Shown in pieces: positions 1 through 64,000 of a stretch of 64,000 nucleotides of DNA. The stretch covers positions 3,348,001 to 3,412,000 of the forward strand of contig NC_013922.1 in NCBI RefSeq assembly GCF_000025625.1, in the 5' to 3' direction. The notes beneath the pieces were generated by a model. The model was not told the DNA's origin and ran no database searches. It worked only from the letters and a program-made list of their open reading frames with translations. Source of the DNA: Natrialba magadii ATCC 43099 (GTDB lineage Archaea > Halobacteriota > Halobacteria > Halobacteriales > Natrialbaceae). Position numbers and translations under genes: made by a program. Positions within the stretch are counted from its first letter, which is position 1; the number at the start of each line of letters is the position of its first letter.

Positions 1-671
1 TCCCGGTCCGCGCATTACTACTGCGAGCAACACCGCGAGCAGCAGCAACCCCGGTCCGTGCCTACGTCTCACGCACTGCTCACACTCGTTCCTGCAAACC
101 GCCTTGCACCCTTGCACATCCGCGCATCGACACTACTGCCGCCACTGCCCAGTACTCGAGTATACCCGAGACTGACACCAGATACGAGGAAGGCGACGTT
201 GTCGCAACGCCGGACGGCCGCGGTGTCGTCGCAGCGGTGCTGACGAGCGAGTTCGAGTTCCCGACAGGAGAGGGAGAAGACGACGAAAACGTCACCGCTG
301 TCGACGCAAGTGATGCTCAGCCTGCGTACGTCGTCGGACTCGGCCCCGAAACCATCGGTTCGGCGGTGTATCGTGCCTCGGTACTCGAGACAAGCGACCT
401 GGAGGACGACGACGCGACGCAGTCGACTGCCGGTGACGGCGACGCGGAGGCGCTCACACCGATCGTCAACGACGACGTCACCGGTTTGGACGATCTGCCG
501 GAGGGGTGGGACAGAGACAGTGTACTCGAGTTCTGGTCGTCTATCGGTGGCTCCTGGGAGTCGTGTGTCGAGGAGATGACGGACGAACTCGGCGAGGATC
601 GAGCGAAGGCGAACTGTTCGGCGATGAAAGACGAAGTGATGCGAACGCAGCGGTGGCGGAATCGTTTCTGA
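1..671 (+). CDS. Conserved hypothetical protein, 5' end outside window
   Basis: This reading frame is open from the window edge to a TGA at 669-671, so the start is probably upstream. An in-frame GTG at 237 is the only internal start I see, but the sequence just before it (EEGDVVATPDGRGVVAAV) reads as real protein, so I treat the gene as partial. The first 40 or so codons look low in coding quality and may be non-coding. The C-terminal part has a compact conserved-looking block (PEGWDRDSVLEFW, ESCVEEMTDELGEDRA, CSAMKDEV) with two cysteines. The middle is acidic linker. I do not recognise a function. Confidence 0.55.
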   Translation, partial: PVRALLLRATPRAAATPVRAYVSRTAHTRSCKPPCTLAHPRIDTTAATAQYSSIPETDTRYEEGDVVATPDGRGVVAAVLTSEFEFPTGEGEDDENVTAVDASDAQPAYVVGLGPETIGSAVYRASVLETSDLEDDDATQSTAGDGDAEALTPIVNDDVTGLDDLPEGWDRDSVLEFWSSIGGSWESCVEEMTDELGEDRAKANCSAMKDEVMRTQRWRNRF

Positions 672-711
672 ACCGCGGGGGCAGTTTTCGGCTTTCGATT
701 TTCGATCTTCG

Positions 712-823
712 GTCAGCGGCCAGCGGTCAGCAGTCAGCAGTCAGCAGTCAGCGGTTAGCGGTTAGCGGTCAGCGGTTAGCGGTCAGCAGTCAGCAGTCAG
801 CAGTCAGCGGTCAGTGGTCAGCC
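712..823. repeat. Heptanucleotide tandem array, 16 units
   Basis: Sixteen back-to-back 7-bp units of the form GTCAGCN or GTTAGCG fill the gap between the first gene and the next gene on the minus strand. The last unit provides the stop codon of the minus-strand gene at 818-820. The unit is not a multiple of three and the array is otherwise non-coding. A related array lies at 3182-3230. Confidence 0.9.
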
Positions 824-1369
824 TTCGAGCGGCGTCTCGGCAGCCCCCGGCTGAAGGTTCGTGACGAGGGCAAAGGCGATGCCGAGCACCGTCCCGAACA
901 GCAGGTGGCCGATCAGACTCTCGACCGCTGTCGTCGGGAAGTCGGCTGCTGCCTCGGTGCCGATCGCCTCGAGCCAGACCGGCAGGACGAGCAGCGGCAG
1001 GAGTGCCCAGACAGCCAGCCCGAAGACGAAGCCGGCGGCGACGACGCGCAGCGTGATCCCGGTCCGCGAGAGCGACTCCGTTTCGGGATTCATCTGGAGC
1101 GTCCCGAGGATCGGCTCGCGGGTGACGAGGAAGCCGAAGATCAGCCCGAGGACGATTCCGTGGGCGAGGTGGATTCCCCAGCCGACGACCCCGGTCGGGT
1201 CCAGCCCGTAGATACCGGGAATCGCCGCCGAGACGACCTCGGGATCGAAGAGCCAGATGAGGGCCCCGAAGACGAGTGCACCGACTGCACCACCGACTGC
1301 GCCACCGACCGGCCAGCCAATCGAGCTCTCGACACCGACTGTGGTCTGTGTATCTGACTCTGCGCTCAT
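818..1369 (-). CDS. Four-helix haloarchaeal membrane protein
   Basis: A 183-residue integral membrane protein. The start at 1369 (MSAESDTQTT) is chosen because the residues upstream of it in the open frame are not protein-like. Four hydrophobic stretches are visible: GGAVGGAVGALVFGALIWLF near residues 20-40, an amphipathic segment around VVGWGIHLAHGIVLGLIFGF, a third at VVAAGFVFGLAVWALLPLLV, and a last one near LIGHLLFGTVLGIAFALV. The conserved histidines in the second and fourth helices resemble small uncharacterised membrane proteins common in haloarchaea. No catalytic motif or partner gene points to a function. It converges on the upstream hypothetical gene across the heptad array. Confidence 0.75.
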   Translation of the reverse strand: MSAESDTQTTVGVESSIGWPVGGAVGGAVGALVFGALIWLFDPEVVSAAIPGIYGLDPTGVVGWGIHLAHGIVLGLIFGFLVTREPILGTLQMNPETESLSRTGITLRVVAAGFVFGLAVWALLPLLVLPVWLEAIGTEAAADFPTTAVESLIGHLLFGTVLGIAFALVTNLQPGAAETPLEG

Positions 1370-1543
1370 GATGGGGCTAGTGTACCACAACGGGCTCCAT
1401 AATGGTTTGTCCGGCACGTGTCACGTCCGCCGGGCAATCACGACGCGTACACAGTGCGGTGGGCTACTCGAGTTCGCTTCTCACCCGCCGTCGCCGGCTG
1501 GACGATGGCTATTAGTTTCCGTTCGACCAAGCGGACCCAACCC

Positions 1544-2098
1544 GTGTCTCAGGACCTCACGTACGAACTGCTCGGGTGGCCACCCGGCGGGCCAAAGCTG
1601 CCACTCGACCACAAGCGGTTCAGTTACGCCGGCAAGTTCGTCATGACGAACACCGGCAAGGCGGTCGCCCGCGACGGCGAAACCATCGTCGCAGCGATCG
1701 CGTTCAACGAGGATCGAACCGACGAGCACACGCTGTGGCTCCGGTACGTCACCGTCGCTCGCGACCGCCGCGGCGAGGGGATCGGCCCCGAACTCGTCTC
1801 GCTCGTCCGCGACCACGCCGTCGAGCGCGGCTACGAACGCATCCGTATCGCAGTCAACAACCCTTTCGCCTACGAGGCGCTCTACCGTGCTGGCTTCACC
1901 TACACCGGTGAGACGACGGGAATCGCCGAACTGGTACTCGAGTACCAACCATCCACACCTGGTGAGAACGGCACCACGACCGAACGCGAACGAGACACGT
2001 ACCAGGACGGACTCGACGAGTTTCGAGATCGGGACCTTTCCGGGGACGAAACGGCGTTTCTCGAGTCACGGGTCGGGAGCGAGCCGCCGGATCGATAG
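1544..2098 (+). CDS. GNAT family N-acetyltransferase
   Basis: A 184-residue GNAT acetyltransferase that would transfer an acetyl group from acetyl-CoA to an unknown amine. The acetyl-CoA binding region is visible as LRYVTVARDRRGEGIGPELV (motif A, R/Q-x-x-G-x-G/A type), followed by the family's late segment NNPFAYEALYRAGFTYTGE. The last 40 residues are a charged tail without family counterpart. I chose the GTG at 1544 (VSQDLTYELLGWP) rather than the ATG at 1505, because a TATA-like element sits at 1508-1516, which would place the transcript start close to 1544. The gene stands alone upstream of the flap endonuclease gene. Confidence 0.8.
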   Translation: MSQDLTYELLGWPPGGPKLPLDHKRFSYAGKFVMTNTGKAVARDGETIVAAIAFNEDRTDEHTLWLRYVTVARDRRGEGIGPELVSLVRDHAVERGYERIRIAVNNPFAYEALYRAGFTYTGETTGIAELVLEYQPSTPGENGTTTERERDTYQDGLDEFRDRDLSGDETAFLESRVGSEPPDR

Positions 2099-2167
2099 CC
2101 CCCAGCAGTCATCGGCCGCGAGTCGAGAGGGGACAATTCAAATCCCAGACCCACCAATGAAGAGTCA

Positions 2168-3145
2168 ATGGGAAATGCTGCTTTACGCGACATCGCCGTC
2201 ATCGAGGACGTTCCGTTCTCCGAAATCGAGGGCGTCGTCGCCGTCGACGCGCACAACTGGCTCTATCGGTACCTGACGACGACCGTCAAGTGGACCAGCA
2301 GTTCGAAATACACCACCGCAGACGGCACCGAGGTCGCAAACCTGATCGGCATCGTCCAGGGACTCCCCAAGTTCTTCGAGAACGACGTGACACCGGTCAT
2401 GGTCTTCGACGGCGGCCCCTCCGAACTCAAGGAAGACGAGATCGAATCCCGCCGCGAGCAGCGCCAGACGTACGAAGAGCAACTCGAGACCGCCCGCGAG
2501 GAAGGCGACGAGGTCGCTATCGCCCAACTCGAGTCGCGCACGCAGCGACTGACGCCGACGATCCAGGAGACCAGCCGTGAACTCCTCCGATTGCTCGATG
2601 TGCCGATCGTCGAAGCGCCGGCAGAGGGTGAGGCACAGGCGGCCCATATGGTTCGACGCGGCGACGCCGACTACGTTGGCTCCGAGGACTACGACGCACT
2701 GCTCTTCGGTGCACCCTACACCCTCCGACAGCTCACGAGCAAGGGCGATCCCGAACTGATGGACCTCGAGGCCACACTGGACCACCACGACCTCACACTC
2801 GAGCAACTCATCGACGCGGCCATCCTCATCGGGACGGACTTCAACGAGGGCATCTCGGGAATCGGCCCGAAAACGGCACTCACGGAGATCAGCGAACACG
2901 GCGACCTCTGGAGCGTGCTCGAAGCGCGCGGCGAGACACTCGAGTACGGCGACCGCGTGCGAGCGCTCTTCCGCGAGCCAAACGTGACTGACGAGTACGA
3001 GTTTGAGACGACACTGGATCCGGACATAGAGGCGGCGCGAGAGTACGTGACTGAGGAGTGGGGAGTCGATGCCGATGAGGTTGCACGCGGGTTCGAGCGG
3101 ATCGAGGAGAGTGTGACACAGACCGGGCTGGATCGGTGGACCTGA
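2168..3145 (+). CDS. fen: Flap endonuclease 1 (FEN1)
   Basis: A structure-specific nuclease of 325 residues that removes 5' flaps in Okazaki-fragment maturation and repair. The metal-binding acidic residues of the XPG/FEN1 family are present: D27 in AVDAHN, D81 in VFDGG, the EGEAQAA block near residue 150, the [10 protein letters not shown] block near 170-180 and [16 protein letters not shown] near 220, which also carries the helix-hairpin-helix turn. The helical arch between them is charged and rich in Glu and Arg. The C-terminus ends QTGLDRWT, which fits the haloarchaeal form of the PCNA-interacting motif (Q-x-x-L-x-x-W). The gene is monocistronic here. Confidence 0.95.
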
Positions 3146-3181
3146 GCGCAGTGGTTGTATACGTACTCGGGTTCGGGGGCT

Positions 3182-3230
3182 GTAGCGGACAGCGGACAGC
3201 GGGCAACGGGCAGCGGACAGTGGGCGGCGG
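3182..3230. repeat. Heptanucleotide array, 7 units
   Basis: Seven 7-bp units close to ACAGCGG, with variants GCAACGG, ACAGTGG and GCGGCGG, follow the FEN1 gene by 36 bp. In a shifted phase this is CAGCGGA, one base from the CAGCGGT phase of the array at 712-823, so the two arrays look related. Confidence 0.8.
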
Positions 3231-3387
3231 ACTGTTTCGTGAATCGAACGGTTTTCTGCGCGGTTACAGCACTGCTAAGAGAGGCAGACAGGAGCGACTG
3301 CGGTTTGCGGTGCAGGTCGAGCGCCATCGCTTAGGTGAGCTATAATAATCTGGCTACCCCTGGTCGTCGTGATCGGGGTGACCGAGT

Positions 3388-3708
3388 ATGTCCCAACGCG
3401 AACGCACCCGGTCCGAGTCGGCGGCAGACGCTCCCGCCAGGGAACGAGAGCCGCGGACGGACCAGCGACGACGCGCGCGGTTCGACTTCGGCGCATGGCT
3501 GCTGTCGACCGCGGTGCAAACGATCGTCGTGCTCGTTGGCCTCGCGGTCGTGCTGTTCGCCCTTGGCCAGGCAACCGGTGTCGATCTGCTCGGCGCAGTC
3601 GGCGGCGCGTTGCTGACGCACACCGGCCAGTGGCTCGCGGTAGCGTTCATCTCGCTACTCGTGCTTGGCATGGCGCTCAGAGCCATGCGGTACACGCGGC
3701 CGCGATAG
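3388..3708 (+). CDS. Small two-helix membrane protein
   Basis: A 106-residue protein with a strongly basic, disordered N-terminal third (Arg, Ala and Glu rich) and two transmembrane helices, near residues 36-60 (WLLSTAVQTIVVLVGLAVVL) and 78-98 (WLAVAFISLLVLGMALRAM). It ends in Arg-rich residues. No motif identifies a function. Nothing downstream is transcribed with it; a long G-free tract begins about 60 bp after its stop. Confidence 0.65.
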   Translation: MSQRERTRSESAADAPAREREPRTDQRRRARFDFGAWLLSTAVQTIVVLVGLAVVLFALGQATGVDLLGAVGGALLTHTGQWLAVAFISLLVLGMALRAMRYTRPR

Positions 3709-3768
3709 TGACGATGTCGTGCAGGGGCGAATCGATCGTGCGGTGGTGTTGTACACTACCGCACTACG

Positions 3769-3927
3769 CACATCATCCCCACCACCATCCACACCACTCC
3801 ACCACCCAACCATCCACACCTCTCCACCACTCCACTCCACTCCACCACCCTACTCCACCACCCACACCTCTCCACCACCCTACTCCACCATCCACACCTC
3901 TCCACCATCCACACCTCTCCACTCACT
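3769..3927. repeat. 159-nt G-free, CCA/CT-rich repetitive tract
   Basis: No guanine occurs on the plus strand for 159 bases, in a genome of high GC content. The tract is built of imperfect copies of CCATCCACACCTCTCCACCA and CCACCCTACTCCACCA. The minus strand is correspondingly rich in GGTGG, GGAG and TGGATGG runs. The rest of the interval from 3709 to 4220 holds nothing I can call a gene. Confidence 0.85.
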
Positions 3928-4220
3928 GTGAGCCTCACAGCAGCAAGTCAGTACAGGCACCCCACTATAGACCACCCACCAGATCACACCGGACACAGCT
4001 GACGCATCTGCCCCGCACGACGCATCGGCCCCACTCAGTCGGACAAATCGACGTCCGGACCGAAACAGCACATCATCCGTTTCGCTATATTTCGTCCCGT
4101 TCCGCTTCAGTCCACCCTCTTTCTCACCCCATTCATACGGATTGCTGTACCGATTCATCGGTGCAACCGCCTCACGGGTCGCGGTTGCGCCGGAACTGAC
4201 TGACAGCAAACCGTCTCAGG

Positions 4221-5480
4221 CTACGGCTCGCGACCCAATTCGAACGGGAGTCGGTGATCAACCTCCTCGCGTGCAAGCACCGCTGCCCGATCAGTCGCGC
4301 CGATCGCAGCGAGGTACCGAAGCCTGACACCAGTCTTGAGCAGTCGCGCGCCACGACCAGTGAGCACTCTCGACCCAACCTGTGCGACCGCCTCGTCACC
4401 CACGCTAACGACCCAGCCTGGTGAGTCGAACGCAAAGTTCGCTGCTGTCCAAGCCGACACCGACTCCGCTCCACGACTCTGGTCACGTTCGCCGCTATCG
4501 TCACGTTCGCCGCTATCATCACGTTCGCCGCTATCATCACGTTCGTCGTTCACGAGACCTGCAATCGTCGGCGCAAGCGCCCGCGCTGCCTGTATCGCAC
4601 TCTGGGCACTCGCCGGAGCCGCCTCCCCCTCCGCGTCGGTCATCCGCGCCGCATCGCCGAGCAAAAACGTCCGCTCGTCGAGTTCTAACGCCGGCCCAAC
4701 CGCCGGCCGTTCTCGACCGAGAGCCGCTGTCCCACGGATCCCTCCCGTCCAGACGACACACTCCGCCGGGAGTTCCTCGCCCGACTCGAGTCCCACTGTC
4801 GACGGCGTCACTCGAGTAACGGCTGTCCCAGTCCGGACGGTGACGCCGGCGGACTCGAGTGTGTCTGTCACCGCGCGCTGGAAGGGAGGGTCGAACTGTG
4901 GGGCGACGGTGTCAAGTTGTTCGAGAAGGGTGACGGTCGGCGTAGCGTTTGCGTCTGATCCGTGACGCTCGCGAACAAGTGCGGCGAGTTCGCCGGCGAC
5001 CTGGATACCCGAGAGGCCGGCACCGCAGACGACGAACTGTGGGGTATCTTGGTCGCGCACGCGCAGCGCCTCCCGCGCTCGTCTCCGGACGGTAAACGCA
5101 TCGGTGAGTCGTTTGAACGGGATTGCGTGCTCGCGGACACCCTCGAGTCCGTGGGTGGCAGTCTGTGCGCCAAGACAGACGGCCGCGATATCGTAGGAGA
5201 GGGTGCCATCGGAGAGTCTGATGGTTCGTCGCTCACGGTCGAGAGCCTCGACGCGCGCTACGCGGACGGTTGCCCGATCGAGGACGGACGGGAGCGAGAC
5301 GGTGATCGCGTTCGCCAGTTCGGGCCGGCGGAGCACGCGGTGGAGTTCGTGCTGGACGAGGTGATCCGGCGAGTCGTTAACCAGGGTGAGTTCGAGATCC
5401 GCATCTGTGGGTACTCGCTTCTCGAGTTCGCGGGTTAGGGTCAGGCCCGCGTAGCCGCCACCGAGGACGACGACGTGCAT
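4221..5480 (-). CDS. FAD-dependent NAD(P)H dehydrogenase-like oxidoreductase (NDH-2 type)
   Basis: A 419-residue pyridine nucleotide-disulphide oxidoreductase-family flavoprotein, most like type II NADH dehydrogenases that pass electrons from NAD(P)H to quinone. The start at 5480 puts the FAD Rossmann motif VVLGGGYAGL at residues 3-12. The second dinucleotide fold is seen as FVVCGAGLSGIQVAGELA near residue 150, and the late FAD-binding Asp in FLLGDAARM near residue 270. A low-complexity insert of three six-residue repeats (ERDDSG) near residue 310 is encoded by 18-bp DNA repeats at 4483-4536. The C-terminal hydrophobic-basic tail (LKTGVRLRYLAAIGATDRA) may touch the membrane. Confidence 0.82.
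   Translation of the reverse strand: MHVVVLGGGYAGLTLTRELEKRVPTDADLELTLVNDSPDHLVQHELHRVLRRPELANAITVSLPSVLDRATVRVARVEALDRERRTIRLSDGTLSYDIAAVCLGAQTATHGLEGVREHAIPFKRLTDAFTVRRRAREALRVRDQDTPQFVVCGAGLSGIQVAGELAALVRERHGSDANATPTVTLLEQLDTVAPQFDPPFQRAVTDTLESAGVTVRTGTAVTRVTPSTVGLESGEELPAECVVWTGGIRGTAALGRERPAVGPALELDERTFLLGDAARMTDAEGEAAPASAQSAIQAARALAPTIAGLVNDERDDSGERDDSGERDDSGERDQSRGAESVSAWTAANFAFDSPGWVVSVGDEAVAQVGSRVLTGRGARLLKTGVRLRYLAAIGATDRAAVLAREEVDHRLPFELGREP
4483..4536. repeat. 18-bp tandem repeat, 3 units, in coding frame
   Basis: Three near-identical 18-bp units beginning TCACGTTCGCCGCTATC, with a degenerate fourth. The array lies inside the FAD oxidoreductase gene and encodes the repeated ERDDSG hexapeptide, so copy-number change preserves the frame. 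Confidence 0.85.
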
Positions 5481-5660
5481 ACCCGATGTAGGTTCCGCGC
5501 GCCCAAATACTGGGGACCAAACGAACGCGTTCACGGACACGAATACGGATACAGACAAACAAACACGAACACCAACGCCAACACGAGCGCCGCGTGAGTC
5601 GCTCAAATAATCCTTTCACCTTCCCTCACCTCTTTACAAACCGATACTGTGACGTTCAGT

Positions 5661-6260
5661 ATGCATCGCCGCCGCGTTCTCGCACACGTCGGCACTGGAA
5701 CCGTCATCGGTACCGTTGGCTGTCTCAGCGTCCCCCTCCCCACTGGCGATTCGGGACAATCTTCCGACTCACCAGAATCCAGAGACGGAGCGGACTCTCA
5801 AATCCCCGATATCAGGACACAGCCGTGTCCACCATCCGAAACTGACCGTGAGAGTGCCGTCTGCTCTCACACTGTCGATCCGGATTCGGCCACGGTGTCC
5901 CTCGAGTCACGTCCAAAACGCAGTACCGTGGCCGATGGGGTGCCCGAGACAGAGATTTCTCTGACGCTTCGTAATGACTCTGCCAGCGAACTAACGTTCA
6001 ATCCGTACAGTTGGCACATTCGCACCAATACAGGTGCGGGCTGGCACGATATTCAGCAGGATCGAGCCGGCAACGGTACCCTGACCGTCCCTGCTGGCGA
6101 GGTGCAGACGTGGTCGCTCGTCGACGCAGTCACTGCCGTTCGAGACGACCCCGAACTTGAACCGGGGCTGTACGCGGCAGAGCTAACCGTTCCTGCACCG
6201 ACACAGGAGGACGACAGCATCGCGTGTATCGCGCTCGTTCGACTCGATGCAGCGTCGTGA
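5661..6260 (+). CDS. Secreted Tat lipoprotein with Ig-like fold
   Basis: A 199-residue exported lipoprotein. The N-terminus HRRRVLAHVGTGTVIGTVGC has the twin arginine of a Tat signal and a lipobox ending at Cys, so the mature protein should be lipid-anchored outside the cell. The mature part has two cysteines in the first 60 residues and a predicted beta-sandwich resembling bacterial-type intracellular proteinase inhibitor or Ig-like domains (LTLRNDSASELTFNPYSWHI, LTVPAGEVQTWSLVD). The ATG at 5661 is preferred over the GTG at 5649, with a TATA-like TTTACA at about 5633. The ligand is unknown. Confidence 0.7.
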   Translation: MHRRRVLAHVGTGTVIGTVGCLSVPLPTGDSGQSSDSPESRDGADSQIPDIRTQPCPPSETDRESAVCSHTVDPDSATVSLESRPKRSTVADGVPETEISLTLRNDSASELTFNPYSWHIRTNTGAGWHDIQQDRAGNGTLTVPAGEVQTWSLVDAVTAVRDDPELEPGLYAAELTVPAPTQEDDSIACIALVRLDAAS

Positions 6261-6357
6261 CCTGGGTCTGGTGTTGAGGGCAACAGTTGTCCCGCTACGC
6301 CGCTAATTCGGGACGATACAGGACAACGACCGGCCTCGAAAAATCACAAAACCGCTC

Positions 6358-7341
6358 TCAGAACAGGTGCTCGTCTTCGTCGAGCAAGCGAGCAGGGCCG
6401 CCGACGTCCCAGATCGTCGTCGAGACGCCGCAGTCGGCGATCTCCTCTTCGACGAACTCGGCGTGCTCCTCGGTGGTGTTGACGTAGACGCTCGCGCCTG
6501 TGTCCGTCGAGAAGTAGACCGGAATATCCTCTTCCTCGCGGAGTTCGCGCACGCGGTTGAAGATTGCGAGCGTGGCTGGCTGCCAGTAGACCCAGCCCTC
6601 GGGGCCGGTCATCGTCGTCGCCGCGAGCGAGAGCGAGTCGTGCTCGGCGAGTTCGAACGCATCCTCGAACTCGTCGTTGCGGAGCGCGTCGCGCATTTCT
6701 GCGATCTGGCTGTGAATGTGCGCGTTGCGGGCCTGGAACATGTGACTGTCCTCGGCCTCGTTGTGCGCGTCTTCGGTCTCCTTGTGGTACGGCACGAGTC
6801 CGACGACGATCTTCAGATCCTCGTGGAGGTTGCTCGGCAGTCGCTCGGAGCGACAGTCCTCGTCGTTCAGCCCGGTGTTGAGTTGCGAGAACGCACCCGT
6901 CACCGCACGAGCGGCCGACGCCGAGCCAACGCGTGCGATCGTGGAAACGGTTGGTCGGTCGGCGTCGAGGTCGGCTGCCTCGGCCAGCGCCATCGCTGCC
7001 GCGGCGAAGCCGGAGGACGAGGAGCCAAGCCCGACGTTCGTCGGGAAGCTGTTCTCACTCTCGAGTCGGACCGGGTAGACCGTATGTGCCGCGTCGGACA
7101 TATCTCGGGCCTTCTCGACGACGGCGTCGACGCGCTCGGCCGCGCGGCCCTCGAGTTCCTCGCCGTCGACGACGTAGGTGTCCTCGTCGTAGTCCATCGA
7201 GAACTCGACGGTAGTGCGGGTGTGACTCGGGGCCGTACAGACGCTGATACTGTCGTGATACGGGAGTCGCTCGATATCGTCGCGCATCCCGTGATATTTG
7301 ACCAGCCCCTGGATGGGGTGGGCCATCGCGGTCGCCTTCAT
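6358..7341 (-). CDS. Phosphomevalonate decarboxylase (GHMP family)
   Basis: A 327-residue GHMP-family decarboxylase of the mevalonate route to isoprenoid lipids. Haloarchaea use a decarboxylase that turns mevalonate 5-phosphate into isopentenyl phosphate, characterised in Haloferax volcanii, and this sequence is of that type. The substrate and ATP sites are visible as LVKYHG near residue 13, the phosphate-binding SENSFPTNVGLGSSSSGFAAAAMAL near residue 100, SAARAVTGAFSQL near 140 and STDTGASVYV near 285. The start at 7341 (MKATAMAHPIQGLVKYHG) matches the family's N-terminus. The gene is single; its product feeds the polyprenyl synthase encoded at 13801. Confidence 0.9.
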   Translation of the reverse strand: MKATAMAHPIQGLVKYHGMRDDIERLPYHDSISVCTAPSHTRTTVEFSMDYDEDTYVVDGEELEGRAAERVDAVVEKARDMSDAAHTVYPVRLESENSFPTNVGLGSSSSGFAAAAMALAEAADLDADRPTVSTIARVGSASAARAVTGAFSQLNTGLNDEDCRSERLPSNLHEDLKIVVGLVPYHKETEDAHNEAEDSHMFQARNAHIHSQIAEMRDALRNDEFEDAFELAEHDSLSLAATTMTGPEGWVYWQPATLAIFNRVRELREEEDIPVYFSTDTGASVYVNTTEEHAEFVEEEIADCGVSTTIWDVGGPARLLDEDEHLF

Positions 7342-7493
7342 ACCCGGATAGGCGGATGATGGCCGCTTAAAGTTCACGGCATCCGATTGGTGTGCCACTG
7401 GCGAGTATCAGTCGCCCCCGGCGCGTCGTAGCGGCTGCTAGCAGGTGTTATCGACCGGGCTCCAGGACAAGCCCGCTCGACGGTGCCCGCCAG

Positions 7494-8201
7494 CTACTGT
7501 ATCGCATCCTGTAGTGACTCGCGCCACTCCTTTGCAGCCACACTCTCTCCCTCGAGTTCACCCAGTCGCAACTCGACCGTTTCGATGTCCTCGTCGATGC
7601 GTTCGACCTCTCCGGAGACCGTCGAGCGGACCAGAAGGAGCTCGCGTTTGAGTCGCACCTCGGTTTCGTCGAGGCGCGTCGCCAGCGCATCTGTCTCGGA
7701 CTCGAGTGCGGTTTCGAGCGTGTCGAGTCGCGTCTCGAGGTCGGTGAGCCGTTCGTCGCGCGCCTCGGCGGTGGACTCGAGTTCGCCAAGCCGTTCGTCG
7801 TGTGTCTGGGCAGTGGATTCGAAGCCGTCGAGGGACTGTTCGAGGTCGTCACGAGTGGCCTCGAGTTCGGCCTGTTGGGTGGCTGTTTCGGCTCGGTGGT
7901 GCTCCAGTTGCGTATCGAGGGTTTCGAGCCGATCAGCGACCGAATCGAGGTGTGGTTGGAGCGTCCCATTGATTCGTTGCCGCAGAACGTCGTCGGCCGC
8001 GTTTAGATCCTCGATATCGGATTGCAAGTGCTCGATGTCGGTTCTGATAGCGTCGAGATCGGCGTGCAGGCTGTCGAGTTCGAACGGGGTGTCGGTGGAG
8101 TGCTGGTCGTCTCGGAGTTCGGTCAGTAACGTCTCGAGAACGTCAGTTTCGGACGAGTTCGGCGGACTCTTCGACGCGGGTGTCTCATTCTGTGATGGCA
8201 T
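7494..8201 (-). CDS. Coiled-coil protein
   Basis: A 235-residue protein, acidic and almost entirely helical, with continuous heptad-like spacing of Leu and charged residues from about residue 35 to the end (for example DLEQSLDGFE, LGELEST, LTDLETRLDTLE). It has no signal peptide or membrane segment. The start at 8201 (MPSQNETP) is chosen because the upstream in-frame residues are Pro/Trp-rich and not helical. Such proteins often organise DNA, cell shape or membranes, but nothing here shows which; no function is assigned. It is divergent from the endonuclease III gene. Confidence 0.7.
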   Translation of the reverse strand: MPSQNETPASKSPPNSSETDVLETLLTELRDDQHSTDTPFELDSLHADLDAIRTDIEHLQSDIEDLNAADDVLRQRINGTLQPHLDSVADRLETLDTQLEHHRAETATQQAELEATRDDLEQSLDGFESTAQTHDERLGELESTAEARDERLTDLETRLDTLETALESETDALATRLDETEVRLKRELLLVRSTVSGEVERIDEDIETVELRLGELEGESVAAKEWRESLQDAIQ

Positions 8202-8497
8202 CGGTATCTCCGTCTGCGGGTGGGTGATCGGACCGGCGGGCAGCAGCCAGGGGTTCCACGCCAACTGCCTTCCCGATCGGTACGTTGGCTGCCGTGAGCG
8301 TGACTGCGACCGATGACGCTTCGTGGTCAGTGACCAACCCTCCTACGTGAGATATTAATACCCCGTGTCAGTTGGACGCGCGACAACGGTTCTATGGACT
8401 CGCTATCGGACTGGCGGCCAAGATGGTACCACAGAGCGAGCGACAGACTCGACGCGAACCGAACACCTCAAATGGTCGCTCTCGCAACGAACGCTGC

Positions 8498-9181
8498 ATG
8501 GGAACCCCGCTCGAGAGCCGCACGGAACAGGCCGAAGAACTCGTCGACCGACTCGAGGAGGCCTACCCCGACTCGACGATCTCGCTTCGATATTCGAACC
8601 GACTCGAGTTACTGATCGCCGTGATCCTCTCGGCGCAGTGTACCGACGAGCGGGTGAACACGGAAACGAAGCACCTCTTCGAGAAGTACGACGGACCGGA
8701 AGACTACGCCAACGTGCCCGAGGAGGAGCTCGCCGAGGATCTGAGTTCGATCACTTACTACAACAGCAAGGCCGGATACATCAAGGACTCCTGTGAGATG
8801 ATCCTCGAGGAGCACGACGGCGAGGTGCCCGACACCATGAGTGAACTCACCGAACTGTCGGGCGTCGGCCGCAAGACGGCGAACGTGGTGCTCCAGCACG
8901 GCCACGACGTGGTCGAGGGTATCGTCGTGGACACGCACGTCCAGCGGCTCTCGCGTCGCCTCGGACTGACAGAGGAGGAGTACCCCGAACCGATCGAACA
9001 GGAACTGATGGACCTCGTCCCCGAGGGCTACTGGCAGCAGTTCACTCACCTCTGTATCGACCACGGGCGAGCGACCTGTACGGCCCGAAACCCGGACTGC
9101 AGTGACTGCGTGCTCGCGGATATCTGCCCCTCCGAGAAGGGTGACAGTGAGATTGATCTGGCGTCGGGCGAGCACTGGTAG
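8498..9181 (+). CDS. nth: Endonuclease III, DNA glycosylase/AP lyase
   Basis: A 227-residue bifunctional glycosylase that excises oxidised pyrimidines and nicks abasic DNA in base-excision repair. It contains the helix-hairpin-helix LSGVGRKTANVVL near residues 115-127 with the catalytic Lys, the catalytic Asp in VDTHVQRLSRRLG near 145, and four cysteines in C-x6-C-x2-C-x5-C spacing (starting CTARNPDC) that hold the [4Fe-4S] cluster. I use the ATG at 8498 because MGTPLES aligns with the usual start; an in-frame ATG at 8423 would add a 25-residue Arg-rich tail, and a TATA-like TATTAATA at 8350-8357 leaves that possible. Confidence 0.92.
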   Translation: MGTPLESRTEQAEELVDRLEEAYPDSTISLRYSNRLELLIAVILSAQCTDERVNTETKHLFEKYDGPEDYANVPEEELAEDLSSITYYNSKAGYIKDSCEMILEEHDGEVPDTMSELTELSGVGRKTANVVLQHGHDVVEGIVVDTHVQRLSRRLGLTEEEYPEPIEQELMDLVPEGYWQQFTHLCIDHGRATCTARNPDCSDCVLADICPSEKGDSEIDLASGEHW

Positions 9182-9299
9182 GATCCAAGTGGCGGCGACG
9201 CGGCTTCGCTGGCCTCTACACGGCTGATCTGGATCCAACACGACCCACGCAAGCCAAACACCTTTTCAGTGAGGCGTGCTAGCTTCCGATGCGATCACT

Positions 9300-9569
9300 A
9301 TGGTTGATGACCCAGACGAAACCGGCCAGACCGACAGGACCGGGAAAGACGAGCACGGGCGTGACGTCGAACTGAAACACGAAGACACCGACGACGACGC
9401 AGACGCAGCGGAAGAGGAACTCACCGAGGAGGAAAAGGAGGCTCGAGAGCGTCGCGACGAGGAAGAGCGTCGACAGGATATCGAGCACAAATCCGAGGAG
9501 CGTGAGGCGGAGGCGCTGGGGAACACGAATCCCAATAATCACCGGGACGAAGAGCCGCACAACAGCTAG
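9300..9569 (+). CDS. Small highly charged hypothetical protein
   Basis: An 89-residue protein, over half Asp, Glu, Lys and Arg, predicted to be a single charged helix in the middle (EEELTEEEKEARERRDEEERRQD) flanked by disordered ends. A T-rich promoter-like element near 9262-9268 lies about 35 nt before the ATG. No domain is recognised. The charge pattern with alternating acidic and basic residues suggests a soluble or nucleic-acid-associated protein, but this is only a guess. Confidence 0.6.
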   Translation: MVDDPDETGQTDRTGKDEHGRDVELKHEDTDDDADAAEEELTEEEKEARERRDEEERRQDIEHKSEEREAEALGNTNPNNHRDEEPHNS

Positions 9570-10010
9570 ACAGTTGTCGCCGTCACGTGCCAGTCGCGCC
9601 AACTGTCGGTAGCAGTCACAGCAACTATCGGGTACTCACGACAACTGTAGTGTAGATCGCTCACGCACGGAACGCGACCAGGCTGCATTCGGGCGAGTGC
9701 AGCGGGCGGGCGACCTCGCGTTCCGTGCTCCCGGGCCGACCGATCGACCGACCGAGATCGGATTCGACGATCACAGTGCTGGGCCAGCGCGATTCCCGGC
9801 GGATCGTACACGTTTTGGTTCGTTCTGCGGTTTTCAGTCTGGCGCACCCTCGTGTTCTCGTCCTCGACCTGTTTCTGTCTCTGTTCACTCCACAGTTCCC
9901 GATCTGTGCGACGGACTCGAGTACCCGCGCTGTCTCTTCGCTCCACTTTTGCACAGATCGCGACACCGCTGTCCCGGTCCAGTAACCCAGTTCACGTTCA
10001 CATAGTGGGC
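9570..10010. other. Gene-poor interval, 441 bp
   Basis: I find no convincing gene here. Open frames on the minus strand exist but are Arg/Ser-rich and lack a protein-like pattern. Both flanking genes end into this interval, so it is a convergent 3' region. Confidence 0.5.
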
Positions 10011-10868
10011 TCAGGCAGCGGCCGCTGGTACGCACAGAATCGGCACTGTCCCCACCACCGACACCGTGAGTGGAGTCTCGATCGCAACGTGACCCACCGA
10101 CCGGTCGTCGGCGATCAGCGCCACCGACTGCTCCTCCCGGTCGACCGTCAACACGGCCTCGTCCGGCGGGAGAACCCACTGCCGAGCATTCGTCGAAAAC
10201 GGACTGATCGGAACCACGGACACAGCATCGACCGCGGGCGAGAGCCGTGGCGACTCGAGTGCACTCGCGTAGCCGTGCGTCCCGAGTGCTGTCGCGACAA
10301 CGATCCCGTCCGCGCGGACGGAGCCAACCGACTCCTCCCGACTTCGGACCGAAAACTCGGAGATTGCGGCGGGTTCGGCGGCAGCGAGCGTGAGGTCGAA
10401 CAGAGCACGGACAGTCGTCTCGGTGCCGTCGACCAGTGTGGCGGTGCACTCGAGTACCGGCCGCTCACAGCGCGTAATCTCTGCCTCCCCTGCGAGGACA
10501 GTTGCAAGCGCGTCAGGAAGGGATTCCTCGGCGACGGTGCTGAGGCCGGGTATCGAGCCGACCGGCAAAATAGGCGGCTGCTCATCGCCCGTGACGCTCT
10601 CGCGTGCGGCCTCCGCGAGGGCCGATTCGCCGACTGCAACGACGACCGCCGGATTGACGTTCAGAACGGGGGCGGCCTCGGTGTCGACTGCTAGTGTGGC
10701 GTCGTGCGTGAACAGGGTGGACTCGAGTGCACTGCCATCGACACCAGTGTCGGCTACCTCGCGGGCGTCACCGTCCACTGTTGGCGTCGAAATCGAGTCG
10801 GTCGGATCGACGACGCCGACAACTGGCTCGTCGTGGTCGGGTTGGACGCCGTCGTCCCGGTCGCTCAT
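10011..10868 (-). CDS. NAD-kinase-like protein with degenerate ATP motif
   Basis: A 285-residue protein whose second half resembles NAD kinase: DGIVVATALGTHGYASALE near residues 185-203, followed by a hydrophobic strand and PISPF, corresponds to the family's substrate-site segment (D-G-x-x-x-x-T-x-x-G-S-T-A-Y). The N-terminal GGDGT motif needed for ATP use is absent; the equivalent strand reads VVVAVGESALAEA. I therefore infer a paralogue that may bind a dinucleotide but is unlikely to be a normal kinase. The start at 10868 removes a short upstream extension. It may instead be a diverged kinase with an altered phosphate loop. Confidence 0.65.
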   Translation of the reverse strand: MSDRDDGVQPDHDEPVVGVVDPTDSISTPTVDGDAREVADTGVDGSALESTLFTHDATLAVDTEAAPVLNVNPAVVVAVGESALAEAARESVTGDEQPPILPVGSIPGLSTVAEESLPDALATVLAGEAEITRCERPVLECTATLVDGTETTVRALFDLTLAAAEPAAISEFSVRSREESVGSVRADGIVVATALGTHGYASALESPRLSPAVDAVSVVPISPFSTNARQWVLPPDEAVLTVDREEQSVALIADDRSVGHVAIETPLTVSVVGTVPILCVPAAAA

Positions 10869-10970
10869 GACATCTCGTTCGCGCGGCGGGTGCAAAAGCG
10901 TAAGGTCCGAAGGGTTGGTTGGGAGTCCGCCCCGATCAGTCGCCCGCGACCGCCACGACGCTTCCGACGA

Positions 10971-12248
10971 TCACGAGATGGCAAACAGCGTCCCGTCGCG
11001 CCCGACGGTAAGCCACAGATCGTCGGCCAGCGCGCAGCCACTCCCGAGTCCCCATTCCATTTCGTCGGTGTTGAGACGCCACTTGACGGATCCGTCGGTT
11101 ACATCGAGAGCGGCCGTCATCCCACCGTCGTGGGCGGTGTAGACAGTATCCTCGTCGCTCGCCCAGAAGATCGCGCCGAAACTGTCGTCCCAGATCTTGG
11201 TGGCCCAGAGACGCTCACCCGTGTCCCGGTCCAGCCCGACGAAACCAGGGCCGCGGAAATCGTCGATGACGACGACGGAGTCGACGACGTTGGCCCATCC
11301 ACCCCCAATTGAACGGTCGTCTGGACGGCACTCCCAACGGTTCTCCATCGTTTCCCAGTCGTACGAGACGAGGCCGCCGTTGTCGGAGCCATAGTACTCG
11401 CCGTCCCGAAGGACGGGATAGTTGACTGGTGTCGACAGTTCTGCGCTCGGTTCGCTCGAGCGAAGATCTCTGAGGGACGCAGCGTTCGGATACAGGACGC
11501 CACTATCGGTGATGAGTGGTAGGCGTGGCTCATTCCCGCCGCTCGCGCCAGCGCTGTCCCAGCGTACGTCCCCTGACTCGGCGTCGAGGACGTACAGCTG
11601 CGGGAGGGGCTCGAAATCCCCATCCGAGTAGTCGTACAGTTCCGTATCGGAGAGGACGACGATCGCGTCCCCGACTCGCCGAACCGAGGAGAGCCCACTG
11701 CTCAGTTTGTCACTCCGCCAGCGTTCGGTTCCGTCGGCGAGGTCGTACGCTCGAACGGACGTTTCGACGGCGGCGTAAACGGTATCGTCGACGATCGTCG
11801 GACGCCAGATACGGTGCTCCGCCTCGAAAATCGGCTCAAATTCGCCGGTATCGGGATCGATAGCGACGAACGTTCGATGTTCGTTCTCACTGGTATCGCT
11901 CGTTTCCGCTCGTCCGATAGTAGTGTACACCGTCCCATCGACGATCAGCGGATGGCGGCGAGGGTGGCCACTGGTCTCTCCGTCAGTGCTATCCTCGAGC
12001 GTCCACTGGACGCTCGGATCGTCAGAGGGACCGTCCGCGTGGGGATTGTGGAACGTGTTTCCAGTGTCGTGGCCGAGCATTCGCCAGTTGGGGTCGTCGG
12101 TGTACGTGGTGTCTCCTCGGAGGTCGAGTTCCGTCCAGTGAGCGGGTTCGCTTCTCACTTGACAGCCGGCGATACCGAGCAATCCAGTCGTGGCAACCGT
12201 CTGCAGAACAAAACGACGGCTCGTGGAGGGGGACCGTTCGGGGGACAT
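10971..12248 (-). CDS. Secreted PQQ-repeat beta-propeller lipoprotein
   Basis: A 425-residue exported protein. Residues 9-28 (SRRFVLQTVATTGLLGIAGC) form a Tat signal with a lipobox Cys. The mature part contains seven or so blades of the PQQ/WD-like type, each carrying a variant of V-Y-A-x-D-x-x-T/D-G-x-x-x-W, for example FVAIDPDTGEFEP, VRAYDLADGTERWRSD, LYVLDAESGDVRWDS, FVGLDRDTGERLWATK and TAALDVTDGSVKWRL. Related proteins act as scaffolds or as quinoprotein-like domains; no cofactor-binding cluster is evident. The start is set at 12248, since upstream residues do not fit a signal peptide. The gene stands alone. Confidence 0.85.
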   Translation of the reverse strand: MSPERSPSTSRRFVLQTVATTGLLGIAGCQVRSEPAHWTELDLRGDTTYTDDPNWRMLGHDTGNTFHNPHADGPSDDPSVQWTLEDSTDGETSGHPRRHPLIVDGTVYTTIGRAETSDTSENEHRTFVAIDPDTGEFEPIFEAEHRIWRPTIVDDTVYAAVETSVRAYDLADGTERWRSDKLSSGLSSVRRVGDAIVVLSDTELYDYSDGDFEPLPQLYVLDAESGDVRWDSAGASGGNEPRLPLITDSGVLYPNAASLRDLRSSEPSAELSTPVNYPVLRDGEYYGSDNGGLVSYDWETMENRWECRPDDRSIGGGWANVVDSVVVIDDFRGPGFVGLDRDTGERLWATKIWDDSFGAIFWASDEDTVYTAHDGGMTAALDVTDGSVKWRLNTDEMEWGLGSGCALADDLWLTVGRDGTLFAIS

Positions 12249-12332
12249 CAGGTTACAGTACTGACCTTTACACCATAAATTCCCATGCAAATTGGGCGAA
12301 CTGAACCGCTGTTCTCGTACTGCCAGAATCGA

Positions 12333-13643
12333 CTAGTTATCGTACGGCCAGTCGCCCGTGATCTTGCTTCCCTCAGCGAGGTTCTGGTCCTCGAGATCGG
12401 CGGCGATTTCCGCTGGCTCGCGGTGCTCGATCGTCTGCTCCTCGCGTGCGAGGTCGACGGTCAGCTCCGTGAGGAGGATTGCCTGCTCGCGCAGCGTGCG
12501 CTTCTCTATTTTCTCCAGCGTGTCGGCGAAGGTGTGTCCCCAGCCGCGGCCAACCTCGTCCGAGGTCGACATCACGTGGTAGCCCGGCACCCCCCACTGG
12601 ACGAACGGCCAGTGGTCGCTGTGCGGGCCGAGCTGTGGCACCGTCTCGATCGGGTGGCCGTGGCGCTCTGCGACCTCCTCTGCGGCGGCCTCGAGTTCGG
12701 GGAAGCCGTGGGTCGTCAGCGAGAGCGTGCGCCCGCGGACGACGCCGTCGTTGTTGACGATCGCCTTGATAGAACCGTGGTCCGCCTGCTCGGCGTGGTA
12801 GCCGGAGCCGACCAGTCCGACCTCCTCCGCACCGTAGGCGACGAACTCGACGCGCGTCTCGAGTTCGTCCTCGCGCGCGGCAAGTGCGTTCGCGAGTTCG
12901 ACGACCATTGCGGTGCCAGCGCCGTTGTCGAGGGCACCCTCTGCGATGTCGTGGGCGTCGACGTGGCTCGTCACGAGCACGCGCTCGTCCGTCTCGGGGC
13001 CGAGTTCGGCGTGAATATTCTGGCTCGTTGCGTCGTCAATGTCCGCCTCGACGGAGACAGCAATCTCCTCGCCGTCGTAGCGTCGAGCCAGCCGCGCGCC
13101 GACCTCACTCGAGACGCCGACCGCTGGAATGTCGCCGATCGGGTCGTCCTTGGTGCCGACGCTGCCGGTCGGCGGGAGACAGCCCTCGACGTGATTGCGG
13201 TAGACGAAGCCGACGGCACCCTGATCGACCGCGTGATAGTACTTCTCCCGGCGGTGGATGTAGCGCTCGTAATACTCCGGAATGTCGCTGCGGACCATCG
13301 CGATTTTCCCTTCGAGGTCGGCGTCCTCGAAGTCCTCTGGCAGGCCGTAGCCGAGGTCGACGAGTTCGCCCGTCGCCTCGTCGCTCGGACTTCGTGGGAG
13401 CGCGATGCACTCGAGTTCCTCGTCTGGCGCGACGACCGCACTGTCGCCGCGGGTCCAGCCCTGAATGTCGAACGACTCGAGGCGGGCGTTTCGTGCGCCG
13501 GCCTCGGCAAGGGCGTCGCGGGTCAGTTCGGCGGCCTCGCGTTCGCCGTCGCTGCCAGCCATTCGATTGCCGATGTCGACCAGATTTTCGAGGTGTGTCC
13601 AGCCAACGTCGCTGGTGAACACATCACTGATCCAGGTGGTCAT
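12333..13643 (-). CDS. M28-family zinc aminopeptidase with PA domain
   Basis: A 436-residue metallopeptidase of the M28 family. The two-zinc ligands are visible: His and Asp in SHVDAHDIAEGALDNGAGTA near residues 233-250, Glu pair in YGAEEVGLVGS near 275, Asp in VNNDG near 297 and His in WGHTFADT near 375. Between the N-terminal strands and the catalytic core is a protease-associated (PA) segment from about residue 110 to 200, with GKIAMVRSDIP and GAVGFVYRN. There is no signal peptide, so it is probably cytoplasmic. It likely removes N-terminal residues from peptides; the substrate range cannot be read from sequence. Confidence 0.88.
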   Translation of the reverse strand: MTTWISDVFTSDVGWTHLENLVDIGNRMAGSDGEREAAELTRDALAEAGARNARLESFDIQGWTRGDSAVVAPDEELECIALPRSPSDEATGELVDLGYGLPEDFEDADLEGKIAMVRSDIPEYYERYIHRREKYYHAVDQGAVGFVYRNHVEGCLPPTGSVGTKDDPIGDIPAVGVSSEVGARLARRYDGEEIAVSVEADIDDATSQNIHAELGPETDERVLVTSHVDAHDIAEGALDNGAGTAMVVELANALAAREDELETRVEFVAYGAEEVGLVGSGYHAEQADHGSIKAIVNNDGVVRGRTLSLTTHGFPELEAAAEEVAERHGHPIETVPQLGPHSDHWPFVQWGVPGYHVMSTSDEVGRGWGHTFADTLEKIEKRTLREQAILLTELTVDLAREEQTIEHREPAEIAADLEDQNLAEGSKITGDWPYDN

Positions 13644-13769
13644 GGGTATGGGACAGGGGTCTCACTGGGGGCGTGTAACTGTACCGTTCGGCGATGACTG
13701 TGCCGGAACTTGGTGCGCTACTGTCGACTATCTAACCCGAAAACCGGACGTTCAGTGCGAACTGAGAAT

Positions 13770-13777
13770 CTTTTTTA
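13770..13777 (+). promoter_or_regulatory. TATA-like box for the polyprenyl synthase gene
   Basis: A T-rich element (CTTTTTTA) centred 28 nt before the ATG at 13801, the spacing expected for a leaderless haloarchaeal transcript. It supports the choice of that ATG over the longer open frame. Confidence 0.5.
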
Positions 13778-13800
13778 CCCCGCTCGCACTCGGGGCGTGT

Positions 13801-14865
13801 ATGCGGGAGACGCTTGCCGAGTGGCGGCCGGCCGTAGACGAGGCGATTGCCGACCTCGTGCCGCGGGAGATCGACACCGACTACCTCGAGTCGTTCTTCG
13901 GCGAGCCAACGTACGAGTACGATCCAGACGGCATCCAGCGGGCACTGTCGGATCCGCTCTGGGACTTGCTCGACCGAGGTGGGAAACGATGGCGTGCAGT
14001 GCTCTTTCTGGTCTTCATCGAGGGCTTCGGTGAAGACCCGACCGAGTACATGCCTTACGCCTGTATCCCCGAGATTTTGCACAACGGGACCATCATCGTC
14101 GACGACGTCGAGGATCAGGCGGCAAAGCGCCGCGGGGAACCGGCCCTGCACCACATCTACGGGCGCGACGTCGCGCTGAACGCCGGCAACGCACTCTACT
14201 TCCTGCCGCTGAAGCTTCTGCGGGAGAACCCCGGCGACCTGCCGGCCGAGCAGCAGTTGGCAGCCTACGAGATGCTGATGGACGAACTCAACCGGACTCA
14301 CCTCGGTCAGGGGATGGACATCTGCTGGCACAACGAACGTGAAGTCCGCATCACCCCGGCGCAGTATCTCGAGATGTGTGCCTGCAAAACCGGCTGTCTC
14401 GGCCGCATCGTCGCCCGCCTCGCGGCGATCATCACCGACCAGCCCGCACACGTCGAGGAGGCCGTCGCGACCTACGCCGAACTCACCGCGGTTGCCTTCC
14501 AGATCGGCGACGACATCTTAGACGTCGAGAACTCTCTCGGCCGCGCCGGCGAGTTCGGCAAGGAGTTCGGCAACGACGTTCGCGAGGGGAAAAAGACCCT
14601 GCTCGTCATCCACGCAATCGAGGAGAGCGAACCCGCGAAGGCGGCGCGACTCCAGGAAATTCTGGAAGCCGAGACGAACACCGACGAGGAAGTCCTCGAG
14701 GCACTCTCGATTCTCGAGGAAGCTGGCAGCATCGAGTACGCCCGTGAACGGGCACTCGACCTCGCCGCCGAAGCCCGCGCAGAAATCGCTGGACTCGAGT
14801 TGAACGCGGAGACGACCGAACAGCTACACACGTTTACAGAGTTTGTGGTTGACCGAGACGAATAA
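13801..14865 (+). CDS. Polyprenyl diphosphate synthase
   Basis: A 354-residue trans-prenyltransferase that joins isopentenyl diphosphate units to an allylic primer for lipid, quinone or polyprenol synthesis. Both Asp-rich metal sites are intact: DDVED near residues 101-105, and GDDILDVENSLG near 238. The basic residues following them (KRR, KEFGNDVREGKK) bind diphosphate. Chain length is set partly by residues just before the first site, here HNGTIIV, with no large aromatic at the usual stop position, so a long or medium product is possible. The start is supported by a TATA box at 13770. Haloarchaea often have several paralogues, so I do not assign the product. Confidence 0.9.
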   Translation: MRETLAEWRPAVDEAIADLVPREIDTDYLESFFGEPTYEYDPDGIQRALSDPLWDLLDRGGKRWRAVLFLVFIEGFGEDPTEYMPYACIPEILHNGTIIVDDVEDQAAKRRGEPALHHIYGRDVALNAGNALYFLPLKLLRENPGDLPAEQQLAAYEMLMDELNRTHLGQGMDICWHNEREVRITPAQYLEMCACKTGCLGRIVARLAAIITDQPAHVEEAVATYAELTAVAFQIGDDILDVENSLGRAGEFGKEFGNDVREGKKTLLVIHAIEESEPAKAARLQEILEAETNTDEEVLEALSILEEAGSIEYARERALDLAAEARAEIAGLELNAETTEQLHTFTEFVVDRDE

Positions 14866-14894
14866 GTGAGAGTCACCGACGAGTCTCCGTTCTC

Positions 14895-15701
14895 TTACTC
14901 CCCGGACTGCAACCGCTTCGTCGTCTGCACCAGCGGATGGCGCGCGTAGTCGACCACGTCGATATCCTCGAGTGACTCGAGTCCCTCCTTCGCAGCGGTC
15001 TCTGCCATGCCGAGTGCGATCTCGTTCTCGACGACGATCACGTAGGCGTCCATCGCGTCGATCCCCAGACGGTCGGCCGCGAGCACGCGGTGGTGACCGT
15101 CCGCTAGTAACAGCGTGCCGTCGTTGTCGATGACGACCAGCGGCTCTGCCAGCCCGCGCTCGAGTTCGTACTTGCGGCCCTCGAGTTCGTCCGCGTAGAC
15201 GCGCCCTTGCGTCGGTGTCAGTTGATCGATCGCGACGGTGCGACGTTCTTGTTCCAGACTTACGCTGTGGATCTGCTCGAGCGTGCGGACCAGTTTGCCG
15301 ACCTTTTCGGGCGTTGCACGTTCGATCTGGCTGCGGATTACGTCGGCGTTCGAGATAATGCCGACGAGGTTGCCCGCGTCGTCGACGACGGGGAGTTTCT
15401 GAATCCCGGAGCGGAGGATAACGCGGGCAGCGTCGTTCACCTTCATTTCCGGGTGTGCGACCAGCAGATCGGTGGTCATCACTTTGAATATGGGGTCGTC
15501 GTCGCCAGCCAGTAGCAGATCGCGAGCGCTGATGAATCCCTCCACTCGGCGGCGGTCACAGACCGGAAAACCGCTGTGTTCTTCGCTTTCTGCGATTCGC
15601 TCGGCAACCGCGCCGACGGTCGAATCCGGCGAGACAGTCACCACGTCGCGGGTCATATACTCTTTGACCTGGGGTTTGGTCCGTTCCGACGCGAGTTCCA
15701 T
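14895..15701 (-). CDS. CBS-pair protein with ParB/sulfiredoxin-like domain
   Basis: A 268-residue soluble protein with two CBS domains at residues 10-65 (MTRDVVTVSPDSTVGAVAER) and 75-130 (MTTDLLVAHPEMKVNDAARV), followed by a ParB/Srx-like domain from about 155 to 225 carrying VVIDNDGTLLLADGHHRVLAA, the classic G-H-R phosphate-binding motif of that fold. CBS pairs sense adenosine nucleotides. The architecture suggests a nucleotide-sensing switch attached to a kinase-like or nucleotide-binding module. Members of the ParB/Srx superfamily include serine kinases of archaea (SerK), so an ATP/ADP-dependent kinase is one possibility, but only inference. Confidence 0.82.
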   Translation of the reverse strand: MELASERTKPQVKEYMTRDVVTVSPDSTVGAVAERIAESEEHSGFPVCDRRRVEGFISARDLLLAGDDDPIFKVMTTDLLVAHPEMKVNDAARVILRSGIQKLPVVDDAGNLVGIISNADVIRSQIERATPEKVGKLVRTLEQIHSVSLEQERRTVAIDQLTPTQGRVYADELEGRKYELERGLAEPLVVIDNDGTLLLADGHHRVLAADRLGIDAMDAYVIVVENEIALGMAETAAKEGLESLEDIDVVDYARHPLVQTTKRLQSGE

Positions 15702-15737
15702 ACACAGAACGTACCGCGCCCGTCCGCAAAAGTACTG

Positions 15738-17288
15738 TTACTGGTGATCGTCGGCTCTGTTCTCAGACCCAGTCGCGTATGCCTCTCGATCCGCGGCGAT
15801 GGCTTCCCACTCGTCTTCCTCTGCGAACAACCACCGACTCGTTCGGCTATAGGTACCGACCGGAACACCCGGTCGCGTCCGAATCGCCTCGAAGAACCGA
15901 TCCGTGATCACGTCCTCGGCGACGCCAACGATTGATTCGACCTCGTCTTCGTCGTCGAGTCTGCCGAGAATCCCGACCTCGAGTTGCGCGCCGGCCATAT
16001 CGGCGTGGCCGCCCGCACTCCCGATCTGGTCGAAACCGTCCCGCAAGGTCTCGCCGAGATCTACGTCGTTCGACCGCGACCGCGCGGAGAGAAACGCCAT
16101 CTCGTCTCTGAACCCGAAGACGAGCGTCGTGTCGATCCCCTCCATCGCGAGGAGTTGATCCGCCGCCTGCGGCAGCGCATCTCGGTTCCCGATCCGACCA
16201 ACGCTTGCGACCGCGACCGAATCGTGCTGGACGCGATTCTTGATCGCGCGGGCGATCGTCTCGAGTGTCTCGCCTTCGACAGTCGGCTGTTCGATCTGAC
16301 GCAAGACGGTGGTGTCAACGTGCGGGTACAGCGTCGACGCCGCTTCGAAATCCGCAGGCGACACCTCGCGCGTGAAATCGTTCGTGTCGATTCGGATACC
16401 ATAGAGGAGTGCGGTCGCCGTCGACGACTCGAACGAGAGGTTGAACCGGTCGATGTACTCTGTCAGGATGGTGCTCGTCGCGCCGGCTTGCTCGCGCAAC
16501 TCGACGAAATCGCTCGGCACGGGTCCGCGTGGTGGGTGGTGATCGATGACGATATCGACGTGGCGATCCTCCGACAGTTGGTCGTTGACACCGGGTCGTG
16601 AGTGATCAACCAGCGCAATCGATCCGTAGGCATCGAGACTTTCGCCGGGTGAGAGATTCCGCAGTGAGAGATCGAGCAGGTTGACCATCGCCCGATTCTC
16701 CTGGTGGGAAATATCGCCGAAGTAGCAGGCGTCGGCTGCAACGCCGACCGACTCGGCGATATCCGTCAGCGCAACGGCACTCGCGATTGCGTCCGGGTCC
16801 GGGTTGTCGTGCATCACGACTGCAAGCGGCCCCTCAATCGTCAGCAACTGCTGATAGAGGCCGATCGCTCGCGAGGCCGTCGCCGTCGCGGTCTCCTCGA
16901 GTACGTGTTCGGCGAACGCACTTGCCGCATCGACAGTGTGGTCTGCGAGGTCGGTAAAGCGATTCCTGTCTGCCATCGTCGGGTTGCCGCCCATGTAGGC
17001 CGTGATCGATGCATCGGGGAACGCAGCGGCAGCCATCTCGAGTGCCTGTCGGTTGACGTCGGTTCGGTCGCTGCCGACGAAGACGATGTCGGGCGTGTCG
17101 ATGGTGTCGAGCGTACCGAGATCAGTCGGATCGCCGCGGCGGGCGGGGATGCTCTCGTCGCGAAGGGTTTCGGCGACGCTCTCGTCGGCGGTGATGACGA
17201 GGAGTCGGCCCTCTTCGTCGCGCTCCGTGAGTCCCTCGGCGACGGCGCGGCCGACGGTTCCGCACCCGAGGACGAGCCGGAAAACCAT
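15738..17288 (-). CDS. Rossmann-domain DHH phosphoesterase
   Basis: A 516-residue protein joining a TrkA-N-type Rossmann domain (LVLGCGTVGRAVAEGL at residues 5-20, strand-end Asp/Arg in ITADES) to a DHH/DHHA1 phosphoesterase. The DHH metal ligands are seen as HDNPDPDAIASA near residue 155, ACYFGD near 190, VDHSRPG near 225 and VIDHHPPRGP near 245. The DHHA1 substrate motif appears as GSAGGHADMAGAQ near 430. Such fusions hydrolyse small phosphodiesters, for example cyclic dinucleotides, and may respond to NAD or ions through the Rossmann part. The start at 17288 begins MVFRLVLGCG, directly preceded by a T-rich TATA-like element. Confidence 0.87.
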   Translation of the reverse strand: MVFRLVLGCGTVGRAVAEGLTERDEEGRLLVITADESVAETLRDESIPARRGDPTDLGTLDTIDTPDIVFVGSDRTDVNRQALEMAAAAFPDASITAYMGGNPTMADRNRFTDLADHTVDAASAFAEHVLEETATATASRAIGLYQQLLTIEGPLAVVMHDNPDPDAIASAVALTDIAESVGVAADACYFGDISHQENRAMVNLLDLSLRNLSPGESLDAYGSIALVDHSRPGVNDQLSEDRHVDIVIDHHPPRGPVPSDFVELREQAGATSTILTEYIDRFNLSFESSTATALLYGIRIDTNDFTREVSPADFEAASTLYPHVDTTVLRQIEQPTVEGETLETIARAIKNRVQHDSVAVASVGRIGNRDALPQAADQLLAMEGIDTTLVFGFRDEMAFLSARSRSNDVDLGETLRDGFDQIGSAGGHADMAGAQLEVGILGRLDDEDEVESIVGVAEDVITDRFFEAIRTRPGVPVGTYSRTSRWLFAEEDEWEAIAADREAYATGSENRADDHQ

Positions 17289-17466
17289 GTATCGCGGCTT
17301 GCAACCCAGAGGGGTAAAAACTACCGGGTCTCGCCGGCGGTATGAGTGGGGTATCGCTGGCGAATTGCTCACCGATAGGACTCGGAGTGGTGGTGTGAGA
17401 CGAGAAGAGGACCGCTCAGAACAAATCAAACAGAACGAATACCGTTCGCGCCGGTCGGACGCGAGC

Positions 17467-18987
17467 TCAGGCGAGCATCGCAGTCGCCGCGTCGACGGCC
17501 GTGTCGGCAACCGGGCCGAACAGCGGCAGCAGTGCGAGCGTCATGACGGCTGCGACGACGATTGCCGCGTACAGCCCCACAGGCTGTGCGAGTGCGTCGC
17601 GCTCGGTGACTGGCTCTTCGATCCAGACTGCCTTGACCAGCCGCGTGTAGTAGTACAGCGAGAGTGCGCTGTTGATCACCAGTGCGGCGGCGACGACGAG
17701 CAGACCGGCTTCGAGCGCGCCGGTGAACAGGAAGTACTTGCTCCAGAAGCCACCGAGCGGCGGGATACCCGCGAGACTGAACATGAATATCGCGAGCGCG
17801 AAACAGGCGACCGGAGCGCGTCGGCCAAGCCCGTTGTAATCTTCGAAGGTGCGGCCGACGCCCCAGTACTCCGCCAGGGCGACGAACAGGAACGCACCGG
17901 TGTTCATGAAGCCGTAGACGAACAGGTGCATCATCGCCGCACCCATGACGAGTTCGCCACCGCCAGCGGAGATGCCGGCGAGACCGATCAGCGCGTAGCC
18001 TGCGTGGCCGATCGAGGAGTACGCCAGCATCCGCTTGACGTTGTTCTGCGTCGCGGCGGCGAAGTTCCCGAGCGTCATCGTGACGATTGCGAGGATGACG
18101 AACGCGAGCGTCCAGTCGACACCGATTGCGCTCGCTGTATCAGCGACTGGGAACGCCTCCGTGAAGACGCGGAACGCGATCACGAAGCCAGCGGCCTTCG
18201 AAGCCGAGGACAGGAACGCTGCGATCGGGGCCGGCGCACCCTCGTAGGCCTCTGGTGCCCAGAAGTGGAACGGCACGCTCGCCGTCTTGAACGCGAAGCC
18301 ACCGATGAGCATCAGGATACCGAGGCCGAGCAGTCCGCCGTACGGATCTGCGTCTCCAGCCTCGACGACCTCTGCAATGTTCGTGAGCTGTAGGTGACCC
18401 GTCGCACCGTACACCAGCGAGATTCCGTATACGAAGATCGCCGACGACAGCGCACCGATCAGGAAGTACTTCAGCCCTCCCTCGACGCTGCCGCGGTTAT
18501 CCTTCAGGATCGACACCAGCGCGTAGGACGGCAGGCTCGCCAACTCGAGTGCGATGAAGATCGTCACCAGGCTGTTGGCGGCGGCCATGAACGACATGCC
18601 GGTCGCCGCGAGCAGGACGAGCGAGTAGTACTCGGCCTGGTAGGTGTGGTCCTCCATGTAATCGTAGCTCGCGACTGCCACGAGCGCCGTGACGACGGCG
18701 ACGATGATCATGAAGAACAGCGCGAGCTGGTCGACGACGAACTGGTCGCCCAGCACGTCGATGACACCGCGACCGCCGTCGATCGTCGGCGTGCCGACGC
18801 CGGCCAAGATGTACCAGACGGCGACACCGAGCGAGACGATCGAACCGGCGGCCGTCGTCCCGGCGAGCAGCCCGCTGTTACGCGAGTCCGGCGAGATGCT
18901 GTCGACGATGAACAGTACCATCGCCGTCAAGGCAAGCACCAGTGCCGGCGCGAGTGCGGTCCAGGCGGGCAGTTCGAACAGTGCCAT
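17467..18987 (-). CDS. nuoN: Complex I subunit N, antiporter-like
   Basis: A 506-residue polytopic subunit with about 14 transmembrane helices, homologous to Na+/H+ antiporter subunits, forming a proton channel of the membrane arm. The essential Lys/Glu positions are in the expected helices, for example LASLPSYALVSILKDNRGSVEGGLKYFLIGA near residue 150 and NVKRMLAYSSIGHAGYALIGL near 310. It is the last gene of the operon. Its ATG shares the final A of the upstream subunit M stop codon (TAATG), implying translational coupling. Confidence 0.93.
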   Translation of the reverse strand: MALFELPAWTALAPALVLALTAMVLFIVDSISPDSRNSGLLAGTTAAGSIVSLGVAVWYILAGVGTPTIDGGRGVIDVLGDQFVVDQLALFFMIIVAVVTALVAVASYDYMEDHTYQAEYYSLVLLAATGMSFMAAANSLVTIFIALELASLPSYALVSILKDNRGSVEGGLKYFLIGALSSAIFVYGISLVYGATGHLQLTNIAEVVEAGDADPYGGLLGLGILMLIGGFAFKTASVPFHFWAPEAYEGAPAPIAAFLSSASKAAGFVIAFRVFTEAFPVADTASAIGVDWTLAFVILAIVTMTLGNFAAATQNNVKRMLAYSSIGHAGYALIGLAGISAGGGELVMGAAMMHLFVYGFMNTGAFLFVALAEYWGVGRTFEDYNGLGRRAPVACFALAIFMFSLAGIPPLGGFWSKYFLFTGALEAGLLVVAAALVINSALSLYYYTRLVKAVWIEEPVTERDALAQPVGLYAAIVVAAVMTLALLPLFGPVADTAVDAATAMLA

Positions 18988-20516
18988 TACAGTTCACCTC
19001 CGGTCTCCAGGATCGGATCGACTGCGTCCGTAATCATTTCGAAGATCAGCTCTGGTGCGACGCCGAGCAGGATGATGAGTCCTAGCAGCACGAACATCGG
19101 TGCGATGTCGTGCAGCGGGGCGCGGTCGACGTCGTAGTCCGTTTCCAGGTGGTACGGCCCGAAGACCGTCCGCTGGAGCGCAAAGAGCAGGTAGCCCGCG
19201 ACGATCACGATACCGAACATCGCGAGGGCGGTGAACACCTGCGAGTAGGCGAGTCCCTCGGCACCGAACGCGCCGAAGAAGATCGTGAACTCGCCGAAGA
19301 AGCCGCTCATCAGCGGTAGTCCCATGTAGCCAAAGGCACCGGCGACGAGGATGCCGACGGCGACTGGCATGCGGTCTGCCATCCCGGACATGTCCGTGAC
19401 CATCCGGGTGTGGGTGGCGTTGTAGATGACGCCGACTGCCATGAACATCAGTCCGGAGATCAGGCCGTGGCTGACCATCTGGAAGGTCGCGCCACCGACA
19501 CCGAACTGAGTCAGGGCAATCAGACCGAGAATCACGTAGCCCATCGACGAAACGGAGGAGTACGCGACGATCCGTTTCAGGTCAGTCTGGGCCAACGCGA
19601 GCATCGCGCCGTAGATGACGCTGATCACGGCGATGGCCGCGATCGGGATCACGAACGGCTCGATGATCTCGGCTGGGAACATCGTGAAGTTGAATCGCAG
19701 CAGTGCGTAGGTCCCCATCTTCAGCAGGACGCCAGCCAGCAGCACCGACGCGGGCGTCGGTGCCTCGACGTGGGCGTCCGGCAACCACGTGTGGAACGGG
19801 ACGATCGGGACCTTCACCGCGAACCCGAGGAACATCGCGACGAACACGAGCGAGGCGAGCGTCGTGCCGCCGATGCCGAGGAACCCGTCAGGGCCACCGT
19901 CGAGCATCGCGGCCGTCACGTCCGGCAGTGCGAACGTCGTCACGTCACCGAGCCCGAAGACGAGTGCGATGAACGCACCGAACATCACGAGCGAGGCGAC
20001 GTTCGTGTAGACGAAGAACTTGATCGCCGCGTACTTCCGGCGTGGACCGCCCCAGATCCCGATCAGTAGGTACATCGGGATGAGGACAGCCTCCCAGAAG
20101 ATGAACCAGACGAAGAAGTCCAGTGCGGCGAAGACGCCGATCAGGTTCGCCTCGATGAAGAGTACGAGTCCGTAGAACTGAGACTCACGCTCGTCGATCG
20201 GCGTCCACGAACTCACGATCGCGAGCGACGAAAGGATCGTCGTCAGGACGACGAGCGGCATGCTGATGCCGTCCAGACCGACGAGCCACGAGATCGAGTA
20301 CTCGCCGAACTGGATCCACTCGAACTCCGAGGCGAACGCGAGTTCGCCGCCGAGTAGCGCGTTGCCACTGCCGTCGAACGCCGAGAACATCCACAGCGAG
20401 AGCGCTGCGGGGATCAGGCTGATTGCGAACGCCAGCTTCCCAGCGATGCGATTCGGCGCAACGAACGTTACGAACGCGCCGACCAGTGCGACTGCGATCA
20501 GTGCTTCGATCATCAT
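18987..20516 (-). CDS. nuoM: Complex I subunit M, antiporter-like
   Basis: A 509-residue membrane-arm subunit, paralogous to L and N, expected to conduct one proton per cycle. The N-terminal helix begins MMIEALIAVALVGAFVTFV. The conserved charged residues are visible in FFVWFIFWEAVLIPMYLLIGIWGG near 120-145 and in QTDLKRIVAYSSVSSMGYVILGL near 315. The start is the ATG at 20516, which overlaps the stop of subunit L as ATGA; a second ATG follows immediately. The C-terminus ends close to DPILETGGEL. Confidence 0.93.
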   Translation of the reverse strand: MMIEALIAVALVGAFVTFVAPNRIAGKLAFAISLIPAALSLWMFSAFDGSGNALLGGELAFASEFEWIQFGEYSISWLVGLDGISMPLVVLTTILSSLAIVSSWTPIDERESQFYGLVLFIEANLIGVFAALDFFVWFIFWEAVLIPMYLLIGIWGGPRRKYAAIKFFVYTNVASLVMFGAFIALVFGLGDVTTFALPDVTAAMLDGGPDGFLGIGGTTLASLVFVAMFLGFAVKVPIVPFHTWLPDAHVEAPTPASVLLAGVLLKMGTYALLRFNFTMFPAEIIEPFVIPIAAIAVISVIYGAMLALAQTDLKRIVAYSSVSSMGYVILGLIALTQFGVGGATFQMVSHGLISGLMFMAVGVIYNATHTRMVTDMSGMADRMPVAVGILVAGAFGYMGLPLMSGFFGEFTIFFGAFGAEGLAYSQVFTALAMFGIVIVAGYLLFALQRTVFGPYHLETDYDVDRAPLHDIAPMFVLLGLIILLGVAPELIFEMITDAVDPILETGGEL

Positions 20517-22549
20517 AGGAACCACCCTCCAACGTAGCCGAGAACCAACAGTAAGCCGATGAAGCCGGCCACCAGCAGTGCTGCGTAGTTCGTCACGAGC
20601 CCCGTCTGAATCCGTTTCAGCCGGCTACTGCTGAACAGGCTGGCGGTCGAGACGCTGTTGACCACGCCGTCGATCACCGTCTGGTCGAACCGATCTGCAG
20701 CACGCGCAAGCGGCTGGGTGAACCCTTCGGCGAGCCAGACCTGGTACTCGTCCTGATAGTAGTTCGACTCGAGTGTCTGGCGTGCGCTGCCCAGGCGTTC
20801 TTTGTGTGCGACTGGCTCTGGAACGTTGTAGAGCTTCCAGGCGAGGCCGGCACCGGAGAACGCAAGCAGCAGGGAGACGCCGGCAGCGATCAGGACAGTG
20901 AGTTGTTCACCGCCAATGTAGGCGGTTTCGAACGCGAGCAACTCGCCGTAGGCGCTGTAGGTCAGCCCCTCGACGGCACCGTACTCGCCGTCGAGCCAGT
21001 GTTCTAAGAACACAATGTCGATCTGTGCGAGCTTTGCGACGGGTGCGAGGTTCGCAATCCCGGCAACAAGTGCGAGGACACCGAGAACGATCAACGGGGC
21101 CTTCATCGACCAGCCGATATCGTGTGGGTCCTCCGCGGCTTCCGAGCGGGGTTCACCGTGGAAGGTCAGGAAGACCATCCGGAAGGTGTAGAAGCCGGTA
21201 AAGAAGACGGCGACGAGCGCCATCGCGTAGGCTGCGAGGATGATCGGCTCTTCGATGCCGATAATGAGCGCATCGTACAGAATTTCGTCCTTGGACCAGA
21301 AGCCCGAGAACGGGATAATGCCCGCGAGTGCGAGTGCGCCCGCGAGGAACGTGTAGTAGGTGATGGGTGCCTTGTCCTTGAGGCCGCCCATCTTCCACAT
21401 GTCCTGTTCGTGGTGCATGAGGACGATGACGGCACCGGCACCGAGGAACAGCAGCGCCTTGAAGAAGGCGTGGTTCATCAGGTGGAAGACCCCGGCGACG
21501 TAGCCGCCGACACCGAGGCCGAGCATCATGTAGCCGTACTGGCTGATCGTCGAGTACGCCAGCACCTGCTTGATGTCGTCTTTGACGACGCCCATCGTCG
21601 CGGCAAAGAGCGCGGTGAAGCCACCGACGAACGCGATGATCGCGAGCGCGGTGGGCGACAGTGCGTAGTAGCCAAACATCCGGGCGACGAGATAGACACC
21701 CGCTGCGACCATCGTCGCCGCGTGAATCAGTGCGGAGACGGTGGTCGGACCCTCCATCGCGTCGGGAAGCCAAGTGTGCAGTGGGAACTGTGCGGACTTC
21801 CCGATGACACCGCCAAGCACCAGGAGTGCGGTGATCGTCACCCAGGTTTCGGCACCGAAGCCGAACAGGGTGTCACCGTTGTCGATTGCTGTTTCAGCGG
21901 CCGTGACGAACGAGTTATCGCCGGCGAAGGCGACCGTGCCGAACGTCGCGGCGATGGCGACGACCCCGAGCAGGAAGAAGTAGTCACCAAAGCGGGTGAC
22001 GAGGAACGCCTTCTTCGCGGCCGATGGTGCCGAGCGCGTGCGGAACCAGAAACCGATCAGCAGGTACGAACAGAGGCCCACGAGCTCGAAGAACATAAAC
22101 GCCATCAGCAGGTTGTCCGCGTAGACGAACGCGAGCATGCTGAACGTGAAGAGACCGAGGCTGGCGTAGTACCGCGGCAGCCCGGTCTCGCCCTCGGCGT
22201 TCATGTAGCCGAGGCTGAAGATGTGGACCAGGAACGCGATCAGCGAGACGATGACGAGCATCAGCGCGGCGAGCGGATCGATCAGGATACCGAAGGTGAA
22301 CTCGATCCCGTCGGCACCAATCTCGCTCGCGGCGTCACCGATCGCCCACTGATACAGCGTCTCGTGATACACTTCACCGCTCGCGACGGCCACGAGCATC
22401 AGCACGGAGAGCGCAAGCGAGCCCCCCGTCGCGATGATGCCCGCGAGCGCGCCCTTCTTCGGCATGTACTTGCCGAACGTCAGGGCGACGACGAACGCCA
22501 CGAGTGGGAACAACGCGATCGCCGGCGCGTAGTTGAACACATCCTCCAT
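20513..22549 (-). CDS. nuoL: Complex I subunit L, antiporter-like with lateral helix
   Basis: A 678-residue distal membrane-arm subunit. About 16 transmembrane helices are seen, with the family's core segment FMFFELVGLCSYLLIGFWFR near 130-150, HTWLPDAMEGPTTVSALIHAATMVAAGVY near 245, and DDIKQVLAYSTISQYGYMMLGLG near 325. The long C-terminal part (residues 500-678) corresponds to the lateral helix and final helix, and includes an insert with LESNYYQDEYQVWLAEG, typical of L subunits. It lies one base after the K gene stop. Confidence 0.93.
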   Translation of the reverse strand: MEDVFNYAPAIALFPLVAFVVALTFGKYMPKKGALAGIIATGGSLALSVLMLVAVASGEVYHETLYQWAIGDAASEIGADGIEFTFGILIDPLAALMLVIVSLIAFLVHIFSLGYMNAEGETGLPRYYASLGLFTFSMLAFVYADNLLMAFMFFELVGLCSYLLIGFWFRTRSAPSAAKKAFLVTRFGDYFFLLGVVAIAATFGTVAFAGDNSFVTAAETAIDNGDTLFGFGAETWVTITALLVLGGVIGKSAQFPLHTWLPDAMEGPTTVSALIHAATMVAAGVYLVARMFGYYALSPTALAIIAFVGGFTALFAATMGVVKDDIKQVLAYSTISQYGYMMLGLGVGGYVAGVFHLMNHAFFKALLFLGAGAVIVLMHHEQDMWKMGGLKDKAPITYYTFLAGALALAGIIPFSGFWSKDEILYDALIIGIEEPIILAAYAMALVAVFFTGFYTFRMVFLTFHGEPRSEAAEDPHDIGWSMKAPLIVLGVLALVAGIANLAPVAKLAQIDIVFLEHWLDGEYGAVEGLTYSAYGELLAFETAYIGGEQLTVLIAAGVSLLLAFSGAGLAWKLYNVPEPVAHKERLGSARQTLESNYYQDEYQVWLAEGFTQPLARAADRFDQTVIDGVVNSVSTASLFSSSRLKRIQTGLVTNYAALLVAGFIGLLLVLGYVGGWFL

Positions 22550-22550
22550 C

Positions 22551-22856
22551 TTACCACCTCATCGTCGTTGGAACCGTGACATCGACGTCACGGAAGTTGC
22601 GGTACAGCAGCAGGATGATCCCGAGTCCGACGGCGACCTCGGCGGCCGCGAGGGCCATCGTGAACAGGGCAAAGACCTGTCCCGAGAGATTGCCGTGGTA
22701 GAACGCGAACGCGATCAGGTTGATGTTGGCCGCGTTCAGCATGAGCTCGACGGACATCAGGAACATCAGTGCGTTTCGACGCGTCAGGATTCCGAACAGG
22801 CCGATGGCGAACAGCGCCATCGACAGGAGGACGTAGTGTTCGACGCCGACTGTCAT
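22551..22856 (-). CDS. nuoK: Complex I subunit K
   Basis: A 101-residue, three-helix subunit at the junction of the proton path. The two membrane glutamates are present: in MSVELMLNAANINLIAF and in AAAEVAVGLGIILLLYRN. Length and helix layout match the family. Its ATG overlaps the stop of J2 by four bases (ATGA). Confidence 0.93.
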   Translation of the reverse strand: MTVGVEHYVLLSMALFAIGLFGILTRRNALMFLMSVELMLNAANINLIAFAFYHGNLSGQVFALFTMALAAAEVAVGLGIILLLYRNFRDVDVTVPTTMRW

Positions 22857-23341
22857 CGGTCGTCACCTCCCGTTTCTGTCTCCGTCGCTGTCTCGGTCTC
22901 GGTGTCGGTCTCGTCCGTGCTGACGGCTGCGGAGCCAGTATCGGACACACCGCCGTCAGTGGCGGCCGTCTGCTCGTCCTGGGCTGGGCCCGAAACCGGT
23001 CCGGGACCGTCCTGGGGGAGCGCCACGATCGGCTCACCGTTTTCCTCACGCTTTGCGAGGACGATCGCACCGTCGAGTGCGGCGTCAAGCGCGAGTGCGA
23101 TCAGCAAGAACGCAGCGAGGAACGCTTCCGTGTTCGGGATCGATCCCGCTTCGGACTGAAGCGGGTCAAGGTCGAACATCGCATACCCCAGTTCGGACGT
23201 GATCGCAATTCCCTCGGGGAAGCCCTGCCCGTCACCAAAGCTTGTGTTGATGGCGATCAACGCCATCAGCCCGAACAGGGCGATTGCGAGCACACCCGGG
23301 ACCAGCGTGCGGCCGAGTCGAAGCCGCGGTCTGGTCGTCAT
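22853..23341 (-). CDS. nuoJ2: Complex I subunit J, C-terminal half
   Basis: A 162-residue protein corresponding to the C-terminal half of subunit J. It carries two transmembrane helices (near 12-32 and 68-88, NTEAFLAAFLLIALALDAALDGAIVLA) and a long extramembrane tail with Thr-Glu repeats near the end. The split of J into two genes is known in haloarchaea. The tail (residues 95-162) is low complexity and probably disordered. The gene overlaps J1 and K by four bases each. Confidence 0.88.
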   Translation of the reverse strand: MTTRPRLRLGRTLVPGVLAIALFGLMALIAINTSFGDGQGFPEGIAITSELGYAMFDLDPLQSEAGSIPNTEAFLAAFLLIALALDAALDGAIVLAKREENGEPIVALPQDGPGPVSGPAQDEQTAATDGGVSDTGSAAVSTDETDTETETATETETGGDDR

Positions 23342-23628
23342 GTCTGTACCACCTCATCCGTCTCCGAATCCGTCTCGTCTGTTGCGCCCTTGTGCTGTGT
23401 CAGCATCACGGCGAACGTGATGAGGATGAGGACCCCGCCGACGTAGACGAGGACCTGCATCATGGCGACGAACTCTGCCGCCTGCATCACGAAGTGTACC
23501 GCAATGCTCATCAGCGCGACGCCAAGCATGAGCGCCGAGTGCCACGGGTCCTCGAGGAGGACCACACCCAGCCCGCTGGCGAGCGTGATGAACGCAAACA
23601 GCGTGAACGCGATCAGCTCGTATGTCAT
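23338..23628 (-). CDS. nuoJ1: Complex I subunit J, N-terminal half
   Basis: A 96-residue protein with three transmembrane helices, matching the N-terminal half of subunit J. The helix with VHFVMQAAEFVAMMQVLVYVGGVLILITFAVML near 45-75 includes the conserved pi-bulge helix (helix 3) segment of the family. It ends in an acidic tail. A 45-bp gap separates it from subunit I, the longest gap inside the operon. Confidence 0.9.
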   Translation of the reverse strand: MTYELIAFTLFAFITLASGLGVVLLEDPWHSALMLGVALMSIAVHFVMQAAEFVAMMQVLVYVGGVLILITFAVMLTQHKGATDETDSETDEVVQT

Positions 23629-23673
23629 TGTTGTAATAGACTGCCCGTGCTCGGGGACGGGCGACCCAGACGG

Positions 23674-24135
23674 TTACTGGTAATCGACCTCCCCGTCTCC
23701 CTCGCCGATCCACGCGCCCCGGTCCGGTTCGCGCGACTCGAGCGGGTCGATATCCTTGTACCACGGTACCGATTTCAGCTGCTCCTTGTTGTAGACCAGA
23801 TCGTGTTTCGTATCGCCGGTAAACTCGAAATTCTGGGTGAGCAGGATGGCGTCGACGGGACAGACTTCCTCACAGAGGCGACAGTAGATACACTGTCCGA
23901 TGTGGAGGTTGTACTGCTCGCCGTTTCGCTTGTCGTCCATCACGATCTGAATCGTATCGTTCGGACAGACGTTCTCACACTGGCGACACCAGATACAGCG
24001 CTCCTGGCTGAACTTGTGGACGCCGCGGAACCGCGGCGAGACATCTGGTGCTGCCGTTGGATACTCGACCGTGAACGTCGAGCCGTCCAGTGCGTGTTTC
24101 ATCGTCGTTGCCATCGATTTGAGTACGCCGATCAT
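23674..24135 (-). CDS. nuoI: Complex I subunit I, two [4Fe-4S] ferredoxin-like
   Basis: A 153-residue ferredoxin-like electron carrier of the peripheral arm. Two cysteine quartets are visible, CIWCRQCENVCPNDTIQIV near residue 47 and CIYCRLCEEVCPVDAILLT near 86, each of the C-x2-C-x2-C-x3-C-P type for clusters N6a and N6b. The start at 24135 (MIGVLKSMATTM) is chosen because upstream in this frame the sequence is out-of-frame shadow of subunit H; the ATG overlaps the H stop (ATGA). Confidence 0.93.
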   Translation of the reverse strand: MIGVLKSMATTMKHALDGSTFTVEYPTAAPDVSPRFRGVHKFSQERCIWCRQCENVCPNDTIQIVMDDKRNGEQYNLHIGQCIYCRLCEEVCPVDAILLTQNFEFTGDTKHDLVYNKEQLKSVPWYKDIDPLESREPDRGAWIGEGDGEVDYQ

Positions 24136-25247
24136 GCAATCACCCCTACAATTGCCGCAGTGAGTCCGAGATTCGCAAAGGAGAGGACGAGTAGTCCCTT
24201 CCAGCCAATCTCGATGAGTTGGTCGATCCGCACACGTGGCACCGCAGAGCGGAGCCACTGGGTCAGGAAGAACACACCCCAGATCTTGAGGGTGAACCAG
24301 AGAATACCGAGCTCGTCCGGCCCTGGTCCGGCGGGTCCGCCGAGGAAGATCGTCGCGATGATCGCACCGCCAAGGAAGATGTGCAGGAACTCGCCCAGAT
24401 AGACGAGCACGAAGTAAACCGAGGAGTACTCGGTCTGATACCCTGCAATGAGCTCTGCCGGCGCTTCGGGCATGTCGAACGGATTCCGCCCGACTTCCGC
24501 GAAGTTCGCGATCAAGAATAGGACGAATGCGAACGGGTTCACCAGCGCGAACCACGCTGGCACCGCCCACTCGAGTCCGGGGATCGTGAACAGCGTTGTC
24601 TCGTTCTGGACGGCGACGATCTCGCTCATCTGCAGCGACCCCGCAAACAGGACGACCGACATCCCGGTCACGACGAGCGGGATTTCGTACGCAACGTTCT
24701 GTGCAACCGCACGCAGACCGCCGAGCAGCGAGTACTTGTTACCCGATGCGTAGCCGGCCATCACCAGACCGATCGAAGCGATGCCAGCGACGGCGAAGAC
24801 GAACGCCAGGCCGACCTCGGGGTCAGCGAGGTGGATTCCGCTGCCCATCGGGATGACGGCGAAGCCGAGCATCGCTGAGCCTGCGATCACGATCGGTGCG
24901 AGGTCGTAGGCCGGTCGATCGACGTTCTCCGGAATGATGTTCTCCTTCGAGAGGAGGCGAACCGAGTCAGCGATGATGATCCCGATTCCGCCGGGACCGA
25001 GGTGGTTAACCGCAATCCGGTCCGTGAAGGAGGCGGTGATCTTCCGTTTCGCCCACGGTCCGGCAACACCGGTCATCGCGAGGATGAAGTTCCCGACGAT
25101 GAACGCGGCGACGAACGTCGCGAACAACTCGCCGGCGAGGCCGAACTGGCCCAGACCGGTGAGCTCCGTGATGTGCTCGGGGAGCAACACCGGGTCGCCG
25201 CCGTTTTGCAGCGGAAACAGGCTCGGACTGGCCGTCGCCCCGCTCAT
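24132..25247 (-). CDS. nuoH: Complex I subunit H, quinone-site membrane subunit
   Basis: A 371-residue membrane subunit with about eight helices, forming part of the quinone chamber. The conserved loops are seen as AVNHLGPGGIGIIIADSVRLLSKENIIP near 70-95, YASGNKYSLLGGLRAVAQNVAYEIPLVV near 165-192, RNPFDMPEAPAELIAGYQTEYSS near 255-277, and LRSAVPRVRIDQLIEIGWKGLL near 330. Its start overlaps the CD stop (ATGA). Confidence 0.94.
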   Translation of the reverse strand: MSGATASPSLFPLQNGGDPVLLPEHITELTGLGQFGLAGELFATFVAAFIVGNFILAMTGVAGPWAKRKITASFTDRIAVNHLGPGGIGIIIADSVRLLSKENIIPENVDRPAYDLAPIVIAGSAMLGFAVIPMGSGIHLADPEVGLAFVFAVAGIASIGLVMAGYASGNKYSLLGGLRAVAQNVAYEIPLVVTGMSVVLFAGSLQMSEIVAVQNETTLFTIPGLEWAVPAWFALVNPFAFVLFLIANFAEVGRNPFDMPEAPAELIAGYQTEYSSVYFVLVYLGEFLHIFLGGAIIATIFLGGPAGPGPDELGILWFTLKIWGVFFLTQWLRSAVPRVRIDQLIEIGWKGLLVLSFANLGLTAAIVGVIA

Positions 25248-26926
25248 CGATCCACCTCCCCGAGAACGATGTCCAAGCTGCCCAGCGAGGCGATCAGGTC
25301 AGGGATGTACTCCCCTTCGGACATCTCTTCTAAGGCCTGCAGGTTCGAGAAGCACGGACTCCGGATCTTGAATCGACCGGGCTTGTCCGAGCCGTCCGAG
25401 CGGATGTAGATGCCGAGTTCGCCCTTTGCTCCCTCGACGGCGCGGTAGATTTCGGTGCCGGCATCCGGCTTCAGCGTGCGCGGGACGTTCGCCTGTACGT
25501 CGCGCTCGTCTTCCGGCCAGTCCTCGAGGAGGTCGAGACACTGCTCAATGATCTTCGCGGATTCCTCGACCTCCTCCATCCGACAGAGGACGCGCGCGTA
25601 GTTGTCAGCACCATCGCGTGTGATGACGTCCCAGTCGAGCTGTTCGTAGTAGCCGTACGGATCGTCACGGCGCAGGTCGTAGTCGACGCCGGAGCCACGT
25701 GCGACGGGCCCGGTACAGCCGTAATCCTTGGCGACCTCGGGCTCCAGCACGCCGGTGTCGATACAGCGGGTCTGGAAGATTTCGTTGCCCGTAATGAGGT
25801 CGTTGTATTCGGCGACCTTGGCCGGAAGCTCGTTGAGGAACTCACGGGTCAGCTCGAAGAACTCCTCGCGTGGTTCAGGCAGGTCCCAGGCAACGCCGCC
25901 GACGCGGAAGTAGTTGAACATCATCCGCTGGCCCGTCAGATCCTCCAGAATGTCCTGAATGACCTCCCGGTCGCGGAACGTGTACATGAACGTCGCGGTG
26001 AACTCGCCGTAGACGTCGAGTGCGAACGTCCCGAGCGCGAGCATGTGCGAGGCGATTCGGCACAGCTCCGCACCCATCGTCCGGATGATCTGTGCATACT
26101 CGGGAACCTCGATGTCCGCAAGGTCCTCGATCGCACGCGCGTACGCCCACTCGTTCAGTAGGCCCGCCGAGACGTAGTCCCAGCGGTCCGGGTAGGGCAT
26201 TATCTGGTGACGGTAGGTGCCCTGCTCGCACATCTGCTCCTCACAGCGGTGGAGGTAGCCGATGTCCGGCTCGACGTCGGCGACCGTCTCGCCGTCCAAC
26301 ACCGTCTTGACGTGGAGCACGCCGTGGGTCGCCGGGTGGTGTGGTCCGATGTTCAGGAACATCGTATCCGACTCGGCGTCGCGGTGATCCGGCTGAATCG
26401 GGTTCTGGTGCTCCGTGAGCGTGACGAGCTGCGGTTTCTCCTGATCGTAGTCCTTCGAGAGGGGGTGGCCCTGCCACGTCTCCGGCAGGAGAATCCGTCG
26501 CAGATCTGGGTGGTCGTCGTACTCGATGCCGACCAGATCGTACGCCTCTCGCTCGTGCCAGTCAGCCGTCCGGAACACCGGCTCGGCACTCTGGCTGACT
26601 GGGTCGTCGACCGTCGTCGGAACGACGATGCTGACCTCGTCTGTCGGGTCAGCGAACTTCTTCATGTGATAGATCGACTCGTATCGATCCTCGTACTGCT
26701 GGGCTGTAACACACGAGAGGTGGTCGTAGCCGGCCTCGTCGCGAAGATCCGAGAGCACGCTCTGGACGTCGTTCGGGTTGATGACGAAGCCCGGCGCGTT
26801 CAGGTGATCGTCGCGCGCGATGGCGCGCTCGCCGAGCAGGGACTCGAGTTCGTCTTCAGTAGTCCCGGTTTCAGCTGCCGTGAGCTCTGCCTCGGGCTCC
26901 GTTTCGGGTTCGGTTCCCGTGCTCAT
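25244..26926 (-). CDS. nuoCD: Complex I fused C-D subunit
   Basis: A 560-residue fusion of subunits C and D. Residues about 30-170 are the C part with the FRTADWHEREAYDLVGIEYDDHPDLRRILLPETWQGHPLSKDY signature, the rest is the D (49-kDa) part with NIGPHHPATHGVLHVKTVLDGE near 190, the quinone-site His in that segment, and the proton- and quinone-proximal TRCIDTGVLEPEVAKDYGCTGPVARGSGVDYDLR segment near 395. The N-terminal 25 residues are an acidic Thr/Glu-rich tail. The fusion is common in archaea. The ATG overlaps the B stop. Confidence 0.94.
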   Translation of the reverse strand: MSTGTEPETEPEAELTAAETGTTEDELESLLGERAIARDDHLNAPGFVINPNDVQSVLSDLRDEAGYDHLSCVTAQQYEDRYESIYHMKKFADPTDEVSIVVPTTVDDPVSQSAEPVFRTADWHEREAYDLVGIEYDDHPDLRRILLPETWQGHPLSKDYDQEKPQLVTLTEHQNPIQPDHRDAESDTMFLNIGPHHPATHGVLHVKTVLDGETVADVEPDIGYLHRCEEQMCEQGTYRHQIMPYPDRWDYVSAGLLNEWAYARAIEDLADIEVPEYAQIIRTMGAELCRIASHMLALGTFALDVYGEFTATFMYTFRDREVIQDILEDLTGQRMMFNYFRVGGVAWDLPEPREEFFELTREFLNELPAKVAEYNDLITGNEIFQTRCIDTGVLEPEVAKDYGCTGPVARGSGVDYDLRRDDPYGYYEQLDWDVITRDGADNYARVLCRMEEVEESAKIIEQCLDLLEDWPEDERDVQANVPRTLKPDAGTEIYRAVEGAKGELGIYIRSDGSDKPGRFKIRSPCFSNLQALEEMSEGEYIPDLIASLGSLDIVLGEVDR

Positions 26927-27630
26927 GGTGAATCAGCCCAGTTGTAGCGCATGACGAGGTCGTCCTCGTCGATCTCGTGTGCGAGTTTCTGTACGAGTTC
27001 GTCCTTTTCGAGGTCGCCGAACTCCTCGAGTTCGTACGGTTTGACGACGACGGACGAGGACTCGCCGTTCTTGATTCGCTCCTGGAGTTTGAGGACGCCG
27101 TAGAGCAGCGCCTCCGGTCGCGGTGGGCAACCGGGGACGTGAATGTCGATGGGGATGATCTCCTCGGCACCCTTGACGACGTTGTACCCCTCCTGGAACG
27201 GGCCGCCGGAGATCGTACAGGAGCCCATGCCGACGACGAACTTCGGTTCGGGCATCTGGTCGTAGACGCGCTTCATGCGCGGGCCGAACTTGGAGACGAT
27301 CGTTCCGGGGACGATCATCACGTCGGCCTGTCGCGGCGAGGCGCGGGGGACGCCGGCCCCGAATCGGTCCAGGTCGTGTTTGATCGCGTACGTGTGCATC
27401 ATCTCGATGCTGCAGCAGGCGATCCCGAACTGGAGCATGAACATCGAGTTCCCGCGAACCCAGTTCATGAACTCGTCGAACTTCGTGAGGATGAACGGCG
27501 ACGCGCCGAACGCCTCGCGAAGCTTGGAGTTGAAGCGGTCGTCGACACCCTCGCCGATTCGGGCGTCGCGGGTGTCCGTCGACGGCGCTGTGCTGTCGTA
27601 GATCGTTTGTCGTGGTTCGTCGCTACTCAT
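26923..27630 (-). CDS. nuoB: Complex I subunit B, cluster N2
   Basis: A 235-residue subunit that holds the terminal [4Fe-4S] cluster N2. The motif is seen as FGIACCSIEMMHTY near residues 68-81 (two adjacent cysteines), VVGMGSCTISGGPF near 135, and VPGCPPRPEALLYG near 170. The first 50 residues are a hydrophilic extension. The start at 27630 overlaps the A stop (ATGA). Confidence 0.94.
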   Translation of the reverse strand: MSSDEPRQTIYDSTAPSTDTRDARIGEGVDDRFNSKLREAFGASPFILTKFDEFMNWVRGNSMFMLQFGIACCSIEMMHTYAIKHDLDRFGAGVPRASPRQADVMIVPGTIVSKFGPRMKRVYDQMPEPKFVVGMGSCTISGGPFQEGYNVVKGAEEIIPIDIHVPGCPPRPEALLYGVLKLQERIKNGESSSVVVKPYELEEFGDLEKDELVQKLAHEIDEDDLVMRYNWADSP

Positions 27631-28040
27631 GGTCGGTTATGCTCGGATTCTACCTGACGAGGTGTCTGTGCCCACTGGACCGCACCCTTTCGCCACGCCC
27701 ACGCGAGTCCGACGAGGAGGATCGTGACGAAAAGCACCATTGGGCCGAGGATCTCGAGCAGCGAGACGGCGTCCGATTCGACGGCATCCAGGTACACGAC
27801 CGCCCACGGAAACAGAAGGACGGTTTCGATATCGAAGATGAGGAACAGAAGCGCAACCATGTAGTACTGGATGTTGAACCGGACGCGCGTGTCGCCGGTC
27901 GGGATCTCGCCACTCTCGTAGGTGGCACGTTTGCTCGTTTCGGGTACACTCGGGCGCAGAAGGTACGATACCGCCATCATACCGAGCGGTATCAGTACTC
28001 CCACGAGTGCAAGCGCCCCGATCGCTATCCAATCGTTCAT
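27627..28040 (-). CDS. nuoA: Complex I subunit A, first gene of the operon
   Basis: A 137-residue, three-helix subunit. The conserved loop YESGEIPTGDTRVRFNIQYYMVALLFLIFDIETVLLFPWAV near residues 43-83 is typical. The start is taken at 28040 (MNDWIAIGAL); codons further upstream in the frame read poorly. A TATA-like element (CTTATGTG on the minus strand, about 28072-28079) lies some 35 nt upstream and may start the 11-gene transcript. No gene for E, F or G lies near. Confidence 0.92.
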   Translation of the reverse strand: MNDWIAIGALALVGVLIPLGMMAVSYLLRPSVPETSKRATYESGEIPTGDTRVRFNIQYYMVALLFLIFDIETVLLFPWAVVYLDAVESDAVSLLEILGPMVLFVTILLVGLAWAWRKGAVQWAQTPRQVESEHNRP

Positions 28041-28353
28041 CTCCGTAACGTTCGGGAGTTTAAACCGCATGCACATAAGGGTTGATTGTTCGTTTTCCGG
28101 CCCAAGACGGGCCAAATAGAGAGATCAGCCATAAACTATCCGGCCGAATAATTGCCGTAGACTCGCCGTACGCGTTCCCGGCGGAACGTACCGCTATGCA
28201 GGAGCTCCATCGTCCGAATAAGTGGTGAAAAATAGTGATGGTCGCGCCATGGGCTGTCCGGCTGCACGAGGGGAGTGGACCGCCGGCGCATCTGCGCGAC
28301 GATAGTACTCCGCTTCCTCCTCTTCTACTCCGCTTCCTCCTCTTCTACTCCGG
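28041..28353. other. Intergenic interval between complex I and purE
   Basis: The right-hand part, 28306-28345, is a perfect two-copy 20-bp direct repeat beginning TACTCCGCTTCC just after the purE stop. The left part carries the complex I promoter region. No gene is seen in the 313 bp. Confidence 0.6.
28306..28345. repeat. 20-bp direct repeat, two perfect copies
   Basis: Two identical 20-bp pyrimidine-rich copies in tandem directly follow the purE stop codon on the transcript side. A truncated third copy reaches into the stop region of purE. Confidence 0.8.
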
Positions 28354-28998
28354 CTACTCCGACTCGCCGCGCTCGCGGAAAGCCGGCGTTCCGTTGTCGT
28401 GTAACTCGCGCGAAACGGCACCGACACCGTCGCGCAGTTCCTCGTGGTAAGCCACAAGTCGGTTACGGACCTCGTCGTGCTGACGTGCGAGGATCTGCGC
28501 TGCCGAGAGCGCGGCGTTGAAGGATTTGCCGGCGTCGACGGCGACCAGCGGCGCACCCGCCGGCATCCCGATCACGCTGTCGACGGATTTCTCCTGAACT
28601 GGAACGCCGATCACGGGGAGCGGGTACGCGACCGACGCCGTCATATTCGGTAGATCCGCGGACTTCCCGCCGGCACCCGCAATGATAAGCTCTAGTCCGC
28701 GCTCCTCTGCCGTCTCTGCGTAGGCCGTCATCAAATCGGGTGTTCGGTGAGCCGAGGTGACGTACGTCTCGAACGTGAATCGCTCGTCCGGTGGGCGCTC
28801 GTAATCGGTCTGCTCGGCAAATCCGAGTTCGTCGACGAAGGCGTCGTACGCGCCGGGGCGCTTCCCGCCGGTCATCATCGTTTCGAGGTCGGAATCGCTG
28901 CCCATCACGATTCCAACGTCTGGTGTTTCGGCGTCGGGCCGGTCCTGGTCGGCCTCGGCGTGCAGTCGATCGATCAGCTCGGAAACGGTCTCGCTCAT
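28354..28998 (-). CDS. purE: N5-CAIR mutase, purine synthesis
   Basis: A 214-residue class I PurE that moves the carboxyl of N5-CAIR to give CAIR. The substrate-binding elements are seen as VGIVMGSDSDLETM near residues 30-43, TSAHRTPDL near 82, and GAGGKSADLPNMTAS near 105. The C-terminal 40 residues extend beyond the core. The start at 28998 (MSETVSEL) leaves 14 bp to the end of purK, so the two are one operon with purK first. Confidence 0.93.
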   Translation of the reverse strand: MSETVSELIDRLHAEADQDRPDAETPDVGIVMGSDSDLETMMTGGKRPGAYDAFVDELGFAEQTDYERPPDERFTFETYVTSAHRTPDLMTAYAETAEERGLELIIAGAGGKSADLPNMTASVAYPLPVIGVPVQEKSVDSVIGMPAGAPLVAVDAGKSFNAALSAAQILARQHDEVRNRLVAYHEELRDGVGAVSRELHDNGTPAFRERGESE

Positions 28999-29012
28999 AG
29001 GTGACAGTTCTC

Positions 29013-30227
29013 TCACTCCGACGTGAACGTGACGGACTCCTCGAGTTCCCGAGCGGCCGCCAGCAGCTCGTCAGTCGTCTCGTCCTTACGGCCCGACAGC
29101 GTGACGTGCCCCATCTTTCGCAGCGGACGGGCCTCGCGCTTGCCGTACCAGTGGAGGTTCGCACCCGGCGTCTCGAGGATCCGGTCAACGTTTCGCAGTG
29201 CAGCGGGCTGAGACTCCTCGACGTCGCCGAGCAGGTTCACCGACACCGTCGGCGACCGCAGCTCTGTGGCTGCGAGTGGCCAGCCGAGCACCGCGCGGGC
29301 GTGCTGTTCGAACTGCGAACTCTGTGCACCCTCGATCGTCCAGTGACCGGAGTTGTGCGGACGTGGTGCGATTTCGTTGAGCAGAATCTCCCCGTCCTGC
29401 TCTCGCGGGCTCCCCCCGCTCGAATCTTCCGAGGCGCTATGCGCCTCGCTCGTCTCAAAGAGTTCGATACCGTAGACGCCGCGACCCTCCATTACCTCGA
29501 GGACATCCGCAGCGACCTCACGAGCGCGCTCCTCGACAGCGTCGGCCGAGCCCGCCGGCACGACTGTCTCCCGCAGGATCTCGTCCTCGTGAATGTTCTC
29601 TCCGATCGGGAACGTCGCGATTTCGTCGTCGCCCTTGACGGCGATCACCGAAATCTCGCGCTCGAAGTCGACGAACGCCTCGACCATCGCCGGCCCGGCG
29701 ACGGACTCGAGTGCATCCTCGGCCTCGTCGGCTGACTCGACAGGGACGTTGCCGCGGCCGTCGTAGCCGCCGGTACGCGCCTTGAGCATCACCGGCGCGC
29801 CGTAATCGTCGATCGCCGCGCGGATATCGTCGGCGTCCTCGACCGCCCGGAACGGCGGGACCGGAACGCCGGCGGACTCGAGTTCCTGCTTCTGGACCAG
29901 TTTGTCGTGGATCGTCTCGAGTGTCTCGGGTTTTGGATGGACTGGTGTGCCGGAGTCCTCGCTGACGCGCTCGAGGACGTCCTGGTCCGCGAGTTCGATT
30001 TCGAACGTGAGCACGTCGGCGCGAGCAGCGAGTTCGCGAATGCCCGCCTCGTCGTCGAAGCCGGCGACGATCTGGTCGCGGGCGACGGGAGCCGCGGGGC
30101 AGTCGGCCGTGGGGTCGAGGACGATGACCTCGACGCCCAGTGGCGAGGCTGCTTCGGCGAGCATGCGCCCGAGCTGTCCACCACCGACGACGCCGATCGT
30201 TGGACCTGGCGTCTGTAAGGTCGTCAT
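29013..30227 (-). CDS. purK: N5-CAIR synthetase, ATP-grasp
   Basis: A 404-residue ATP-grasp ligase that carboxylates AIR with ATP and bicarbonate. The N-terminal Rossmann-like GVVGGGQLGRMLAEAA near residue 13 is characteristic. The ATP-grasp core has VMLKARTGGYDGRGN near 150 and a metal-binding end ILLNEIAPRPHNSGHWTIEGAQSSQFEQH near 280. Compared with typical proteins, residues about 260-280 (SEAHSASEDSSGGSPREQDG) are a hydrophilic insert. The start at 30227 gives MTTLQTPG; the frame further upstream is not protein-like. Confidence 0.92.
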   Translation of the reverse strand: MTTLQTPGPTIGVVGGGQLGRMLAEAASPLGVEVIVLDPTADCPAAPVARDQIVAGFDDEAGIRELAARADVLTFEIELADQDVLERVSEDSGTPVHPKPETLETIHDKLVQKQELESAGVPVPPFRAVEDADDIRAAIDDYGAPVMLKARTGGYDGRGNVPVESADEAEDALESVAGPAMVEAFVDFEREISVIAVKGDDEIATFPIGENIHEDEILRETVVPAGSADAVEERAREVAADVLEVMEGRGVYGIELFETSEAHSASEDSSGGSPREQDGEILLNEIAPRPHNSGHWTIEGAQSSQFEQHARAVLGWPLAATELRSPTVSVNLLGDVEESQPAALRNVDRILETPGANLHWYGKREARPLRKMGHVTLSGRKDETTDELLAAARELEESVTFTSE

Positions 30228-30341
30228 TGGCGGGTGTTGCGTGTGATTCCGCTTAAGAATTGGCAATCGGGGATCAGAACCGGTGTCGTCATCGAGATGG
30301 TCTCTCGACACCCCAATATAATTCGAGCCCGAAAAAGAAGG

Positions 30342-30349
30342 TATTTTGT
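30342..30349 (+). promoter_or_regulatory. TATA-like box for the ABC transporter genes
   Basis: TATTTTGT centred about 27 nt before the GTG at 30373. An ATG at 30371 is in another frame that stops after about 28 codons, so the transcript likely begins at or near the GTG. Confidence 0.5.
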
Positions 30350-30372
30350 ATGTGATGTTAGAACAGTAATAT

Positions 30373-31296
30373 GTGGTCGCTGAGGAATATCCGCCGGGGA
30401 GTCAATCCGACGAGACGACGTCAGCACGACGCGAGGCAACGCAGCCGATACTGGTAGTCGACGACTTGACGAAGACCTACGACATCGACGAAGAGACGAC
30501 GACCGCGGTAGATGGCGTTTCGTTCACCGTCGACGAGGGAACCGTCGTCGGGCTGCTCGGCCCGAACGGCGCTGGCAAGACAACGACGATCAAGTTGCTG
30601 CTCGGGCTCGTTCGGCCGAGCAGTGGCACTGCACGAATTGGCGGGGTCGACGTGACCGAATCACCACCCGCCGTCTCACAGACGGTCGCCGCAATGCTCG
30701 AAGGGGCACGAAACGTCTACTGGCGGCTCACCGTTCGCGAGAACATTCGCTTTTTCGCACGACTTGGCGGCCAGCAGGCCGACGCCGACGAGATCGATCG
30801 GTTGATCGCACAGGTCGGCCTCCAGGGGCGAGCCGACGAACCGGTCAACGAACTCTCGCGAGGAATGAAACAGAAAGCCTCGCTGGCCTGTACGCTCGTT
30901 CGAGAGACACCCATCGTCGTTCTCGACGAACCGACGCTGGGTCTCGACGTCGAGAGTTCGTTCGAGCTTCGACAGGAACTCCGGCGACTGGCGACACAGG
31001 AGGAGCGGACGGTCCTCGTTTCGAGTCACGACATGCAGGTGATCGAAGCGCTGTGTGACCGGGTTATCATTCTGAACGAGGGGGACATCCTGGCCGACGA
31101 GACGGTCGAGAACCTCTTGAGTCTGTTTCAGACGCGGTCCGTTCGTGTGACCGTCGAGGGCCAGTTGTCGAGTGCTATCCAGACGGAACTGACGGAACGA
31201 TTCGGCGCGACAGCGTGGACACCCGCGGCGACGGAGACACTGCCACCCACCAGTTCGACGCCACTCGAGTCCAGGGAAACGAGTTCTACGAACTGA
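30373..31296 (+). CDS. ABC-2 type exporter ATPase, C-terminus frameshifted
   Basis: A 307-residue ATP-binding subunit of an ABC exporter. All ATPase motifs are intact: Walker A GPNGAGKTTTIK near residues 65-76, Q-loop region, signature LSRGMKQK near 163, Walker B IVVLDEPTLGLD near 179-190, and the SSHD switch His near 217. After about residue 282 (FGATAW) the sequence becomes a Thr/Ser-rich run and stops, while the family's usual C-terminus continues in the next reading frame (see 31215-31532). The start is a GTG at 30373 with a TATA box 27 nt upstream. The partner permease lies downstream. The ATPase domain alone might still work. Confidence 0.8.
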   Translation: MVAEEYPPGSQSDETTSARREATQPILVVDDLTKTYDIDEETTTAVDGVSFTVDEGTVVGLLGPNGAGKTTTIKLLLGLVRPSSGTARIGGVDVTESPPAVSQTVAAMLEGARNVYWRLTVRENIRFFARLGGQQADADEIDRLIAQVGLQGRADEPVNELSRGMKQKASLACTLVRETPIVVLDEPTLGLDVESSFELRQELRRLATQEERTVLVSSHDMQVIEALCDRVIILNEGDILADETVENLLSLFQTRSVRVTVEGQLSSAIQTELTERFGATAWTPAATETLPPTSSTPLESRETSSTN

Positions 31297-31532
31297 CGGA
31301 TGTGCTCCGGAACTCGGAGACGACCTTCGCCTCCGTCGACACGCTCGAACCGGACTTAGAGGATATTTTCTTGCGTATTATTGAGACCGAGACGGAACAG
31401 GAACAGGAACAGGAACAGGAACAGGAACAGGAACAGGAACAGGAACAGGAACAGGAACAGGAACAGGAACAGGAACAGGAACGGGAACAGGAACAGGAAC
31501 GGGAACAGGAGCAAGTGCACACCGATGGCTAA
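31215..31532 (+). pseudogene. Displaced C-terminus of the ABC ATPase with Glu-Gln tail
   Basis: In the frame one base back from the ATPase gene, residues from GDGDTATHQFDATRVQGNEFYELTDVLR to TLEPDLEDIFLRII match the normal end of ABC-2 ATPases, including the E-P-D-L-E-D-I-F motif. A single lost base at about 31216-31225 would account for the break. The frame then runs through 19 Glu-Gln or Glu-Arg dipeptides and ends at a TAA (31530-31532) overlapping the permease ATG by 8 bp. That overlap suggests this frame is the ancestral end of the ATPase gene. It could be a sequencing error, a true mutation, or frameshifting; no clear slippery site is seen. Confidence 0.7.
31395..31508. repeat. Hexanucleotide GAACAG array, 19 units
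   Basis: Nineteen tandem GAACAG units (two are GAACGG). In the ATPase C-terminal frame they encode Glu-Gln with two Glu-Arg. In the permease frame they read Asn-Arg. The six-base unit keeps either frame when copy number changes. Confidence 0.95.
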
Positions 31533-32301
31533 GCATCACTTGCTCGTTGCCGCAGTCGTCGAGAAGCAACTCGTTCTCCTTAAGCGATACTGGTTCAACA
31601 CGCTCTCGATGCTCCTGGGGATGTACGCTATGTTCGCGCTGGTGTTCTTCGGCGGCCAATCGCTCGGTGGCGCGGACGTCGAGAGCGCTCTCGATATCGT
31701 CGTGATCGGCTTTTTCCTCTTTCTCGCCGCCAGCGCTGCCTACTTCGACGTTGCGAACAGCGTCATGCGGGAAGCGCAGTGGGGAACGCTCGAACAGTTG
31801 TATCTCTCTCCCTACGGAATCGACCGCGTGCTGTGCGTCAAAGCGGTGTTCAACGTTGTCCTCAGTAGCGTCCTCGCGATCGCGTTCCTCGGGCTCATGT
31901 TGCTCACGACCAGTCGGACGCTCTCGGTCGACCTCCTCACTATCGTCCCACTTCTCGTCGTGACGATCCTGCCGGCGATCGGCATCGGCTACGTCGTCGC
32001 CGGCCTCTCGTTGCTGTACAAGCGAATCGAAAACGTCCAGCAACTGCTACAGTTCGGCTTCGCTGGGCTGATTGCCGCTCCGGGAGCCGTTCAGGGGCCC
32101 GTTCTGGCTCTCTTGCCGGTCAGTCCGGGGAGCGACCTCATCACGATCGCGATGACAGAGGGAACCAGACTCTGGGAGTTTCCGCCAGCTGAAATCGTCG
32201 TACTCGTCGTCAATAGCGTCGCCTATCTCGCCGTCGGCTACGTCGTCTTCAGCAGGTTCGTCGATCGAACTCGTGACCGTGGCGTGATGGGTCACTACTG
32301 A
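31525..32301 (+). CDS. ABC-2 type exporter permease
   Basis: A 258-residue permease with six hydrophobic segments (for example MLLGMYAMFALVFFGG, ALDIVVIGFFLFLAASAAYF, VLCVKAVFNVVLSSVLAIAFLGLMLL, LLVVTILPAIGIGYVVAGLSLLY). The stretch ANSVMREAQWGTLEQLYLSPYGIDRVL is the coupling-helix region typical of ABC-2 permeases. The ATG at 31525 overlaps the displaced ATPase end by 8 bp. The substrate is unknown. An open frame extends upstream through the hexamer array, but it reads as Asn-Arg repeats and is not a plausible N-terminus. Confidence 0.85.
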   Translation: MAKHHLLVAAVVEKQLVLLKRYWFNTLSMLLGMYAMFALVFFGGQSLGGADVESALDIVVIGFFLFLAASAAYFDVANSVMREAQWGTLEQLYLSPYGIDRVLCVKAVFNVVLSSVLAIAFLGLMLLTTSRTLSVDLLTIVPLLVVTILPAIGIGYVVAGLSLLYKRIENVQQLLQFGFAGLIAAPGAVQGPVLALLPVSPGSDLITIAMTEGTRLWEFPPAEIVVLVVNSVAYLAVGYVVFSRFVDRTRDRGVMGHY

Positions 32302-32350
32302 TCGCCTAGACGCAGCGGGCTGTGACAGAACGGAGAGAGACGGGTACGCG

Positions 32351-33622
32351 TCAGCTGCGCTCGTGTACCTCGAGTACCTTACCCGCCGCAATCGTCTGGC
32401 CCATGTCCCGAATCGCGAAGCTTCCCAGTTCGGGAATATCGCCCGATGGCTCGATGCTGAGTGGCTTCTGCGGGCGAATCGTCACGACCGCAGCGTCACC
32501 CGACTGGATGTAGTCTGGGTCTTCGTCTGCGACCTCCCCACTCGAGGGATCCATCTTTCGGTCGATGGATTCGATCGTGCAGGCGACCTGTGCGGTGTGG
32601 GCGTGGAAGACCGGCGTGTACCCCGCGGTGATGACCGAGGGATGTTGCATGACGACGATCTGGGCCTGGAACGTTTCGGCGACGCTTGGCGGCTCGTCCG
32701 CCGGACCGCAGACGTCACCGCGGCGGATGTCGTCCTTGCCGATGCCGCGGACGTTGAAGCCGACGTTGTCGCCGGGTCTGGCCTCTGGAACCTCCTCGTG
32801 GTGCATCTCGATCGTCTTGACCTCGCCGCTGACGTCGCTCGGCTGGAACGAGACGGAGTCGCCGACGTTCATGATGCCGGTTTCGATGCGGCCGACGGGA
32901 ACGGTGCCAATACCCGAAATCGTGTAGACGTCCTGAATCGGCAGCCGAAGTGGCGCGTCAGTCGGTGGTTCGGGCTCTGGCAGGTCGTTTAGTGCCTCGA
33001 GAAGGATCTCGCCGTCATACCAGTCCGTGTTCTCCGAGTGCTCGGCGACGTTGTCCCCCTCGAACGCCGAAACAGGAATGAACGAGGCGTCTTCGGTGTT
33101 GAACTGGACCTGGTTGAGCAGCTGCGTGACTTCGTCGACGACCTCATCGTACGTCGATTCCTTGTAGTCGACGATGTCCATCTTGTTGACGGCGACGATG
33201 AGTTCGTCGATGCCCAGCGTGCGTGCGAGGAAGACGTGTTCCTGCGTCTGCGGCGCGACGCCGTCGTCCGCTGCGACGACGAGGACAGCGTGATCAGCCT
33301 GGCTCGCGCCCGTAATCATGTTCTTCACGAAGTCGCGGTGGCCCGGCGTGTCGACGATAGTGAAGTCGTACGCGTCGGTCGAGAACTCCTGGTGGGCGAT
33401 GTCGATGGTGACGCCGCGCTCGCGCTCCTCGGAGAGATTGTCCATGACGTAGGCGAACTCGAAGCCGCCTTTCCCCTTCTCCTCGGCCTCCTCGCGGTGC
33501 TGTTCGATGACGTGCTCGGGGACGCTCCCCGTCTCGTAGAGGAGTCGCCCGACGAGCGTGCTCTTGCCGTGGTCGACGTGGCCAATGATGGCCAGGTTCT
33601 GGTGTTGACTGGTGTCGCTCAT
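32351..33622 (-). CDS. tef1a: Translation elongation factor 1-alpha
   Basis: A 423-residue GTPase that brings aminoacyl-tRNA to the ribosome. The G motifs are GHVDHGKST near residues 14-22, the switch region with RGVTIDIAH near 66, DTPGH near 87-91, NKMD near 143 and SAF near 182. Domains 2 and 3 follow, with [15 protein letters not shown] and the conserved [15 protein letters not shown]. The third motif reads D-T-P-G-H where most archaeal EF-1alpha proteins have D-C-P-G-H. The gene is not followed by rpsJ as is usual, so a second, paralogous copy is possible. The start at 33622 is chosen on family length. Confidence 0.9.
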
Positions 33623-33793
33623 AGTGATGTGTTCCCCTAGCAATGGTACTCGCGTTTGCGCCTAAACCCTTGTTCTCCCTGGGCTGAACCGTTCAACACT
33701 CACAATTGTCGCTACCGATGACTCGTCCGGGCCGGGTCGTCGTTCGCTCCGAGACCGCTTGCGCTCGTCCGGTGTATTCGCCAATAACGGTAC

Positions 33794-33801
33794 CTCTTTT
33801 A
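33794..33801 (+). promoter_or_regulatory. TATA-like box for ribH
   Basis: CTCTTTTA centred about 28 nt before the ATG at 33825, consistent with a leaderless transcript. It rules against the longer open frame that begins upstream. Confidence 0.5.
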
Positions 33802-33824
33802 GGCGCGCTCACCTCGGCTCGCGT

Positions 33825-34256
33825 ATGACCACGCTCGGATTGGTGGTCGCGGAGTTCAACCGACCGATCACCGAGCAGATGGAGCAAGAGGCCAAAGCCA
33901 CAGCGCAGGCTGCGGGTGCGACGATCTACGACACCGTTAGCGTCCCTGGTGTCTACGACGCCCCACTCGCGGCGGACCGACTCGCCCGACGGTCGGACGT
34001 CGACGCCGTCGCTGTCATCGGCACCGTCATCACCGGCGATACCAACCACGACCAGGTTATCACCGATGCGACCGCCCAGCAACTCGCAGACGTCAGTCTC
34101 GAGCGTGATACCCCGGTTACACTCGGCGTCACCGGCCCCGGTATGTCCGCGGCCGAAGCGCGCGAGCGCATCGAGAACGCGGGCAAGGCAGTCGAGGGCG
34201 CGATCGACCTCGTCGACGAACTGCCCGCAGCCGACCCGGATGCGACGGCCGACTAG
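33825..34256 (+). CDS. ribH: 6,7-dimethyl-8-ribityllumazine synthase
   Basis: A 143-residue riboflavin-pathway enzyme joining a pyrimidine and a four-carbon phosphate. The start MTTLGLVVAEFNRPITEQM fits the family; the core has VPGVYDAPLAADRL near 46-59, VIGTVITGDTNHDQVITDATAQQL near 67-90, and VTLGVTGPGMSAAEARER near 103. The catalytic His in TNHDQ is present. The gene is single. Confidence 0.92.
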   Translation: MTTLGLVVAEFNRPITEQMEQEAKATAQAAGATIYDTVSVPGVYDAPLAADRLARRSDVDAVAVIGTVITGDTNHDQVITDATAQQLADVSLERDTPVTLGVTGPGMSAAEARERIENAGKAVEGAIDLVDELPAADPDATAD

Positions 34257-34331
34257 CAAGCTCACCACGTACGACTCGCCACGTACACCCACAATCATAA
34301 TCACAATCAACCCCAATCCAAACCCCAACCC

Positions 34332-35480
34332 ATGACCATGGAATTCACCGACCGCGTAACCCGAGTCGAACCGTCAGCAACCCTCGCCATCTCCGCGCTC
34401 GCAACCGAACTCGAGCAGGAGGGCGCGGACGTCGTCGACCTCTCCGTCGGCGAACCTGACTTCCCGACGCCGCAGAACATCGTCGACGCCGGCCAGGACG
34501 CCATGGACGCCGGCCACACCGGCTACACCACCTCCGCCGGCATCCTCAAACTCCGCGAGGCCATCTCCGAGAAACTCGCAGCAGACGGCCTCGACCACGG
34601 CCCAGAAGAGATCATCGTCACCCCTGGCGCGAAGCAGGCGCTCTACGAAATCATCCAGGCACTCGTCCAGGACGGCGACGAAGTCGCGCTGCTCGACCCC
34701 GCGTGGGTCTCCTACGAAGCGATGGTCAAGATGGCCGGCGGCGACCTCACCCGCGTCGACCTCTCCGAGACGGAGTTCCAGCTCGAGCCCGCACTCGACG
34801 ACCTCGAAGCCGCCGTCTCTGACGAGACCGAACTGCTGATCGTTAACTCGCCATCGAACCCGACCGGTGCCGTCTACACCGACGCCGCACTCGAGGGCGT
34901 CCGTGATCTGGCTGTCGAACACGACATCACGGTCATCTCGGACGAAATCTACAAGGAGATTACCTACGGCGTCGAACCGACGAGTCTCGGGACACTCGAG
35001 GGCATGGCCGAGCGCACGATCACCGTCAACGGCTTCTCGAAGGCCTACTCGATGACCGGCTGGCGGCTCGGTTACTTCGCTGGTCCCAAAGACCTGATCG
35101 ACCAGGCCGGCAAACTCCACAGCCACTCGGTCTCCTCGGCTGTCAACTTCGTCCAGCACGCCGGTGTGGAAGCGCTAGAGAACACCGACGACGCAGTCGC
35201 CGACATGGTCGAGGCCTTCGGCGAGCGCCGCGAACTCGTCATCGACCTGCTCGACGACCACGGCGTCGACGTCGCAGTTCCGGACGGCGCGTTCTACATG
35301 ATGCTCCCCGTAGCAGACGACGATCAGGCCTGGTGTGAAGGTGCGATCGAGGACGCCCACGTCGCAACGGTCCCCGGCAGCGCGTTCGGGACACCTGGCT
35401 ACGCGCGAATCTCGTACGCCGCGAGCGAGGAGCGACTCGAGGAGGGTATCGAGCGGCTGGCTGAGGAAGGCTACCTGTAA
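34332..35480 (+). CDS. PLP-dependent aminotransferase, aspartate type
   Basis: A 382-residue class I/II aminotransferase. The cofactor-binding Lys is in NGFSKAYSMTGWRLGYF near residues 234-250; SPSNPTGAVY near 176, ISDEIYKEITY near 202 and the phosphate-binding end YARISYAASEERLEEGI near 356 are also visible. Substrate cannot be read, but the family is the aspartate/aromatic group. The 45 bases before the ATG contain almost no G (CCCCAATCC-type repeats), which leaves no Shine-Dalgarno-like site. Confidence 0.9.
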   Translation: MTMEFTDRVTRVEPSATLAISALATELEQEGADVVDLSVGEPDFPTPQNIVDAGQDAMDAGHTGYTTSAGILKLREAISEKLAADGLDHGPEEIIVTPGAKQALYEIIQALVQDGDEVALLDPAWVSYEAMVKMAGGDLTRVDLSETEFQLEPALDDLEAAVSDETELLIVNSPSNPTGAVYTDAALEGVRDLAVEHDITVISDEIYKEITYGVEPTSLGTLEGMAERTITVNGFSKAYSMTGWRLGYFAGPKDLIDQAGKLHSHSVSSAVNFVQHAGVEALENTDDAVADMVEAFGERRELVIDLLDDHGVDVAVPDGAFYMMLPVADDDQAWCEGAIEDAHVATVPGSAFGTPGYARISYAASEERLEEGIERLAEEGYL

Positions 35481-35543
35481 CGTACCGCTCACCGCTCGCG
35501 CCATTTGCTGCCGTTCGAACACTGCATAGTGGTGGTTCCTCGA

Positions 35544-35550
35544 TTTTATA
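35544..35550 (+). promoter_or_regulatory. TATA-like box for the zinc-finger/HNH gene
   Basis: TTTTATA centred 28 nt before the ATG at 35575, fitting a leaderless transcript. No such element precedes the second half of the gene at 35914. Confidence 0.5.
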
Positions 35551-35574
35551 CGTGATACCGCGGCCAAACGCGGC

Positions 35575-35913
35575 ATGGACTGCCCAACCTGCGGGAACTC
35601 GCTCAGTACCGAACAGGGAATGCGCCAGCACCATACGAAGGTACACAGCGAGCCACTCCCGAATCGAACCTGCACGGGGTGTGAGACGGAGTTCTACGAT
35701 CCAAAGGCGCGCAGATCGTACTGCGACGACTGCAACCCGAACGTCGGCTCGAACAACGGCAACTGGCGCGACGCGAAAGAGACGACGACGTGCACCAACT
35801 GTGACGCGGACTTTTCGTACTACCCCTCCTCGAAGAAGGGCGTGTTCTGCCCCGGCTGCGTCGCGGACGCAGACGGCTTACTCCCGGAGAACTACGCCGA
35901 AACCGGCGACTGA
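35575..35913 (+). CDS. Zinc-finger N-terminal half of an HNH nuclease
   Basis: A 112-residue protein with several CxxC pairs: CPTCGNSL and HHTKVH at residues 3-24 (a C2H2-like finger), CTGCETEF with CDDCN near 33-60, CTNCDADF with CPGC near 72-100. It ends at TGA 35911-35913. Directly after, in the same frame, begins a GTG-started open frame with another zinc pair and an HNH domain. Homologous proteins I know of in haloarchaea run through both halves, so this looks like one gene cut by an in-frame stop. On its own the product would be a zinc-binding protein. Confidence 0.7.
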   Translation: MDCPTCGNSLSTEQGMRQHHTKVHSEPLPNRTCTGCETEFYDPKARRSYCDDCNPNVGSNNGNWRDAKETTTCTNCDADFSYYPSSKKGVFCPGCVADADGLLPENYAETGD

Positions 35914-36324
35914 GTGACGGTTGCGTGTCGCGCCTGTGATGCGCCCCTCTCAGTTCGACCCGCCGCACGCGAGTCGCAAGAACGTGGATTCTTCTGTACA
36001 CTCGAGTGCTATGGTACGTGGCTCTCTGACAACGTTGTCGGACCGGCCCATCACCAGTGGGAGGGTGGAACGATCACGTACGGACAGAAGTGGTGGGCGG
36101 TTCGTCGGCGTGCACTCGAGCGGGATGACTACACGTGTCAACACTGTGGCGTCGACGCGGACGAACTCGGGCGGAATCCAGACGTGCATCATCAGGAGCC
36201 GGTTCGATCGTTTGACGAGCCTGCAGAGGCGCATCGACTGGAGAACGTGGTGTCACTCTGCCGGCCGTGCCACAGACACGCAGAGGAGGGGACGATATCG
36301 GTTCGTCCTCGAGACGAAAAGTAA
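35914..36324 (+). CDS. HNH endonuclease half following an in-frame stop
   Basis: A 136-residue protein starting at the GTG that follows the TGA without spacing. It has CRACDAPL with CTLECYGTWL near residues 5-38, and the HNH core CQHCG with DVHHQEPV and NVVSLCRPCHRHAE near 75-125, where the His pair and Cys pair would bind the metal and zinc. If translated, it would need reinitiation or readthrough at TGAGTG. The catalytic core is intact. The natural target is unknown; HNH genes near tRNAs often belong to mobile DNA. Confidence 0.7.
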   Translation: MTVACRACDAPLSVRPAARESQERGFFCTLECYGTWLSDNVVGPAHHQWEGGTITYGQKWWAVRRRALERDDYTCQHCGVDADELGRNPDVHHQEPVRSFDEPAEAHRLENVVSLCRPCHRHAEEGTISVRPRDEK

Positions 36325-36366
36325 CACTATTGTGTAACGGCGCGCTATCCAGCGAGTGACGTGCGG

Positions 36367-36415
36367 AGTCCCGTGGTGGTGAGCGGTTTCGAAGGAACCG
36401 CGATCCGCACGGGGC
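36367..36415 (+). ncRNA. tRNA-Gln-like minihelix 1
   Basis: Begins AGTCCCGTGGTG, identical to the first 12 bases of the downstream tRNA-Gln. AGTCCCGTG can pair with CACGGGGCT at the end (9 bp, one G-T). Inside is an 8-bp stem GCGGTTTC/GGAACCGC. The layout resembles an acceptor stem plus a T arm without D and anticodon arms. Spacing to the next copy is exactly 65 bp. Expression is unproven. Confidence 0.45.
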
Positions 36416-36431
36416 TTCGAACGGTGTGAGA

Positions 36432-36480
36432 AGTCCCGTGGTGCTGAGCAGTTCCAACGGAACTGCGAAGTACACGGGGT
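36432..36480 (+). ncRNA. tRNA-Gln-like minihelix 2
   Basis: Second copy, again starting AGTCCCGTGGTG. The outer stem pairs with CACGGGG. The inner stem is GCAGTTCC/GGAACTGC, perfect over 8 bp. Relative to copy 1 a G-C pair has become A-T on both sides, a compensatory change that suggests selection for the fold. It starts exactly 65 bp before the tRNA-Gln gene. Confidence 0.45.
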
Positions 36481-36496
36481 GACGAGTGAACGATGG

Positions 36497-36599
36497 AGTC
36501 CCGTGGTGTAGTGGCCAATCATCTGAGCCTTTGGACGTGTCCGGTTACGGCCGTCACGGAAGTGAGCTCAGGACGGCGGTTCGAATCCGCCCGGGACTA
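36497..36599 (+). tRNA. tRNA-Gln(UUG) with 30-nt intron
   Basis: A 103-bp tRNA gene. Acceptor AGTCCCG (36497-36503) pairs with CGGGACT (36592-36598), discriminator A at 36599. The anticodon stem TGAGC/GCTCA encloses loop C-T-TTG-G-A with anticodon TTG at 36531-36533. T arm GCGGTTCGAATCCGC is at 36576-36590. An intron occupies about 36535-36564, at the canonical archaeal position after base 37. An intron in tRNA-Gln(UUG) is known from Haloferax. The CCA end is not encoded. Confidence 0.92.
36535..36564 (+). other. tRNA intron
   Basis: Thirty bases between position 37 and position 38 of the tRNA, beginning ACGTGTCC and ending GGAAGTG. It has inverted segments (CCGGTTACGG) expected for the bulge-helix-bulge recognised by the splicing endonuclease. 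The exact boundary could shift by a base or two. Confidence 0.75.
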
Positions 36600-36602
36600 C
36601 TT

Positions 36603-36630
36603 TTGCGCCGAACAAACTCGTGAGGCGCAA
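36603..36630 (+). other. 7-bp hairpin downstream of tRNA-Gln
   Basis: TTGCGCC and GGCGCAA form a perfect 7-bp stem with a 14-nt loop, directly after the tRNA and preceded by TT. It may help end transcription or may be a vestigial acceptor-like stem. Confidence 0.4.
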
Positions 36631-36677
36631 GTATCCTTGGCGGTTCGAGCCCAGCAGACGAGAGGATTCGAGTCTGC

Positions 36678-36704
36678 GCGGTTCGAATCCGCCCGGGACT
36701 ACTT
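36678..36704. repeat. Duplicate of the tRNA-Gln 3' end
   Basis: A 27-bp exact copy of 36576-36602, covering the whole T arm, the 3' acceptor half, discriminator and CTT. It lies 102 bp from the original. Exact tRNA 3'-end duplications are usual scars of integrative elements. No integrase gene lies between the copies. Confidence 0.8.
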
Positions 36705-36785
36705 ACAGTTCTACCGCGAGCATCTCGCCCTCGTCTAGCCACGCATGCAAGCGTACAGTGGATCAGCGGAGACAGAGAGCGAGGA

Positions 36786-36793
36786 GCTTATTC
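36786..36793 (+). promoter_or_regulatory. TATA-like box for the IMPDH-family gene
   Basis: GCTTATTC centred about 31 nt before the ATG at 36820. It supports that start over the in-frame ATG at 36745. Confidence 0.4.
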
Positions 36794-36819
36794 GGCCAGC
36801 CCCCAGAGTACAAGGGGGT

Positions 36820-37926
36820 ATGAACAATCTACGCACGGGGTTGAGTTACGGGGACGTGCTCCTCGTCCCGAATCGGTCACCGGTCGATAGCCGCAGCGAT
36901 GTCGATCTGTCGACGCAACTGACGCCCTCGATCGAACTCGAGACGCCGCTGGTCTCTGCGGCGATGGACACCGTCACGGAGGCCGAGTTAGCGATCGAAC
37001 TCTCTAGAACCGGAAGCATCGGCGTGCTGCACCGCTTTCTCACGCCGGAGCAGCAAGCAAATCAGGTCGAAGACGTTGCGGCGGCCGGCGAGCAGGTCGC
37101 CGCAGCGGTGGGGATCAACGAGGACTACGTCGCTCGCAGCGCGGGGCTGGTCGAGGCGGGCGTCGACGCGCTCGTCGTCGACGTCGCCCACGGGCACTTA
37201 GAGCGGACGATCGAGGCCGTCGAAACACTGAGAGCGGAATTTCCCGAGACTGATCTTATCGCGGGCAACGTCGCGACGCCCGAGGGGGTCACGGATCTCG
37301 CGGCGGCTGGCGCGGACTGTGTAAAGGTCGGAATCGGTCCCGGTTCGCACTGCACGACGCGGAAGGTGGCCGGTGCGGGCGTGCCGCAGCTGACCGCCGT
37401 GGACGACTGCGCGGACGCTGCCGAGGATCTCGAGGTAACCATCTGCGCGGACGGCGGCATCCGCACGTCGGGTGACGCGGTAAAGGCGCTGATGGCGGGC
37501 GCGGACACCGTCATGCTGGGGAGTCTCTTCGCCGGCACCGAGGAAGCCCCCGGTGCGGTGGTCGAGGTCGAGGGCACCAAGTACAAGCGCTCGCGTGGAA
37601 TGGCGACGACGACCGCCGCCGAAAAGCGCGACGACAAGGAGAAGAACGTCCGCGCCGACGAGGGCGTCGAGGCGCTGACACCGTACAAAGGGCCGGTCGC
37701 CGACGTCGTTGAGGAGTTCTGCGCCGGCATCCAGTCAGGCCTCTCCTATTGTGGCGGGCACACGATCCCGGCCGCTCGAAGGAAGGCCGAGTTCATCCGC
37801 GTCGCACCCAGCGCGAAGGAACGCGAGGGCTACCACGCGGATCAGGACTGGGAAGGCGTCAGCGTAGATAGCGAAGCGGTGTCGGCCGACACGTCCGACG
37901 GGGCCACCCTCGAGAGCGACGACTGA
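36820..37926 (+). CDS. CBS-less IMP dehydrogenase/GMP reductase family enzyme
   Basis: A 368-residue TIM-barrel enzyme of purine interconversion. The catalytic loop [24 protein letters not shown] near residues 180-203 holds the catalytic Cys, and the phosphate-binding [10 protein letters not shown] is near 212. The normal CBS pair after the first 90 residues is missing, as in GMP reductases. The flap and late region ([21 protein letters not shown]) is closer to IMP dehydrogenase. I therefore leave the direction open: IMP to XMP, or GMP to IMP. The C-terminal 40 residues are an acidic extension. Confidence 0.85.
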
Positions 37927-38243
37927 GGGTGCCGGCGGTGTGAACTGTACTTGAGCCTCCCAACACGTCAGACCGGGATCTGACGGGCTCCGAGAGGGTC
38001 CAAAACACCATTTGGCGGCGTCTAATGGCGAGTCTGGCCTGATAGAACCATACCGCTGTGTCGACTAGATGAGGTATGGAACAGACTCGGCACGAGACTG
38101 GCGCTTCTGGCAGGCATCACCCATAGTGTCGGTGACAGCTTTGGGGCTGCATAAACGAACGTGAAATGACGATAAACGACTGAAAACAGTGCGGACGACC
38201 GGTCGCTTATTTGTACTGTACCGATGGAGCCCGGAGTACAGCA
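37927..38243. other. Intergenic interval, 317 bp, with one hairpin
   Basis: No gene is seen. At 37966-37985 the sequence CGTCAGA-ccggga-TCTGACG forms a perfect 7-bp stem 40 nt after the IMPDH-family gene, possibly stabilising or ending its transcript; no T-run follows. A TATA-like GCTTATTT at 38205-38212 precedes the next gene. Confidence 0.5.
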
Positions 38244-38960
38244 ATGTCCACAGATCAATCCACACACGCCACGTCCCGATCGGTCCGCTACGACACGATC
38301 CAGTCAATTAGCAAGCTCATGCTCGGGACGATCGCGTTGCTCGCGTTCGTCGGGCTTATCTCGGTTCTCCCCGGTGTTGACCGCGTGATTCCGGGGACGC
38401 CCATCACAGTCATGGCGATCGTGAGCTTCGTCGCGACGATTGCAGTGGTGGGTCTGCTGTTGGTACTCGCACCCGGGCTCGCCGAACTCGTCCGCTCGAC
38501 GCTCGGCGGCCCCCAGCAGGTGGTCGACGACCTCGCCTCGGTGGTCCATCTGTTCGTCGTCCTCATCGCCGTTCTGGTCGCCCACAGCGGCATGGCACCG
38601 GCGATCACGCCGTTCCTCGAGGGTGTGACCTGGGTGTACGACGTCGTCTTCTTCGCGATTGCCCTCCCACCGCTTGCGATCCTCGCAGCGCGCGTCTACG
38701 TCTCGCTCGACCCAATGTCGGAACTGCTCGCAGATCGTGTTGCGGGGGCAGACACGAATGCAGACGCAGCGTCGAACGCTGGGACAGCTAGCCCAGACGA
38801 CAGCACAGCGACGCCGACGGGTGAGGAGAGCGAGGACACGGCGCGAAACCAGCACGCCGAACGCCGGACGATACTCGAGTCCACCGCGAGCGAGGATGGG
38901 ACCGACGACACAGACGAGCGTCGGAACGATAACGAGAACGTGGACGGCTCGTCCGAGTGA
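38244..38960 (+). CDS. Membrane protein with four helices and disordered tail
   Basis: A 238-residue protein. Four transmembrane helices occur near residues 26-46, 55-80, 95-118 and 125-150 (for example GTPITVMAIVSFVATIAVVGLLLVL and VVHLFVVLIAVLVAHSGMA). Residues 165-238 form an acidic, Thr/Asp/Glu-rich tail that is likely cytoplasmic or disordered. The ATG at 38244 is supported by a TATA-like element. No family function is recognised. Confidence 0.7.
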   Translation: MSTDQSTHATSRSVRYDTIQSISKLMLGTIALLAFVGLISVLPGVDRVIPGTPITVMAIVSFVATIAVVGLLLVLAPGLAELVRSTLGGPQQVVDDLASVVHLFVVLIAVLVAHSGMAPAITPFLEGVTWVYDVVFFAIALPPLAILAARVYVSLDPMSELLADRVAGADTNADAASNAGTASPDDSTATPTGEESEDTARNQHAERRTILESTASEDGTDDTDERRNDNENVDGSSE

Positions 38961-39343
38961 ATCTGCTCGATAAGCCGAGATCGAGGCACTCGAGTGCGAG
39001 TGGGCGGTGGTCGATGACCACGGTCCGGCCAGAGTGAGTGTGTCTGTGTGTGCCAAACGGCAGCCGACGCAGTGTTTGGTATCGTCGCTTGAACGAGTCG
39101 CTGGCGGTTTAACAGACCGATAATGAAGAGCCTCGTCTGCTTCTCGCTGACCAAGACACGTGCACGGACAGCTCGGACAGCACGGACAGCACGGACAGCA
39201 CGGACAGCACGGACAGCACGGACAGCACGGATAGCACGGACAGCACGGACAGCACGGATAGCACGGACAGCGACTGCAGTCGACCATCACGGCCGAGTGT
39301 TGTCGTCACCGAACCACGCTCTCAGAAACCAACGAATGATACG
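38961..39343. other. Intergenic interval with nonanucleotide array
   Basis: The interval holds no credible gene. Its main content is the 9-bp array at 39162-39269. Open frames across the array read Ala-Arg-Thr or Val-Leu-Ser repeats and are artefacts of the array. Confidence 0.6.
39162..39269. repeat. Nonanucleotide array GCACGGACA, 12 units
   Basis: Twelve 9-bp units, nine identical, with single-base variants GCTCGGACA and GCACGGATA. It ends about 75 bp before the phosphodiesterase-family gene, where an upstream activating sequence would lie. Confidence 0.93.
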
Positions 39344-41152
39344 ATGAGTCGGACGTCCCGCCACGACGAGACAGCATCGAACGCACAGGAATCATCCACG
39401 AAAAACGACGGCGAGCCGGGCTCGAAGCCAGAACCGGCGAGTTCGCTCGACACCCTCGTCATCGGCATCGACGCAGGCTGCATGCCGGTCTTCGAACGCC
39501 TCTTCGAGGAAGACCGCATCCCAACGATCGAACGCCTGTGTACGGACGGTCTGACCGCGCCACTCGAGTCCCAGATTCCGCCGTGGACGCCGAGCGCCTG
39601 GCCGTCGGTCTACACTGGCCAGAACCCCGGCAAGCACGGTGCAATCGGCTTCGTCGGCTACGACGGCTACGACTGGCACGTCACCAGCAACGACGACGTC
39701 GACGCACACCCGCTGTGGACGCTGCTCGACCAGCAGGGGTACTCGAGTGTCGTCGTCAACGCGCCAGTCACACACCCGCCGGACGAGTTCGACGGGGCGG
39801 TGATCCCTGGCTTCCTCGGGCCAGAAGATCCGCTGTGTCACCCTGCGGGTGTGCTCGACGAGGTTCGCGACGAAATCGGCGAGTACCGGGTGTACCCAAA
39901 CTACACGCGTGACGACGACTCAGTGCCCGAATCCGAGAAGATTACCGAGTATCAGCGACTGGTTCAGATGCGCGGTGACGCCTTTCGCTATCTTACCGAC
40001 GAGTACGAGCCTGATTTTGGCTTTCTGCAGTTCCAGAAGACGGATACGGTATTCCACGAGTTTGCGGGCGATGAAGACAAGGTCAACGCCGTCTACGAGG
40101 CGACCGACGAGACGATCGCACAGGTACTCGACGATTGTGATCCGGACCGCGTCTTCCTCGTGAGCGACCACGGCATGGGACCCTACGAGGGCTACGAGTT
40201 CCGGCTCAACGAGTTCCTGCGCGACGAGGGATTCCTGGAGACGACCACGGGCGGCAAGGGGATGCCCTCCTGGACACCGATGCGGCGGCGACTCCGCGAA
40301 GGAGAAGAGTACGACACCTGGGAGCCGGGAACAGTCGCCCGCGCGGCCTCTGTCGCCGCACAGTTCGGCATTACCGCCAGCCGGATTCGGACGGTACTCG
40401 AGCGCGTCGGTCTCGCGGAGCTGGCGATCAAGTACGCACCGAGTGGCGTCTCCCGGACGGCGAACGAACAGGTGGACTTCGGTGAGTCGAAGGCCTACGT
40501 TCGCGCCCGGACGGAACTCGGTGTCCGAATCAATCTCGAGGGGCGTGAACCGATGGGCGTCGTTCCGCCCGCGGAGTACGAGGACCTCCGCGAGGTCCTC
40601 ATGGAGACACTGCGCGGCGTCGAGACACCTGACGGTGAGCCGTTCTTCGAGACGGTCGCGCCCCGCGAGGAGTTCTTCCACGGCGAGAACGTCGAGGAGA
40701 CGGTCGATATCGTGGCGATTCCGGCCGACTTCGAGCATGCACTTTCAGAGCAGTTCCGCGAGGATGCGGACAGCTACTTCGGACCGGTCGAGCCGTGGAA
40801 TCACAAGCTCGATGGTATCTTCGTCGCCGCTGGTGAGGGGATCGACGGGACGGCCGCGGTTGATCGCACGCACCTCTTTGACGTTGCACCGACGGTCCTG
40901 GCCGCGATGGGGGTCCCCTACAGTGAGCGGATGGACGGCGAGATCGTGCCTGTTGTCGAACCGACCGAGGCGATCGAGTATCCTGCCTACGGTGGCATCG
41001 GTACCGTGGACCGTGAGCGAGACGGGTCGGATGGGGCGGGAGATCGGGAACGGGACGACGAAAGCGAAGGCGAACGTCAAAGCGAACGCGAACGGCCCGA
41101 AGCCGACGATGACGTCACGGAGCGACTCGCGGATCTGGGATATATGAACTGA
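39344..41152 (+). CDS. Alkaline-phosphatase-fold phosphodiesterase/nucleotide pyrophosphatase
   Basis: A 602-residue enzyme of the alkaline phosphatase superfamily (type I phosphodiesterase/nucleotide pyrophosphatase). The first metal site is DTLVIGIDAGCMPVFERL near residues 36-53, the nucleophile Thr/Ser region is PPWTPSAWPSVYTGQNPGKHG near 79-99, and the second metal site is RVFLVSDHGMGPYEGYEF near 268-285. A third site lies near HLFDVAPTVLAAMGV at 507. The N-terminal 30 residues and a charged stretch near 560-590 are disordered. No signal peptide is seen, so it acts in the cytoplasm. The position at the start of a glycan island suggests sugar-phosphate or lipid-phosphate substrates. Confidence 0.85.
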   Translation: MSRTSRHDETASNAQESSTKNDGEPGSKPEPASSLDTLVIGIDAGCMPVFERLFEEDRIPTIERLCTDGLTAPLESQIPPWTPSAWPSVYTGQNPGKHGAIGFVGYDGYDWHVTSNDDVDAHPLWTLLDQQGYSSVVVNAPVTHPPDEFDGAVIPGFLGPEDPLCHPAGVLDEVRDEIGEYRVYPNYTRDDDSVPESEKITEYQRLVQMRGDAFRYLTDEYEPDFGFLQFQKTDTVFHEFAGDEDKVNAVYEATDETIAQVLDDCDPDRVFLVSDHGMGPYEGYEFRLNEFLRDEGFLETTTGGKGMPSWTPMRRRLREGEEYDTWEPGTVARAASVAAQFGITASRIRTVLERVGLAELAIKYAPSGVSRTANEQVDFGESKAYVRARTELGVRINLEGREPMGVVPPAEYEDLREVLMETLRGVETPDGEPFFETVAPREEFFHGENVEETVDIVAIPADFEHALSEQFREDADSYFGPVEPWNHKLDGIFVAAGEGIDGTAAVDRTHLFDVAPTVLAAMGVPYSERMDGEIVPVVEPTEAIEYPAYGGIGTVDRERDGSDGAGDRERDDESEGERQSERERPEADDDVTERLADLGYMN

Positions 41153-41246
41153 CCACCCAGAGCCGACAGTCGCAGCCGCTGAAACGGCTTACACACACGA
41201 TAAGTATGGGATCGCGAAATCGAAGCTAGTTCGAACAGAGACCGCT

Positions 41247-41909
41247 ATGGGGTTCATTGCAGAGATACACGTCGCCCACGACGAACTCGTGCTTGCGCCG
41301 ACGATTGCTCATCATCCGGAGGTGACGATCAGGTACGAGTACGAGGTCGAAACTGCGGAGACGATGACGTACTTTGTTTCGGTTTTCACTGACGAGTACG
41401 ACCACCTCGAAGCGACGTTGGAAGCCGATCCCACGGTGTCAGATCCCGCCTGTATCGCGACGTTCGAGAACCGGGCGATCTACCGTGTCCGTGTCGAGAC
41501 GGATCGGCAGCTAATCCCCGAACGCTGTGCCGAGCAGGGGCTGTTCGTCTTTACGATTACGAGCGGCGACGGCGGGTGGGATGCCCGTGTTCACTTTTCG
41601 AATCGGGAGACACTGGCTGCGTTCCGTGAGTACTGTCGCGAACGTGGGATGACGTTCCGGGTACATCAGCTCTACGAGTCCACAGAGTCCGACGACGGCA
41701 CCTACTTTTTGACCGAGCAACAACACGAAATCCTCTCGATGGCGTACTACGCGGGCTACTACGACATCCCGCGCGGTGTCACACAGGACGACCTCGCCGA
41801 ACAGCTCGACATTACCGACTCGGCGGTCTCACAGCGCCTGCGCCGTGCGGTTGCGGAGCTAATCGGGGCCACACTCGATGACGAACGGACACCCGACGAG
41901 TATCGATGA
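41247..41909 (+). CDS. Bat-type helix-turn-helix regulator
   Basis: A 220-residue transcription regulator of the bacterio-opsin activator HTH family. The last 60 residues carry the HTH: LTEQQHEILSMAYYAGYYDIPRGVTQDDLAEQLDITDSAVSQRLRRAVAELI. The first 150 residues form the usual N-terminal sensory domain with strands such as YFVSVFTDEYDHL. It probably controls neighbouring glycan genes, but the regulon is not visible from sequence. Confidence 0.88.
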   Translation: MGFIAEIHVAHDELVLAPTIAHHPEVTIRYEYEVETAETMTYFVSVFTDEYDHLEATLEADPTVSDPACIATFENRAIYRVRVETDRQLIPERCAEQGLFVFTITSGDGGWDARVHFSNRETLAAFREYCRERGMTFRVHQLYESTESDDGTYFLTEQQHEILSMAYYAGYYDIPRGVTQDDLAEQLDITDSAVSQRLRRAVAELIGATLDDERTPDEYR

Positions 41910-42330
41910 CCGGTCGTTTTCTGGCATCTTGTGACTTGGTTCGAATCCGTCATCGAGTAGCAGTTACTTGATCGTGTGCCGCCTGCTGTGGTCGGTTTTC
42001 CATCCGTTCTGGACACATCAGTAGCGTCCAGTGCTCCCTGCGTTGAGTGACGTTAGGACGTCTTTGTTCTGCTGTCCGCCAGCTGTTCTCGCTCGACACC
42101 CAGTCAATACGAAATTACTGCCCTTACTAGACTGCTAAGCCGACTCAGCAGAACTCGGCTACACTCGTCCTGTGAGGTGTTTTCATGTAGATTTCAGTGC
42201 GTGCAACGGTTGCAATTCGTACAGCAAGGGGAGATCTGTTCTCAGTGAGTTGTCGTATCGGACTTAAAGGCTTGCTATCCGAATCCATAGATACTGGACC
42301 CAGAGATCACTCAAAGAAAAGTGACTATCA
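41910..42330. other. Intergenic interval, 421 bp
   Basis: No gene found. It includes a stretch richer in A and T near 42110-42200 than its surroundings, and the region upstream of the beta-helix gene. CTTAAAG at 42263-42269 resembles a TATA box but lies about 65 bp before the next start. Confidence 0.5.
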
Positions 42331-44082
42331 ATGTCGGAACGAAGTGGTATGCGGAACGCGGTACATGGGGACGGGTGCGACGAAACGGGCACATCGAACG
42401 CTGACACGGATTCTACAACTGGCTTGTCTGCTGGGAACGGAGACGTGAACGGGACCAGGAACGGGACCGAAATCGGAATCGGAGCCGGAACCGGAACCGG
42501 AACCGGAACCGAAATCCAAAACAAGAACCCACCGACCCGATCCCGGCGAACCTTCCTCCAGGGCGCATCGATCGCAGGTATTGCAGCACTCGGCCTCGGG
42601 GCGGGCGCAACGGGCTCTGCAACGGCTGTCCACGAAAACGGCGAAGACTTCGACAACGTCGTCAACATGGTCGACGCTGGCGCGGATCCCACCGGCCAGG
42701 AGTCGATCACGCCGGTACTCGAGAGCGTCCGTGCTGACAACACCATGTTGCTCTTCCCGGAGGGAGAGTACTACATCGACGAACAGTTCCGGTTCACCGG
42801 GTTCGAGAAGTTCGGTATCGTCGGGGACGGTGCCACGCTCGTCCCGGCGAACTATCACGACTTCGACGGGCCGCAGTTTCGCCTGTTTCGGCTCGGCGTC
42901 TCGTACAACCCGGGTGGAAACCTTCTCTTTGAGGGAATCGACGTCGATCAGACGGCACCCGACACGGGGATCCGAGTCATCGAGGCGACGATCGCAGATC
43001 AGCTCGAAGTCCGCGACGTGACGGTCCGCGGCGAGCACGACAGCGGCACGTGGGGACCAGGCATGTTCGCCATGACGGACCCGAACGGCGAGGGAATCGT
43101 CGAACGCTTCCGCGCCCCTGACGGTGGCATGCACGCAGATCGAACGCCGAACGCGGGCAACATCTGGCGCGGCCCGATCGGCATCGAAGCCAACACCAAC
43201 GTCGGCCACATCGAGTTCAAAGACTGCGAACTCGGCGGCTTCCCGGACAACGGCCTGTACGCGATCAACGAGGAGGGCTCCATCTACGTCAACGGCGGTG
43301 AGTTCCGCAACAGCAACGGTGCGAACGTCCGCGTCGGCGGGCAGGGCAGTGTCGTTCGCGGCGCGACAGTCGAAATCGACCGGACGCGCTCGTACGACAA
43401 CAGCCAGCGCGCGGTTCGTCTCGAGAACGGCGACGAACTCCACGTCGACAACGTGGATATCTCGATCACGTCGACACAGCCAACCAGCCACGCCGTCTCG
43501 GTGATGAACACCTGTCACTCCTCGCGAATCGAAAATACGTCGATCGAAATCAGCGGCGACGAGGTGAACCACGGCATCGTCGTCTCGCCAGACGCCGGCT
43601 ACACCCACGTCTACGGCGGCAATATTGTCCACGAAGCGGCCGGCGGCTACCCGTTCTGGATCCGTGACAGCGACAAGGACGATCAGGTGCTCGTCGAACT
43701 GCTCGATATCTCGGGCGAGGCCGGGGTCACCGGCGCCGGCTTCCGCGACGGCATCCGCTGTGGGCGGAACGGCTGTCGGTTCAGCAACGTCTCCGTCGAC
43801 CAGCCCGGTCGCAACGGTGTCGACCGGAACGGAATCTACCTCGCCGGCGACGACACCACCCTCTATCGCTGCACATTCCGGGCCAGCCAGTACCCCTACA
43901 TCGACAACGGGAGCGGTAACCTCCTCCGGAACTCGACGGCTGAGTCCCACAACTCGAATCTCGAAGGCGTCCGCCTCTACCCGGGCATCGACAGCCCCGC
44001 GCTCAGAGTGAACGAGATCGGTAACGGTATCGACGACCTCGGCGCGAGCAACGTCGTCACCTGGCGGAACACGATCGTCTGA
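42331..44082 (+). CDS. Secreted right-handed beta-helix protein (pectate-lyase-like)
   Basis: A 583-residue exported protein. A 70-residue hydrophilic leader precedes the Tat motif SRRTFLQGASIAGIAALGLGAG near residues 71-92. The mature domain is a right-handed beta-helix from about 105 to 570 with repeated strands ending in Asn, Gly and Thr (GIVGDGATLVPANY, VGHIEFKDCELGGFPDNGLYAINEEGSIYVNGGEF, VSVMNTCHSSRIENTSIEI). Such folds bind or cleave acidic polysaccharides. The leader contains a Gly-Thr run encoded by GGAACC hexamers near 42485-42514. It may act on the surface glycan made by this island. Confidence 0.82.
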   Translation: MSERSGMRNAVHGDGCDETGTSNADTDSTTGLSAGNGDVNGTRNGTEIGIGAGTGTGTGTEIQNKNPPTRSRRTFLQGASIAGIAALGLGAGATGSATAVHENGEDFDNVVNMVDAGADPTGQESITPVLESVRADNTMLLFPEGEYYIDEQFRFTGFEKFGIVGDGATLVPANYHDFDGPQFRLFRLGVSYNPGGNLLFEGIDVDQTAPDTGIRVIEATIADQLEVRDVTVRGEHDSGTWGPGMFAMTDPNGEGIVERFRAPDGGMHADRTPNAGNIWRGPIGIEANTNVGHIEFKDCELGGFPDNGLYAINEEGSIYVNGGEFRNSNGANVRVGGQGSVVRGATVEIDRTRSYDNSQRAVRLENGDELHVDNVDISITSTQPTSHAVSVMNTCHSSRIENTSIEISGDEVNHGIVVSPDAGYTHVYGGNIVHEAAGGYPFWIRDSDKDDQVLVELLDISGEAGVTGAGFRDGIRCGRNGCRFSNVSVDQPGRNGVDRNGIYLAGDDTTLYRCTFRASQYPYIDNGSGNLLRNSTAESHNSNLEGVRLYPGIDSPALRVNEIGNGIDDLGASNVVTWRNTIV

Positions 44083-44102
44083 AGCCGAGCACCGCAATCT
44101 GA

Positions 44103-45251
44103 CTACTGGGTCGCTGTCGCTCGAATCAGCTCCCGGAACGTCACGACCTCGAGGTCGCGCTCTTCGATCCACTCGAGTGTCTCGCGAATTCCATCTGCAG
44201 TCACCTCTTCTTTGAACGTGTGGGCACCGATGATGCCGAGGCCCTCGTCGGCGGCGAGCTGGTCGAGTTCAGACTGCACCTGTTCGGGCGTCGTGAACTC
44301 GATGAAGTAGTCGCGGTTCGTATCGAACGGGTCGAACGCGTCCGGATCGTTGTGCATCGAGCCCGGATTGACGTTCGCGATGCCGTCGTAGTGCTCGCGG
44401 GCGTGTTCGATCGCCCAGTCGTCGACGATGTCGTAGGGGGCGAGCAGCGTGTCGATCTCGAAGCCGTGGTCCTCGAGTTCCCGTTTGGAGCGCCCGAGAA
44501 AGTCATCCATCACGTCGTCCGGATATCGCTCGACGGTCTCACCTGCGGCGAACGACTCTCCGATGGGTTCGTCGAACTCGAGATAGCCGCCGATATCGTC
44601 AGTATCTGAGTCGTCGACGGTCCGACGAACACTCGTCTCACCGTCGGTGATTTCGACGTCGTGTCCGTGGTGGAAGCCGTGATTTCGCTGTTCGGGGTAG
44701 ATGCGGGTATCGCCCGGGTCGACGTCTTCGACGAGATCGAACGCGCCGAGTGCGGTGTGATCCGTCGTATGAGACATGATCTCCCAGCCGGCGTCCTCGA
44801 GTTCGGCGATCTGTTCGACGGTCATCCAGTCGGTTCCGTTGAAGTCCTCGCGGCCGATCCACTCGGTGACGATGCCCGCGCTCGCGGGCGCGTCGAACTC
44901 CTGGTGGACCGGAAACGCCTGCTCGTAGTCTTCGATCGGGCCGTCGTCGTAGACGAAAGCGACAGCGCCGCCGTCGATTTCGGGGATGTCGTCAGCTGTC
45001 TCCTCGTCCCCGTTTCCGTCTCCATCGCTATCGCCGCTATCGCCATCACTGCCATCAGTCTCGCCACCATCACCGGACGCGTCGCCGCTACCGTCGTCAG
45101 TGCCATCCGTACTCGAGTTGTTCGATGCTGGACTCTCATCGTCCGACGAACGGAGGTCGGTACAGCCGGCGGTCAGGCCGGTGAGGCCGAGGCCGGCGGT
45201 GCCCATGAGTCGGCGACGACTCAGGCGGCGTTCTGTCGGTTCGGTACCCAT
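44103..45251 (-). CDS. Secreted polysaccharide deacetylase lipoprotein A
   Basis: A 382-residue NodB-family protein. Residues 9-30 (LSRRRLMGTAGLGLTGLTAGC) form a Tat lipoprotein signal. An acidic Ser/Asp/Gly linker follows to about residue 90. The deacetylase domain has the first catalytic motif YDDGP near 100 (typical T-F-D-D-G) and the zinc-binding SHTTDHT near 159, with the third motif NPGSMH later. It should remove acetyl groups from an extracellular N-acetylated polysaccharide. It converges on the beta-helix gene with 20 bp between them. A TATA-like ACTTATAAG on the minus strand lies about 30-40 nt upstream of the start. Confidence 0.85.
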   Translation of the reverse strand: MGTEPTERRLSRRRLMGTAGLGLTGLTAGCTDLRSSDDESPASNNSSTDGTDDGSGDASGDGGETDGSDGDSGDSDGDGNGDEETADDIPEIDGGAVAFVYDDGPIEDYEQAFPVHQEFDAPASAGIVTEWIGREDFNGTDWMTVEQIAELEDAGWEIMSHTTDHTALGAFDLVEDVDPGDTRIYPEQRNHGFHHGHDVEITDGETSVRRTVDDSDTDDIGGYLEFDEPIGESFAAGETVERYPDDVMDDFLGRSKRELEDHGFEIDTLLAPYDIVDDWAIEHAREHYDGIANVNPGSMHNDPDAFDPFDTNRDYFIEFTTPEQVQSELDQLAADEGLGIIGAHTFKEEVTADGIRETLEWIEERDLEVVTFRELIRATATQ

Positions 45252-45475
45252 TGGTGTTGTCGCTCGCTTGCCGTCGCCCGTTCATACTTATAAGTCAGTT
45301 AACCGGCTGGTCGACGCCGTACAACCGTTTGCTGTCGTCGACCGAGTGTGTGGGATTCGGTCGTTGTCGGTCGTCTCGCGGGCGCTCTGATGCGACACGT
45401 TTGGAAACTATGCGAGCGCCACACATAGCGTTGCAGCCGGCTGTGTCCGCCAGCGGCTGCTCACGCCGTTTAACC

Positions 45476-45488
45476 TGGGTATAATAAG
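45476..45488 (+). promoter_or_regulatory. TATA-like box upstream of the flippase leader
   Basis: GGGTATAATAAGG, the strongest TATA-like element in the interval. It would place transcription near 45509, about 95 nt before the flippase start, so the flippase mRNA would have a real leader. Confidence 0.5.
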
Positions 45489-45516
45489 GCCCCGTCGGCG
45501 TCACCGATCGATCACT

Positions 45517-45609
45517 GTGGCTACCGATCGCGAACGATCGACGAACGGGAGCGCTGGACAGCGGGTCGATCGGCGATGGCGGTCGGTGACTTCGGAGGTT
45601 GATCTATGA
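45517..45609 (+). CDS. Candidate 30-residue leader peptide coupled to the flippase
   Basis: A GTG-started open frame of 30 codons begins just after the predicted transcript start and ends in TGA overlapping the flippase ATG as ATGA. The peptide is basic (Arg-rich) with no known motif. Its position argues for translational coupling; coding is not proven by any other sign. Confidence 0.3.
   Translation: MATDRERSTNGSAGQRVDRRWRSVTSEVDL
45594..45599 (+). promoter_or_regulatory. Shine-Dalgarno site of the flippase gene
   Basis: GGAGGT six bases before the ATG at 45606. Strong Shine-Dalgarno sites are rare in the leaderless genes of this window, and it supports the choice of start. Confidence 0.65.
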
Positions 45610-47246
45610 ATAGAAGCATTGCAAGCGGTATCTTCTCGGTCGTCAGTACGAAGGTGATCGTTCTCATTGTTACTGCCCTCTCGACGCCGCTGCTGTACCG
45701 GTTCCTCGGTGCGTCGGGGTTCGGCGATTACTCCTTCCTGATGTCGGTGTTCGCCATCTACATGATCTTCGTGAGTTCTGGCATCACGGATGGCGTCCGG
45801 AAGTTCCTCGCAGAGGATCGAAGCGCAGCCAACTGGAGCGAGCACGTCGTCGGCTACTACTTCCGGCTCGCGGTGATCCTCGCCGTCGTGGGTGCAGCCT
45901 TGTTGCTCGCAAGCGTCCAGTTCGGACTCGTCAGCCTCGCCTTCGGCGACGAGTTGGCGATTTACTTCTACGCACTCGCGCTGCTCGTTATCACCGCGCA
46001 GTTTCGCGACTACGCGCGCAAGACGCTCATGGGGTTCGGACTTGAGCGCTACTCCGAGCCGCTGAAAGTGCTTGACAAGGTCGGCTTCGTCGTCGTCGCG
46101 ATTCCGCTCGTCTACGCTGGCGCTGGCGTCCTCGGCGCGCTCGCGGGCCACCTCTTTGCGAGCCTGCTGGTTGCGACGGTCGGGCTGCTCATCGTCCACC
46201 GTCGGATCTCGCTCTCCTGCGTGTTCAGCACGCCCAGCTCTGACTTCCCACGAAAGAAGATGCTCACGTTCAACTCGATGAGCATCGCGCTCGTTTTCCT
46301 GTTGATGTCGCTCTATCACATCGACATCGTGATGCTCCAGCAGTTCCGCGAGAGCGCCGACGTCGGAAACTACCGGGCTGCACTCACACTCGCGGAGTTT
46401 CTCTGGTTCGTCCCGCTCGCCCTCCAGACGGTGTACGTCCACTCGACATCCGAACTCTGGTCGCAGAACCGTCACCGGAAGATCACCGAACTCGCCTCGC
46501 GAACGACCCGATACACGTTGCTGTTGACGGTGATCATGGCAGTCGGTCTCGCCGCACTCGCAGACGTCGCCGTCCCGATCTACTTCGGCGAGGAGGCAGT
46601 GCCCGCGATCGAGCCGCTCTTGCTCTTGCTCCCCGGCGCGCTTGGCTTCGCGCTCGCACGGCCGGTGCTCGCTATCTCGCAGGGCAACGGCACGCTCAGA
46701 TACCCCGTCGCCGCAACCGGTGTCGCGGCGCTCATCAACGTGATCCTCAACGCGCTGTTGATCCCGCGCTATGGAATGCACGGTGCGGCGGTCGCGACGA
46801 GCGTCGGCTACGGCTCGATGTTCGTCTTCCACTGCGTGAGCGCGCGTCAGATCGGCTTCGATCCGCTCGCGGACGCCCGAGTCGGGCGCGGCCTTCTCGC
46901 CGCGTTGCTCTCCGGTGGGCCGATCTTCGCGCTCTCGGCGGCGATCACACACCCGATTCTCGCGCTCGTACTCGTCCCGCCGGTCGGCTTCCTGCTGTTC
47001 GTCGGTTTCGCCGTCCTCGTGGGCGCACTCGATCCGACGGAACCGTTCGAAATCCTCGGCCTCTTCCCCGATCCGATCGGCTCGAAGGCGGACGCGATTC
47101 ACGACCGACTCGAACGCTCGGCCGCAAGTCATGGCGAAACCTCACGGGGCTGGCTCCAGCGACTGCTGTTCGTCGTCGGCCTCTCGCTACTCGCCTCGGG
47201 ACTCGCGCTTAGCTTCCTCGGCCCAGCAGTCGACGCACTGCTCTGA
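45606..47246 (+). CDS. Wzx-type oligosaccharide flippase
   Basis: A 546-residue polytopic protein with about 14 transmembrane helices, of the polysaccharide biosynthesis/MATE-like (MOP) superfamily that flips lipid-linked sugars. The N-terminal half starts STKVIVLIVTALSTPLLYRFLGASGFGDYSFLMSVFAIYM, typical of the family; later GNYRAALTLAEFLWFVPLALQTVYVHS and ATGVAALINVILNALLIPRYGMHGAAVATSVGY match the conserved second half. It probably moves lipid-linked oligosaccharide out for the surface glycan (AglR-like role inferred). Confidence 0.88.
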   Translation: MNRSIASGIFSVVSTKVIVLIVTALSTPLLYRFLGASGFGDYSFLMSVFAIYMIFVSSGITDGVRKFLAEDRSAANWSEHVVGYYFRLAVILAVVGAALLLASVQFGLVSLAFGDELAIYFYALALLVITAQFRDYARKTLMGFGLERYSEPLKVLDKVGFVVVAIPLVYAGAGVLGALAGHLFASLLVATVGLLIVHRRISLSCVFSTPSSDFPRKKMLTFNSMSIALVFLLMSLYHIDIVMLQQFRESADVGNYRAALTLAEFLWFVPLALQTVYVHSTSELWSQNRHRKITELASRTTRYTLLLTVIMAVGLAALADVAVPIYFGEEAVPAIEPLLLLLPGALGFALARPVLAISQGNGTLRYPVAATGVAALINVILNALLIPRYGMHGAAVATSVGYGSMFVFHCVSARQIGFDPLADARVGRGLLAALLSGGPIFALSAAITHPILALVLVPPVGFLLFVGFAVLVGALDPTEPFEILGLFPDPIGSKADAIHDRLERSAASHGETSRGWLQRLLFVVGLSLLASGLALSFLGPAVDALL

Positions 47247-47644
47247 GTTCTCGCTCAATTCCGTACGGGACTCGAGTGGCACCCGTTCGATCTGTAGTGA
47301 CGCCGTTTGCCCCTCGAACCGAGTGAACTCGAGTACCGCGCTGTCCCTTCTTGCGATGCTGCTCTGAACGAACGTCGGCGTTGTGTGTCAGTACACACTT
47401 GCTCGCCAGACGCGTCAGCAATCAGTTCGTGAATCGCTTCAGGTGGTGCGACACGCTGTCCGGGTGCGACTCTCGTCTCGGAAGGGGAAACCCGCTACTC
47501 GACACGCGCGAGTACCGGCGACGAGATGAAAAGAAGAGGGAAACCAGAACTCAAGCACGTCGCTCATACGGATCATGGTAGCGTGTTACCGACGATCGCT
47601 TCAACGGGTCGACGATCACCGATACAGAACTCCAGCGGACTGTC
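47247..47644. other. Intergenic interval, 398 bp, convergent 3' ends
   Basis: Both flanking genes end here. No gene found. A 6-bp hairpin GTGTGT-cagt-ACACAC at 47383-47398 is the only clear structure. Confidence 0.5.
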
Positions 47645-48742
47645 TCAGTACACCTGCGCCTCAAGCTGCTCGCTCTGGGCCATGTCGAACACCATCGCGA
47701 ACAGCAAGAGCGACACGCCAAGCGCGAAGACCAGCACGCTCGCGACACCCTCCAGGAACGGCACCGATAGCTGCGAGAGCGCAATGAATAACGTCCAGAG
47801 TCCAGCGAAGACGCCGACGCCAGCGGTCGCCGCGCCAAAGAGGTAGAAGAACGCAAGCGGATGGAAGTCGAGCGCGAGATACTTCGTCTTGAGCCGCCAG
47901 AAGAAGTTTCGCAGGAGCATCGTCGACACCTTCGGAATGTACTCCGAGTAGGTGATACTCGACTCCTCGTCGCCGTACACCGCCGGCATCGCCACGTCCG
48001 CGACAGCCATGTCCTCGACGTTTAACTTCACCAGCAGGTCGTTACAGTAGCCGTAGTATTCATAGAGCTCCTCGAGTGCAACCGACTCGAGTGCCGCCTG
48101 CGAGATGGCGGTGTAGCCGTTCTGGGGGTCCATCGTCTTCCAGTAGCCCGAGGCGACCTTGGTCAGGAACGTTAGGATGGTGTTGCCGATGAACCGAAAT
48201 CGCGGCATTGCCTCGCGGTACTCCGCCGAGAGAAGGCGATTCCCCTTGGTGTAGTCGGCCGTGCCCTCGACGATCGGGTCGAGGAGCCGCGGCATCTGTG
48301 AGAGGTCCATCTGGCCGTCCGCGTCGACGGTGACGGTCGCGTCGACGCCGTCCTCGCGGGCGGCGAGGTAGCCGGTTTTGATCGCGCCGCCGGCACCGAG
48401 GTTCTCGCGGTGTTGAATCGGCACGACACGACCGATCGGGTCGTGGACCTGTGCGCGACTCGCCAGCGCCGAGGTGCCGCCGTCGGTGGCGATGTCGGCG
48501 TAGCCCTCCTCGCCGCTGTCGTAGCGCTGTTCGGAGGCTCGTTCGTGCCCAGTCGAGTTCGTTCGTGCGTCTCGGTCCGTCGCTGCGGCCTCGCGAATCT
48601 CCTCCCAGGTGTCGTCGGTCGACTGATCGTCGATGATGTACATTCGGTCGACGTACGCCGGCATCTCGGCGATGACGTCGCCGACGAATCCTTCCTCGTT
48701 GTACGCCGGGATCACGACGCCGACGCTACAATCTCGGTACAT
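47645..48742 (-). CDS. GT2 glycosyltransferase with C-terminal membrane helices
   Basis: A 365-residue family-2 transferase. The GT-A nucleotide motif VVIPAYNEEGFVGDVI is at residues 9-24, and the metal site TVDADGQMDLSQM is near 137-149, with the late KVASGYWKTMDPQNGYTAIS near 195. An Asp/Gly-rich insert lies at residues 55-100. Two transmembrane segments end the protein (FHPLAFFYLFGAATAGVGVFAGLWTLFIAL, VLVFALGVSLLLFAMVFDM), a layout shared with dolichol-phosphate sugar synthases. It likely charges the lipid carrier or adds a sugar on the cytoplasmic side. Confidence 0.88.
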   Translation of the reverse strand: MYRDCSVGVVIPAYNEEGFVGDVIAEMPAYVDRMYIIDDQSTDDTWEEIREAAATDRDARTNSTGHERASEQRYDSGEEGYADIATDGGTSALASRAQVHDPIGRVVPIQHRENLGAGGAIKTGYLAAREDGVDATVTVDADGQMDLSQMPRLLDPIVEGTADYTKGNRLLSAEYREAMPRFRFIGNTILTFLTKVASGYWKTMDPQNGYTAISQAALESVALEELYEYYGYCNDLLVKLNVEDMAVADVAMPAVYGDEESSITYSEYIPKVSTMLLRNFFWRLKTKYLALDFHPLAFFYLFGAATAGVGVFAGLWTLFIALSQLSVPFLEGVASVLVFALGVSLLLFAMVFDMAQSEQLEAQVY

Positions 48743-48810
48743 AGTGTGATTTGTGTGTCGTCAGTTCGTGGCGGTGTGGTCGTTCATCGTGTGCGTGTGC
48801 ACAGTCGGTA

Positions 48811-48866
48811 TCAACTGCGCACCAGCGTCACGGCTCGTTCAACTGCGCACCAGCGTCACGGCTCGT
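48811..48866. repeat. 28-bp perfect tandem duplication over a stop codon
   Basis: Two identical 28-bp copies, 48811-48838 and 48839-48866. The second copy contains the stop codon of the deacetylase-like gene B (48856-48858), and the first gives a non-coding repeat of that end. Perfect identity implies a recent event. Confidence 0.9.
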
Positions 48867-50148
48867 ACTCGTCGAGATCCGCCGTCGTCACGACGTCGAC
48901 ATCGGCGTCGTCGATGTACGACAGCAGGTTCTCGAACGCGAGTTCGCTCATGCTGTTTGGGCCCATCTCCTCGAAGTGAAGCACGGCGAGTTCGCCGTGG
49001 GCTGCGGCGTGGTCGACGTAGGTTCTGGTGTCCTCACCGGCATTTCCGGAGAAGAACCCGAGGTTGTACGGGTCAGAGATCGGCAGCCCGTTCGTCCCGC
49101 CGCCGTAGCGGAACGCGCGGTCGTGATACTCTTCGACGAGGTTTCGGGTCGTCGGACCCATGACGTTTCGCGGGGTGAGGAACGTCGCCGTCCCGTCCTC
49201 GAAGCCGCGGTTCTCGAGCCAGGCGTTGGTCTGTCGGATCAACCCTTCCTGCTCAGTGTCGGAGTAGTCGGTGATGTTCTGCGCCCCCGTTCGCGGGCGA
49301 GCGGCCACGTCCCAGCCGGCCTCGACGAGGTCGTCGAGCTGGGTCAGCGAAAGGCGACCGTCGTTGCCGACCGTCTCGGGGATCACCGCTTCGACGCCCG
49401 CAAAGTCGTACTCGGAGAGCGCCTCGAGTGCGATCTCGTGGTGGCTCTCGAGTGTGCCGTCGAACAGCAGCATGACCTTCCCCCTATCTGGCCGAGGTGC
49501 GACACGGAGGTCGTCGATTGCACAGTCGATCGGGCCGTCGGTCGCGCCGCGCCGGCGCGCCGTAAGTCGGATCTCCCGGACGTTCGAGAGATCCGGCTCG
49601 CCGTCGATTCCCGCGGTTCCGAAATCGACGCGCGTCCAGCGATCCGTCGGCCCGATCAGGGTTCGACGCAGCGTGGCCGCACTACTCGAGTTCGGTGCGA
49701 ACAGTTCGAGGGTGAGCACGAGTTGCTCCTGTTCGGCAAAGCGGACTGCCAGTGAGAGTGTGGAATCGGACAGATCCTCGCCGCCGGAGCGCGTCGTGTA
49801 GATGCCCGCGTATTCGGTACCCTCCGCTGCCGTGAGGGACGCAGACTGTGGCCCGCTGTAGGGGTCGTCCTCGTCGGCGTCGAGGTCGCCGGCGTCGAGC
49901 ATCGTCACCCAGCCGTCGAGGTCGTCGAAGGAGACGAGTGTCTCGCCCGGTAGCTCGTCGGCGCTGTGGTAGTGGAACTCGCGTGTGTCGTCTCCGTTGC
50001 GCTCGGAATCGTTGTCGTCGTGGTCGCCGGTACCCTCACCGTCACCGCCGTCACCCCAGCCGTCGATGGTGGAGAGACAGCCAGCGACGCCGAGCGTGCC
50101 GACGGCTGCAGTCGCCGCCACGAACGATCGTCGGTTGCTGTCCGTCAT
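48856..50148 (-). CDS. Secreted deacetylase-like lipoprotein B, catalytic residues lost
   Basis: A 430-residue Tat lipoprotein (NRRSFVAATAAVGTLGVAGC at residues 5-24). After an acidic linker comes a carbohydrate-binding-like beta domain (about 60-220, with ATLRRTLIGPTDRWTRVDFG) and a NodB-like domain from about 230. Aligned by eye with the protein at 54319, the first catalytic motif D-D-G has become F-D-G-T and the zinc-binding H-x3-H region reads AARPRTGAQN. The two proteins share the same domain order. I infer a binding or structural pseudoenzyme, but the fold itself is intact. Confidence 0.78.
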   Translation of the reverse strand: MTDSNRRSFVAATAAVGTLGVAGCLSTIDGWGDGGDGEGTGDHDDNDSERNGDDTREFHYHSADELPGETLVSFDDLDGWVTMLDAGDLDADEDDPYSGPQSASLTAAEGTEYAGIYTTRSGGEDLSDSTLSLAVRFAEQEQLVLTLELFAPNSSSAATLRRTLIGPTDRWTRVDFGTAGIDGEPDLSNVREIRLTARRRGATDGPIDCAIDDLRVAPRPDRGKVMLLFDGTLESHHEIALEALSEYDFAGVEAVIPETVGNDGRLSLTQLDDLVEAGWDVAARPRTGAQNITDYSDTEQEGLIRQTNAWLENRGFEDGTATFLTPRNVMGPTTRNLVEEYHDRAFRYGGGTNGLPISDPYNLGFFSGNAGEDTRTYVDHAAAHGELAVLHFEEMGPNSMSELAFENLLSYIDDADVDVVTTADLDEYEP

Positions 50149-50275
50149 TGGCTCGAGACAGAACCGTTCGGGTCTTTCTTATACACCTCTTAGTAGCCCC
50201 AGCACCGACGCCAGTTTGGCTCGGACCAACAGCCATACCGTCGCGAATCGGGGCGGGTACGAGCGTTAGTAGCTC

Positions 50276-50285
50276 GATAATAATG
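50276..50285 (+). promoter_or_regulatory. TATA-like box for the GT2 gene
   Basis: GATAATAATG centred about 30 nt before the ATG at 50311, consistent with a nearly leaderless transcript and with this start rather than the GTG at 50290. Confidence 0.5.
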
Positions 50286-50310
50286 GCCCGTGGCCGCCGA
50301 AACGCAAGCA

Positions 50311-51399
50311 ATGTCACAGCCGCGCGTCAGCGTCATTATTCCGACGTACAACAGAGCCGAGAGCCTGCCGCGAGCCATCGACAGCGCCCTCGAACAGACT
50401 CTTCCCGACTCCGAACTCGAGGTCGTCGTCGTCGACGACGGCTCCACCGACGACACCGCCTCGGTGCTCGCAGGCTACGACGACCCCCGCGTCCGCCCCG
50501 TCGTCCACGCGACTAACCAGGGCGCGAACGTCGCCCGCAACACCGGCATCGAACACGCCCGCGGCGAATACGTCGCCTTCCTCGACTCCGACGACGAGTG
50601 GCACCCCGACAAACTCGCGCACCAACTCGAGACACTCGCCGAGCGCGGCGACGACTGGGTCGGCGTCTACTGTGATACTGCACTCGAGGTACTCGAGACG
50701 AGCGATCGGGCGCGCGGGCTCGTGGCGTCACTACTTGCCCGCTCGGATGCGGAGCCGGTGCGCGAGGGCGACGACGAGCTGATTGGCGAGATTCTTGCGG
50801 ATAACGTCCAGCCTGGCGCGGGTTCGACGCTGGTTGTCGAGACCGCGGTCGCACGGGCGGTCGACGGCTTCGACGAGGAGCTAGATCGGTTCCAGGATCC
50901 GGAGTTCTGTCTGCGTGTGCTTGGCGAGGGTAAACTCGCCTACGTAGACGAGGAACTCGTCGTCCGCGAAGAGACGGGCCACCCGCCGGCAGACGTGATC
51001 CGCGAGGCGGACGAGCAGTACCTCTCGCGATACGAGGACGAGGTCGAGCGCTTCGAGGCCGCGGGGTACGACATCCGCGCGAGTCACGAACTCGTGCTCG
51101 CAAAGCGCTACCTCGCAGAGGGGCGCTTCCTGCGTGGCGCGTGGCACCTTCGCGGGGCGGCGACGTCGCCGCGGCGCTGTCCCGGGCTCTGCTGGGCTGC
51201 GGGAACGGGTGTGCGACGCCGCCCGAAGACCGTTCTCGCGGGCACCGCCGTTGTCGCGCTGGTCGCTGTTGCGATGGTCGCGGCGCTCGCGCGCATCTCG
51301 GTGTCGGACCAGATCGGTCCCGATATCGACGAGCTCTCGCCAGCGGACGCGCCAGTTACGATCGACCCCGAGGACGAACACGAGGACACGTCGGCGTAA
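50311..51399 (+). CDS. GT2 glycosyltransferase
   Basis: A 362-residue transferase with the canonical GT-A core: RVSVIIPTYNRAESLPRAIDSAL at residues 5-27, VVVVDDGSTDDTASVL near 38-53, NQGANVARNTGIEHARGEYVAFLDSDDEWHPDKL near 70-103. A single hydrophobic segment near 310-330 (TVLAGTAVVALVAVAMVAAL) anchors it, and the last 30 residues are acidic. It transfers a sugar from a nucleotide donor on the cytoplasmic face; donor and acceptor are unknown. It is followed by the ATP-grasp gene on the same strand. Confidence 0.9.
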   Translation: MSQPRVSVIIPTYNRAESLPRAIDSALEQTLPDSELEVVVVDDGSTDDTASVLAGYDDPRVRPVVHATNQGANVARNTGIEHARGEYVAFLDSDDEWHPDKLAHQLETLAERGDDWVGVYCDTALEVLETSDRARGLVASLLARSDAEPVREGDDELIGEILADNVQPGAGSTLVVETAVARAVDGFDEELDRFQDPEFCLRVLGEGKLAYVDEELVVREETGHPPADVIREADEQYLSRYEDEVERFEAAGYDIRASHELVLAKRYLAEGRFLRGAWHLRGAATSPRRCPGLCWAAGTGVRRRPKTVLAGTAVVALVAVAMVAALARISVSDQIGPDIDELSPADAPVTIDPEDEHEDTSA

Positions 51400-51484
51400 G
51401 TACCAGACTGTGCAACCGAATTCTGGGCAGTGAAACGGTCTTGCTGATTCGGTAACTAATACGGTCGGCCTGACAGCACAGGCC

Positions 51485-52657
51485 ATGAACGTCCGCACGC
51501 TGTACCACACAGCCAGAGGAATACAGGGACTCGCCGGAACCGAGTACGACAGCGATGTCAGCCCGTCGCTTCGTCGCCGCCTGTGGCTCTGGCGACGCGG
51601 GTTCCTGAGCCGGTCGGATGCAATCTACGACATAGACGACCATCGCGTCCAGGACTACATCACCGACTACCAGCGCTACGTTCGGACGAAGCGGATCAAC
51701 GGTACCTGGTCTGTCGCGCTGTCAAACAAACTCCTCTTTCACCGAGTGATGCAGCCGTTCGACGACGAGCGCATGACCGTCTACGGGATGGTAAACGACG
51801 GCTCGTTCCACGCCGTCGACACTGACAGCGCTCGTCTCAGTCCCGACGGCGGTGTCCAGTCGACTAGTTCGGTAGACACCGCGCAGACGGACACACCACA
51901 CACCACCAACGCCGCCCAGCGCGTCGTCGAGCAACTCGAGTGCGACGACGACGGGAAACTGGTCCTCAAGTGGGTTCGCGGGGGCGGCGGGAACAACGTT
52001 TACCTCTGCTCGCGAACGGACGATGGCTACCGGGTCAACGGCGAGTACTACGCGGACGCCGAGTTCCGCTCGCTGGTCTCGAACCTGTCTGAATACCTCG
52101 TCTGCGAGCACGTCGAACAGGGCTCGTTCCCCGCTGACCTGTATCCAAAGACGCCGAACACGCTTCGGCTCATCACGATGTATGACGAGGAGACCCACGA
52201 GCCGTTCATCGCCGCGGGCATCCACCGGATCGGAACGACCGACTCGGAGCCGCTTGACAACTTCACGCAGGGTGGGCTCTCCGCCGAAATCGACCTCGAA
52301 ACCGGGGAGCTGGGTCCCGGTGCACGGCCGCCAAACGCCGGTTCCGAATCTGATTCCGACTCCGTCTCCAGACAAGACGCCGTCTCCTGGCACACGACAC
52401 ACCCCGACACCGGCGCGCAGATAAAGGGTGAACGCATCCCCAACTGGGAGGCGATTCGCTCGCGGGTACTCGAGATGGCTACCTCCGCGTCGTTCCTGCC
52501 GTACATCGGCTGGGACGTGATCGTGACGGACGACGACGGCTCGTTCTCGGTGATCGAGGCGAACAGCTATCCGGGACTCAAGTCGATTCAGGTGCATGGA
52601 CCGCTGCTGGCGGACGACAGGGTGCGGCGGTTCTACGAGCACCACGGCGTCTGTTAG
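51485..52657 (+). CDS. Sugar-transfer-associated ATP-grasp protein
   Basis: A 390-residue protein resembling the ATP-grasp group linked to sugar transfer. ATP-site residues are seen in LVLKWVRGGGGNNVYLCSR near 157-175 and YLVCEHVEQGSFPADLYPKTPNTLRLITMYD near 201-231; the metal-binding end is VIEANSYPGLKSIQVHGPLL near 355-374. A low-complexity insert lies at residues 285-305. Such enzymes are thought to ligate amino acids or other acids to sugars. It forms a pair with the GT2 gene 85 bp upstream. Confidence 0.8.
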   Translation: MNVRTLYHTARGIQGLAGTEYDSDVSPSLRRRLWLWRRGFLSRSDAIYDIDDHRVQDYITDYQRYVRTKRINGTWSVALSNKLLFHRVMQPFDDERMTVYGMVNDGSFHAVDTDSARLSPDGGVQSTSSVDTAQTDTPHTTNAAQRVVEQLECDDDGKLVLKWVRGGGGNNVYLCSRTDDGYRVNGEYYADAEFRSLVSNLSEYLVCEHVEQGSFPADLYPKTPNTLRLITMYDEETHEPFIAAGIHRIGTTDSEPLDNFTQGGLSAEIDLETGELGPGARPPNAGSESDSDSVSRQDAVSWHTTHPDTGAQIKGERIPNWEAIRSRVLEMATSASFLPYIGWDVIVTDDDGSFSVIEANSYPGLKSIQVHGPLLADDRVRRFYEHHGVC

Positions 52658-52885
52658 GAGCGAGACAGTTGCTCCGCTATCAGTCGAGTCAACCGTTTGA
52701 ATAGGATATCTTTGCGGCACGAAAAGTGAGTGGACCAGTTAGAGCCACGACCATTGTCGTCTTGCAACAGCACGGACCGCTTCCGGCCGGTGATTTCGCC
52801 GCACCGTTCTCGAGTACAAAACCGCCGCTGTAACGGTCTTACGCGCGCTATAGTAAACAAATCCGGGTAGAGAGTGGGAACTGGA

Positions 52886-54106
52886 ATGCAGCGGGATTCA
52901 CTCTCACGACGATCAGTACTGTCTCTTGCTGGCCTCTCGCTGGCGAGTGCAGGTGTTGCGACTGGTGCACAGACGAGCTATCATTCTCAATCCGCCCCAG
53001 GGGCGACAGACGACGAGCACGTGACACGCGAGTCGTTCCAGATTATGGAGGGGACGGAGAAGGAAACGACAGTCTACGTAACCGACGCTGAAGCCGACGG
53101 ACCGACAGTGTTCGTCATCGGCGGCGTTCACGGGAACGAGACGGCCGGCTACATCGCCGCCGAGGAGATTGCCGAGTGGACGATCGACGCCGGGACACTC
53201 GTCACGTTGCCACGAGCGGACGTCGTCGCCATCGACCGGGGGACACGAGTCGACGACGACGGCATCGACCTCAATCGGCAGTTCCCCGAGGGAAGCGAGC
53301 CCCAGACCGAGCTCGCAGAGGCGATCTGGGATCTCGTCGTCAACCTCGACCCGGCCGTCATCGTCGACCTCCACGAGTCACGCGGGATCTACGCGGGCAA
53401 CCCCGTCGACGGCGTCGGACAGGCGATCTTCCACGCCAACCGTGACGAAGACCGAACGGCCGCGGACAGCGCAATCGAGTACGTCAACGACAACTACATC
53501 GACGTCTCCGAACGCGCCTTCCAGACGGGCTACTTCTCCGGTCCGGACTCGGAACCAACAGGCCTACTCGTCCACAAGGCCGCACGAGAACTCGGTTCCG
53601 AAGCCTTCCTCGTCGAGACGCTCTCGACCGAGAACGAACTCGAGAAGCGAGTCACTTGGCACTCTGCCATTGTCGAGCGACTGGTCGAAGACGAACTGTT
53701 CCCCAACGAGGAGCCGAACAACGGCCACGAGCCGGAAGAGCCGATCGAAGAAGAGCCCGACGAGCCCGACGAGCCGCCCGCGGACGAAGATGATGATGAG
53801 TCAGGGGATGATGTTCCGGACGATCACACCGACCCGGTCGCCGAAATCCGGTCCGATCCGAGCAGCGCGACCGAACGAACACTCGAGCCGGAGCAGACGA
53901 TCACCCTCGATGCGACCTGTTCGGAGGCACCGGACGGCGAGCTCGTGAGCTACGAGTGGAGCATCAAGAACGACGGGACGTTCAACGAGTCCGGGAAGAC
54001 AGTCGACGTAACTGTCAGCGCGAGCGGCGACCACCGCGTGTTGCTGCGGGTGACTGACGATGCTGGTGCGAGCGAGACGACAGAAGTGACGCTGACAGCA
54101 GCCTAA
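52886..54106 (+). CDS. Secreted succinylglutamate-desuccinylase/aspartoacylase-like enzyme with PKD-like domain
   Basis: A 406-residue exported protein. SRRSVLSLAGLSLASAGVATGAQ at residues 7-29 is a Tat signal with no lipobox. The core from about 45 to 265 belongs to the AstE/M14-like zinc group: VIGGVHGNETAG near 73-84 supplies His and Glu, and VIVDLHESRG near 155 the second His. A Glu/Asp/Pro-rich linker (270-310) leads to a PKD/Ig-like domain (about 315-406, ITLDATCSEAPDGELVSYEWSIKNDGT). It likely removes acyl or peptide groups from a surface polymer. Confidence 0.82.
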   Translation: MQRDSLSRRSVLSLAGLSLASAGVATGAQTSYHSQSAPGATDDEHVTRESFQIMEGTEKETTVYVTDAEADGPTVFVIGGVHGNETAGYIAAEEIAEWTIDAGTLVTLPRADVVAIDRGTRVDDDGIDLNRQFPEGSEPQTELAEAIWDLVVNLDPAVIVDLHESRGIYAGNPVDGVGQAIFHANRDEDRTAADSAIEYVNDNYIDVSERAFQTGYFSGPDSEPTGLLVHKAARELGSEAFLVETLSTENELEKRVTWHSAIVERLVEDELFPNEEPNNGHEPEEPIEEEPDEPDEPPADEDDDESGDDVPDDHTDPVAEIRSDPSSATERTLEPEQTITLDATCSEAPDGELVSYEWSIKNDGTFNESGKTVDVTVSASGDHRVLLRVTDDAGASETTEVTLTAA

Positions 54107-54318
54107 CGCGATTGGTCCAGTTCGGCAACTAATCCGGCCCTATCGCTTTTTTCAGGATCGCTTAGGATCACATCCAAGATCGCGCGTGGGAGAGCCACCG
54201 CTATCTCACGATCACGGCACTAGCCGCCGACTCAACACCCAATACTCAGCATCCAACACTCGGACTCAACACCCAACACCCACTCCAAGAAACGAAACGC
54301 GTACGGTCAGAAACGACG

Positions 54319-55653
54319 TTAGAATGGGTCTGTTCGAAGCTCCCACAGGTCGTCGAAGTCGATAACCTCGACGTCGGCCTGATCGATGTGCTCGAGTAGC
54401 TCCTCGTAGTCGTCCTCGTTCATCGTATTATCCTGGTCGAAGGCGTGGAAGTTCAGGATGGTACACTGATTGTGTGCCTCGGCGAGGTCGACACAGCGCT
54501 TCGAGATGTCGAGGTCGTGGCCGATGGTGCGGGGCAGTGCCAGTGGATCGAAGCCGTAGACGTTGGTCAGGTTGACATCGCCGGACTGGTTGAAGCCGCC
54601 ACAGTAGTGGTAGTCCGTGAAGTACTCGAGACTCGTCTTGTCGTAGCTGTTGTGCGGGTAGACGATGTAGTTCGCGCCCTCGAACCCGTTCTCGATGAAC
54701 CAGTGTTTGTCGCCGCGGACGCGCGTCTCGATTTCGTCTTCGTCCTCGTACTCGTGGATCGGGTTGTGCGTCCCGTGGACGACGATCTGGTCGCCTTCCT
54801 CCTGACGCTCCTGGAGTTCCGAGACCGTCATGATCCCGTCGCGGGCTTCCTCGGTCCACTGTGGCACCGGTGCCTGAATCGTCGTAAACCCGAACTCGTC
54901 GTGCATCGGCGAGGCCGTCTCGTAGTAGTCGCTGAAGCCGTCGTCCCAGACCAGCATCACGTATCCCTGCTCGGGCCGGTCGTGGGTTCGGATGTCGTCA
55001 ATCCAGACCTCCGCCTCGTCCATCGAGTGCAACACCTGGAACTCGAGTCGGTCGATCTCGTCCAACGCCGGTTCGATCTCGCTCTCCTCGAAGACGCCCG
55101 GACTCGAGCGGAACCAGCCAACGTCAGGCTCACGATAGGTGATTTCGCGCAGCGAGTAGTAGCGATCGCTACCAAAGTTGTCGACGACGCGCAGGTTGAC
55201 CGTGATGTTCTGCGGCGTCGTCGTCCGAATCGCGAACGAGAAGTCCTTCCCGGTGAGGTCCTCGTCCGGAACGTCGATCTCCGCGACGATTGTTTCGTCC
55301 TCCTCACCGGTCAGGCGCAGACTCTGTGACCCGTCGAAGACGACGTCCTCGTCGACCTCGCCCTCGCCCTGTGTGACCTCCCAGGCGTCACTGTCCTCGA
55401 AGTCGTACAGCGAGTCACCGGGCTGACCGTACTGCTCGCGGCTGTTGTACGCGGTTTCGAGTTCCGGCACGCCGTCCGCCAGCGCGGACACCGTCGTCTC
55501 GTCAGCACCGGTCGACTCGTCCCCTGGCGTCTCACCGTCGCCATCGTCGCCGCGCAGGTCGTCCAGGCGGTCGGTACAGCCCGCGAGTCCAGCGGCCGCA
55601 GCAACACTCGACCCCGCGAGCAGCCGTCGTCGTGTCATTCGGTTGTCTGCCAT
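54319..55653 (-). CDS. Secreted polysaccharide deacetylase lipoprotein C
   Basis: A 444-residue Tat lipoprotein (MTRRRLLAGSSVAAAAGLAGC near residues 6-26). A beta-rich domain with FSFAIRTTTPQNITVNLRVVDNFGSDRYYS covers about 65-225. The NodB domain follows: VMLVWDDGFSDYYETASPM near 232 holds the Asp pair, and VVHGTHNPIH near 292 the zinc His residues. A late motif is TILNFHAFDQDNTMNEDDY near 400. It is the active-looking counterpart of protein B and faces the AstE-like gene tail to tail. Confidence 0.85.
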   Translation of the reverse strand: MADNRMTRRRLLAGSSVAAAAGLAGCTDRLDDLRGDDGDGETPGDESTGADETTVSALADGVPELETAYNSREQYGQPGDSLYDFEDSDAWEVTQGEGEVDEDVVFDGSQSLRLTGEEDETIVAEIDVPDEDLTGKDFSFAIRTTTPQNITVNLRVVDNFGSDRYYSLREITYREPDVGWFRSSPGVFEESEIEPALDEIDRLEFQVLHSMDEAEVWIDDIRTHDRPEQGYVMLVWDDGFSDYYETASPMHDEFGFTTIQAPVPQWTEEARDGIMTVSELQERQEEGDQIVVHGTHNPIHEYEDEDEIETRVRGDKHWFIENGFEGANYIVYPHNSYDKTSLEYFTDYHYCGGFNQSGDVNLTNVYGFDPLALPRTIGHDLDISKRCVDLAEAHNQCTILNFHAFDQDNTMNEDDYEELLEHIDQADVEVIDFDDLWELRTDPF

Positions 55654-55918
55654 GGTACCTCGTCCGTACCGCCAGTGAGCCCATTATTATGGATCCGATA
55701 GCCGCTCACGAGTCTGTCTCGTTGACTCCCTGAATCGGCCGAATACCGCCGCCTCGGGACTTAACAACGGCATAGTTAATGACCACTCGACCGCAGGCGT
55801 GAAACAACAGCTGCGTGGATGGCACTCGAGTAGCCGAGTGGGACTCCTGTTCCGCAGGTCGGTGCCACCCCGCGTCTTCGCGACGAGGATTTCCAACGAC
55901 TCCCAACGACTTCCAACG

Positions 55919-57643
55919 ATGAACAAGGAACTGTTCGGTGTATTCGGCGATAGTGAGGCGTTCGAGCGGTTTCGATCACCCGACGAGTTCGACGAGTTTC
56001 TCTGTGGCTCGTCGCTCACCGTCGGCATCAGAGACCCTGGCCTCGACTACGACGGCTGGAGCGCGACGCACACTGACGACACTGGCTGCTGTGTGCTCTG
56101 GGGTGAAGCGTACGTGCCCGGTGACGAGCAAAACACCGCACGCTGGCTCCTCGAGCGCTACGATGCCGATGGGCTCGGTGCACTCCACTCGCTCAACGGC
56201 TCGTACCTCGCCGTTCTCGACGTTCGCGGTGAGGATCCGTTCGTCGCAGCAGACCCCGTTCGGTCGCGTGAGTGTTTCTACACTGCGGCACACGACGCTC
56301 GTGCGAACTGTGATGGCTGGGTGTTCGGCACCGACGCGGCTGCCGTCGGACAGACCGTTTCGGATCCAACAGTCGATACCGACGGGATACTCGAGTTCCT
56401 CCACATGGGGCTCTCGCTCGGCGAGAAAACCTGGGTAGACGACGTGTCGCGGCTCCCGCTCGATAGTCGCCTCACACCCGATGGCGTCGATTCACTGTCA
56501 CGGTTCGTCTATCAACCGGCAGAGCTCGACGAGTTCGACTACGTCGACGAACTCGCCTCACGGCTCGACCGGGCGATACGCCGCCGCTCGTCGAATCCAG
56601 GACCGAAGGGACTCTTGCTCTCTGCGGGCTACGACTCGCGGATCGTCCTCTCACAGGTTGACGGGATTGACCATTGTTACACTGTTGGCTCCCCAACCGC
56701 ACAGGAGGTCCAGGGTGCGAAACAGGTCGCGACCCAGTACGGCGCAACCCACACCGCGTTCACACCGGACGACCGGTACCTGTACGCCGACGAGTCGAAA
56801 GTTCGGTACTCGAACGGGATCAAGGAGTCCTTGCACATCCACCACGCCGGCTATACCGACGAACTCGCAGGCGAGATCGAAACGATGTATCACGGACTCC
56901 TCTGTGATACCTTCTTCCGCGGACACTTCACCGCCCAGGACGGCGTCGACGTCCTCGGTGCGCGCGTCCCCTTCAACCGCCTCGACCCGGATCCAGACCC
57001 CATCGAATCGCTTCTCGGAAAGTACGGCTACAGACGCGACGCCAGTCTCGATCTCGCCGAGCGAATCGGAATCGACCACGACCCCGAAACGTTCGTTCGA
57101 GAGTCCATCGCCGCTGAATTCGCCACGAACCGCTCGCGAGCGAACTCGATTCAGAACGCACTCACCTGCTGTGGCATCGCCAATCAGCCGTCCGTTCCGT
57201 TCCACAACCACCTCTCCGACCACTTTTTCACCCCGTTTCTCGCGACGGATATCGAACTCCTCGAGTGGCACCTACAGACACCGCCGGAGTATCGCACAAC
57301 GGAGACGTTCCTGCAGGCGTGTCAGCGACTCGATGACGATATTCTTCGCCATCGACCACCGGATCGGCCCCACGGGACGATGCTGCTGAACGAAGTCGAG
57401 GGGTTTGTGCGGCGCAAAACGCCGTTGCTCACGTCGTTCGAGCCGCCGTGGCCCGACCGACGGGAACTGTTCGACCGCTACGAACTTGACCAACGGCTTC
57501 TCGGGTCGACAGCACAGCTCCATCCGCTCCCCCCCAGACACAAGCTTCGAGTAAACGATCTGCAAACGTGGCTCGACTTGTGGGACCCAGGAAGCAACGA
57601 GTTACTACCCTGGTTGCAGCAACCGGCACGGATTTTGTCATAG
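55919..57643 (+). CDS. Asparagine-synthase-like protein lacking the glutaminase cysteine
   Basis: A 574-residue protein of the asparagine synthetase B family. The C-terminal synthetase domain has the ATP-pyrophosphatase loop LLLSAGYDSRIVLSQ near residues 227-241 (S-x-G-x-D-S). The N-terminal part has the glutaminase-like fold (LNGSYLAVLDV near 91) but starts MNKELFGVFG, so the Cys2 nucleophile needed to use glutamine is absent. It may use ammonia or another amine, or adenylate a sugar acid. The setting in a glycan island suggests an amide on a surface polymer. The start at 55919 follows a repeated CGACTTCCAACGA-type leader. Confidence 0.8.
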   Translation: MNKELFGVFGDSEAFERFRSPDEFDEFLCGSSLTVGIRDPGLDYDGWSATHTDDTGCCVLWGEAYVPGDEQNTARWLLERYDADGLGALHSLNGSYLAVLDVRGEDPFVAADPVRSRECFYTAAHDARANCDGWVFGTDAAAVGQTVSDPTVDTDGILEFLHMGLSLGEKTWVDDVSRLPLDSRLTPDGVDSLSRFVYQPAELDEFDYVDELASRLDRAIRRRSSNPGPKGLLLSAGYDSRIVLSQVDGIDHCYTVGSPTAQEVQGAKQVATQYGATHTAFTPDDRYLYADESKVRYSNGIKESLHIHHAGYTDELAGEIETMYHGLLCDTFFRGHFTAQDGVDVLGARVPFNRLDPDPDPIESLLGKYGYRRDASLDLAERIGIDHDPETFVRESIAAEFATNRSRANSIQNALTCCGIANQPSVPFHNHLSDHFFTPFLATDIELLEWHLQTPPEYRTTETFLQACQRLDDDILRHRPPDRPHGTMLLNEVEGFVRRKTPLLTSFEPPWPDRRELFDRYELDQRLLGSTAQLHPLPPRHKLRVNDLQTWLDLWDPGSNELLPWLQQPARILS

Positions 57644-57752
57644 TATAGCACTGCAATCGGGTACTTTCTGTGCGGGAGACTGCGGTCAATCTTTCCGGAA
57701 ACAGCCGCTAACGACCCTCTATATCGTTTATTGTATTTGAATCGTGAGAATA

Positions 57753-57760
57753 CTTATATA
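57753..57760 (+). promoter_or_regulatory. TATA box of the DUF7344-like gene
   Basis: CTTATATA centred 27 nt before the ATG at 57783, the ideal leaderless spacing. It excludes the GTG at 57744 as the start. Confidence 0.6.
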
Positions 57761-57782
57761 CCACGGGGAATTAGGCTGGAAT

Positions 57783-58421
57783 ATGCGTCTGACGCCGTCT
57801 TGGATTCGCTCTTCATCGGCCGATACCACAGAAGAGCACTCAGTAGATGGCGACGCCTCACTCGATGTCCCAATCTACTACACCTCAGACGGGGACGACT
57901 CGGTTTCTGGCCGCGATGGGGCTGTACACACCGAAAACGATACGCAATCCGCGGCCGCGTTCGTACCCGAGTCGGACGCGACACTGCTTGCAGTGCTCGA
58001 TGATCTGTCGACTCCCGTGACTGTCGATGAACTGGTCGATCAATTAATTGGACGAGCAGGTCGGCCACACTCACCCTCGGAAAGGGAGTCACTGGCATCG
58101 CCATCGACAGCCTCCCCAGAGTCGACGGTTTCCGTCGAAACGTGGGCAACGATTCACGAACGCCTCCACGAGGACCGACTTCCAAAACTCGATGCGGACG
58201 GTGCACTCGAGTTCGATCCGGCACGTGGGACGATCGATCATACACAGTCCGAGACAGGAGACCAGACGATGTTCTCCCCGGCAGTTCTCGGCACAGTGTC
58301 GATTGGATTGCTCTTCGTACTCGCGATTCTGGTGACGGCGTCGATGTACACGGCAGTAACAGTGACAGTGGCAGCAACGACGTTTGCAGTTTGGCTTCTT
58401 CCGGCCTACGGCGTCGTATGA
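57783..58421 (+). CDS. DUF7344-like winged-helix protein with membrane helices
   Basis: A 212-residue protein. The central part ATLLAVLDDLSTPVTVDELVDQLIGRAG with ETWATIHERLHEDRLPKLDADGALEFDPARGTI at about 72-180 has the winged-helix layout common in haloarchaeal regulators of the DUF7344 type. Two hydrophobic helices end the protein (about 165-210, GTVSIGLLFVLAILVTASM). It likely senses at the membrane and binds DNA. It converges with the similar gene at 58474. Confidence 0.72.
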   Translation: MRLTPSWIRSSSADTTEEHSVDGDASLDVPIYYTSDGDDSVSGRDGAVHTENDTQSAAAFVPESDATLLAVLDDLSTPVTVDELVDQLIGRAGRPHSPSERESLASPSTASPESTVSVETWATIHERLHEDRLPKLDADGALEFDPARGTIDHTQSETGDQTMFSPAVLGTVSIGLLFVLAILVTASMYTAVTVTVAATTFAVWLLPAYGVV

Positions 58422-58473
58422 GAACAGTGTCAGCGCCAGTTGAATTGTCGTCTTGAGAGGACGGTGAGTCGGA

Positions 58474-59112
58474 TCAATTGATGAATCGGCTGGCGGTCAC
58501 CAGCGTGAACAGGAACAGAATCAGTGCACTCAGGCCAATCCCAGAGATAATCGAGAGGACCGGCAGTTCGAAGACGGCACCGAGCAGTGCGACGTAACAG
58601 ACTGCGGTCGCACCGATGTAGTAATCGTCGCCGATCGAGATCGTCGGCGTGTCGTCCTCGTCTGCCGCTTCGTCCTGTTCGGTAACCTGGAGGTACTTGT
58701 CGACCTCGTCTGCGAGTGGCTTGCGTTCGACGATACCACGGTTTTGCTGGTAGTCGATCACGCCGGCTTCGTCGAGTTTCGAGAGATGTGACTGGTACAG
58801 CGGAATGTAGACTCGCTGGCGTTGCGTCGAGGTCAGTTCAGCAACGGTGGTGTCGTGTTCCCAGGCTGCGACCTGCTCTGCGACATCGCGCATACGGACT
58901 GGCTCGTCAGTTCCCCGGAGATACCGGAGTACAAGCCTCCTGCGTTCATTTTGCAGCAAGTGGAATATTTCGTCCTCGGTGAACGTTTCGTCGCGTTCGC
59001 CGTTCTCGTTGTTCTCACTCTCGACGTCCTCGACAGTCTCTCTCTCGTCAGCCCCGCCTGCGGACTCTTCCTCCGTTTCCTGTGCGTTCGAGCTGATATG
59101 TTTCGCTTTCAT
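58474..59112 (-). CDS. DUF7344 winged-helix membrane regulator
   Basis: A 212-residue protein with a disordered acidic N-terminus (to residue 42). The winged-helix domain is at 43-145: DEIFHLLQNERRRLVLRYLRGTDEPVRMRDVAEQVAAWEHD and YIPLYQSHLSKLDEAGVIDYQQNRGIVERKPLADEV, matching the haloarchaeal DUF7344 domain. Two transmembrane helices end the protein near 165-208. A TTTATTA TATA-like element lies about 30 nt upstream, with a perfect palindrome at 59167-59179 just beyond. Confidence 0.82.
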   Translation of the reverse strand: MKAKHISSNAQETEEESAGGADERETVEDVESENNENGERDETFTEDEIFHLLQNERRRLVLRYLRGTDEPVRMRDVAEQVAAWEHDTTVAELTSTQRQRVYIPLYQSHLSKLDEAGVIDYQQNRGIVERKPLADEVDKYLQVTEQDEAADEDDTPTISIGDDYYIGATAVCYVALLGAVFELPVLSIISGIGLSALILFLFTLVTASRFIN

Positions 59113-59499
59113 CGAGCCAGTCTTCCCTAATCAGGAGTGGGTAATAAAGTGTAGAAACCGGCCAGTCCAATTGAATTGGTTTCACGTCGTTTCATCACCA
59201 GGCTCAATATTTCATGACATTTTATATTCCAGCAAAACCGCTTCTAAAGCACAATATCTGGGCATTCAGAATATCCATGTGGGTTTAATTACGACGTGTT
59301 ATGGAGGGATAATTCAGAAAAGTCTATCCGAGTTTTCTATAATTGCATCCAGTAAGAACATCTCGGGAGGTCGATAGACACCCTCTCCGATATCTATGTC
59401 TGAATCGTGGCATATTTGTCCCAGCATAGGGGTGTCAGAACCCGTTGAGCCGGGCTTACCAGGGCGATAATAAACCCCTCTGAGAGCCACGGATTCGGT
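59113..59499. other. AT-rich intergenic interval, 387 bp
   Basis: Markedly richer in A and T than the rest of the window from 59165 to 59350. It separates two divergent genes and carries promoter-like elements for both: ACTTTATTACC on the minus strand near 59140-59150, and GATAATAAA at 59466-59474 for the plus-strand gene. No gene is seen. Confidence 0.55.
59167..59179. promoter_or_regulatory. 13-bp palindrome, possible operator
   Basis: CCAATT-G-AATTGG, a perfect inverted repeat about 20 bp upstream of the TATA-like element of the DUF7344 gene. A regulator binding there could control that gene; no other copy was noticed. Confidence 0.35.
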
Positions 59500-60483
59500 A
59501 TGAGCGACACCGATTGGTGGTTTCTCGATCTGGCAGTCGTCATCGCAACGACGGGGGCACTCTCGATCGGTCTCTTCACCGCGATTTCGGGACCCGTCCG
59601 CATCGCACTCGCCCTCCCGCTCGTTCTGTTTCTACCGGGGTATGCACTAGTCTCTGCCCTATTTCCGGACGAAGCGGATGAGACGTACCAGGACTTCGAC
59701 GAGGAGAAAACCGGCCTTGGAAACCCCCTGTTGTTGACCCGGGGACTCGAGCCGATCGAGCGTGGCATCCTGTCAGTCGTCTTTAGCGTCGCCATCGTTC
59801 CAGCGATCACCCTTTTCGCGAGTGCAACCCCCAGGGGTTTGACGCTCGATCCGGTGCTCCTCGGGATTGCCCTGACAACGATCATCCTGTCACTGATCGC
59901 GATTGTTGCTCGGTATCGGTGCCCGCCGGATCAGCGGTTCGCTCCGACACAGACCAAACTATCAGTATTTTTCCCACGGTTCCGCCCGAACTCCTACTCT
60001 AAGACGAATCCGCGCCCGTACAACATCGCGATCGTCCTCGCGCTCGGTGTCCTCCTGCTGAGTGCTGGATTCGCTGTTGCCAATCCGCCACAGCACGAGG
60101 GCTACACCGAGTTCGCAGTCGAGACGAGCGAGGTCGACGGTGACATCGAAACGATGTACGATGCGGAGTACACTGCTGGCGAAGCGACATCGCTCTCCGT
60201 CTCGATCACGAACCAGGAACACAGCGAGCAGTCGTACACGACCGTCGCACTGCTCGAACGCGTCGACGACTCGGGAGAGCCCGCTGGCGAGGCAGAACAA
60301 CTCGCGAGCACGTCGACCACGATCGCCGATGGCGACACGGCAGAACCGACACTCGAGTTCACCCCGTCGATGCAGGGCGACGATCTGCAGGTGACGCTGT
60401 TGCTCTACCAGGGTGAAGCGCCGGCAGAGCCGGATGCGGAGTCGGCGTATCGAGTGATCGAGTTGCCGGTTGTCGTCGAGTGA
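59500..60483 (+). CDS. DUF1616 membrane protein
   Basis: A 327-residue protein of the DUF1616 group. Four transmembrane helices are near 8-30, 35-52, 85-110 and 112-133, with the family's conserved block LPLVLFLPGYALVSALFP. A fifth helix is near 178-198. The C-terminal 130 residues (from about 205) form an extracellular Ig-like domain: YTAGEATSLSVSITNQEHSEQSYTTVALLE. Function is unknown; genes of this type recur near surface-glycan and cell-envelope genes. A TATA-like element lies 30 nt before the ATG. Confidence 0.82.
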   Translation: MSDTDWWFLDLAVVIATTGALSIGLFTAISGPVRIALALPLVLFLPGYALVSALFPDEADETYQDFDEEKTGLGNPLLLTRGLEPIERGILSVVFSVAIVPAITLFASATPRGLTLDPVLLGIALTTIILSLIAIVARYRCPPDQRFAPTQTKLSVFFPRFRPNSYSKTNPRPYNIAIVLALGVLLLSAGFAVANPPQHEGYTEFAVETSEVDGDIETMYDAEYTAGEATSLSVSITNQEHSEQSYTTVALLERVDDSGEPAGEAEQLASTSTTIADGDTAEPTLEFTPSMQGDDLQVTLLLYQGEAPAEPDAESAYRVIELPVVVE

Positions 60484-60560
60484 GCAGGACGGCTGCGATT
60501 GGCACTGCTGTAGAGACACAGACAGGTGGCTTTTTTGTGGCCCACTAGTTTTGTGAACGT

Positions 60561-60866
60561 ATGATTTACGACCTCGTCGGATTCGTCCTCCAGTTCGCAG
60601 TGCTGGTCTTTGCGGCGTACCTCGGCACGATGCTCGCGCTCGGTCAGTTCCACCGACAGACGACTGGGGAACCGGGCGAGACGATGGCTCTCAGCCACCG
60701 GCTGACGCCGCGTTTTATGCGGCCGAACCACGAGCAGTATCTCTCCCCAGCGGACGATCAGAACGCGTCTGCATCGGCTGCTGGGCCGACTACCAGCGAG
60801 GAGTCGGCCGAAGATGATTCCAACCATGACGCGACCGCCAACGCGGAGAACGACACTGATCGGTAA
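60561..60866 (+). CDS. Small one-helix membrane protein
   Basis: A 101-residue protein with one transmembrane helix near residues 5-27 (LVGFVLQFAVLVFAAYLGTML) and a Ser/Asp/Ala-rich disordered tail from residue 65. The middle stretch GETMALSHRLTPRFMRPNHEQ is hydrophilic. It follows the DUF1616 gene by 77 bp. No function is recognised. Confidence 0.62.
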   Translation: MIYDLVGFVLQFAVLVFAAYLGTMLALGQFHRQTTGEPGETMALSHRLTPRFMRPNHEQYLSPADDQNASASAAGPTTSEESAEDDSNHDATANAENDTDR

Positions 60867-61234
60867 CGCAACCGCTCTCGGCTACGCACTTCCCCACCGA
60901 GACATCACGCTGGCTATCGAGCGCTACTAGACTCTAGTACAGCCGTTCAGTCACCAATCAGCTCTCTGTGAGACGTTCTGAGAGAGTCCAGACGACAAGA
61001 ACAGCAGACAGTACACATACACACCACACAGTGCGTGCAGGGGAGCACTACCGGCAGTGCTACCGTGGCTATGACCGTCAATGGACGGACAGTGTGACTC
61101 GAGTGCCTACGGACAGTAATGTTTGAGTCGTCGCGTAGCAGCGCAGGGAGGACGGTGAGAGAGCAGTCACCAGAAGTCAGAGAGCAGTCGAAACGGGAGG
61201 CAAACAAGCGCCACCGAAGAGCGGCCTGAAAGCC
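60867..61234. other. Intergenic interval, 368 bp, convergent 3' ends
   Basis: No gene seen. A short direct repeat (AGAGAGCAGTC) occurs twice near 61157 and 61180. Both flanking genes end here. Confidence 0.5.
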
Positions 61235-63211
61235 TTACGTCGCCGGCGACGGTGCACACATCGTCACCTCACCGTTCGTGTACACCGTCGCGTGGTGTGG
61301 CTGACAGAGTCGGTCCTGAGAGACCTGTTCGATCCGGCCCTCGCCGTTCTCGTCGTTGAAGTACGTCGCATCTGTCGACTGCGTCGTCCGGTAAACGACG
61401 TACTCGTGGTCTGCAGTCCCGTCATCGGGCACCGTCGCTGTCGTCGTCGACGGATAGGCCCCCGTTCGACTGATCACCGTCTGATAGGGGTGGTCCGTGT
61501 GTAACTGCTGATCCGGTCGAATGTCCTGGCCGTCGGGACCACCAGTGAGCTCGCCGATACTCGAGACGGCCGCGAGTTCAGCCTCGGTGTAGGCGAGTTG
61601 CTCGTGCTGGTCGGAGAACACCGGGTTCTCGGCGTTGCTCTCGACGGCGAAGAGCATCGCGCCCGGGTAGATGAGTGCGACCAGCAACAGGACGGCGACG
61701 ACGACGCCCGGCGACAGGTCACGAGCGAGCGTTCGGATGCCAATTGCACCGAGAATCGCCATCGGCGCGTAGAGGAACGCGAACCAGCGCGTCGGGATGA
61801 AGTTCCGGATGCCGAACATCGGCAAGACGAGGACGAATATCAGCATAATCGCGGCGGCGAGGAGTAGCGTGAACACCGACTGCTCGGCGCGCCGGCGGTG
61901 GACGACGTAGAGACAGCCGGCGAACGTCGCACCGAGCAGGAACAGGAAGCCGAGCGCGTCGATGTAGGGGATTGCCTGCTCGAGCAGCGACGCCGTCGCC
62001 TCCCCACCGTCCGCTGCCATGTCGTCGCCGGTGCTTCCGCTCGCGATGTTGAGGAAGCCAGCGCTCTCCTCGAGTGTCTGTGTGAAGAAGCTGAGCACGG
62101 TCGCGAGGAACGACTGCTCGCGGTAGGGCGTCAGCGACCAGACAAAGATCGTCAGCCCGAAGTTGAAGACGACGAGTCCAATGAGGTTGACCGGTTTCTT
62201 CGCCCGGAAGACGCTCGTATCGAGGCGGGTGAGTCCGAACGGCCCAATCACGAAGACCACCTGTGCGACAAACGCGGCGAGCAGGAGGACGAGGGTGATG
62301 AACGTCGACACCTGGTGGGTAAGAATAATCGCAACGCTCAGCAGGATCAACAGCGAGAAGTCACGCATCGTGTATTCGATGCGCATCACGCGGATGAGCG
62401 CGTACAGGATCGCGAGGAAGAACACCAGCCCGAGGCTCGTCGGGATGAGGTGCAGCCCCCACATCGAGACGTGACTGGTGAGCGCGAACAGCGCCGTTGC
62501 CAGCACAGCCCAGCGCTCGGAGACGAGCAGATTCGTCGTCGCATAGATGAGCAGGACCGATAGCGGCATCACGATACCGACGGAGAGGTACAGCGCGAGT
62601 CGCAGTGGCACGTCGAGCAGAAGCGACGACGCGACGACGAGCAGATGATAGAACGGCGAGGCGTAGTGTTTATCGTGCGAAATCGCACTGAGGGACTCCT
62701 CGGCGTGGATCGCCTCGACGAACTCCATGTGCGTCCAGACGTCGATTCCGATGTAGCCCGGTGTCGCGTATAACGCGGTAAACCGGAAGACGAGCGCGAA
62801 GAGAACGATCTGGAGCAACAGCAGCCGCCGGTTGAACACCTCTTCGCTCGTAAAGAGGATCTGGACGACGACGAGCGTCGCCAGGACGCTCGCGGCCGCG
62901 AAGTACACCGGCGTGCGCGCTCCCTGCAGGACCGTCAGAACGACCAGCGCACCGAGTCCGGCGAGGACGATACTCGGGAGTGTCATCGCGACAGGGCGAG
63001 GCAGTCGCGGCAGTGCCGTGGTTGTGTCCTGTTGATACAACGCGAGGAGATACAGCGCACACGCTGTCCCGAGGACGAACGGCACCGTGTTGAGGTAAAT
63101 CTGTGACGCAACCAGTCGCAGCGGCAGGAGTCCAACTGCTAACAGGAGGCCGATGATCGCCGCGACGGTATCGAGCCGAAACGGTCGCAGTTGCGAGATC
63201 CTGTTATACAC
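61235..63211 (-). CDS. Polytopic GT-C-like membrane protein
   Basis: A 658-residue protein with about 14 transmembrane helices in the first 500 residues and a soluble, probably external, C-terminal domain of about 140 residues. The early loop TPGYIGIDVWTHMEFVEAIHAEESLSAISHDKHYASPFYHLLVVA holds acidic and His residues in the place where GT-C glycosyltransferases keep their catalytic site. I infer a sugar transferase using a lipid-linked donor. The start is uncertain; a GTG at 63211 overlaps the stop of the upstream glycosyltransferase by eight bases (GTGTATAA), and longer in-frame starts exist. Confidence 0.68.
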   Translation of the reverse strand: MYNRISQLRPFRLDTVAAIIGLLLAVGLLPLRLVASQIYLNTVPFVLGTACALYLLALYQQDTTTALPRLPRPVAMTLPSIVLAGLGALVVLTVLQGARTPVYFAAASVLATLVVVQILFTSEEVFNRRLLLLQIVLFALVFRFTALYATPGYIGIDVWTHMEFVEAIHAEESLSAISHDKHYASPFYHLLVVASSLLLDVPLRLALYLSVGIVMPLSVLLIYATTNLLVSERWAVLATALFALTSHVSMWGLHLIPTSLGLVFFLAILYALIRVMRIEYTMRDFSLLILLSVAIILTHQVSTFITLVLLLAAFVAQVVFVIGPFGLTRLDTSVFRAKKPVNLIGLVVFNFGLTIFVWSLTPYREQSFLATVLSFFTQTLEESAGFLNIASGSTGDDMAADGGEATASLLEQAIPYIDALGFLFLLGATFAGCLYVVHRRRAEQSVFTLLLAAAIMLIFVLVLPMFGIRNFIPTRWFAFLYAPMAILGAIGIRTLARDLSPGVVVAVLLLVALIYPGAMLFAVESNAENPVFSDQHEQLAYTEAELAAVSSIGELTGGPDGQDIRPDQQLHTDHPYQTVISRTGAYPSTTTATVPDDGTADHEYVVYRTTQSTDATYFNDENGEGRIEQVSQDRLCQPHHATVYTNGEVTMCAPSPAT

Positions 63212-64000
63212 CACTGGAAACACCTCGCTGCGCAGTTTTCGATCCGGATCGCGCGGTCGGATCGAGCAGGCGCTCATACAGCGACACGAGTCGGTCGCCC
63301 ATCGAATCGAGACTCAGACCGTCGATGCGCTCCCGACCCTGCGATGAACCGCCGTTCTCGAGTGCAACCGTGAGCCCGACCCCCAGTTCGTCGTCGTCGT
63401 CGCTGACGAAGCAGTTGGGAAGTCCCTCGACGGTCTCGGCGACGAAACCGACGTCGGTGGAGACGACCGGGAGGTTGCAGGCCGCGGCTTCCTTGACGAC
63501 CATCGGGCCGCTCTCGCGCTTCGAGGTCACGAGCAACACGTCGCTCGCGTTCATGTAGTACGGAATCTCGGCGTGGTCGACGCCGCTAACGGTTCGGAGT
63601 TCGACATCGACGCCCGCCTGATCGACGAGGCGTTTCGCCCGCGGGAAGTCCTTGACCGCGCGCTCGCGGTCGTAGGGAAAGAGCGCGATATTTGTATCGG
63701 GATCGGTGTCCCATCCGAGATGGTTGCGAGCCTCTGCCTGCGGAATCGGACGGAACAGTTCCGTGTCGACGCCGAAGGGAATCAGTTCGTGGTCGATCTC
63801 GAGTTGGCGCGACATCACCGGGCTCGGAACGACGGTCGCGCTCGCGCGACGTGCGCCGTGCCGGCTGAGCGACCGGAGCCACTCCTGGTCAGCCATGAGG
63901 TCCGTTCCCCACAGTGTCAGGACGACCGGCCGAGTCGGCTGAGCGAGCGCGAACGGGGCGACCAGCCCGTAGTTCGCGTGGACCAGATCGTACTCGTCAG
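63204..64000 (-). CDS. GT4 glycosyltransferase, 5' end outside window
   Basis: The frame continues past the window edge, so the N-terminus is missing. The visible 265 residues belong to a retaining GT4-family transferase. The acceptor/donor domain has LWGTDLM near the edge, LIPFGVDTELFRP, and the donor-site ending VLLVTSKRESGPMVVKEAAACNLPVVSTDVGFVAETV with the E-x7-E motif. It would transfer a sugar from a nucleotide donor in the cytoplasm. It ends 8 bp into the next gene, so the two form an operon. Confidence 0.85.
   Translation of the reverse strand, partial: DEYDLVHANYGLVAPFALAQPTRPVVLTLWGTDLMADQEWLRSLSRHGARRASATVVPSPVMSRQLEIDHELIPFGVDTELFRPIPQAEARNHLGWDTDPDTNIALFPYDRERAVKDFPRAKRLVDQAGVDVELRTVSGVDHAEIPYYMNASDVLLVTSKRESGPMVVKEAAACNLPVVSTDVGFVAETVEGLPNCFVSDDDDELGVGLTVALENGGSSQGRERIDGLSLDSMGDRLVSLYERLLDPTARSGSKTAQRGVSSGV

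Follow-up and report, generated by a model that had tools for sequence, protein, structure and literature searches.

What does a block of adjoining genes at the end of a 64,000-nucleotide stretch of the Natrialba magadii ATCC 43099 genome (the window) build, and is this a pathway of its own, apart from N-glycosylation by AglB? The first-pass annotation had taken the region for a surface-glycan island that includes a set of enzymes for external modification. By gene calling and HMM scans (Pfam, NCBIfam), ~25 adjoining genes were identified that form one cluster, conserved in most relatives of N. magadii. The cluster runs ~13.7 kb beyond the window end at 64000, where genes for a DUF354 GT-B-like protein, a nucleotide-sugar dehydrogenase, GlmS, a carbamoyltransferase and a fourth NodB-like Tat lipoprotein (Dac4) are located. 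The flippase, two GT2s, GT4, GT-C-like protein, ATP-grasp enzyme and asparagine-synthase-like enzyme named before were all recovered:

45606 to 47246, plus strand: Wzx-type flippase (PF01943, E 3.1e-13; PF13440), in 34/37 loci
47645 to 48742, minus strand: GT2a, dolichol-phosphate sugar synthase-like GT2 (PF00535; PDB 5mlz)
50290 to 51399, plus strand: GT2b, cytoplasmic GT2 glycosyltransferase (PF00535, E 8.9e-38), position conserved
51485 to 52657, plus strand: sugar-transfer-associated ATP-grasp ligase (ATPgrasp_ST), RimK-like (PF14397, E 1.8e-28)
55799 to 57643, real start probably 55919, plus strand: asparagine-synthase-like protein AsnS (PF00733, TIGR01536)
61235 to 63277, minus strand: GTC, polytopic transferase of the GT-C_A fold, OST/AftA/ArnT-like (AlphaFold and Foldseek)
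63204 to 64000, continuing to the equivalent of 64181, minus strand: GT4 glycosyltransferase (PF00534), in 36/37 loci

A search of the literature outside subscription papers gave no description matching the locus tags or the cluster.

AsnS was found in 85 and GTC in 89 of 125 family genomes. The 84 genomes that carry both represent about 20 genera, and in 78 of them the two genes are at most 12 kb apart; the clustering is thus beyond chance, and the synteny check proposed with the first-pass annotation supports its reading. AsnS and Dac3, a core exported lipoprotein, lie within 3 kb of each other in 76/84 genomes. AsnS, DUF7344, DUF1616 and GTC were retained in all 37 full-core loci, and Dac3, GT4 and DUF354 in 36/37 each. 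Gene order is common to many genera across the family, in one relative an IMP dehydrogenase gene precedes the cluster too, and base composition is close to the window average, save for a dip at 57-61 kb. A horizontally acquired genomic island is, therefore, unsupported; the proposed "island" is better read as a conserved cluster of the whole family. Several smaller genes are interspersed or mark the edge:

39344 to 41152, plus strand: alkaline-phosphatase-superfamily protein, type I phosphodiesterase-like, at the cluster edge (PF01663, E 5.8e-33)
41247 to 41909, plus strand: Bat-type HTH_10 regulator (PF04967, E 1.8e-17; PF15915), position conserved
57744 to 58421, plus strand: small conserved protein with TM segments, weakly DUF7344-like (PF24035 below cutoff), in 37/37 loci
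58474 to 59112, minus strand: DUF7344 HTH-type protein with C-terminal TM segments (PF24035, E 3.7e-30), in 37/37 loci
59500 to 60483, plus strand: DUF1616 membrane protein with external domain (PF07760, E 2.9e-87), in 37/37 loci
60561 to 60866, plus strand: small membrane-anchored hypothetical protein (gene call), with matches in near relatives only

The alkaline-phosphatase-superfamily protein has no evident export signal; its gene occupies the same cluster edge in relatives and has paralogues at C1:3141298 (51%) and C1:3578189 (55%). The DUF7344 HTH-type protein (58474 to 59112) is a probable regulator. A second DUF1616 gene, at C1:3.57 Mb, adjoins AP, Wzx-like and beta-helix genes. Regulators and small unknown proteins among the glycan genes, the use of both strands and the variation of the Dac1, Dac2, AstE, beta-helix and ATP-grasp genes between genomes might suggest that unrelated surface genes simply accumulated in one region, but a core that stays clustered in 78/84 genomes from ~20 genera, far above chance, largely refutes this and makes it extremely improbable.

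Next, sugar supply and carrier were considered. Haloferax carries reduced forms of the cluster, in which a phosphohexomutase and a GlmU-like nucleotidyltransferase adjoin GlmS, the dehydrogenase, DUF354 and GTC; this set suggests a glycan of HexNAc and uronic acid. In N. magadii GT4, GTC, DUF354 and the nucleotide-sugar dehydrogenase form a minus-strand, operon-like run, and in other genera GT2a is located within the UDPdh-DUF354-GT4-GTC run (L095, L099, L104, L105, L111, L114 and L117). GT2a has two C-terminal TM segments, most of its orthologues share the motif DADGQM, and it matches DPM synthase (PDB 5mlz) with an E-value of 9e-6. It thereby shows the DADxQx motif and DPM-like sequence of an AepG-type dolichol-phosphate sugar synthase; AglJ was ruled out, as the TIGR04182 score (84 bits) is below the cutoff of 325. 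Among the scanned cluster genes no Pfam match to a Wzy-type polymerase or O-antigen ligase was found, a scan that distant polymerases could escape, and none of the cluster genes could be recognised as a known anchor gene. A PDB sequence search with GTC, AsnS, DUF354 and beta-helix profiles gave no match.

Is the cluster then part of the AglB machinery? The archaeal STT3 model TIGR04154, searched against the genome, identified AglB at C1:948032 and a partial paralogue at C1:108952 but did not match GTC at C1:3409238. The aglB gene is ~2.46 Mb distant, its cluster is equipped with separate GTs, GlmS and flippase, and no AglB was found near the cluster in 57 loci or 20 regions. N-glycosylation via an AglB within the cluster was, therefore, rejected, and the separation from the N-glycosylation locus proposed earlier was borne out. 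The accompanying statement that an oligosaccharyltransferase gene is missing holds for AglB, but not without reservation for GTC, which among solved structures comes nearest in fold to AftA and oligosaccharyltransferases. GTC has no Pfam or NCBIfam match; its AlphaFold model, of moderate confidence (pTM 0.76, pLDDT 72), has the GT-C_A transmembrane fold, with moderate TM-scores of ~0.4. Foldseek ranked AftA first (3e-5), followed by AglB/STT3 (4e-5 to 1e-3), with archaeal, eukaryotic and bacterial OSTs spanning E 4e-5 to 3e-3; PglB, ArnT, DPY19 and Pmt4 were matched as well. With an OST/AftA-like fold for GTC and no recognised Wzy-type polymerase, ligation to protein or lipid is possible beside the free or anchored polysaccharide favoured by the first-pass annotation.

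A second protein-glycosylation pathway, in which GTC would be an AglB-independent oligosaccharyl- or glycosyltransferase acting on Tat lipoproteins or the S-layer, with the protein-linked glycan edited by the Tat enzymes, draws on these OSTs of all three kinds among the nearest folds and on the known use of more than one glycosylation pathway by haloarchaea (PMC5867893). Yet AftA heads the fold matches, which also include ArnT, DPY19 and Pmt4, the WWDxG motif is lacking (no WWD in GTC or 43 orthologues), TIGR04154 picks AglB and its partial paralogue instead, and deacetylases that are exported typically belong to polysaccharide systems; we regard this pathway as somewhat unlikely. GTC could instead extend or cap a lipid-linked saccharide that is retained in the membrane as a glycolipid or lipid-anchored glycan. 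The AftA/ArnT-like fold, a DPM-like GT2a that could supply the lipid-linked donor and the lack of a recognised polymerase in the cluster are consistent with this, but a Wzx-type flippase alongside several glycan enzymes that are exported suggests that the product is larger and extracellular, and a lipid-specific enzyme was not seen in the cluster, which leaves a glycolipid very unlikely.

The exported enzymes of the window are:

42331 to 44082, plus strand: right-handed beta-helix protein, Tat-exported (RR signal; AlphaFold pTM 0.79)
44103 to 45251, minus strand: Dac1, Tat lipoprotein, NodB-type deacetylase (PF01522, E 4.1e-9), presence variable
48856 to 50148, minus strand: Dac2, Tat lipoprotein with N-terminal jelly-roll-like and NodB-like domains (motif comparison)
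52874 to 54106, plus strand: AstE/M14-like zinc deacylase with PKD domain, Tat-exported (PF24827, PF18911)
54319 to 55653, minus strand: Dac3, core Tat lipoprotein with jelly-roll-like and NodB deacetylase domains (PF01522)

This set shows conservation of Tat/lipobox signals and of catalytic motifs, which together with the synteny uphold the reading as a surface-glycan cluster with external modification. All five Tat-exported proteins announced by the first-pass annotation are present with signals, but of the three called deacetylase-type Dac2 is without catalytic residues. Dac1 has canonical CE4/NodB motifs (YDDG, HTTxH and GAH) in 10/10 aligned sequences. Dac2, which has no Pfam match, carries FDGT/ARPRTG/HFE in its orthologues in place of the DDG, His and catalytic-His motifs and is, judged by these residues, a conserved pseudo-deacetylase that has lost metal and catalytic residues. 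In Dac3 WDDG and LNFH are retained in 37/38 sequences and the His pair reads HxxH, a non-canonical spacing compared to HxxxH, with a third His in most sequences; deacetylase activity is plausible from these motifs. The AstE-like protein has the motifs HGNE and DLHES in 19/19 sequences and is accessory (20/37 loci). The beta-helix protein has no Pfam match; its nearest solved folds are PfbA, polygalacturonases, AlgE4, the RbmB lyase and tailspikes, and going by the model it is probably a glycan lyase, hydrolase or epimerase. The minus-strand frames 42328-44172 and 45501-47132 were rejected as genes, by homology and synteny, for the beta-helix and flippase genes on the opposite strand.

The polymer had been thought to be amidated inside the cell. 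AsnS retains the PP-loop ATP site SxGxDS in nearly all of 49 sequences, but the class II glutaminase Cys2 is absent in 49/49, with an N-terminus of the ELFGVFG type, and glutamine-driven amidation is therefore unsupported. Nor is the ATP-grasp enzyme central, as had been suggested: its gene is within the cluster in just 27/84 genomes, and it is accessory.

In sum, we propose, with a probability of roughly 60%, a dedicated dolichol-linked surface-glycan pathway with external remodelling, apart from the AglB locus. Gene content, co-conservation, export signals, catalytic motifs and the GT-C_A fold are the part of it read directly from the sequence. UDP-HexNAc and UDP-uronic acid would arise through GlmS and the nucleotide-sugar dehydrogenase, and GT2b, GT4 and the DUF354 GT-B-like protein would build a dolichol-linked glycan that the Wzx-type flippase turns outward. 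GT2a may put one sugar, likely a uronic acid, onto dolichol phosphate, and GTC would use this sugar (or the whole glycan) outside, an AepG-type donor combined with an AftA/OST-type transferase. Within the cytoplasm, an acyl, amino or carbamoyl group could be added by AsnS, joined in some species by the ATP-grasp enzyme and the carbamoyltransferase. Outside, the membrane-tethered Tat lipoproteins Dac1 and Dac3 would deacetylate HexNAc; Dac2 and Dac4, putatively inactive, would bind the glycan as their partners, and trimming or deacylation may fall to the beta-helix and AstE-like proteins. What results is most likely an acidic exopolysaccharide or capsule that stays bound to the cell and is N-deacetylated in part; exopolysaccharide-like material around N. 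magadii was seen by TEM (PMC3403918). The genetics of archaeal exopolysaccharides is poorly resolved; with a cluster that roughly two in three of the family genomes sampled carry, and that has a clear core and, separable from it, a group of exported editing enzymes, the question becomes testable.

Dac3 has a viral counterpart. By profile, its residues 59-437 matched the halovirus HFTV1 turret head protein (PDB 8qpg_TC, E 3.4e-26). This protein, gp31 (PDB 8QPG/8QPQ; PMC12494034), shares the two-domain layout over nearly the full length and retains the NodB motifs of the deacetylase family but, unlike Dac3, is a capsid turret protein without Tat signal, at ~24% identity. In a tree of gp31 and host deacetylases long branches meet, and we therefore claim no direction of gene transfer. 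The shared architecture gives a concrete hypothesis for the target of HFTV1-like viruses. As speculation that we consider unlikely, GTC may found an AglB-independent, OST-/AftA-like route of glycan ligation or polymerisation, whose glycan would be a conserved surface target of haloarchaeal tailed viruses, which carry deacetylases from the family of the host's enzymes for use against it.

Like bacterial Wzx/Wzy and PNAG/Pel exopolysaccharide systems (PgaB, PelA), the cluster combines flippase, GTs and extracytoplasmic NodB deacetylases, and Dac3 weakly matches PgaB; unlike them it has a GT-C enzyme instead of a recognised Wzy or synthase, and as deacetylases it has archaeal Tat lipoproteins that carry a jelly-roll-like domain. 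With the AglB clusters (agl of Haloferax volcanii; 0.925-0.965 Mb in N. magadii) it shares the dolichol-linked logic, flippase, GT2/GT4, GlmS and nucleotide-sugar dehydrogenase, but it lacks AglB and its GTs are at most 33% similar; the N. magadii aglB stretch is without relatives of the Tat-exported enzymes or AsnS. The acidic exopolysaccharide of Haloarcula hispanica (AepG/HAH_1206, HAH_1661-1667) involves, according to excerpts of PMC9943897, a DPM-like GT2 with DADxQx and C-terminal TM segments, a likeness by sequence features. In these excerpts AepG makes DolP-GlcA for the exopolysaccharide and not for N-glycans, the exopolysaccharide pathway is called unknown, and an exported deacetylase/beta-helix/AstE set as in our cluster is not reported. 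AepG, unlike GT2a, is located there in the aglB cluster, but both, GT2a by proposal, would feed a surface glycan independent of N-glycosylation, and in N. magadii a uronic acid in the glycan is plausible via the nucleotide-sugar dehydrogenase.

Genes were called from reading frame, composition and homology, and these calls, together with profile scans, bore out the gene inventory of the first-pass annotation, which had listed a flippase, glycosyltransferases, an ATP-grasp enzyme, an asparagine-synthase-like enzyme and five Tat-exported proteins. As read from the translations, all five exported proteins in the window carry twin-arginine signals, and the three NodB-type ones additionally a lipobox cysteine. 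The cluster extends past the window end; the fetched locus L008, whose position 1 is window 60001, covers the continuation. Gene starts are approximate throughout.

Genes of the cluster (window coordinates, then L008 coordinates)
39344-41152 (+), alkaline-phosphatase-superfamily protein (AP)
42331-44082 (+), beta-helix protein
44103-45251 (-), Dac1, NodB-type lipoprotein
45606-47246 (+), Wzx flippase
47645-48742 (-), GT2a
48856-50148 (-), Dac2, NodB-type lipoprotein
50290-51399 (+), GT2b
51485-52657 (+), ATP-grasp protein
52874-54106 (+), AstE
54319-55653 (-), Dac3, NodB-type lipoprotein
55799-57643 (+), asparagine-synthase-like protein (AsnS)
57744-58421 (+), small TM protein
58474-59112 (-), DUF7344
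59500-60483 (+), DUF1616
61235-63277 (-), GT-C transferase (GTC)
L008 3204-4181, GT4
L008 4188 to about 5288, DUF354, after GT4
L008 5401-6939, nucleotide-sugar dehydrogenase
L008 7235-8134, DUF7343 regulator
L008 8923-11040, GlmS
L008 12147-13109, CarboxypepD-like surface protein
L008 13526-15559, NodU/TobZ-type carbamoyltransferase
within L008 15784-18225, Dac4, fourth Tat-lipo NodB-like protein
beyond Dac4 in L008, leucyl-tRNA synthetase-like gene, assigned by eye

At window 31381-31500 a called ORF opens with a repeat run that translates into RN dipeptides; its start may have been called wrongly, or the sequence may be a simple repeat.

When the cluster proteins were compared by tblastn with 40-kb stretches of 20 relatives, an identical gene order was found in eleven genomes from several genera and rearranged forms in G007 and G006; the remaining relatives had little beyond an ATP-grasp relative. 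A named-genome scan with an AsnS alignment gave 57 loci, from Natrialba, Natrinema, Natronorubrum, Haloterrigena, Natronococcus, Natrarchaeobius, Halobiforma, Natronosalvus, Natribaculum, Halostagnicola, Halostella, Saliphagus and others, and also from Haloprofundus, Haladaptatus, Halogranum, Halobellus and Haloferax. AsnS, the small TM protein, DUF7344 and DUF1616 were present in 37/37 loci containing both GTC and GT2b, Dac3, GT4 and DUF354 in 36 each, Wzx in 34, the dehydrogenase in 33, GT2a in 32, Dac2 in 27, the beta-helix protein in 22, AstE in 20, ATP-grasp in 14 and Dac1 in 9, the counts for outer genes being lower bounds since the stretches extend only 10 kb per side. The G+C content falls to about 0.55-0.57 at window 57744-61000 (the DUF7344/DUF1616 stretch), yet the genes there are among the most conserved. 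Among 125 sampled family genomes, whose members are not independent, AsnS occurred in 85, GTC in 89 and ATP-grasp in 62. AsnS lay within 12 kb of GTC in 78/84 genomes and within 3 kb of Dac3 in 76/84, and all three were together in 75/84, but the ATP-grasp gene was nearby in only 27/84. Scattering in relatives, which the first-pass annotation had named as evidence against a unit, is therefore absent for the core and present for the ATP-grasp gene.

Glutaminases have their catalytic cysteine at the N-terminus. In the 49 AsnS sequences examined, ELFGVFG or a similar sequence is found at this place and the PP-loop is kept; therefore, glutamine hydrolysis is unlikely, and family knowledge points to an ATP-dependent ligase with ammonia or an amine as substrate. 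The CE4 motifs are canonical and intact in Dac1, whereas Dac3 has WDDG and LNFH with unusual His spacing. Dac2, though conserved in many genera, no longer has these motifs and is a deacetylase-fold lipoprotein without catalytic residues. AstE retains HGNE and DLHES. The model of the beta-helix protein (pTM 0.79) matched pectinolytic, alginate-epimerase, RbmB and tailspike folds, and since these matches were weak, the protein is assigned to a class only.

Gene content, order, motifs and fold class are established; substrates, step order and product we infer. A polysaccharide-type product is favoured, with a probability of roughly 0.6. In the available text of PMC3403918, exopolysaccharide-like material is noted around N. 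magadii cells, and Nmag_3271 and Nmag_3278 are individually listed as polysaccharide deacetylases, Nmag_3272 as polysaccharide biosynthesis protein and Nmag_3273, 3275 and 3285 as glycosyltransferases, tags that fit the cluster by number and kind; no description of the region as a single unit was found in that text. A protein-linked glycan is rather unlikely. The GT-C model (pTM 0.76, built from 37 sequences) best matched arabinosyltransferase AftA and oligosaccharyltransferases, then ArnT, DPY19 and Pmt4; the WWDxG motif is absent from the GT-C protein, the archaeal STT3 model did not match it, and no AglB (N-glycosylation oligosaccharyltransferase) relative was found in any fetched copy of the cluster. 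The aglB cluster lies at 0.925-0.965 Mb with its own GlmS, dehydrogenase, flippase and glycosyltransferases, the latter with at most 33% similarity to those of this cluster. GT2a resembles dolichol-phosphate mannose synthase and scored far under the AglJ cutoff. A GT2a relative lies between DUF354 and the dehydrogenase within the GTC run in several genera (loci L095, L099, L104, L105, L111, L114 and L117), an arrangement that links the GT-C enzyme to a lipid-linked sugar donor. That the product itself is lipid-linked is improbable.

Elsewhere in the genome, a second, partial STT3-like match besides aglB was seen at C1:108952-111033 (TIGR04154, below cutoff). Three full GlmS genes are present: in this cluster, near aglB (C1:940232) and, at 3.15 Mb, close to an AP paralogue (C1:3148505). 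At 3.14-3.15 Mb this paralogue (C1:3141298) occurs with GlmS, GlmM-like and nucleotidyltransferase-like genes, and at 3.57 Mb AP (C1:3578189), DUF1616, Wzx-like and beta-helix genes are again together.

The Dac3 profile matched PDB 8qpg chain TC (413 residues) over residues 59-437 with an E-value of 3.4e-26. The gene for this chain was located by tblastn in the HFTV1 genome as gp31 (L140:290-1531), which PMC12494034 describes as the turret head protein, combining a galactose-binding-like domain with a zinc-binding deacetylase domain. When 293 genomes of the order were searched with gp31, the top two matches lay in tailed-virus modules, one with a tape measure gene and the other with portal and terminase genes.

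gp31-related deacetylase-domain proteins in tailed-virus modules
L169:9534-11027 (genome and contig G047:C37)
L170:9594-11591 (genome and contig G299:C1)

The HFTV1 paper (PMC12494034), by contrast, reports no homologues in other haloarchaeal viruses; nor was a link of gp31 to a host glycan cluster found stated in its available text. Next in rank were four genes that by position occupy the Dac2 place of the cluster (G067, G110, G107 and G049), and a tree of gp31 and its relatives did not settle their relations. Haloferax gibbonsii ATCC 33959, of the same species as the HFTV1 host (strain LR2-5), carries the cluster in reduced form (L136). As a lead on a virus-host glycan link, and not as a demonstrated receptor, we note from the sequence comparison that Dac3 (54319-55653, -) and HFTV1 gp31 have a common two-domain architecture over nearly their full length.

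What the first reader, a model, noticed from the sequence alone, without database searches (positions are those of the whole stretch)
48856..55653. Paired secreted deacetylases: one with intact motifs and one pseudoenzyme
The lipoproteins at 48856 and 54319 have the same order (Tat lipobox, beta domain, NodB-like domain). The latter keeps W-D-D-G and H-G-T-H-x3-H; the former has F-D-G-T and no His pair. With the active-looking deacetylase at 44103, the island has three surface NodB-family proteins. A catalytically dead paralogue kept in the cluster suggests a glycan-binding or scaffold role, or regulation of its active sister.
Basis: partly seen in the sequence, partly recalled or inferred. 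Interest (0 to 1): 0.55.

Follow-up and report, generated by a model that had tools for sequence, protein, structure and literature searches.

The report
Dead deacetylase lipoprotein, virus-turret kin
A salt-loving archaeon carries on its surface a sugar-binding-type protein whose enzyme half lost its metal site long ago but is still strictly conserved, and the same two-part protein is what one archaeal virus uses as the spikes on its shell.

Summary
Protein B (48856-50148) and protein C (54319-55653) are Tat lipoproteins with a carbohydrate-binding-like beta domain and a NodB/CE4-like domain. C keeps the metal ligands; B does not. B's loss is ancient: in 61 orthologous sequences from Natrialbaceae the second Asp is never Asp and the His pair is replaced by an invariant Arg-Pro-x-Thr-Gly. 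The domain stays under purifying selection, and its most conserved positions lie in the former active-site loops. So B is best read as a metal-less pseudoenzyme with a kept glycan-binding pocket (inferred), coded in a conserved flippase/glycosyltransferase island. 'Dead sister of C' is wrong: C is a distant clade, B occurs without C, and B's positional homologues in other families keep the Asp pair and one His. The metal site has changed at least eight times in this haloarchaeal family. The unexpected result is that B and C match, end to end, the Zn-bearing turret head protein of Haloferax tailed virus 1, which its discoverers thought specific to that virus. Another haloarchaeal virus contig and a provirus also carry relatives. 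Pseudoenzymes of this fold are known; the host/virus link was not found in print in the searches made.

The parts
48856..50148 (-). Protein B: Tat lipoprotein, carbohydrate-binding-like domain + metal-less NodB-like domain (pseudoenzyme). By gene order probably Nmag_3274 of Natrialba magadii ATCC 43099 (inferred)
   Evidence: fold match
50077..50148 (-). B residues 1-24: twin-Arg signal and lipobox Cys24
   Evidence: sequence; G23 and C24 nearly invariant in alignment A1
49495..49956 (-). B residues 65-218: beta-sandwich, carbohydrate-binding-module-like
   Evidence: model; VIA-align Z 10-13 to CBMs and agarase/mannanase binding domains
48868..49482 (-). B residues 223-427: NodB-like domain without metal ligands
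49453..49464 (-). B F229-D230-G231-T232: relic of motif 1; metal-binding Asp is Gly
   Evidence: 0 of 61 sequences have Asp at 231
49285..49302 (-). B A283-R284-P285-R286-T287-G288: replaces the His pair of motif 2
   Evidence: R284, P285, T287, G288 invariant in 61 of 61
49165..49176 (-). B T325-P326-R327-N328 at the motif 3 position
   Evidence: P326 and N328 invariant
48970..48981 (-). B L390-H391-F392-E393 at the motif 5 position
54319..55653 (-). Protein C: same architecture with intact metal site (probably Nmag_3278, by gene order)
54940..54945 (-). C D237-D238 (motif 1)
   Evidence: 51 of 51 sequences (numbered 232-233 there)
54754..54777 (-). C H293-G-T-H296-x3-H300 (motif 2)
   Evidence: H293 and H296 51 of 51, H300 42 of 51 (numbered 288, 291, 295 there)
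44103..45251 (-). Protein A: smaller NodB lipoprotein with intact DD and SHTTDH (probably Nmag_3271)
45606..47246 (+). Wzx/MATE-type polysaccharide flippase
   Evidence: PF01943 3.1e-13; syntenic in 33 of 37 loci
47645..48742 (-). Glycosyltransferase family 2
   Evidence: PF00535
50290..51399 (+). Glycosyltransferase family 2, divergent from B (141-bp gap)
   Evidence: PF00535 8.9e-38; near B in 34 of 37 loci
51485..52657 (+). Sugar-transfer associated ATP-grasp protein
   Evidence: PF14397 1.8e-28
52874..54106 (+). Secreted AstE/AspA-type hydrolase with PKD domain
   Evidence: PF24827, PF18911
55799..57643 (+). Asparagine-synthase-like protein, core of the island
   Evidence: PF00733 4.2e-6; 33 of 37 loci

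Best explanation
B is a surface-anchored, metal-less pseudoenzyme that binds sugar. Tat exports the folded protein, a lipid on Cys24 anchors it, the jelly-roll domain (65-218) docks on the cell's own extracellular or S-layer glycan, and the former catalytic cleft of the NodB domain keeps a conserved, Arg-rich pocket (R265, R284, R286, R347 with D230, N328, N353, D359) that holds a glycan without hydrolysing it. An anionic (uronic or sulfated) sugar is likeliest. Working beside the flippase and glycosyltransferases of the same island, it would retain or organise the exported polymer while C and, where present, A deacetylate it. Shown: architecture, loss of ligands, fixation, constraint, synteny, fold. 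Inferred: lipidation, glycan binding, ligand chemistry, role in retention.
For: Ligand loss in 61 of 61 orthologous sequences. NodB-domain dN/dS 0.04-0.06 in three near pairs and 0.19-0.21 in two farther ones, like C's 0.04-0.06 and 0.17. Invariant residues are enriched in the former active-site loops, 11 of 38 against 20 of 167, p 0.012; at 95% conservation 17 of 38 against 34 of 167, p 0.0024. Fold: whole-length match to the HFTV1 turret head, Z 23.1, CBMs Z 10-13, CE4 domains including the BA3943 pseudoenzyme Z 10-11. Synteny with flippase in 33, glycosyltransferase in 34 and Asn-synthase-like gene in 33 of 37 loci. For the HFTV1 turret head, glycan binding by the same N-terminal domain is proposed by its authors (PMC12494034, passages).
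Against: No binding, metal or activity data. D230, the base in CE4 enzymes, is kept in 57 of 61, which is odd for a pure binder. The loop windows for the enrichment test were chosen after seeing the motifs. Three plasmid-like copies in G073 lie outside any glycan island, so B does not need the island. B's model is of moderate confidence (mean pLDDT 59.9), so the pocket is read from conservation and alignment, not from measured geometry.
Confidence: 0.62

Rival explanations
1. B is not dead but a metal-independent enzyme: the cleft was rebuilt around D230, R284, E253 or E393 for another reaction, as PuuE allantoinase did on a NodB fold.
For: D230 kept in 57 of 61; a new invariant polar set H236, E253, R265, W279, R284, T287, Q300, N328, R347, N353, D359 sits in the domain. 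PuuE (3CL6) is a metal-independent NodB-fold enzyme (PMC10967932, passages).
Against: 4 of 61 have Asn at 230 and E393 varies (49 Glu, 11 Asp, 1 Thr), which is unlike a strict catalytic set. Many independent ligand losses in the wider family suggest loss is easily tolerated.
Confidence: 0.2
2. B is an allosteric partner or regulator of the active sister C (or A).
For: 57 of 60 genomes with B also have C, 56 of those 57 within 10 kb (genomes are related, so this overstates independence).
Against: C without B in 20 of 77 genomes, B without C in 3 of 60; solo plasmid-like copies of B in G073; C is not B's close paralogue.
Confidence: 0.1
3. Catalysis lost for good and only the carbohydrate-binding beta domain works; the NodB domain is a rigid spacer.
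For: Beta domain is as conserved as the NodB domain (mean column conservation 0.75 against 0.76).
Against: Conserved positions concentrate in the old active-site loops, not in the rest of the NodB domain.
Confidence: 0.08

Closest known systems
Turret head protein gp31 of Haloferax tailed virus 1 (PDB 8QPG/8QPQ)
   Same: End-to-end sequence match (profile E 3.6e-30 for the B family, 3.7e-22 for the C family) and same two-domain fold (Z 23.1 and 33.4)
   Different: Viral, no Tat/lipobox signal, trimeric on the capsid; keeps DD and HGYNH, with Zn reported in the structure; B has lost the site
CE4/NodB polysaccharide deacetylases (PgdA 2C1G, PdaC 6H8L, PgaB)
   Same: NodB fold of the C-terminal half
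   Different: B lacks D2, H1 and H2; fails the Pfam gathering score
CE4 pseudoenzymes BA3943 (7BKF), Ba0150 (4M1B), EcCDA (2VYO)
   Same: NodB fold with altered metal or catalytic residues (PMC10967932 passages)
   Different: Bacterial or microsporidian, other domain make-up; no Arg-Pro-x-Thr-Gly replacement shown here
PuuE allantoinase (3CL6)
   Same: NodB fold without metal
   Different: Lacks both Asp of motif 1, purine enzyme (PMC10967932 passages; cytosolic is recalled); B keeps the first Asp and is secreted
N. magadii polysaccharide deacetylases listed in the 2012 genome paper (PMC3403918)
   Same: The six listed include Nmag_3271 and 3278, which by gene order are A and C (inferred)
   Different: B (probably Nmag_3274) is not among the six

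Membership tests
CE4 / NodB deacetylase (active) | Motif 1 Asp-Asp (base and metal ligand) | tested here: not met
   B: second Asp 0 of 61; C: 51 of 51
CE4 / NodB deacetylase (active) | Motif 2 His pair binding the metal | tested here: not met
   B: R284 and T287/G288 in 61 of 61; C: H293 and H296 51 of 51
CE4 / NodB deacetylase (active) | Pfam PF01522 gathering score | tested here: not met
   B 12.4 bits against 23.1; C 29.3, A 36.9
CE4 / NodB deacetylase (active) | Deacetylase activity, bound metal | not testable with these tools
   needs bench work
NodB fold (structural family) | Whole-domain fold match | tested here: met
   B Z 10.5-11.3 to CE4 chains over 154-159 residues; C Z 12-13.5
HFTV1 turret-head-like two-domain family | Galactose-binding-like domain followed by NodB domain, aligned end to end | tested here: met
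HFTV1 turret-head-like two-domain family | Zn ligands Asp-His-His | tested here: not met
   B lacks all three, C has them
CE4 pseudoenzyme (as a kind) | NodB fold with ligands lost and family retained under constraint | tested here: met

The most novel reading that the evidence does not exclude
Haloarchaeal cells and their tailed viruses share one two-domain glycan-binding module: viruses took the active lipoprotein as a head spike to bind and trim the host coat, while hosts repeatedly disarmed their own copies, which then sit on the same glycan and shield it from viral spikes (or act as decoys). B would be such a shield.
Probability: 0.1. Interest if true: 0.85.

Novelty: new variant of a known kind. 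Interest (0 to 1): 0.52.

Why it matters
It shows a whole archaeal surface family in which the same metal site was changed at least eight times while the protein was kept, which makes the switch from enzyme to binder testable by comparing natural stages (Asp-His-His, Asp-His, none). It also points to a source for the puzzling capsid turret of HFTV1, whose authors found no related haloarchaeal virus protein and thought it evolved specifically for HFTV1. Haloarchaeal genomes hold many lipoproteins of the same build, and at least one further viral contig and one provirus carry it.

Tried and rejected
B as a sequencing error or decaying pseudogene: rejected, 61 intact orthologous sequences and low dN/dS. 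B as part of a provirus: rejected, it sits in a conserved chromosomal glycan island. C as B's nearest paralogue: rejected by the tree. My first label of 57744-58421 as PqqD-like was wrong; it is weakly DUF7344-like. Profiles A1 and A2 found no relative in viral contigs, and the G246 provirus protein found none there either. Genome contigs gave only three close Natrialba loci. Metal-site geometry could not be measured: no coordinates reach the Python box. Several paper searches gave nothing on this family.

Full report
Identity of the window. The genome holding the window has 4,443,643 bases in 4 contigs, the exact size and replicon number given for Natrialba magadii ATCC 43099 in its genome paper (PMC3403918, passages only). 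That paper lists six polysaccharide deacetylases, among them Nmag_3271 and Nmag_3278, a polysaccharide biosynthesis protein Nmag_3272 and glycosyltransferases Nmag_3273 and 3275. By gene order these are A (44103), C (54319), the flippase (45606) and the two GTs, which makes B Nmag_3274. This mapping is my inference, and B is not among the six.

Observation. All coordinates and motifs hold. Profile-profile comparison of the B and C families aligns them over their whole length, probability 100, E 1.1e-44, so they are true homologues with the same domain order.

Is the loss real and fixed? B has relatives at E 3.4e-110 or better in 59 of the 125 Natrialbaceae genomes searched, and in a 60th, G103, the gene is split over two frames. 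I aligned 61 sequences from 58 of those genomes (49-97% identity to B). The second Asp is Gly 56, Ala 3, Ser 2. The position of the first His is Arg in 61 of 61. T287 and G288, around the second His position, are invariant. The first Asp is Asp 57, Asn 4. The row left out for low score, L102, also lacks them. In 51 C sequences D237, D238, H293, H296 and H403 are invariant (numbers there are 5 lower). The NodB half of B is as constrained as that of C: dN/dS 0.062, 0.040, 0.053 against three near relatives and 0.193, 0.206 against two farther ones, with C at 0.038, 0.062, 0.055, 0.167, 0.171.

Where the constraint lies. In B's NodB domain (223-427), 11 of 38 positions in the four motif loops are invariant, against 20 of 167 elsewhere (p 0.012). 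At 95% conservation it is 17 of 38 against 34 of 167 (p 0.0024). I set the loop limits by eye after aligning to C, so the p values are a guide. The invariant polar residues are H236, E253, R265, W279, R284, T287, Q300, E312, N328, R347, N353, D359. This looks like a pocket with a new ligand, not a decaying relic.

Evolution. A tree of 79 relatives from Halobacteria places 15 B rows in one clade (100/100), next to six rows from another family of the same order (L171-L176; fork 97/91). Those keep Asp-Asp and one His but lack the second His. Next come L104, L177 and L178, in the same state. C forms its own distant clade of 12 rows that includes one row from another family of the order (100/99). 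Over the 79 rows, 27 keep all of D-D-H-H, 20 keep D-D-H, and the rest fewer. With the motif columns cut out and 72 rows, the second Asp changes state at least 8 times and the first His at least 8 times. Counts do not give direction, but since CE4 enzymes carry the full site and most deep branches here do too, loss is the natural reading. In N. magadii itself, B and three further full-length relatives (L002, L004, L005) lack a complete ligand set; only C and A have it. In G215, a row that keeps DD and one His and a row without the second Asp lie side by side (L193).

Position. In 37 loci around B (34 fetched plus three Natrialba loci), the glycosyltransferase is near B in 34, the flippase in 33, the Asn-synthase-like gene in 33 and C in 30. 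Three of the exceptions are extra plasmid-like copies of B in G073; two of them share a block with a CNNM/CBS protein and a universal stress protein instead. In G099 (L104) the same island has, at B's place, a homologue with Asp-Asp and one His. In the sister family, 4 of 6 rows sit in the same flippase/Asn-synthase island (L211, L213, L215, L216). So the island's B slot held a protein with more of the metal site before the Natrialbaceae B lost it.

B and C together. B in 60 and C in 77 of 125 genomes, both in 57, 56 of these within 10 kb of each other. C occurs without B in 20 genomes and B without C in 3 (G018, G019, G020, which carry A). This fits a shared pathway, not an obligate pair. The genomes are related, so I give no weight to the Fisher p printed there.

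Structure. The best match of both is chain TA of 8QPG, the turret of Haloferax tailed virus 1: B Z 23.1 over 323 residues, C Z 33.4 over 348 (Foldseek E 2.3e-22 for B). The turret protein was one row of the input alignments, so the model search is not fully independent, but the sequence-only profile search had already found it: E 3.6e-30 for the B family, 3.7e-22 for the C family, both over nearly the whole length. The N-terminal half matches carbohydrate-binding modules (CBM11, 28, 30 and those of agarases and mannanase, Z about 10-15). The C-terminal half matches CE4 enzymes and the CE4 pseudoenzymes 7BKF/6HM9 (B) and 4M1B (C).

The virus link. I read passages of the HFTV1 cryo-EM paper (PMC12494034; not its supplements). 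The turret head protein gp31 has a galactose-binding-like domain (57-198) and a deacetylase-like domain (199-413) with Zn. The authors propose that it binds host glycans with the first and modifies them with the second. [quoted passage not shown] Here 99 of 391 haloarchaeal genomes have a relative of gp31 at E 1e-15 or better, many of them B orthologues (up to E 4.9e-27). The best match is on contig G047:C37 (L191), whose protein is 100% identical to one on IMG/VR contig IMGVR_UViG_2554235504_000004, of the same length of 46,506 bases. The G047 contig carries terminase subunits, portal, head morphogenesis and tape measure genes, and there the gp31-like gene follows a poly-gamma-glutamate hydrolase gene. 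The second match (L192) lies in a stretch with a portal gene. In the tree gp31 joins L191 (96/93), but both are long branches. No other virus in the phage collection matched gp31. I found no paper reporting this host family or the link in searches of the open-access library; subscription papers and supplements were not searched.

Mechanism, with what is shown and inferred. Shown: secretion and lipid signals in sequence, two-domain fold, fixed loss of all three metal ligands, constraint centred on the old cleft, synteny with glycan assembly genes. Inferred: B binds the cell's own exported glycan with both domains and holds or arranges it, while C (and A) deacetylate. Main rival: a rebuilt, metal-independent enzyme, for which the kept D230 is the best argument; PuuE allantoinase is a precedent on this fold (PMC10967932, passages).

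Novelty. NodB pseudoenzymes are known, so B is a new variant of a known kind. What is new, as far as these searches go, is the scale of repeated site loss in one archaeal surface family, the fixed Arg-Pro-x-Thr-Gly replacement, and the host relatives of the viral turret head.

Noticed in passing
L191:8034-9527 (G047:C37; protein 100% identical on IMGVR_UViG_2554235504_000004) with L225, L226: A haloarchaeal viral contig or provirus in a Natrialba relative encodes a gp31-like CBM+deacetylase protein next to a poly-gamma-glutamate hydrolase, contrary to the statement in print that HFTV1's turret head has no homologues in other haloarchaeal viruses.
   Followed up: partly
L192:8594-10591 (G246:C1): A provirus stretch (phage portal PF04860, tail and head families) encodes a 665-aa deacetylase related to gp31 and to the C family.
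   Followed up: partly
L002, L004, L005 (G000:C1:3424414, 1926351, 2729860): Three further full-length relatives of B in the same genome also lack a complete metal site; L002 belongs to a separate metal-less clade, several of whose members have C-terminal extensions.
   Followed up: partly
L193 (G215:C3:154800-158500): Tandem pair of relatives, one with Asp-Asp and a His, one with Asp-Gly and no His: a recent split of states.
   Followed up: no
L084, L087, L089 (G073 contigs C2, C4, C3): Three extra B copies on small contigs outside any glycan island; in two of them a CNNM/CBS protein and a universal stress protein lie nearby.
   Followed up: partly
52874-54106: Secreted aspartoacylase/succinylglutamate desuccinylase-type hydrolase fused to a PKD domain, present between B and C in many but not all relatives.
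   Followed up: no
39344-41152: Type I phosphodiesterase-like protein (PF01663) kept at the edge of the island in most Natrialbaceae loci.
   Followed up: no
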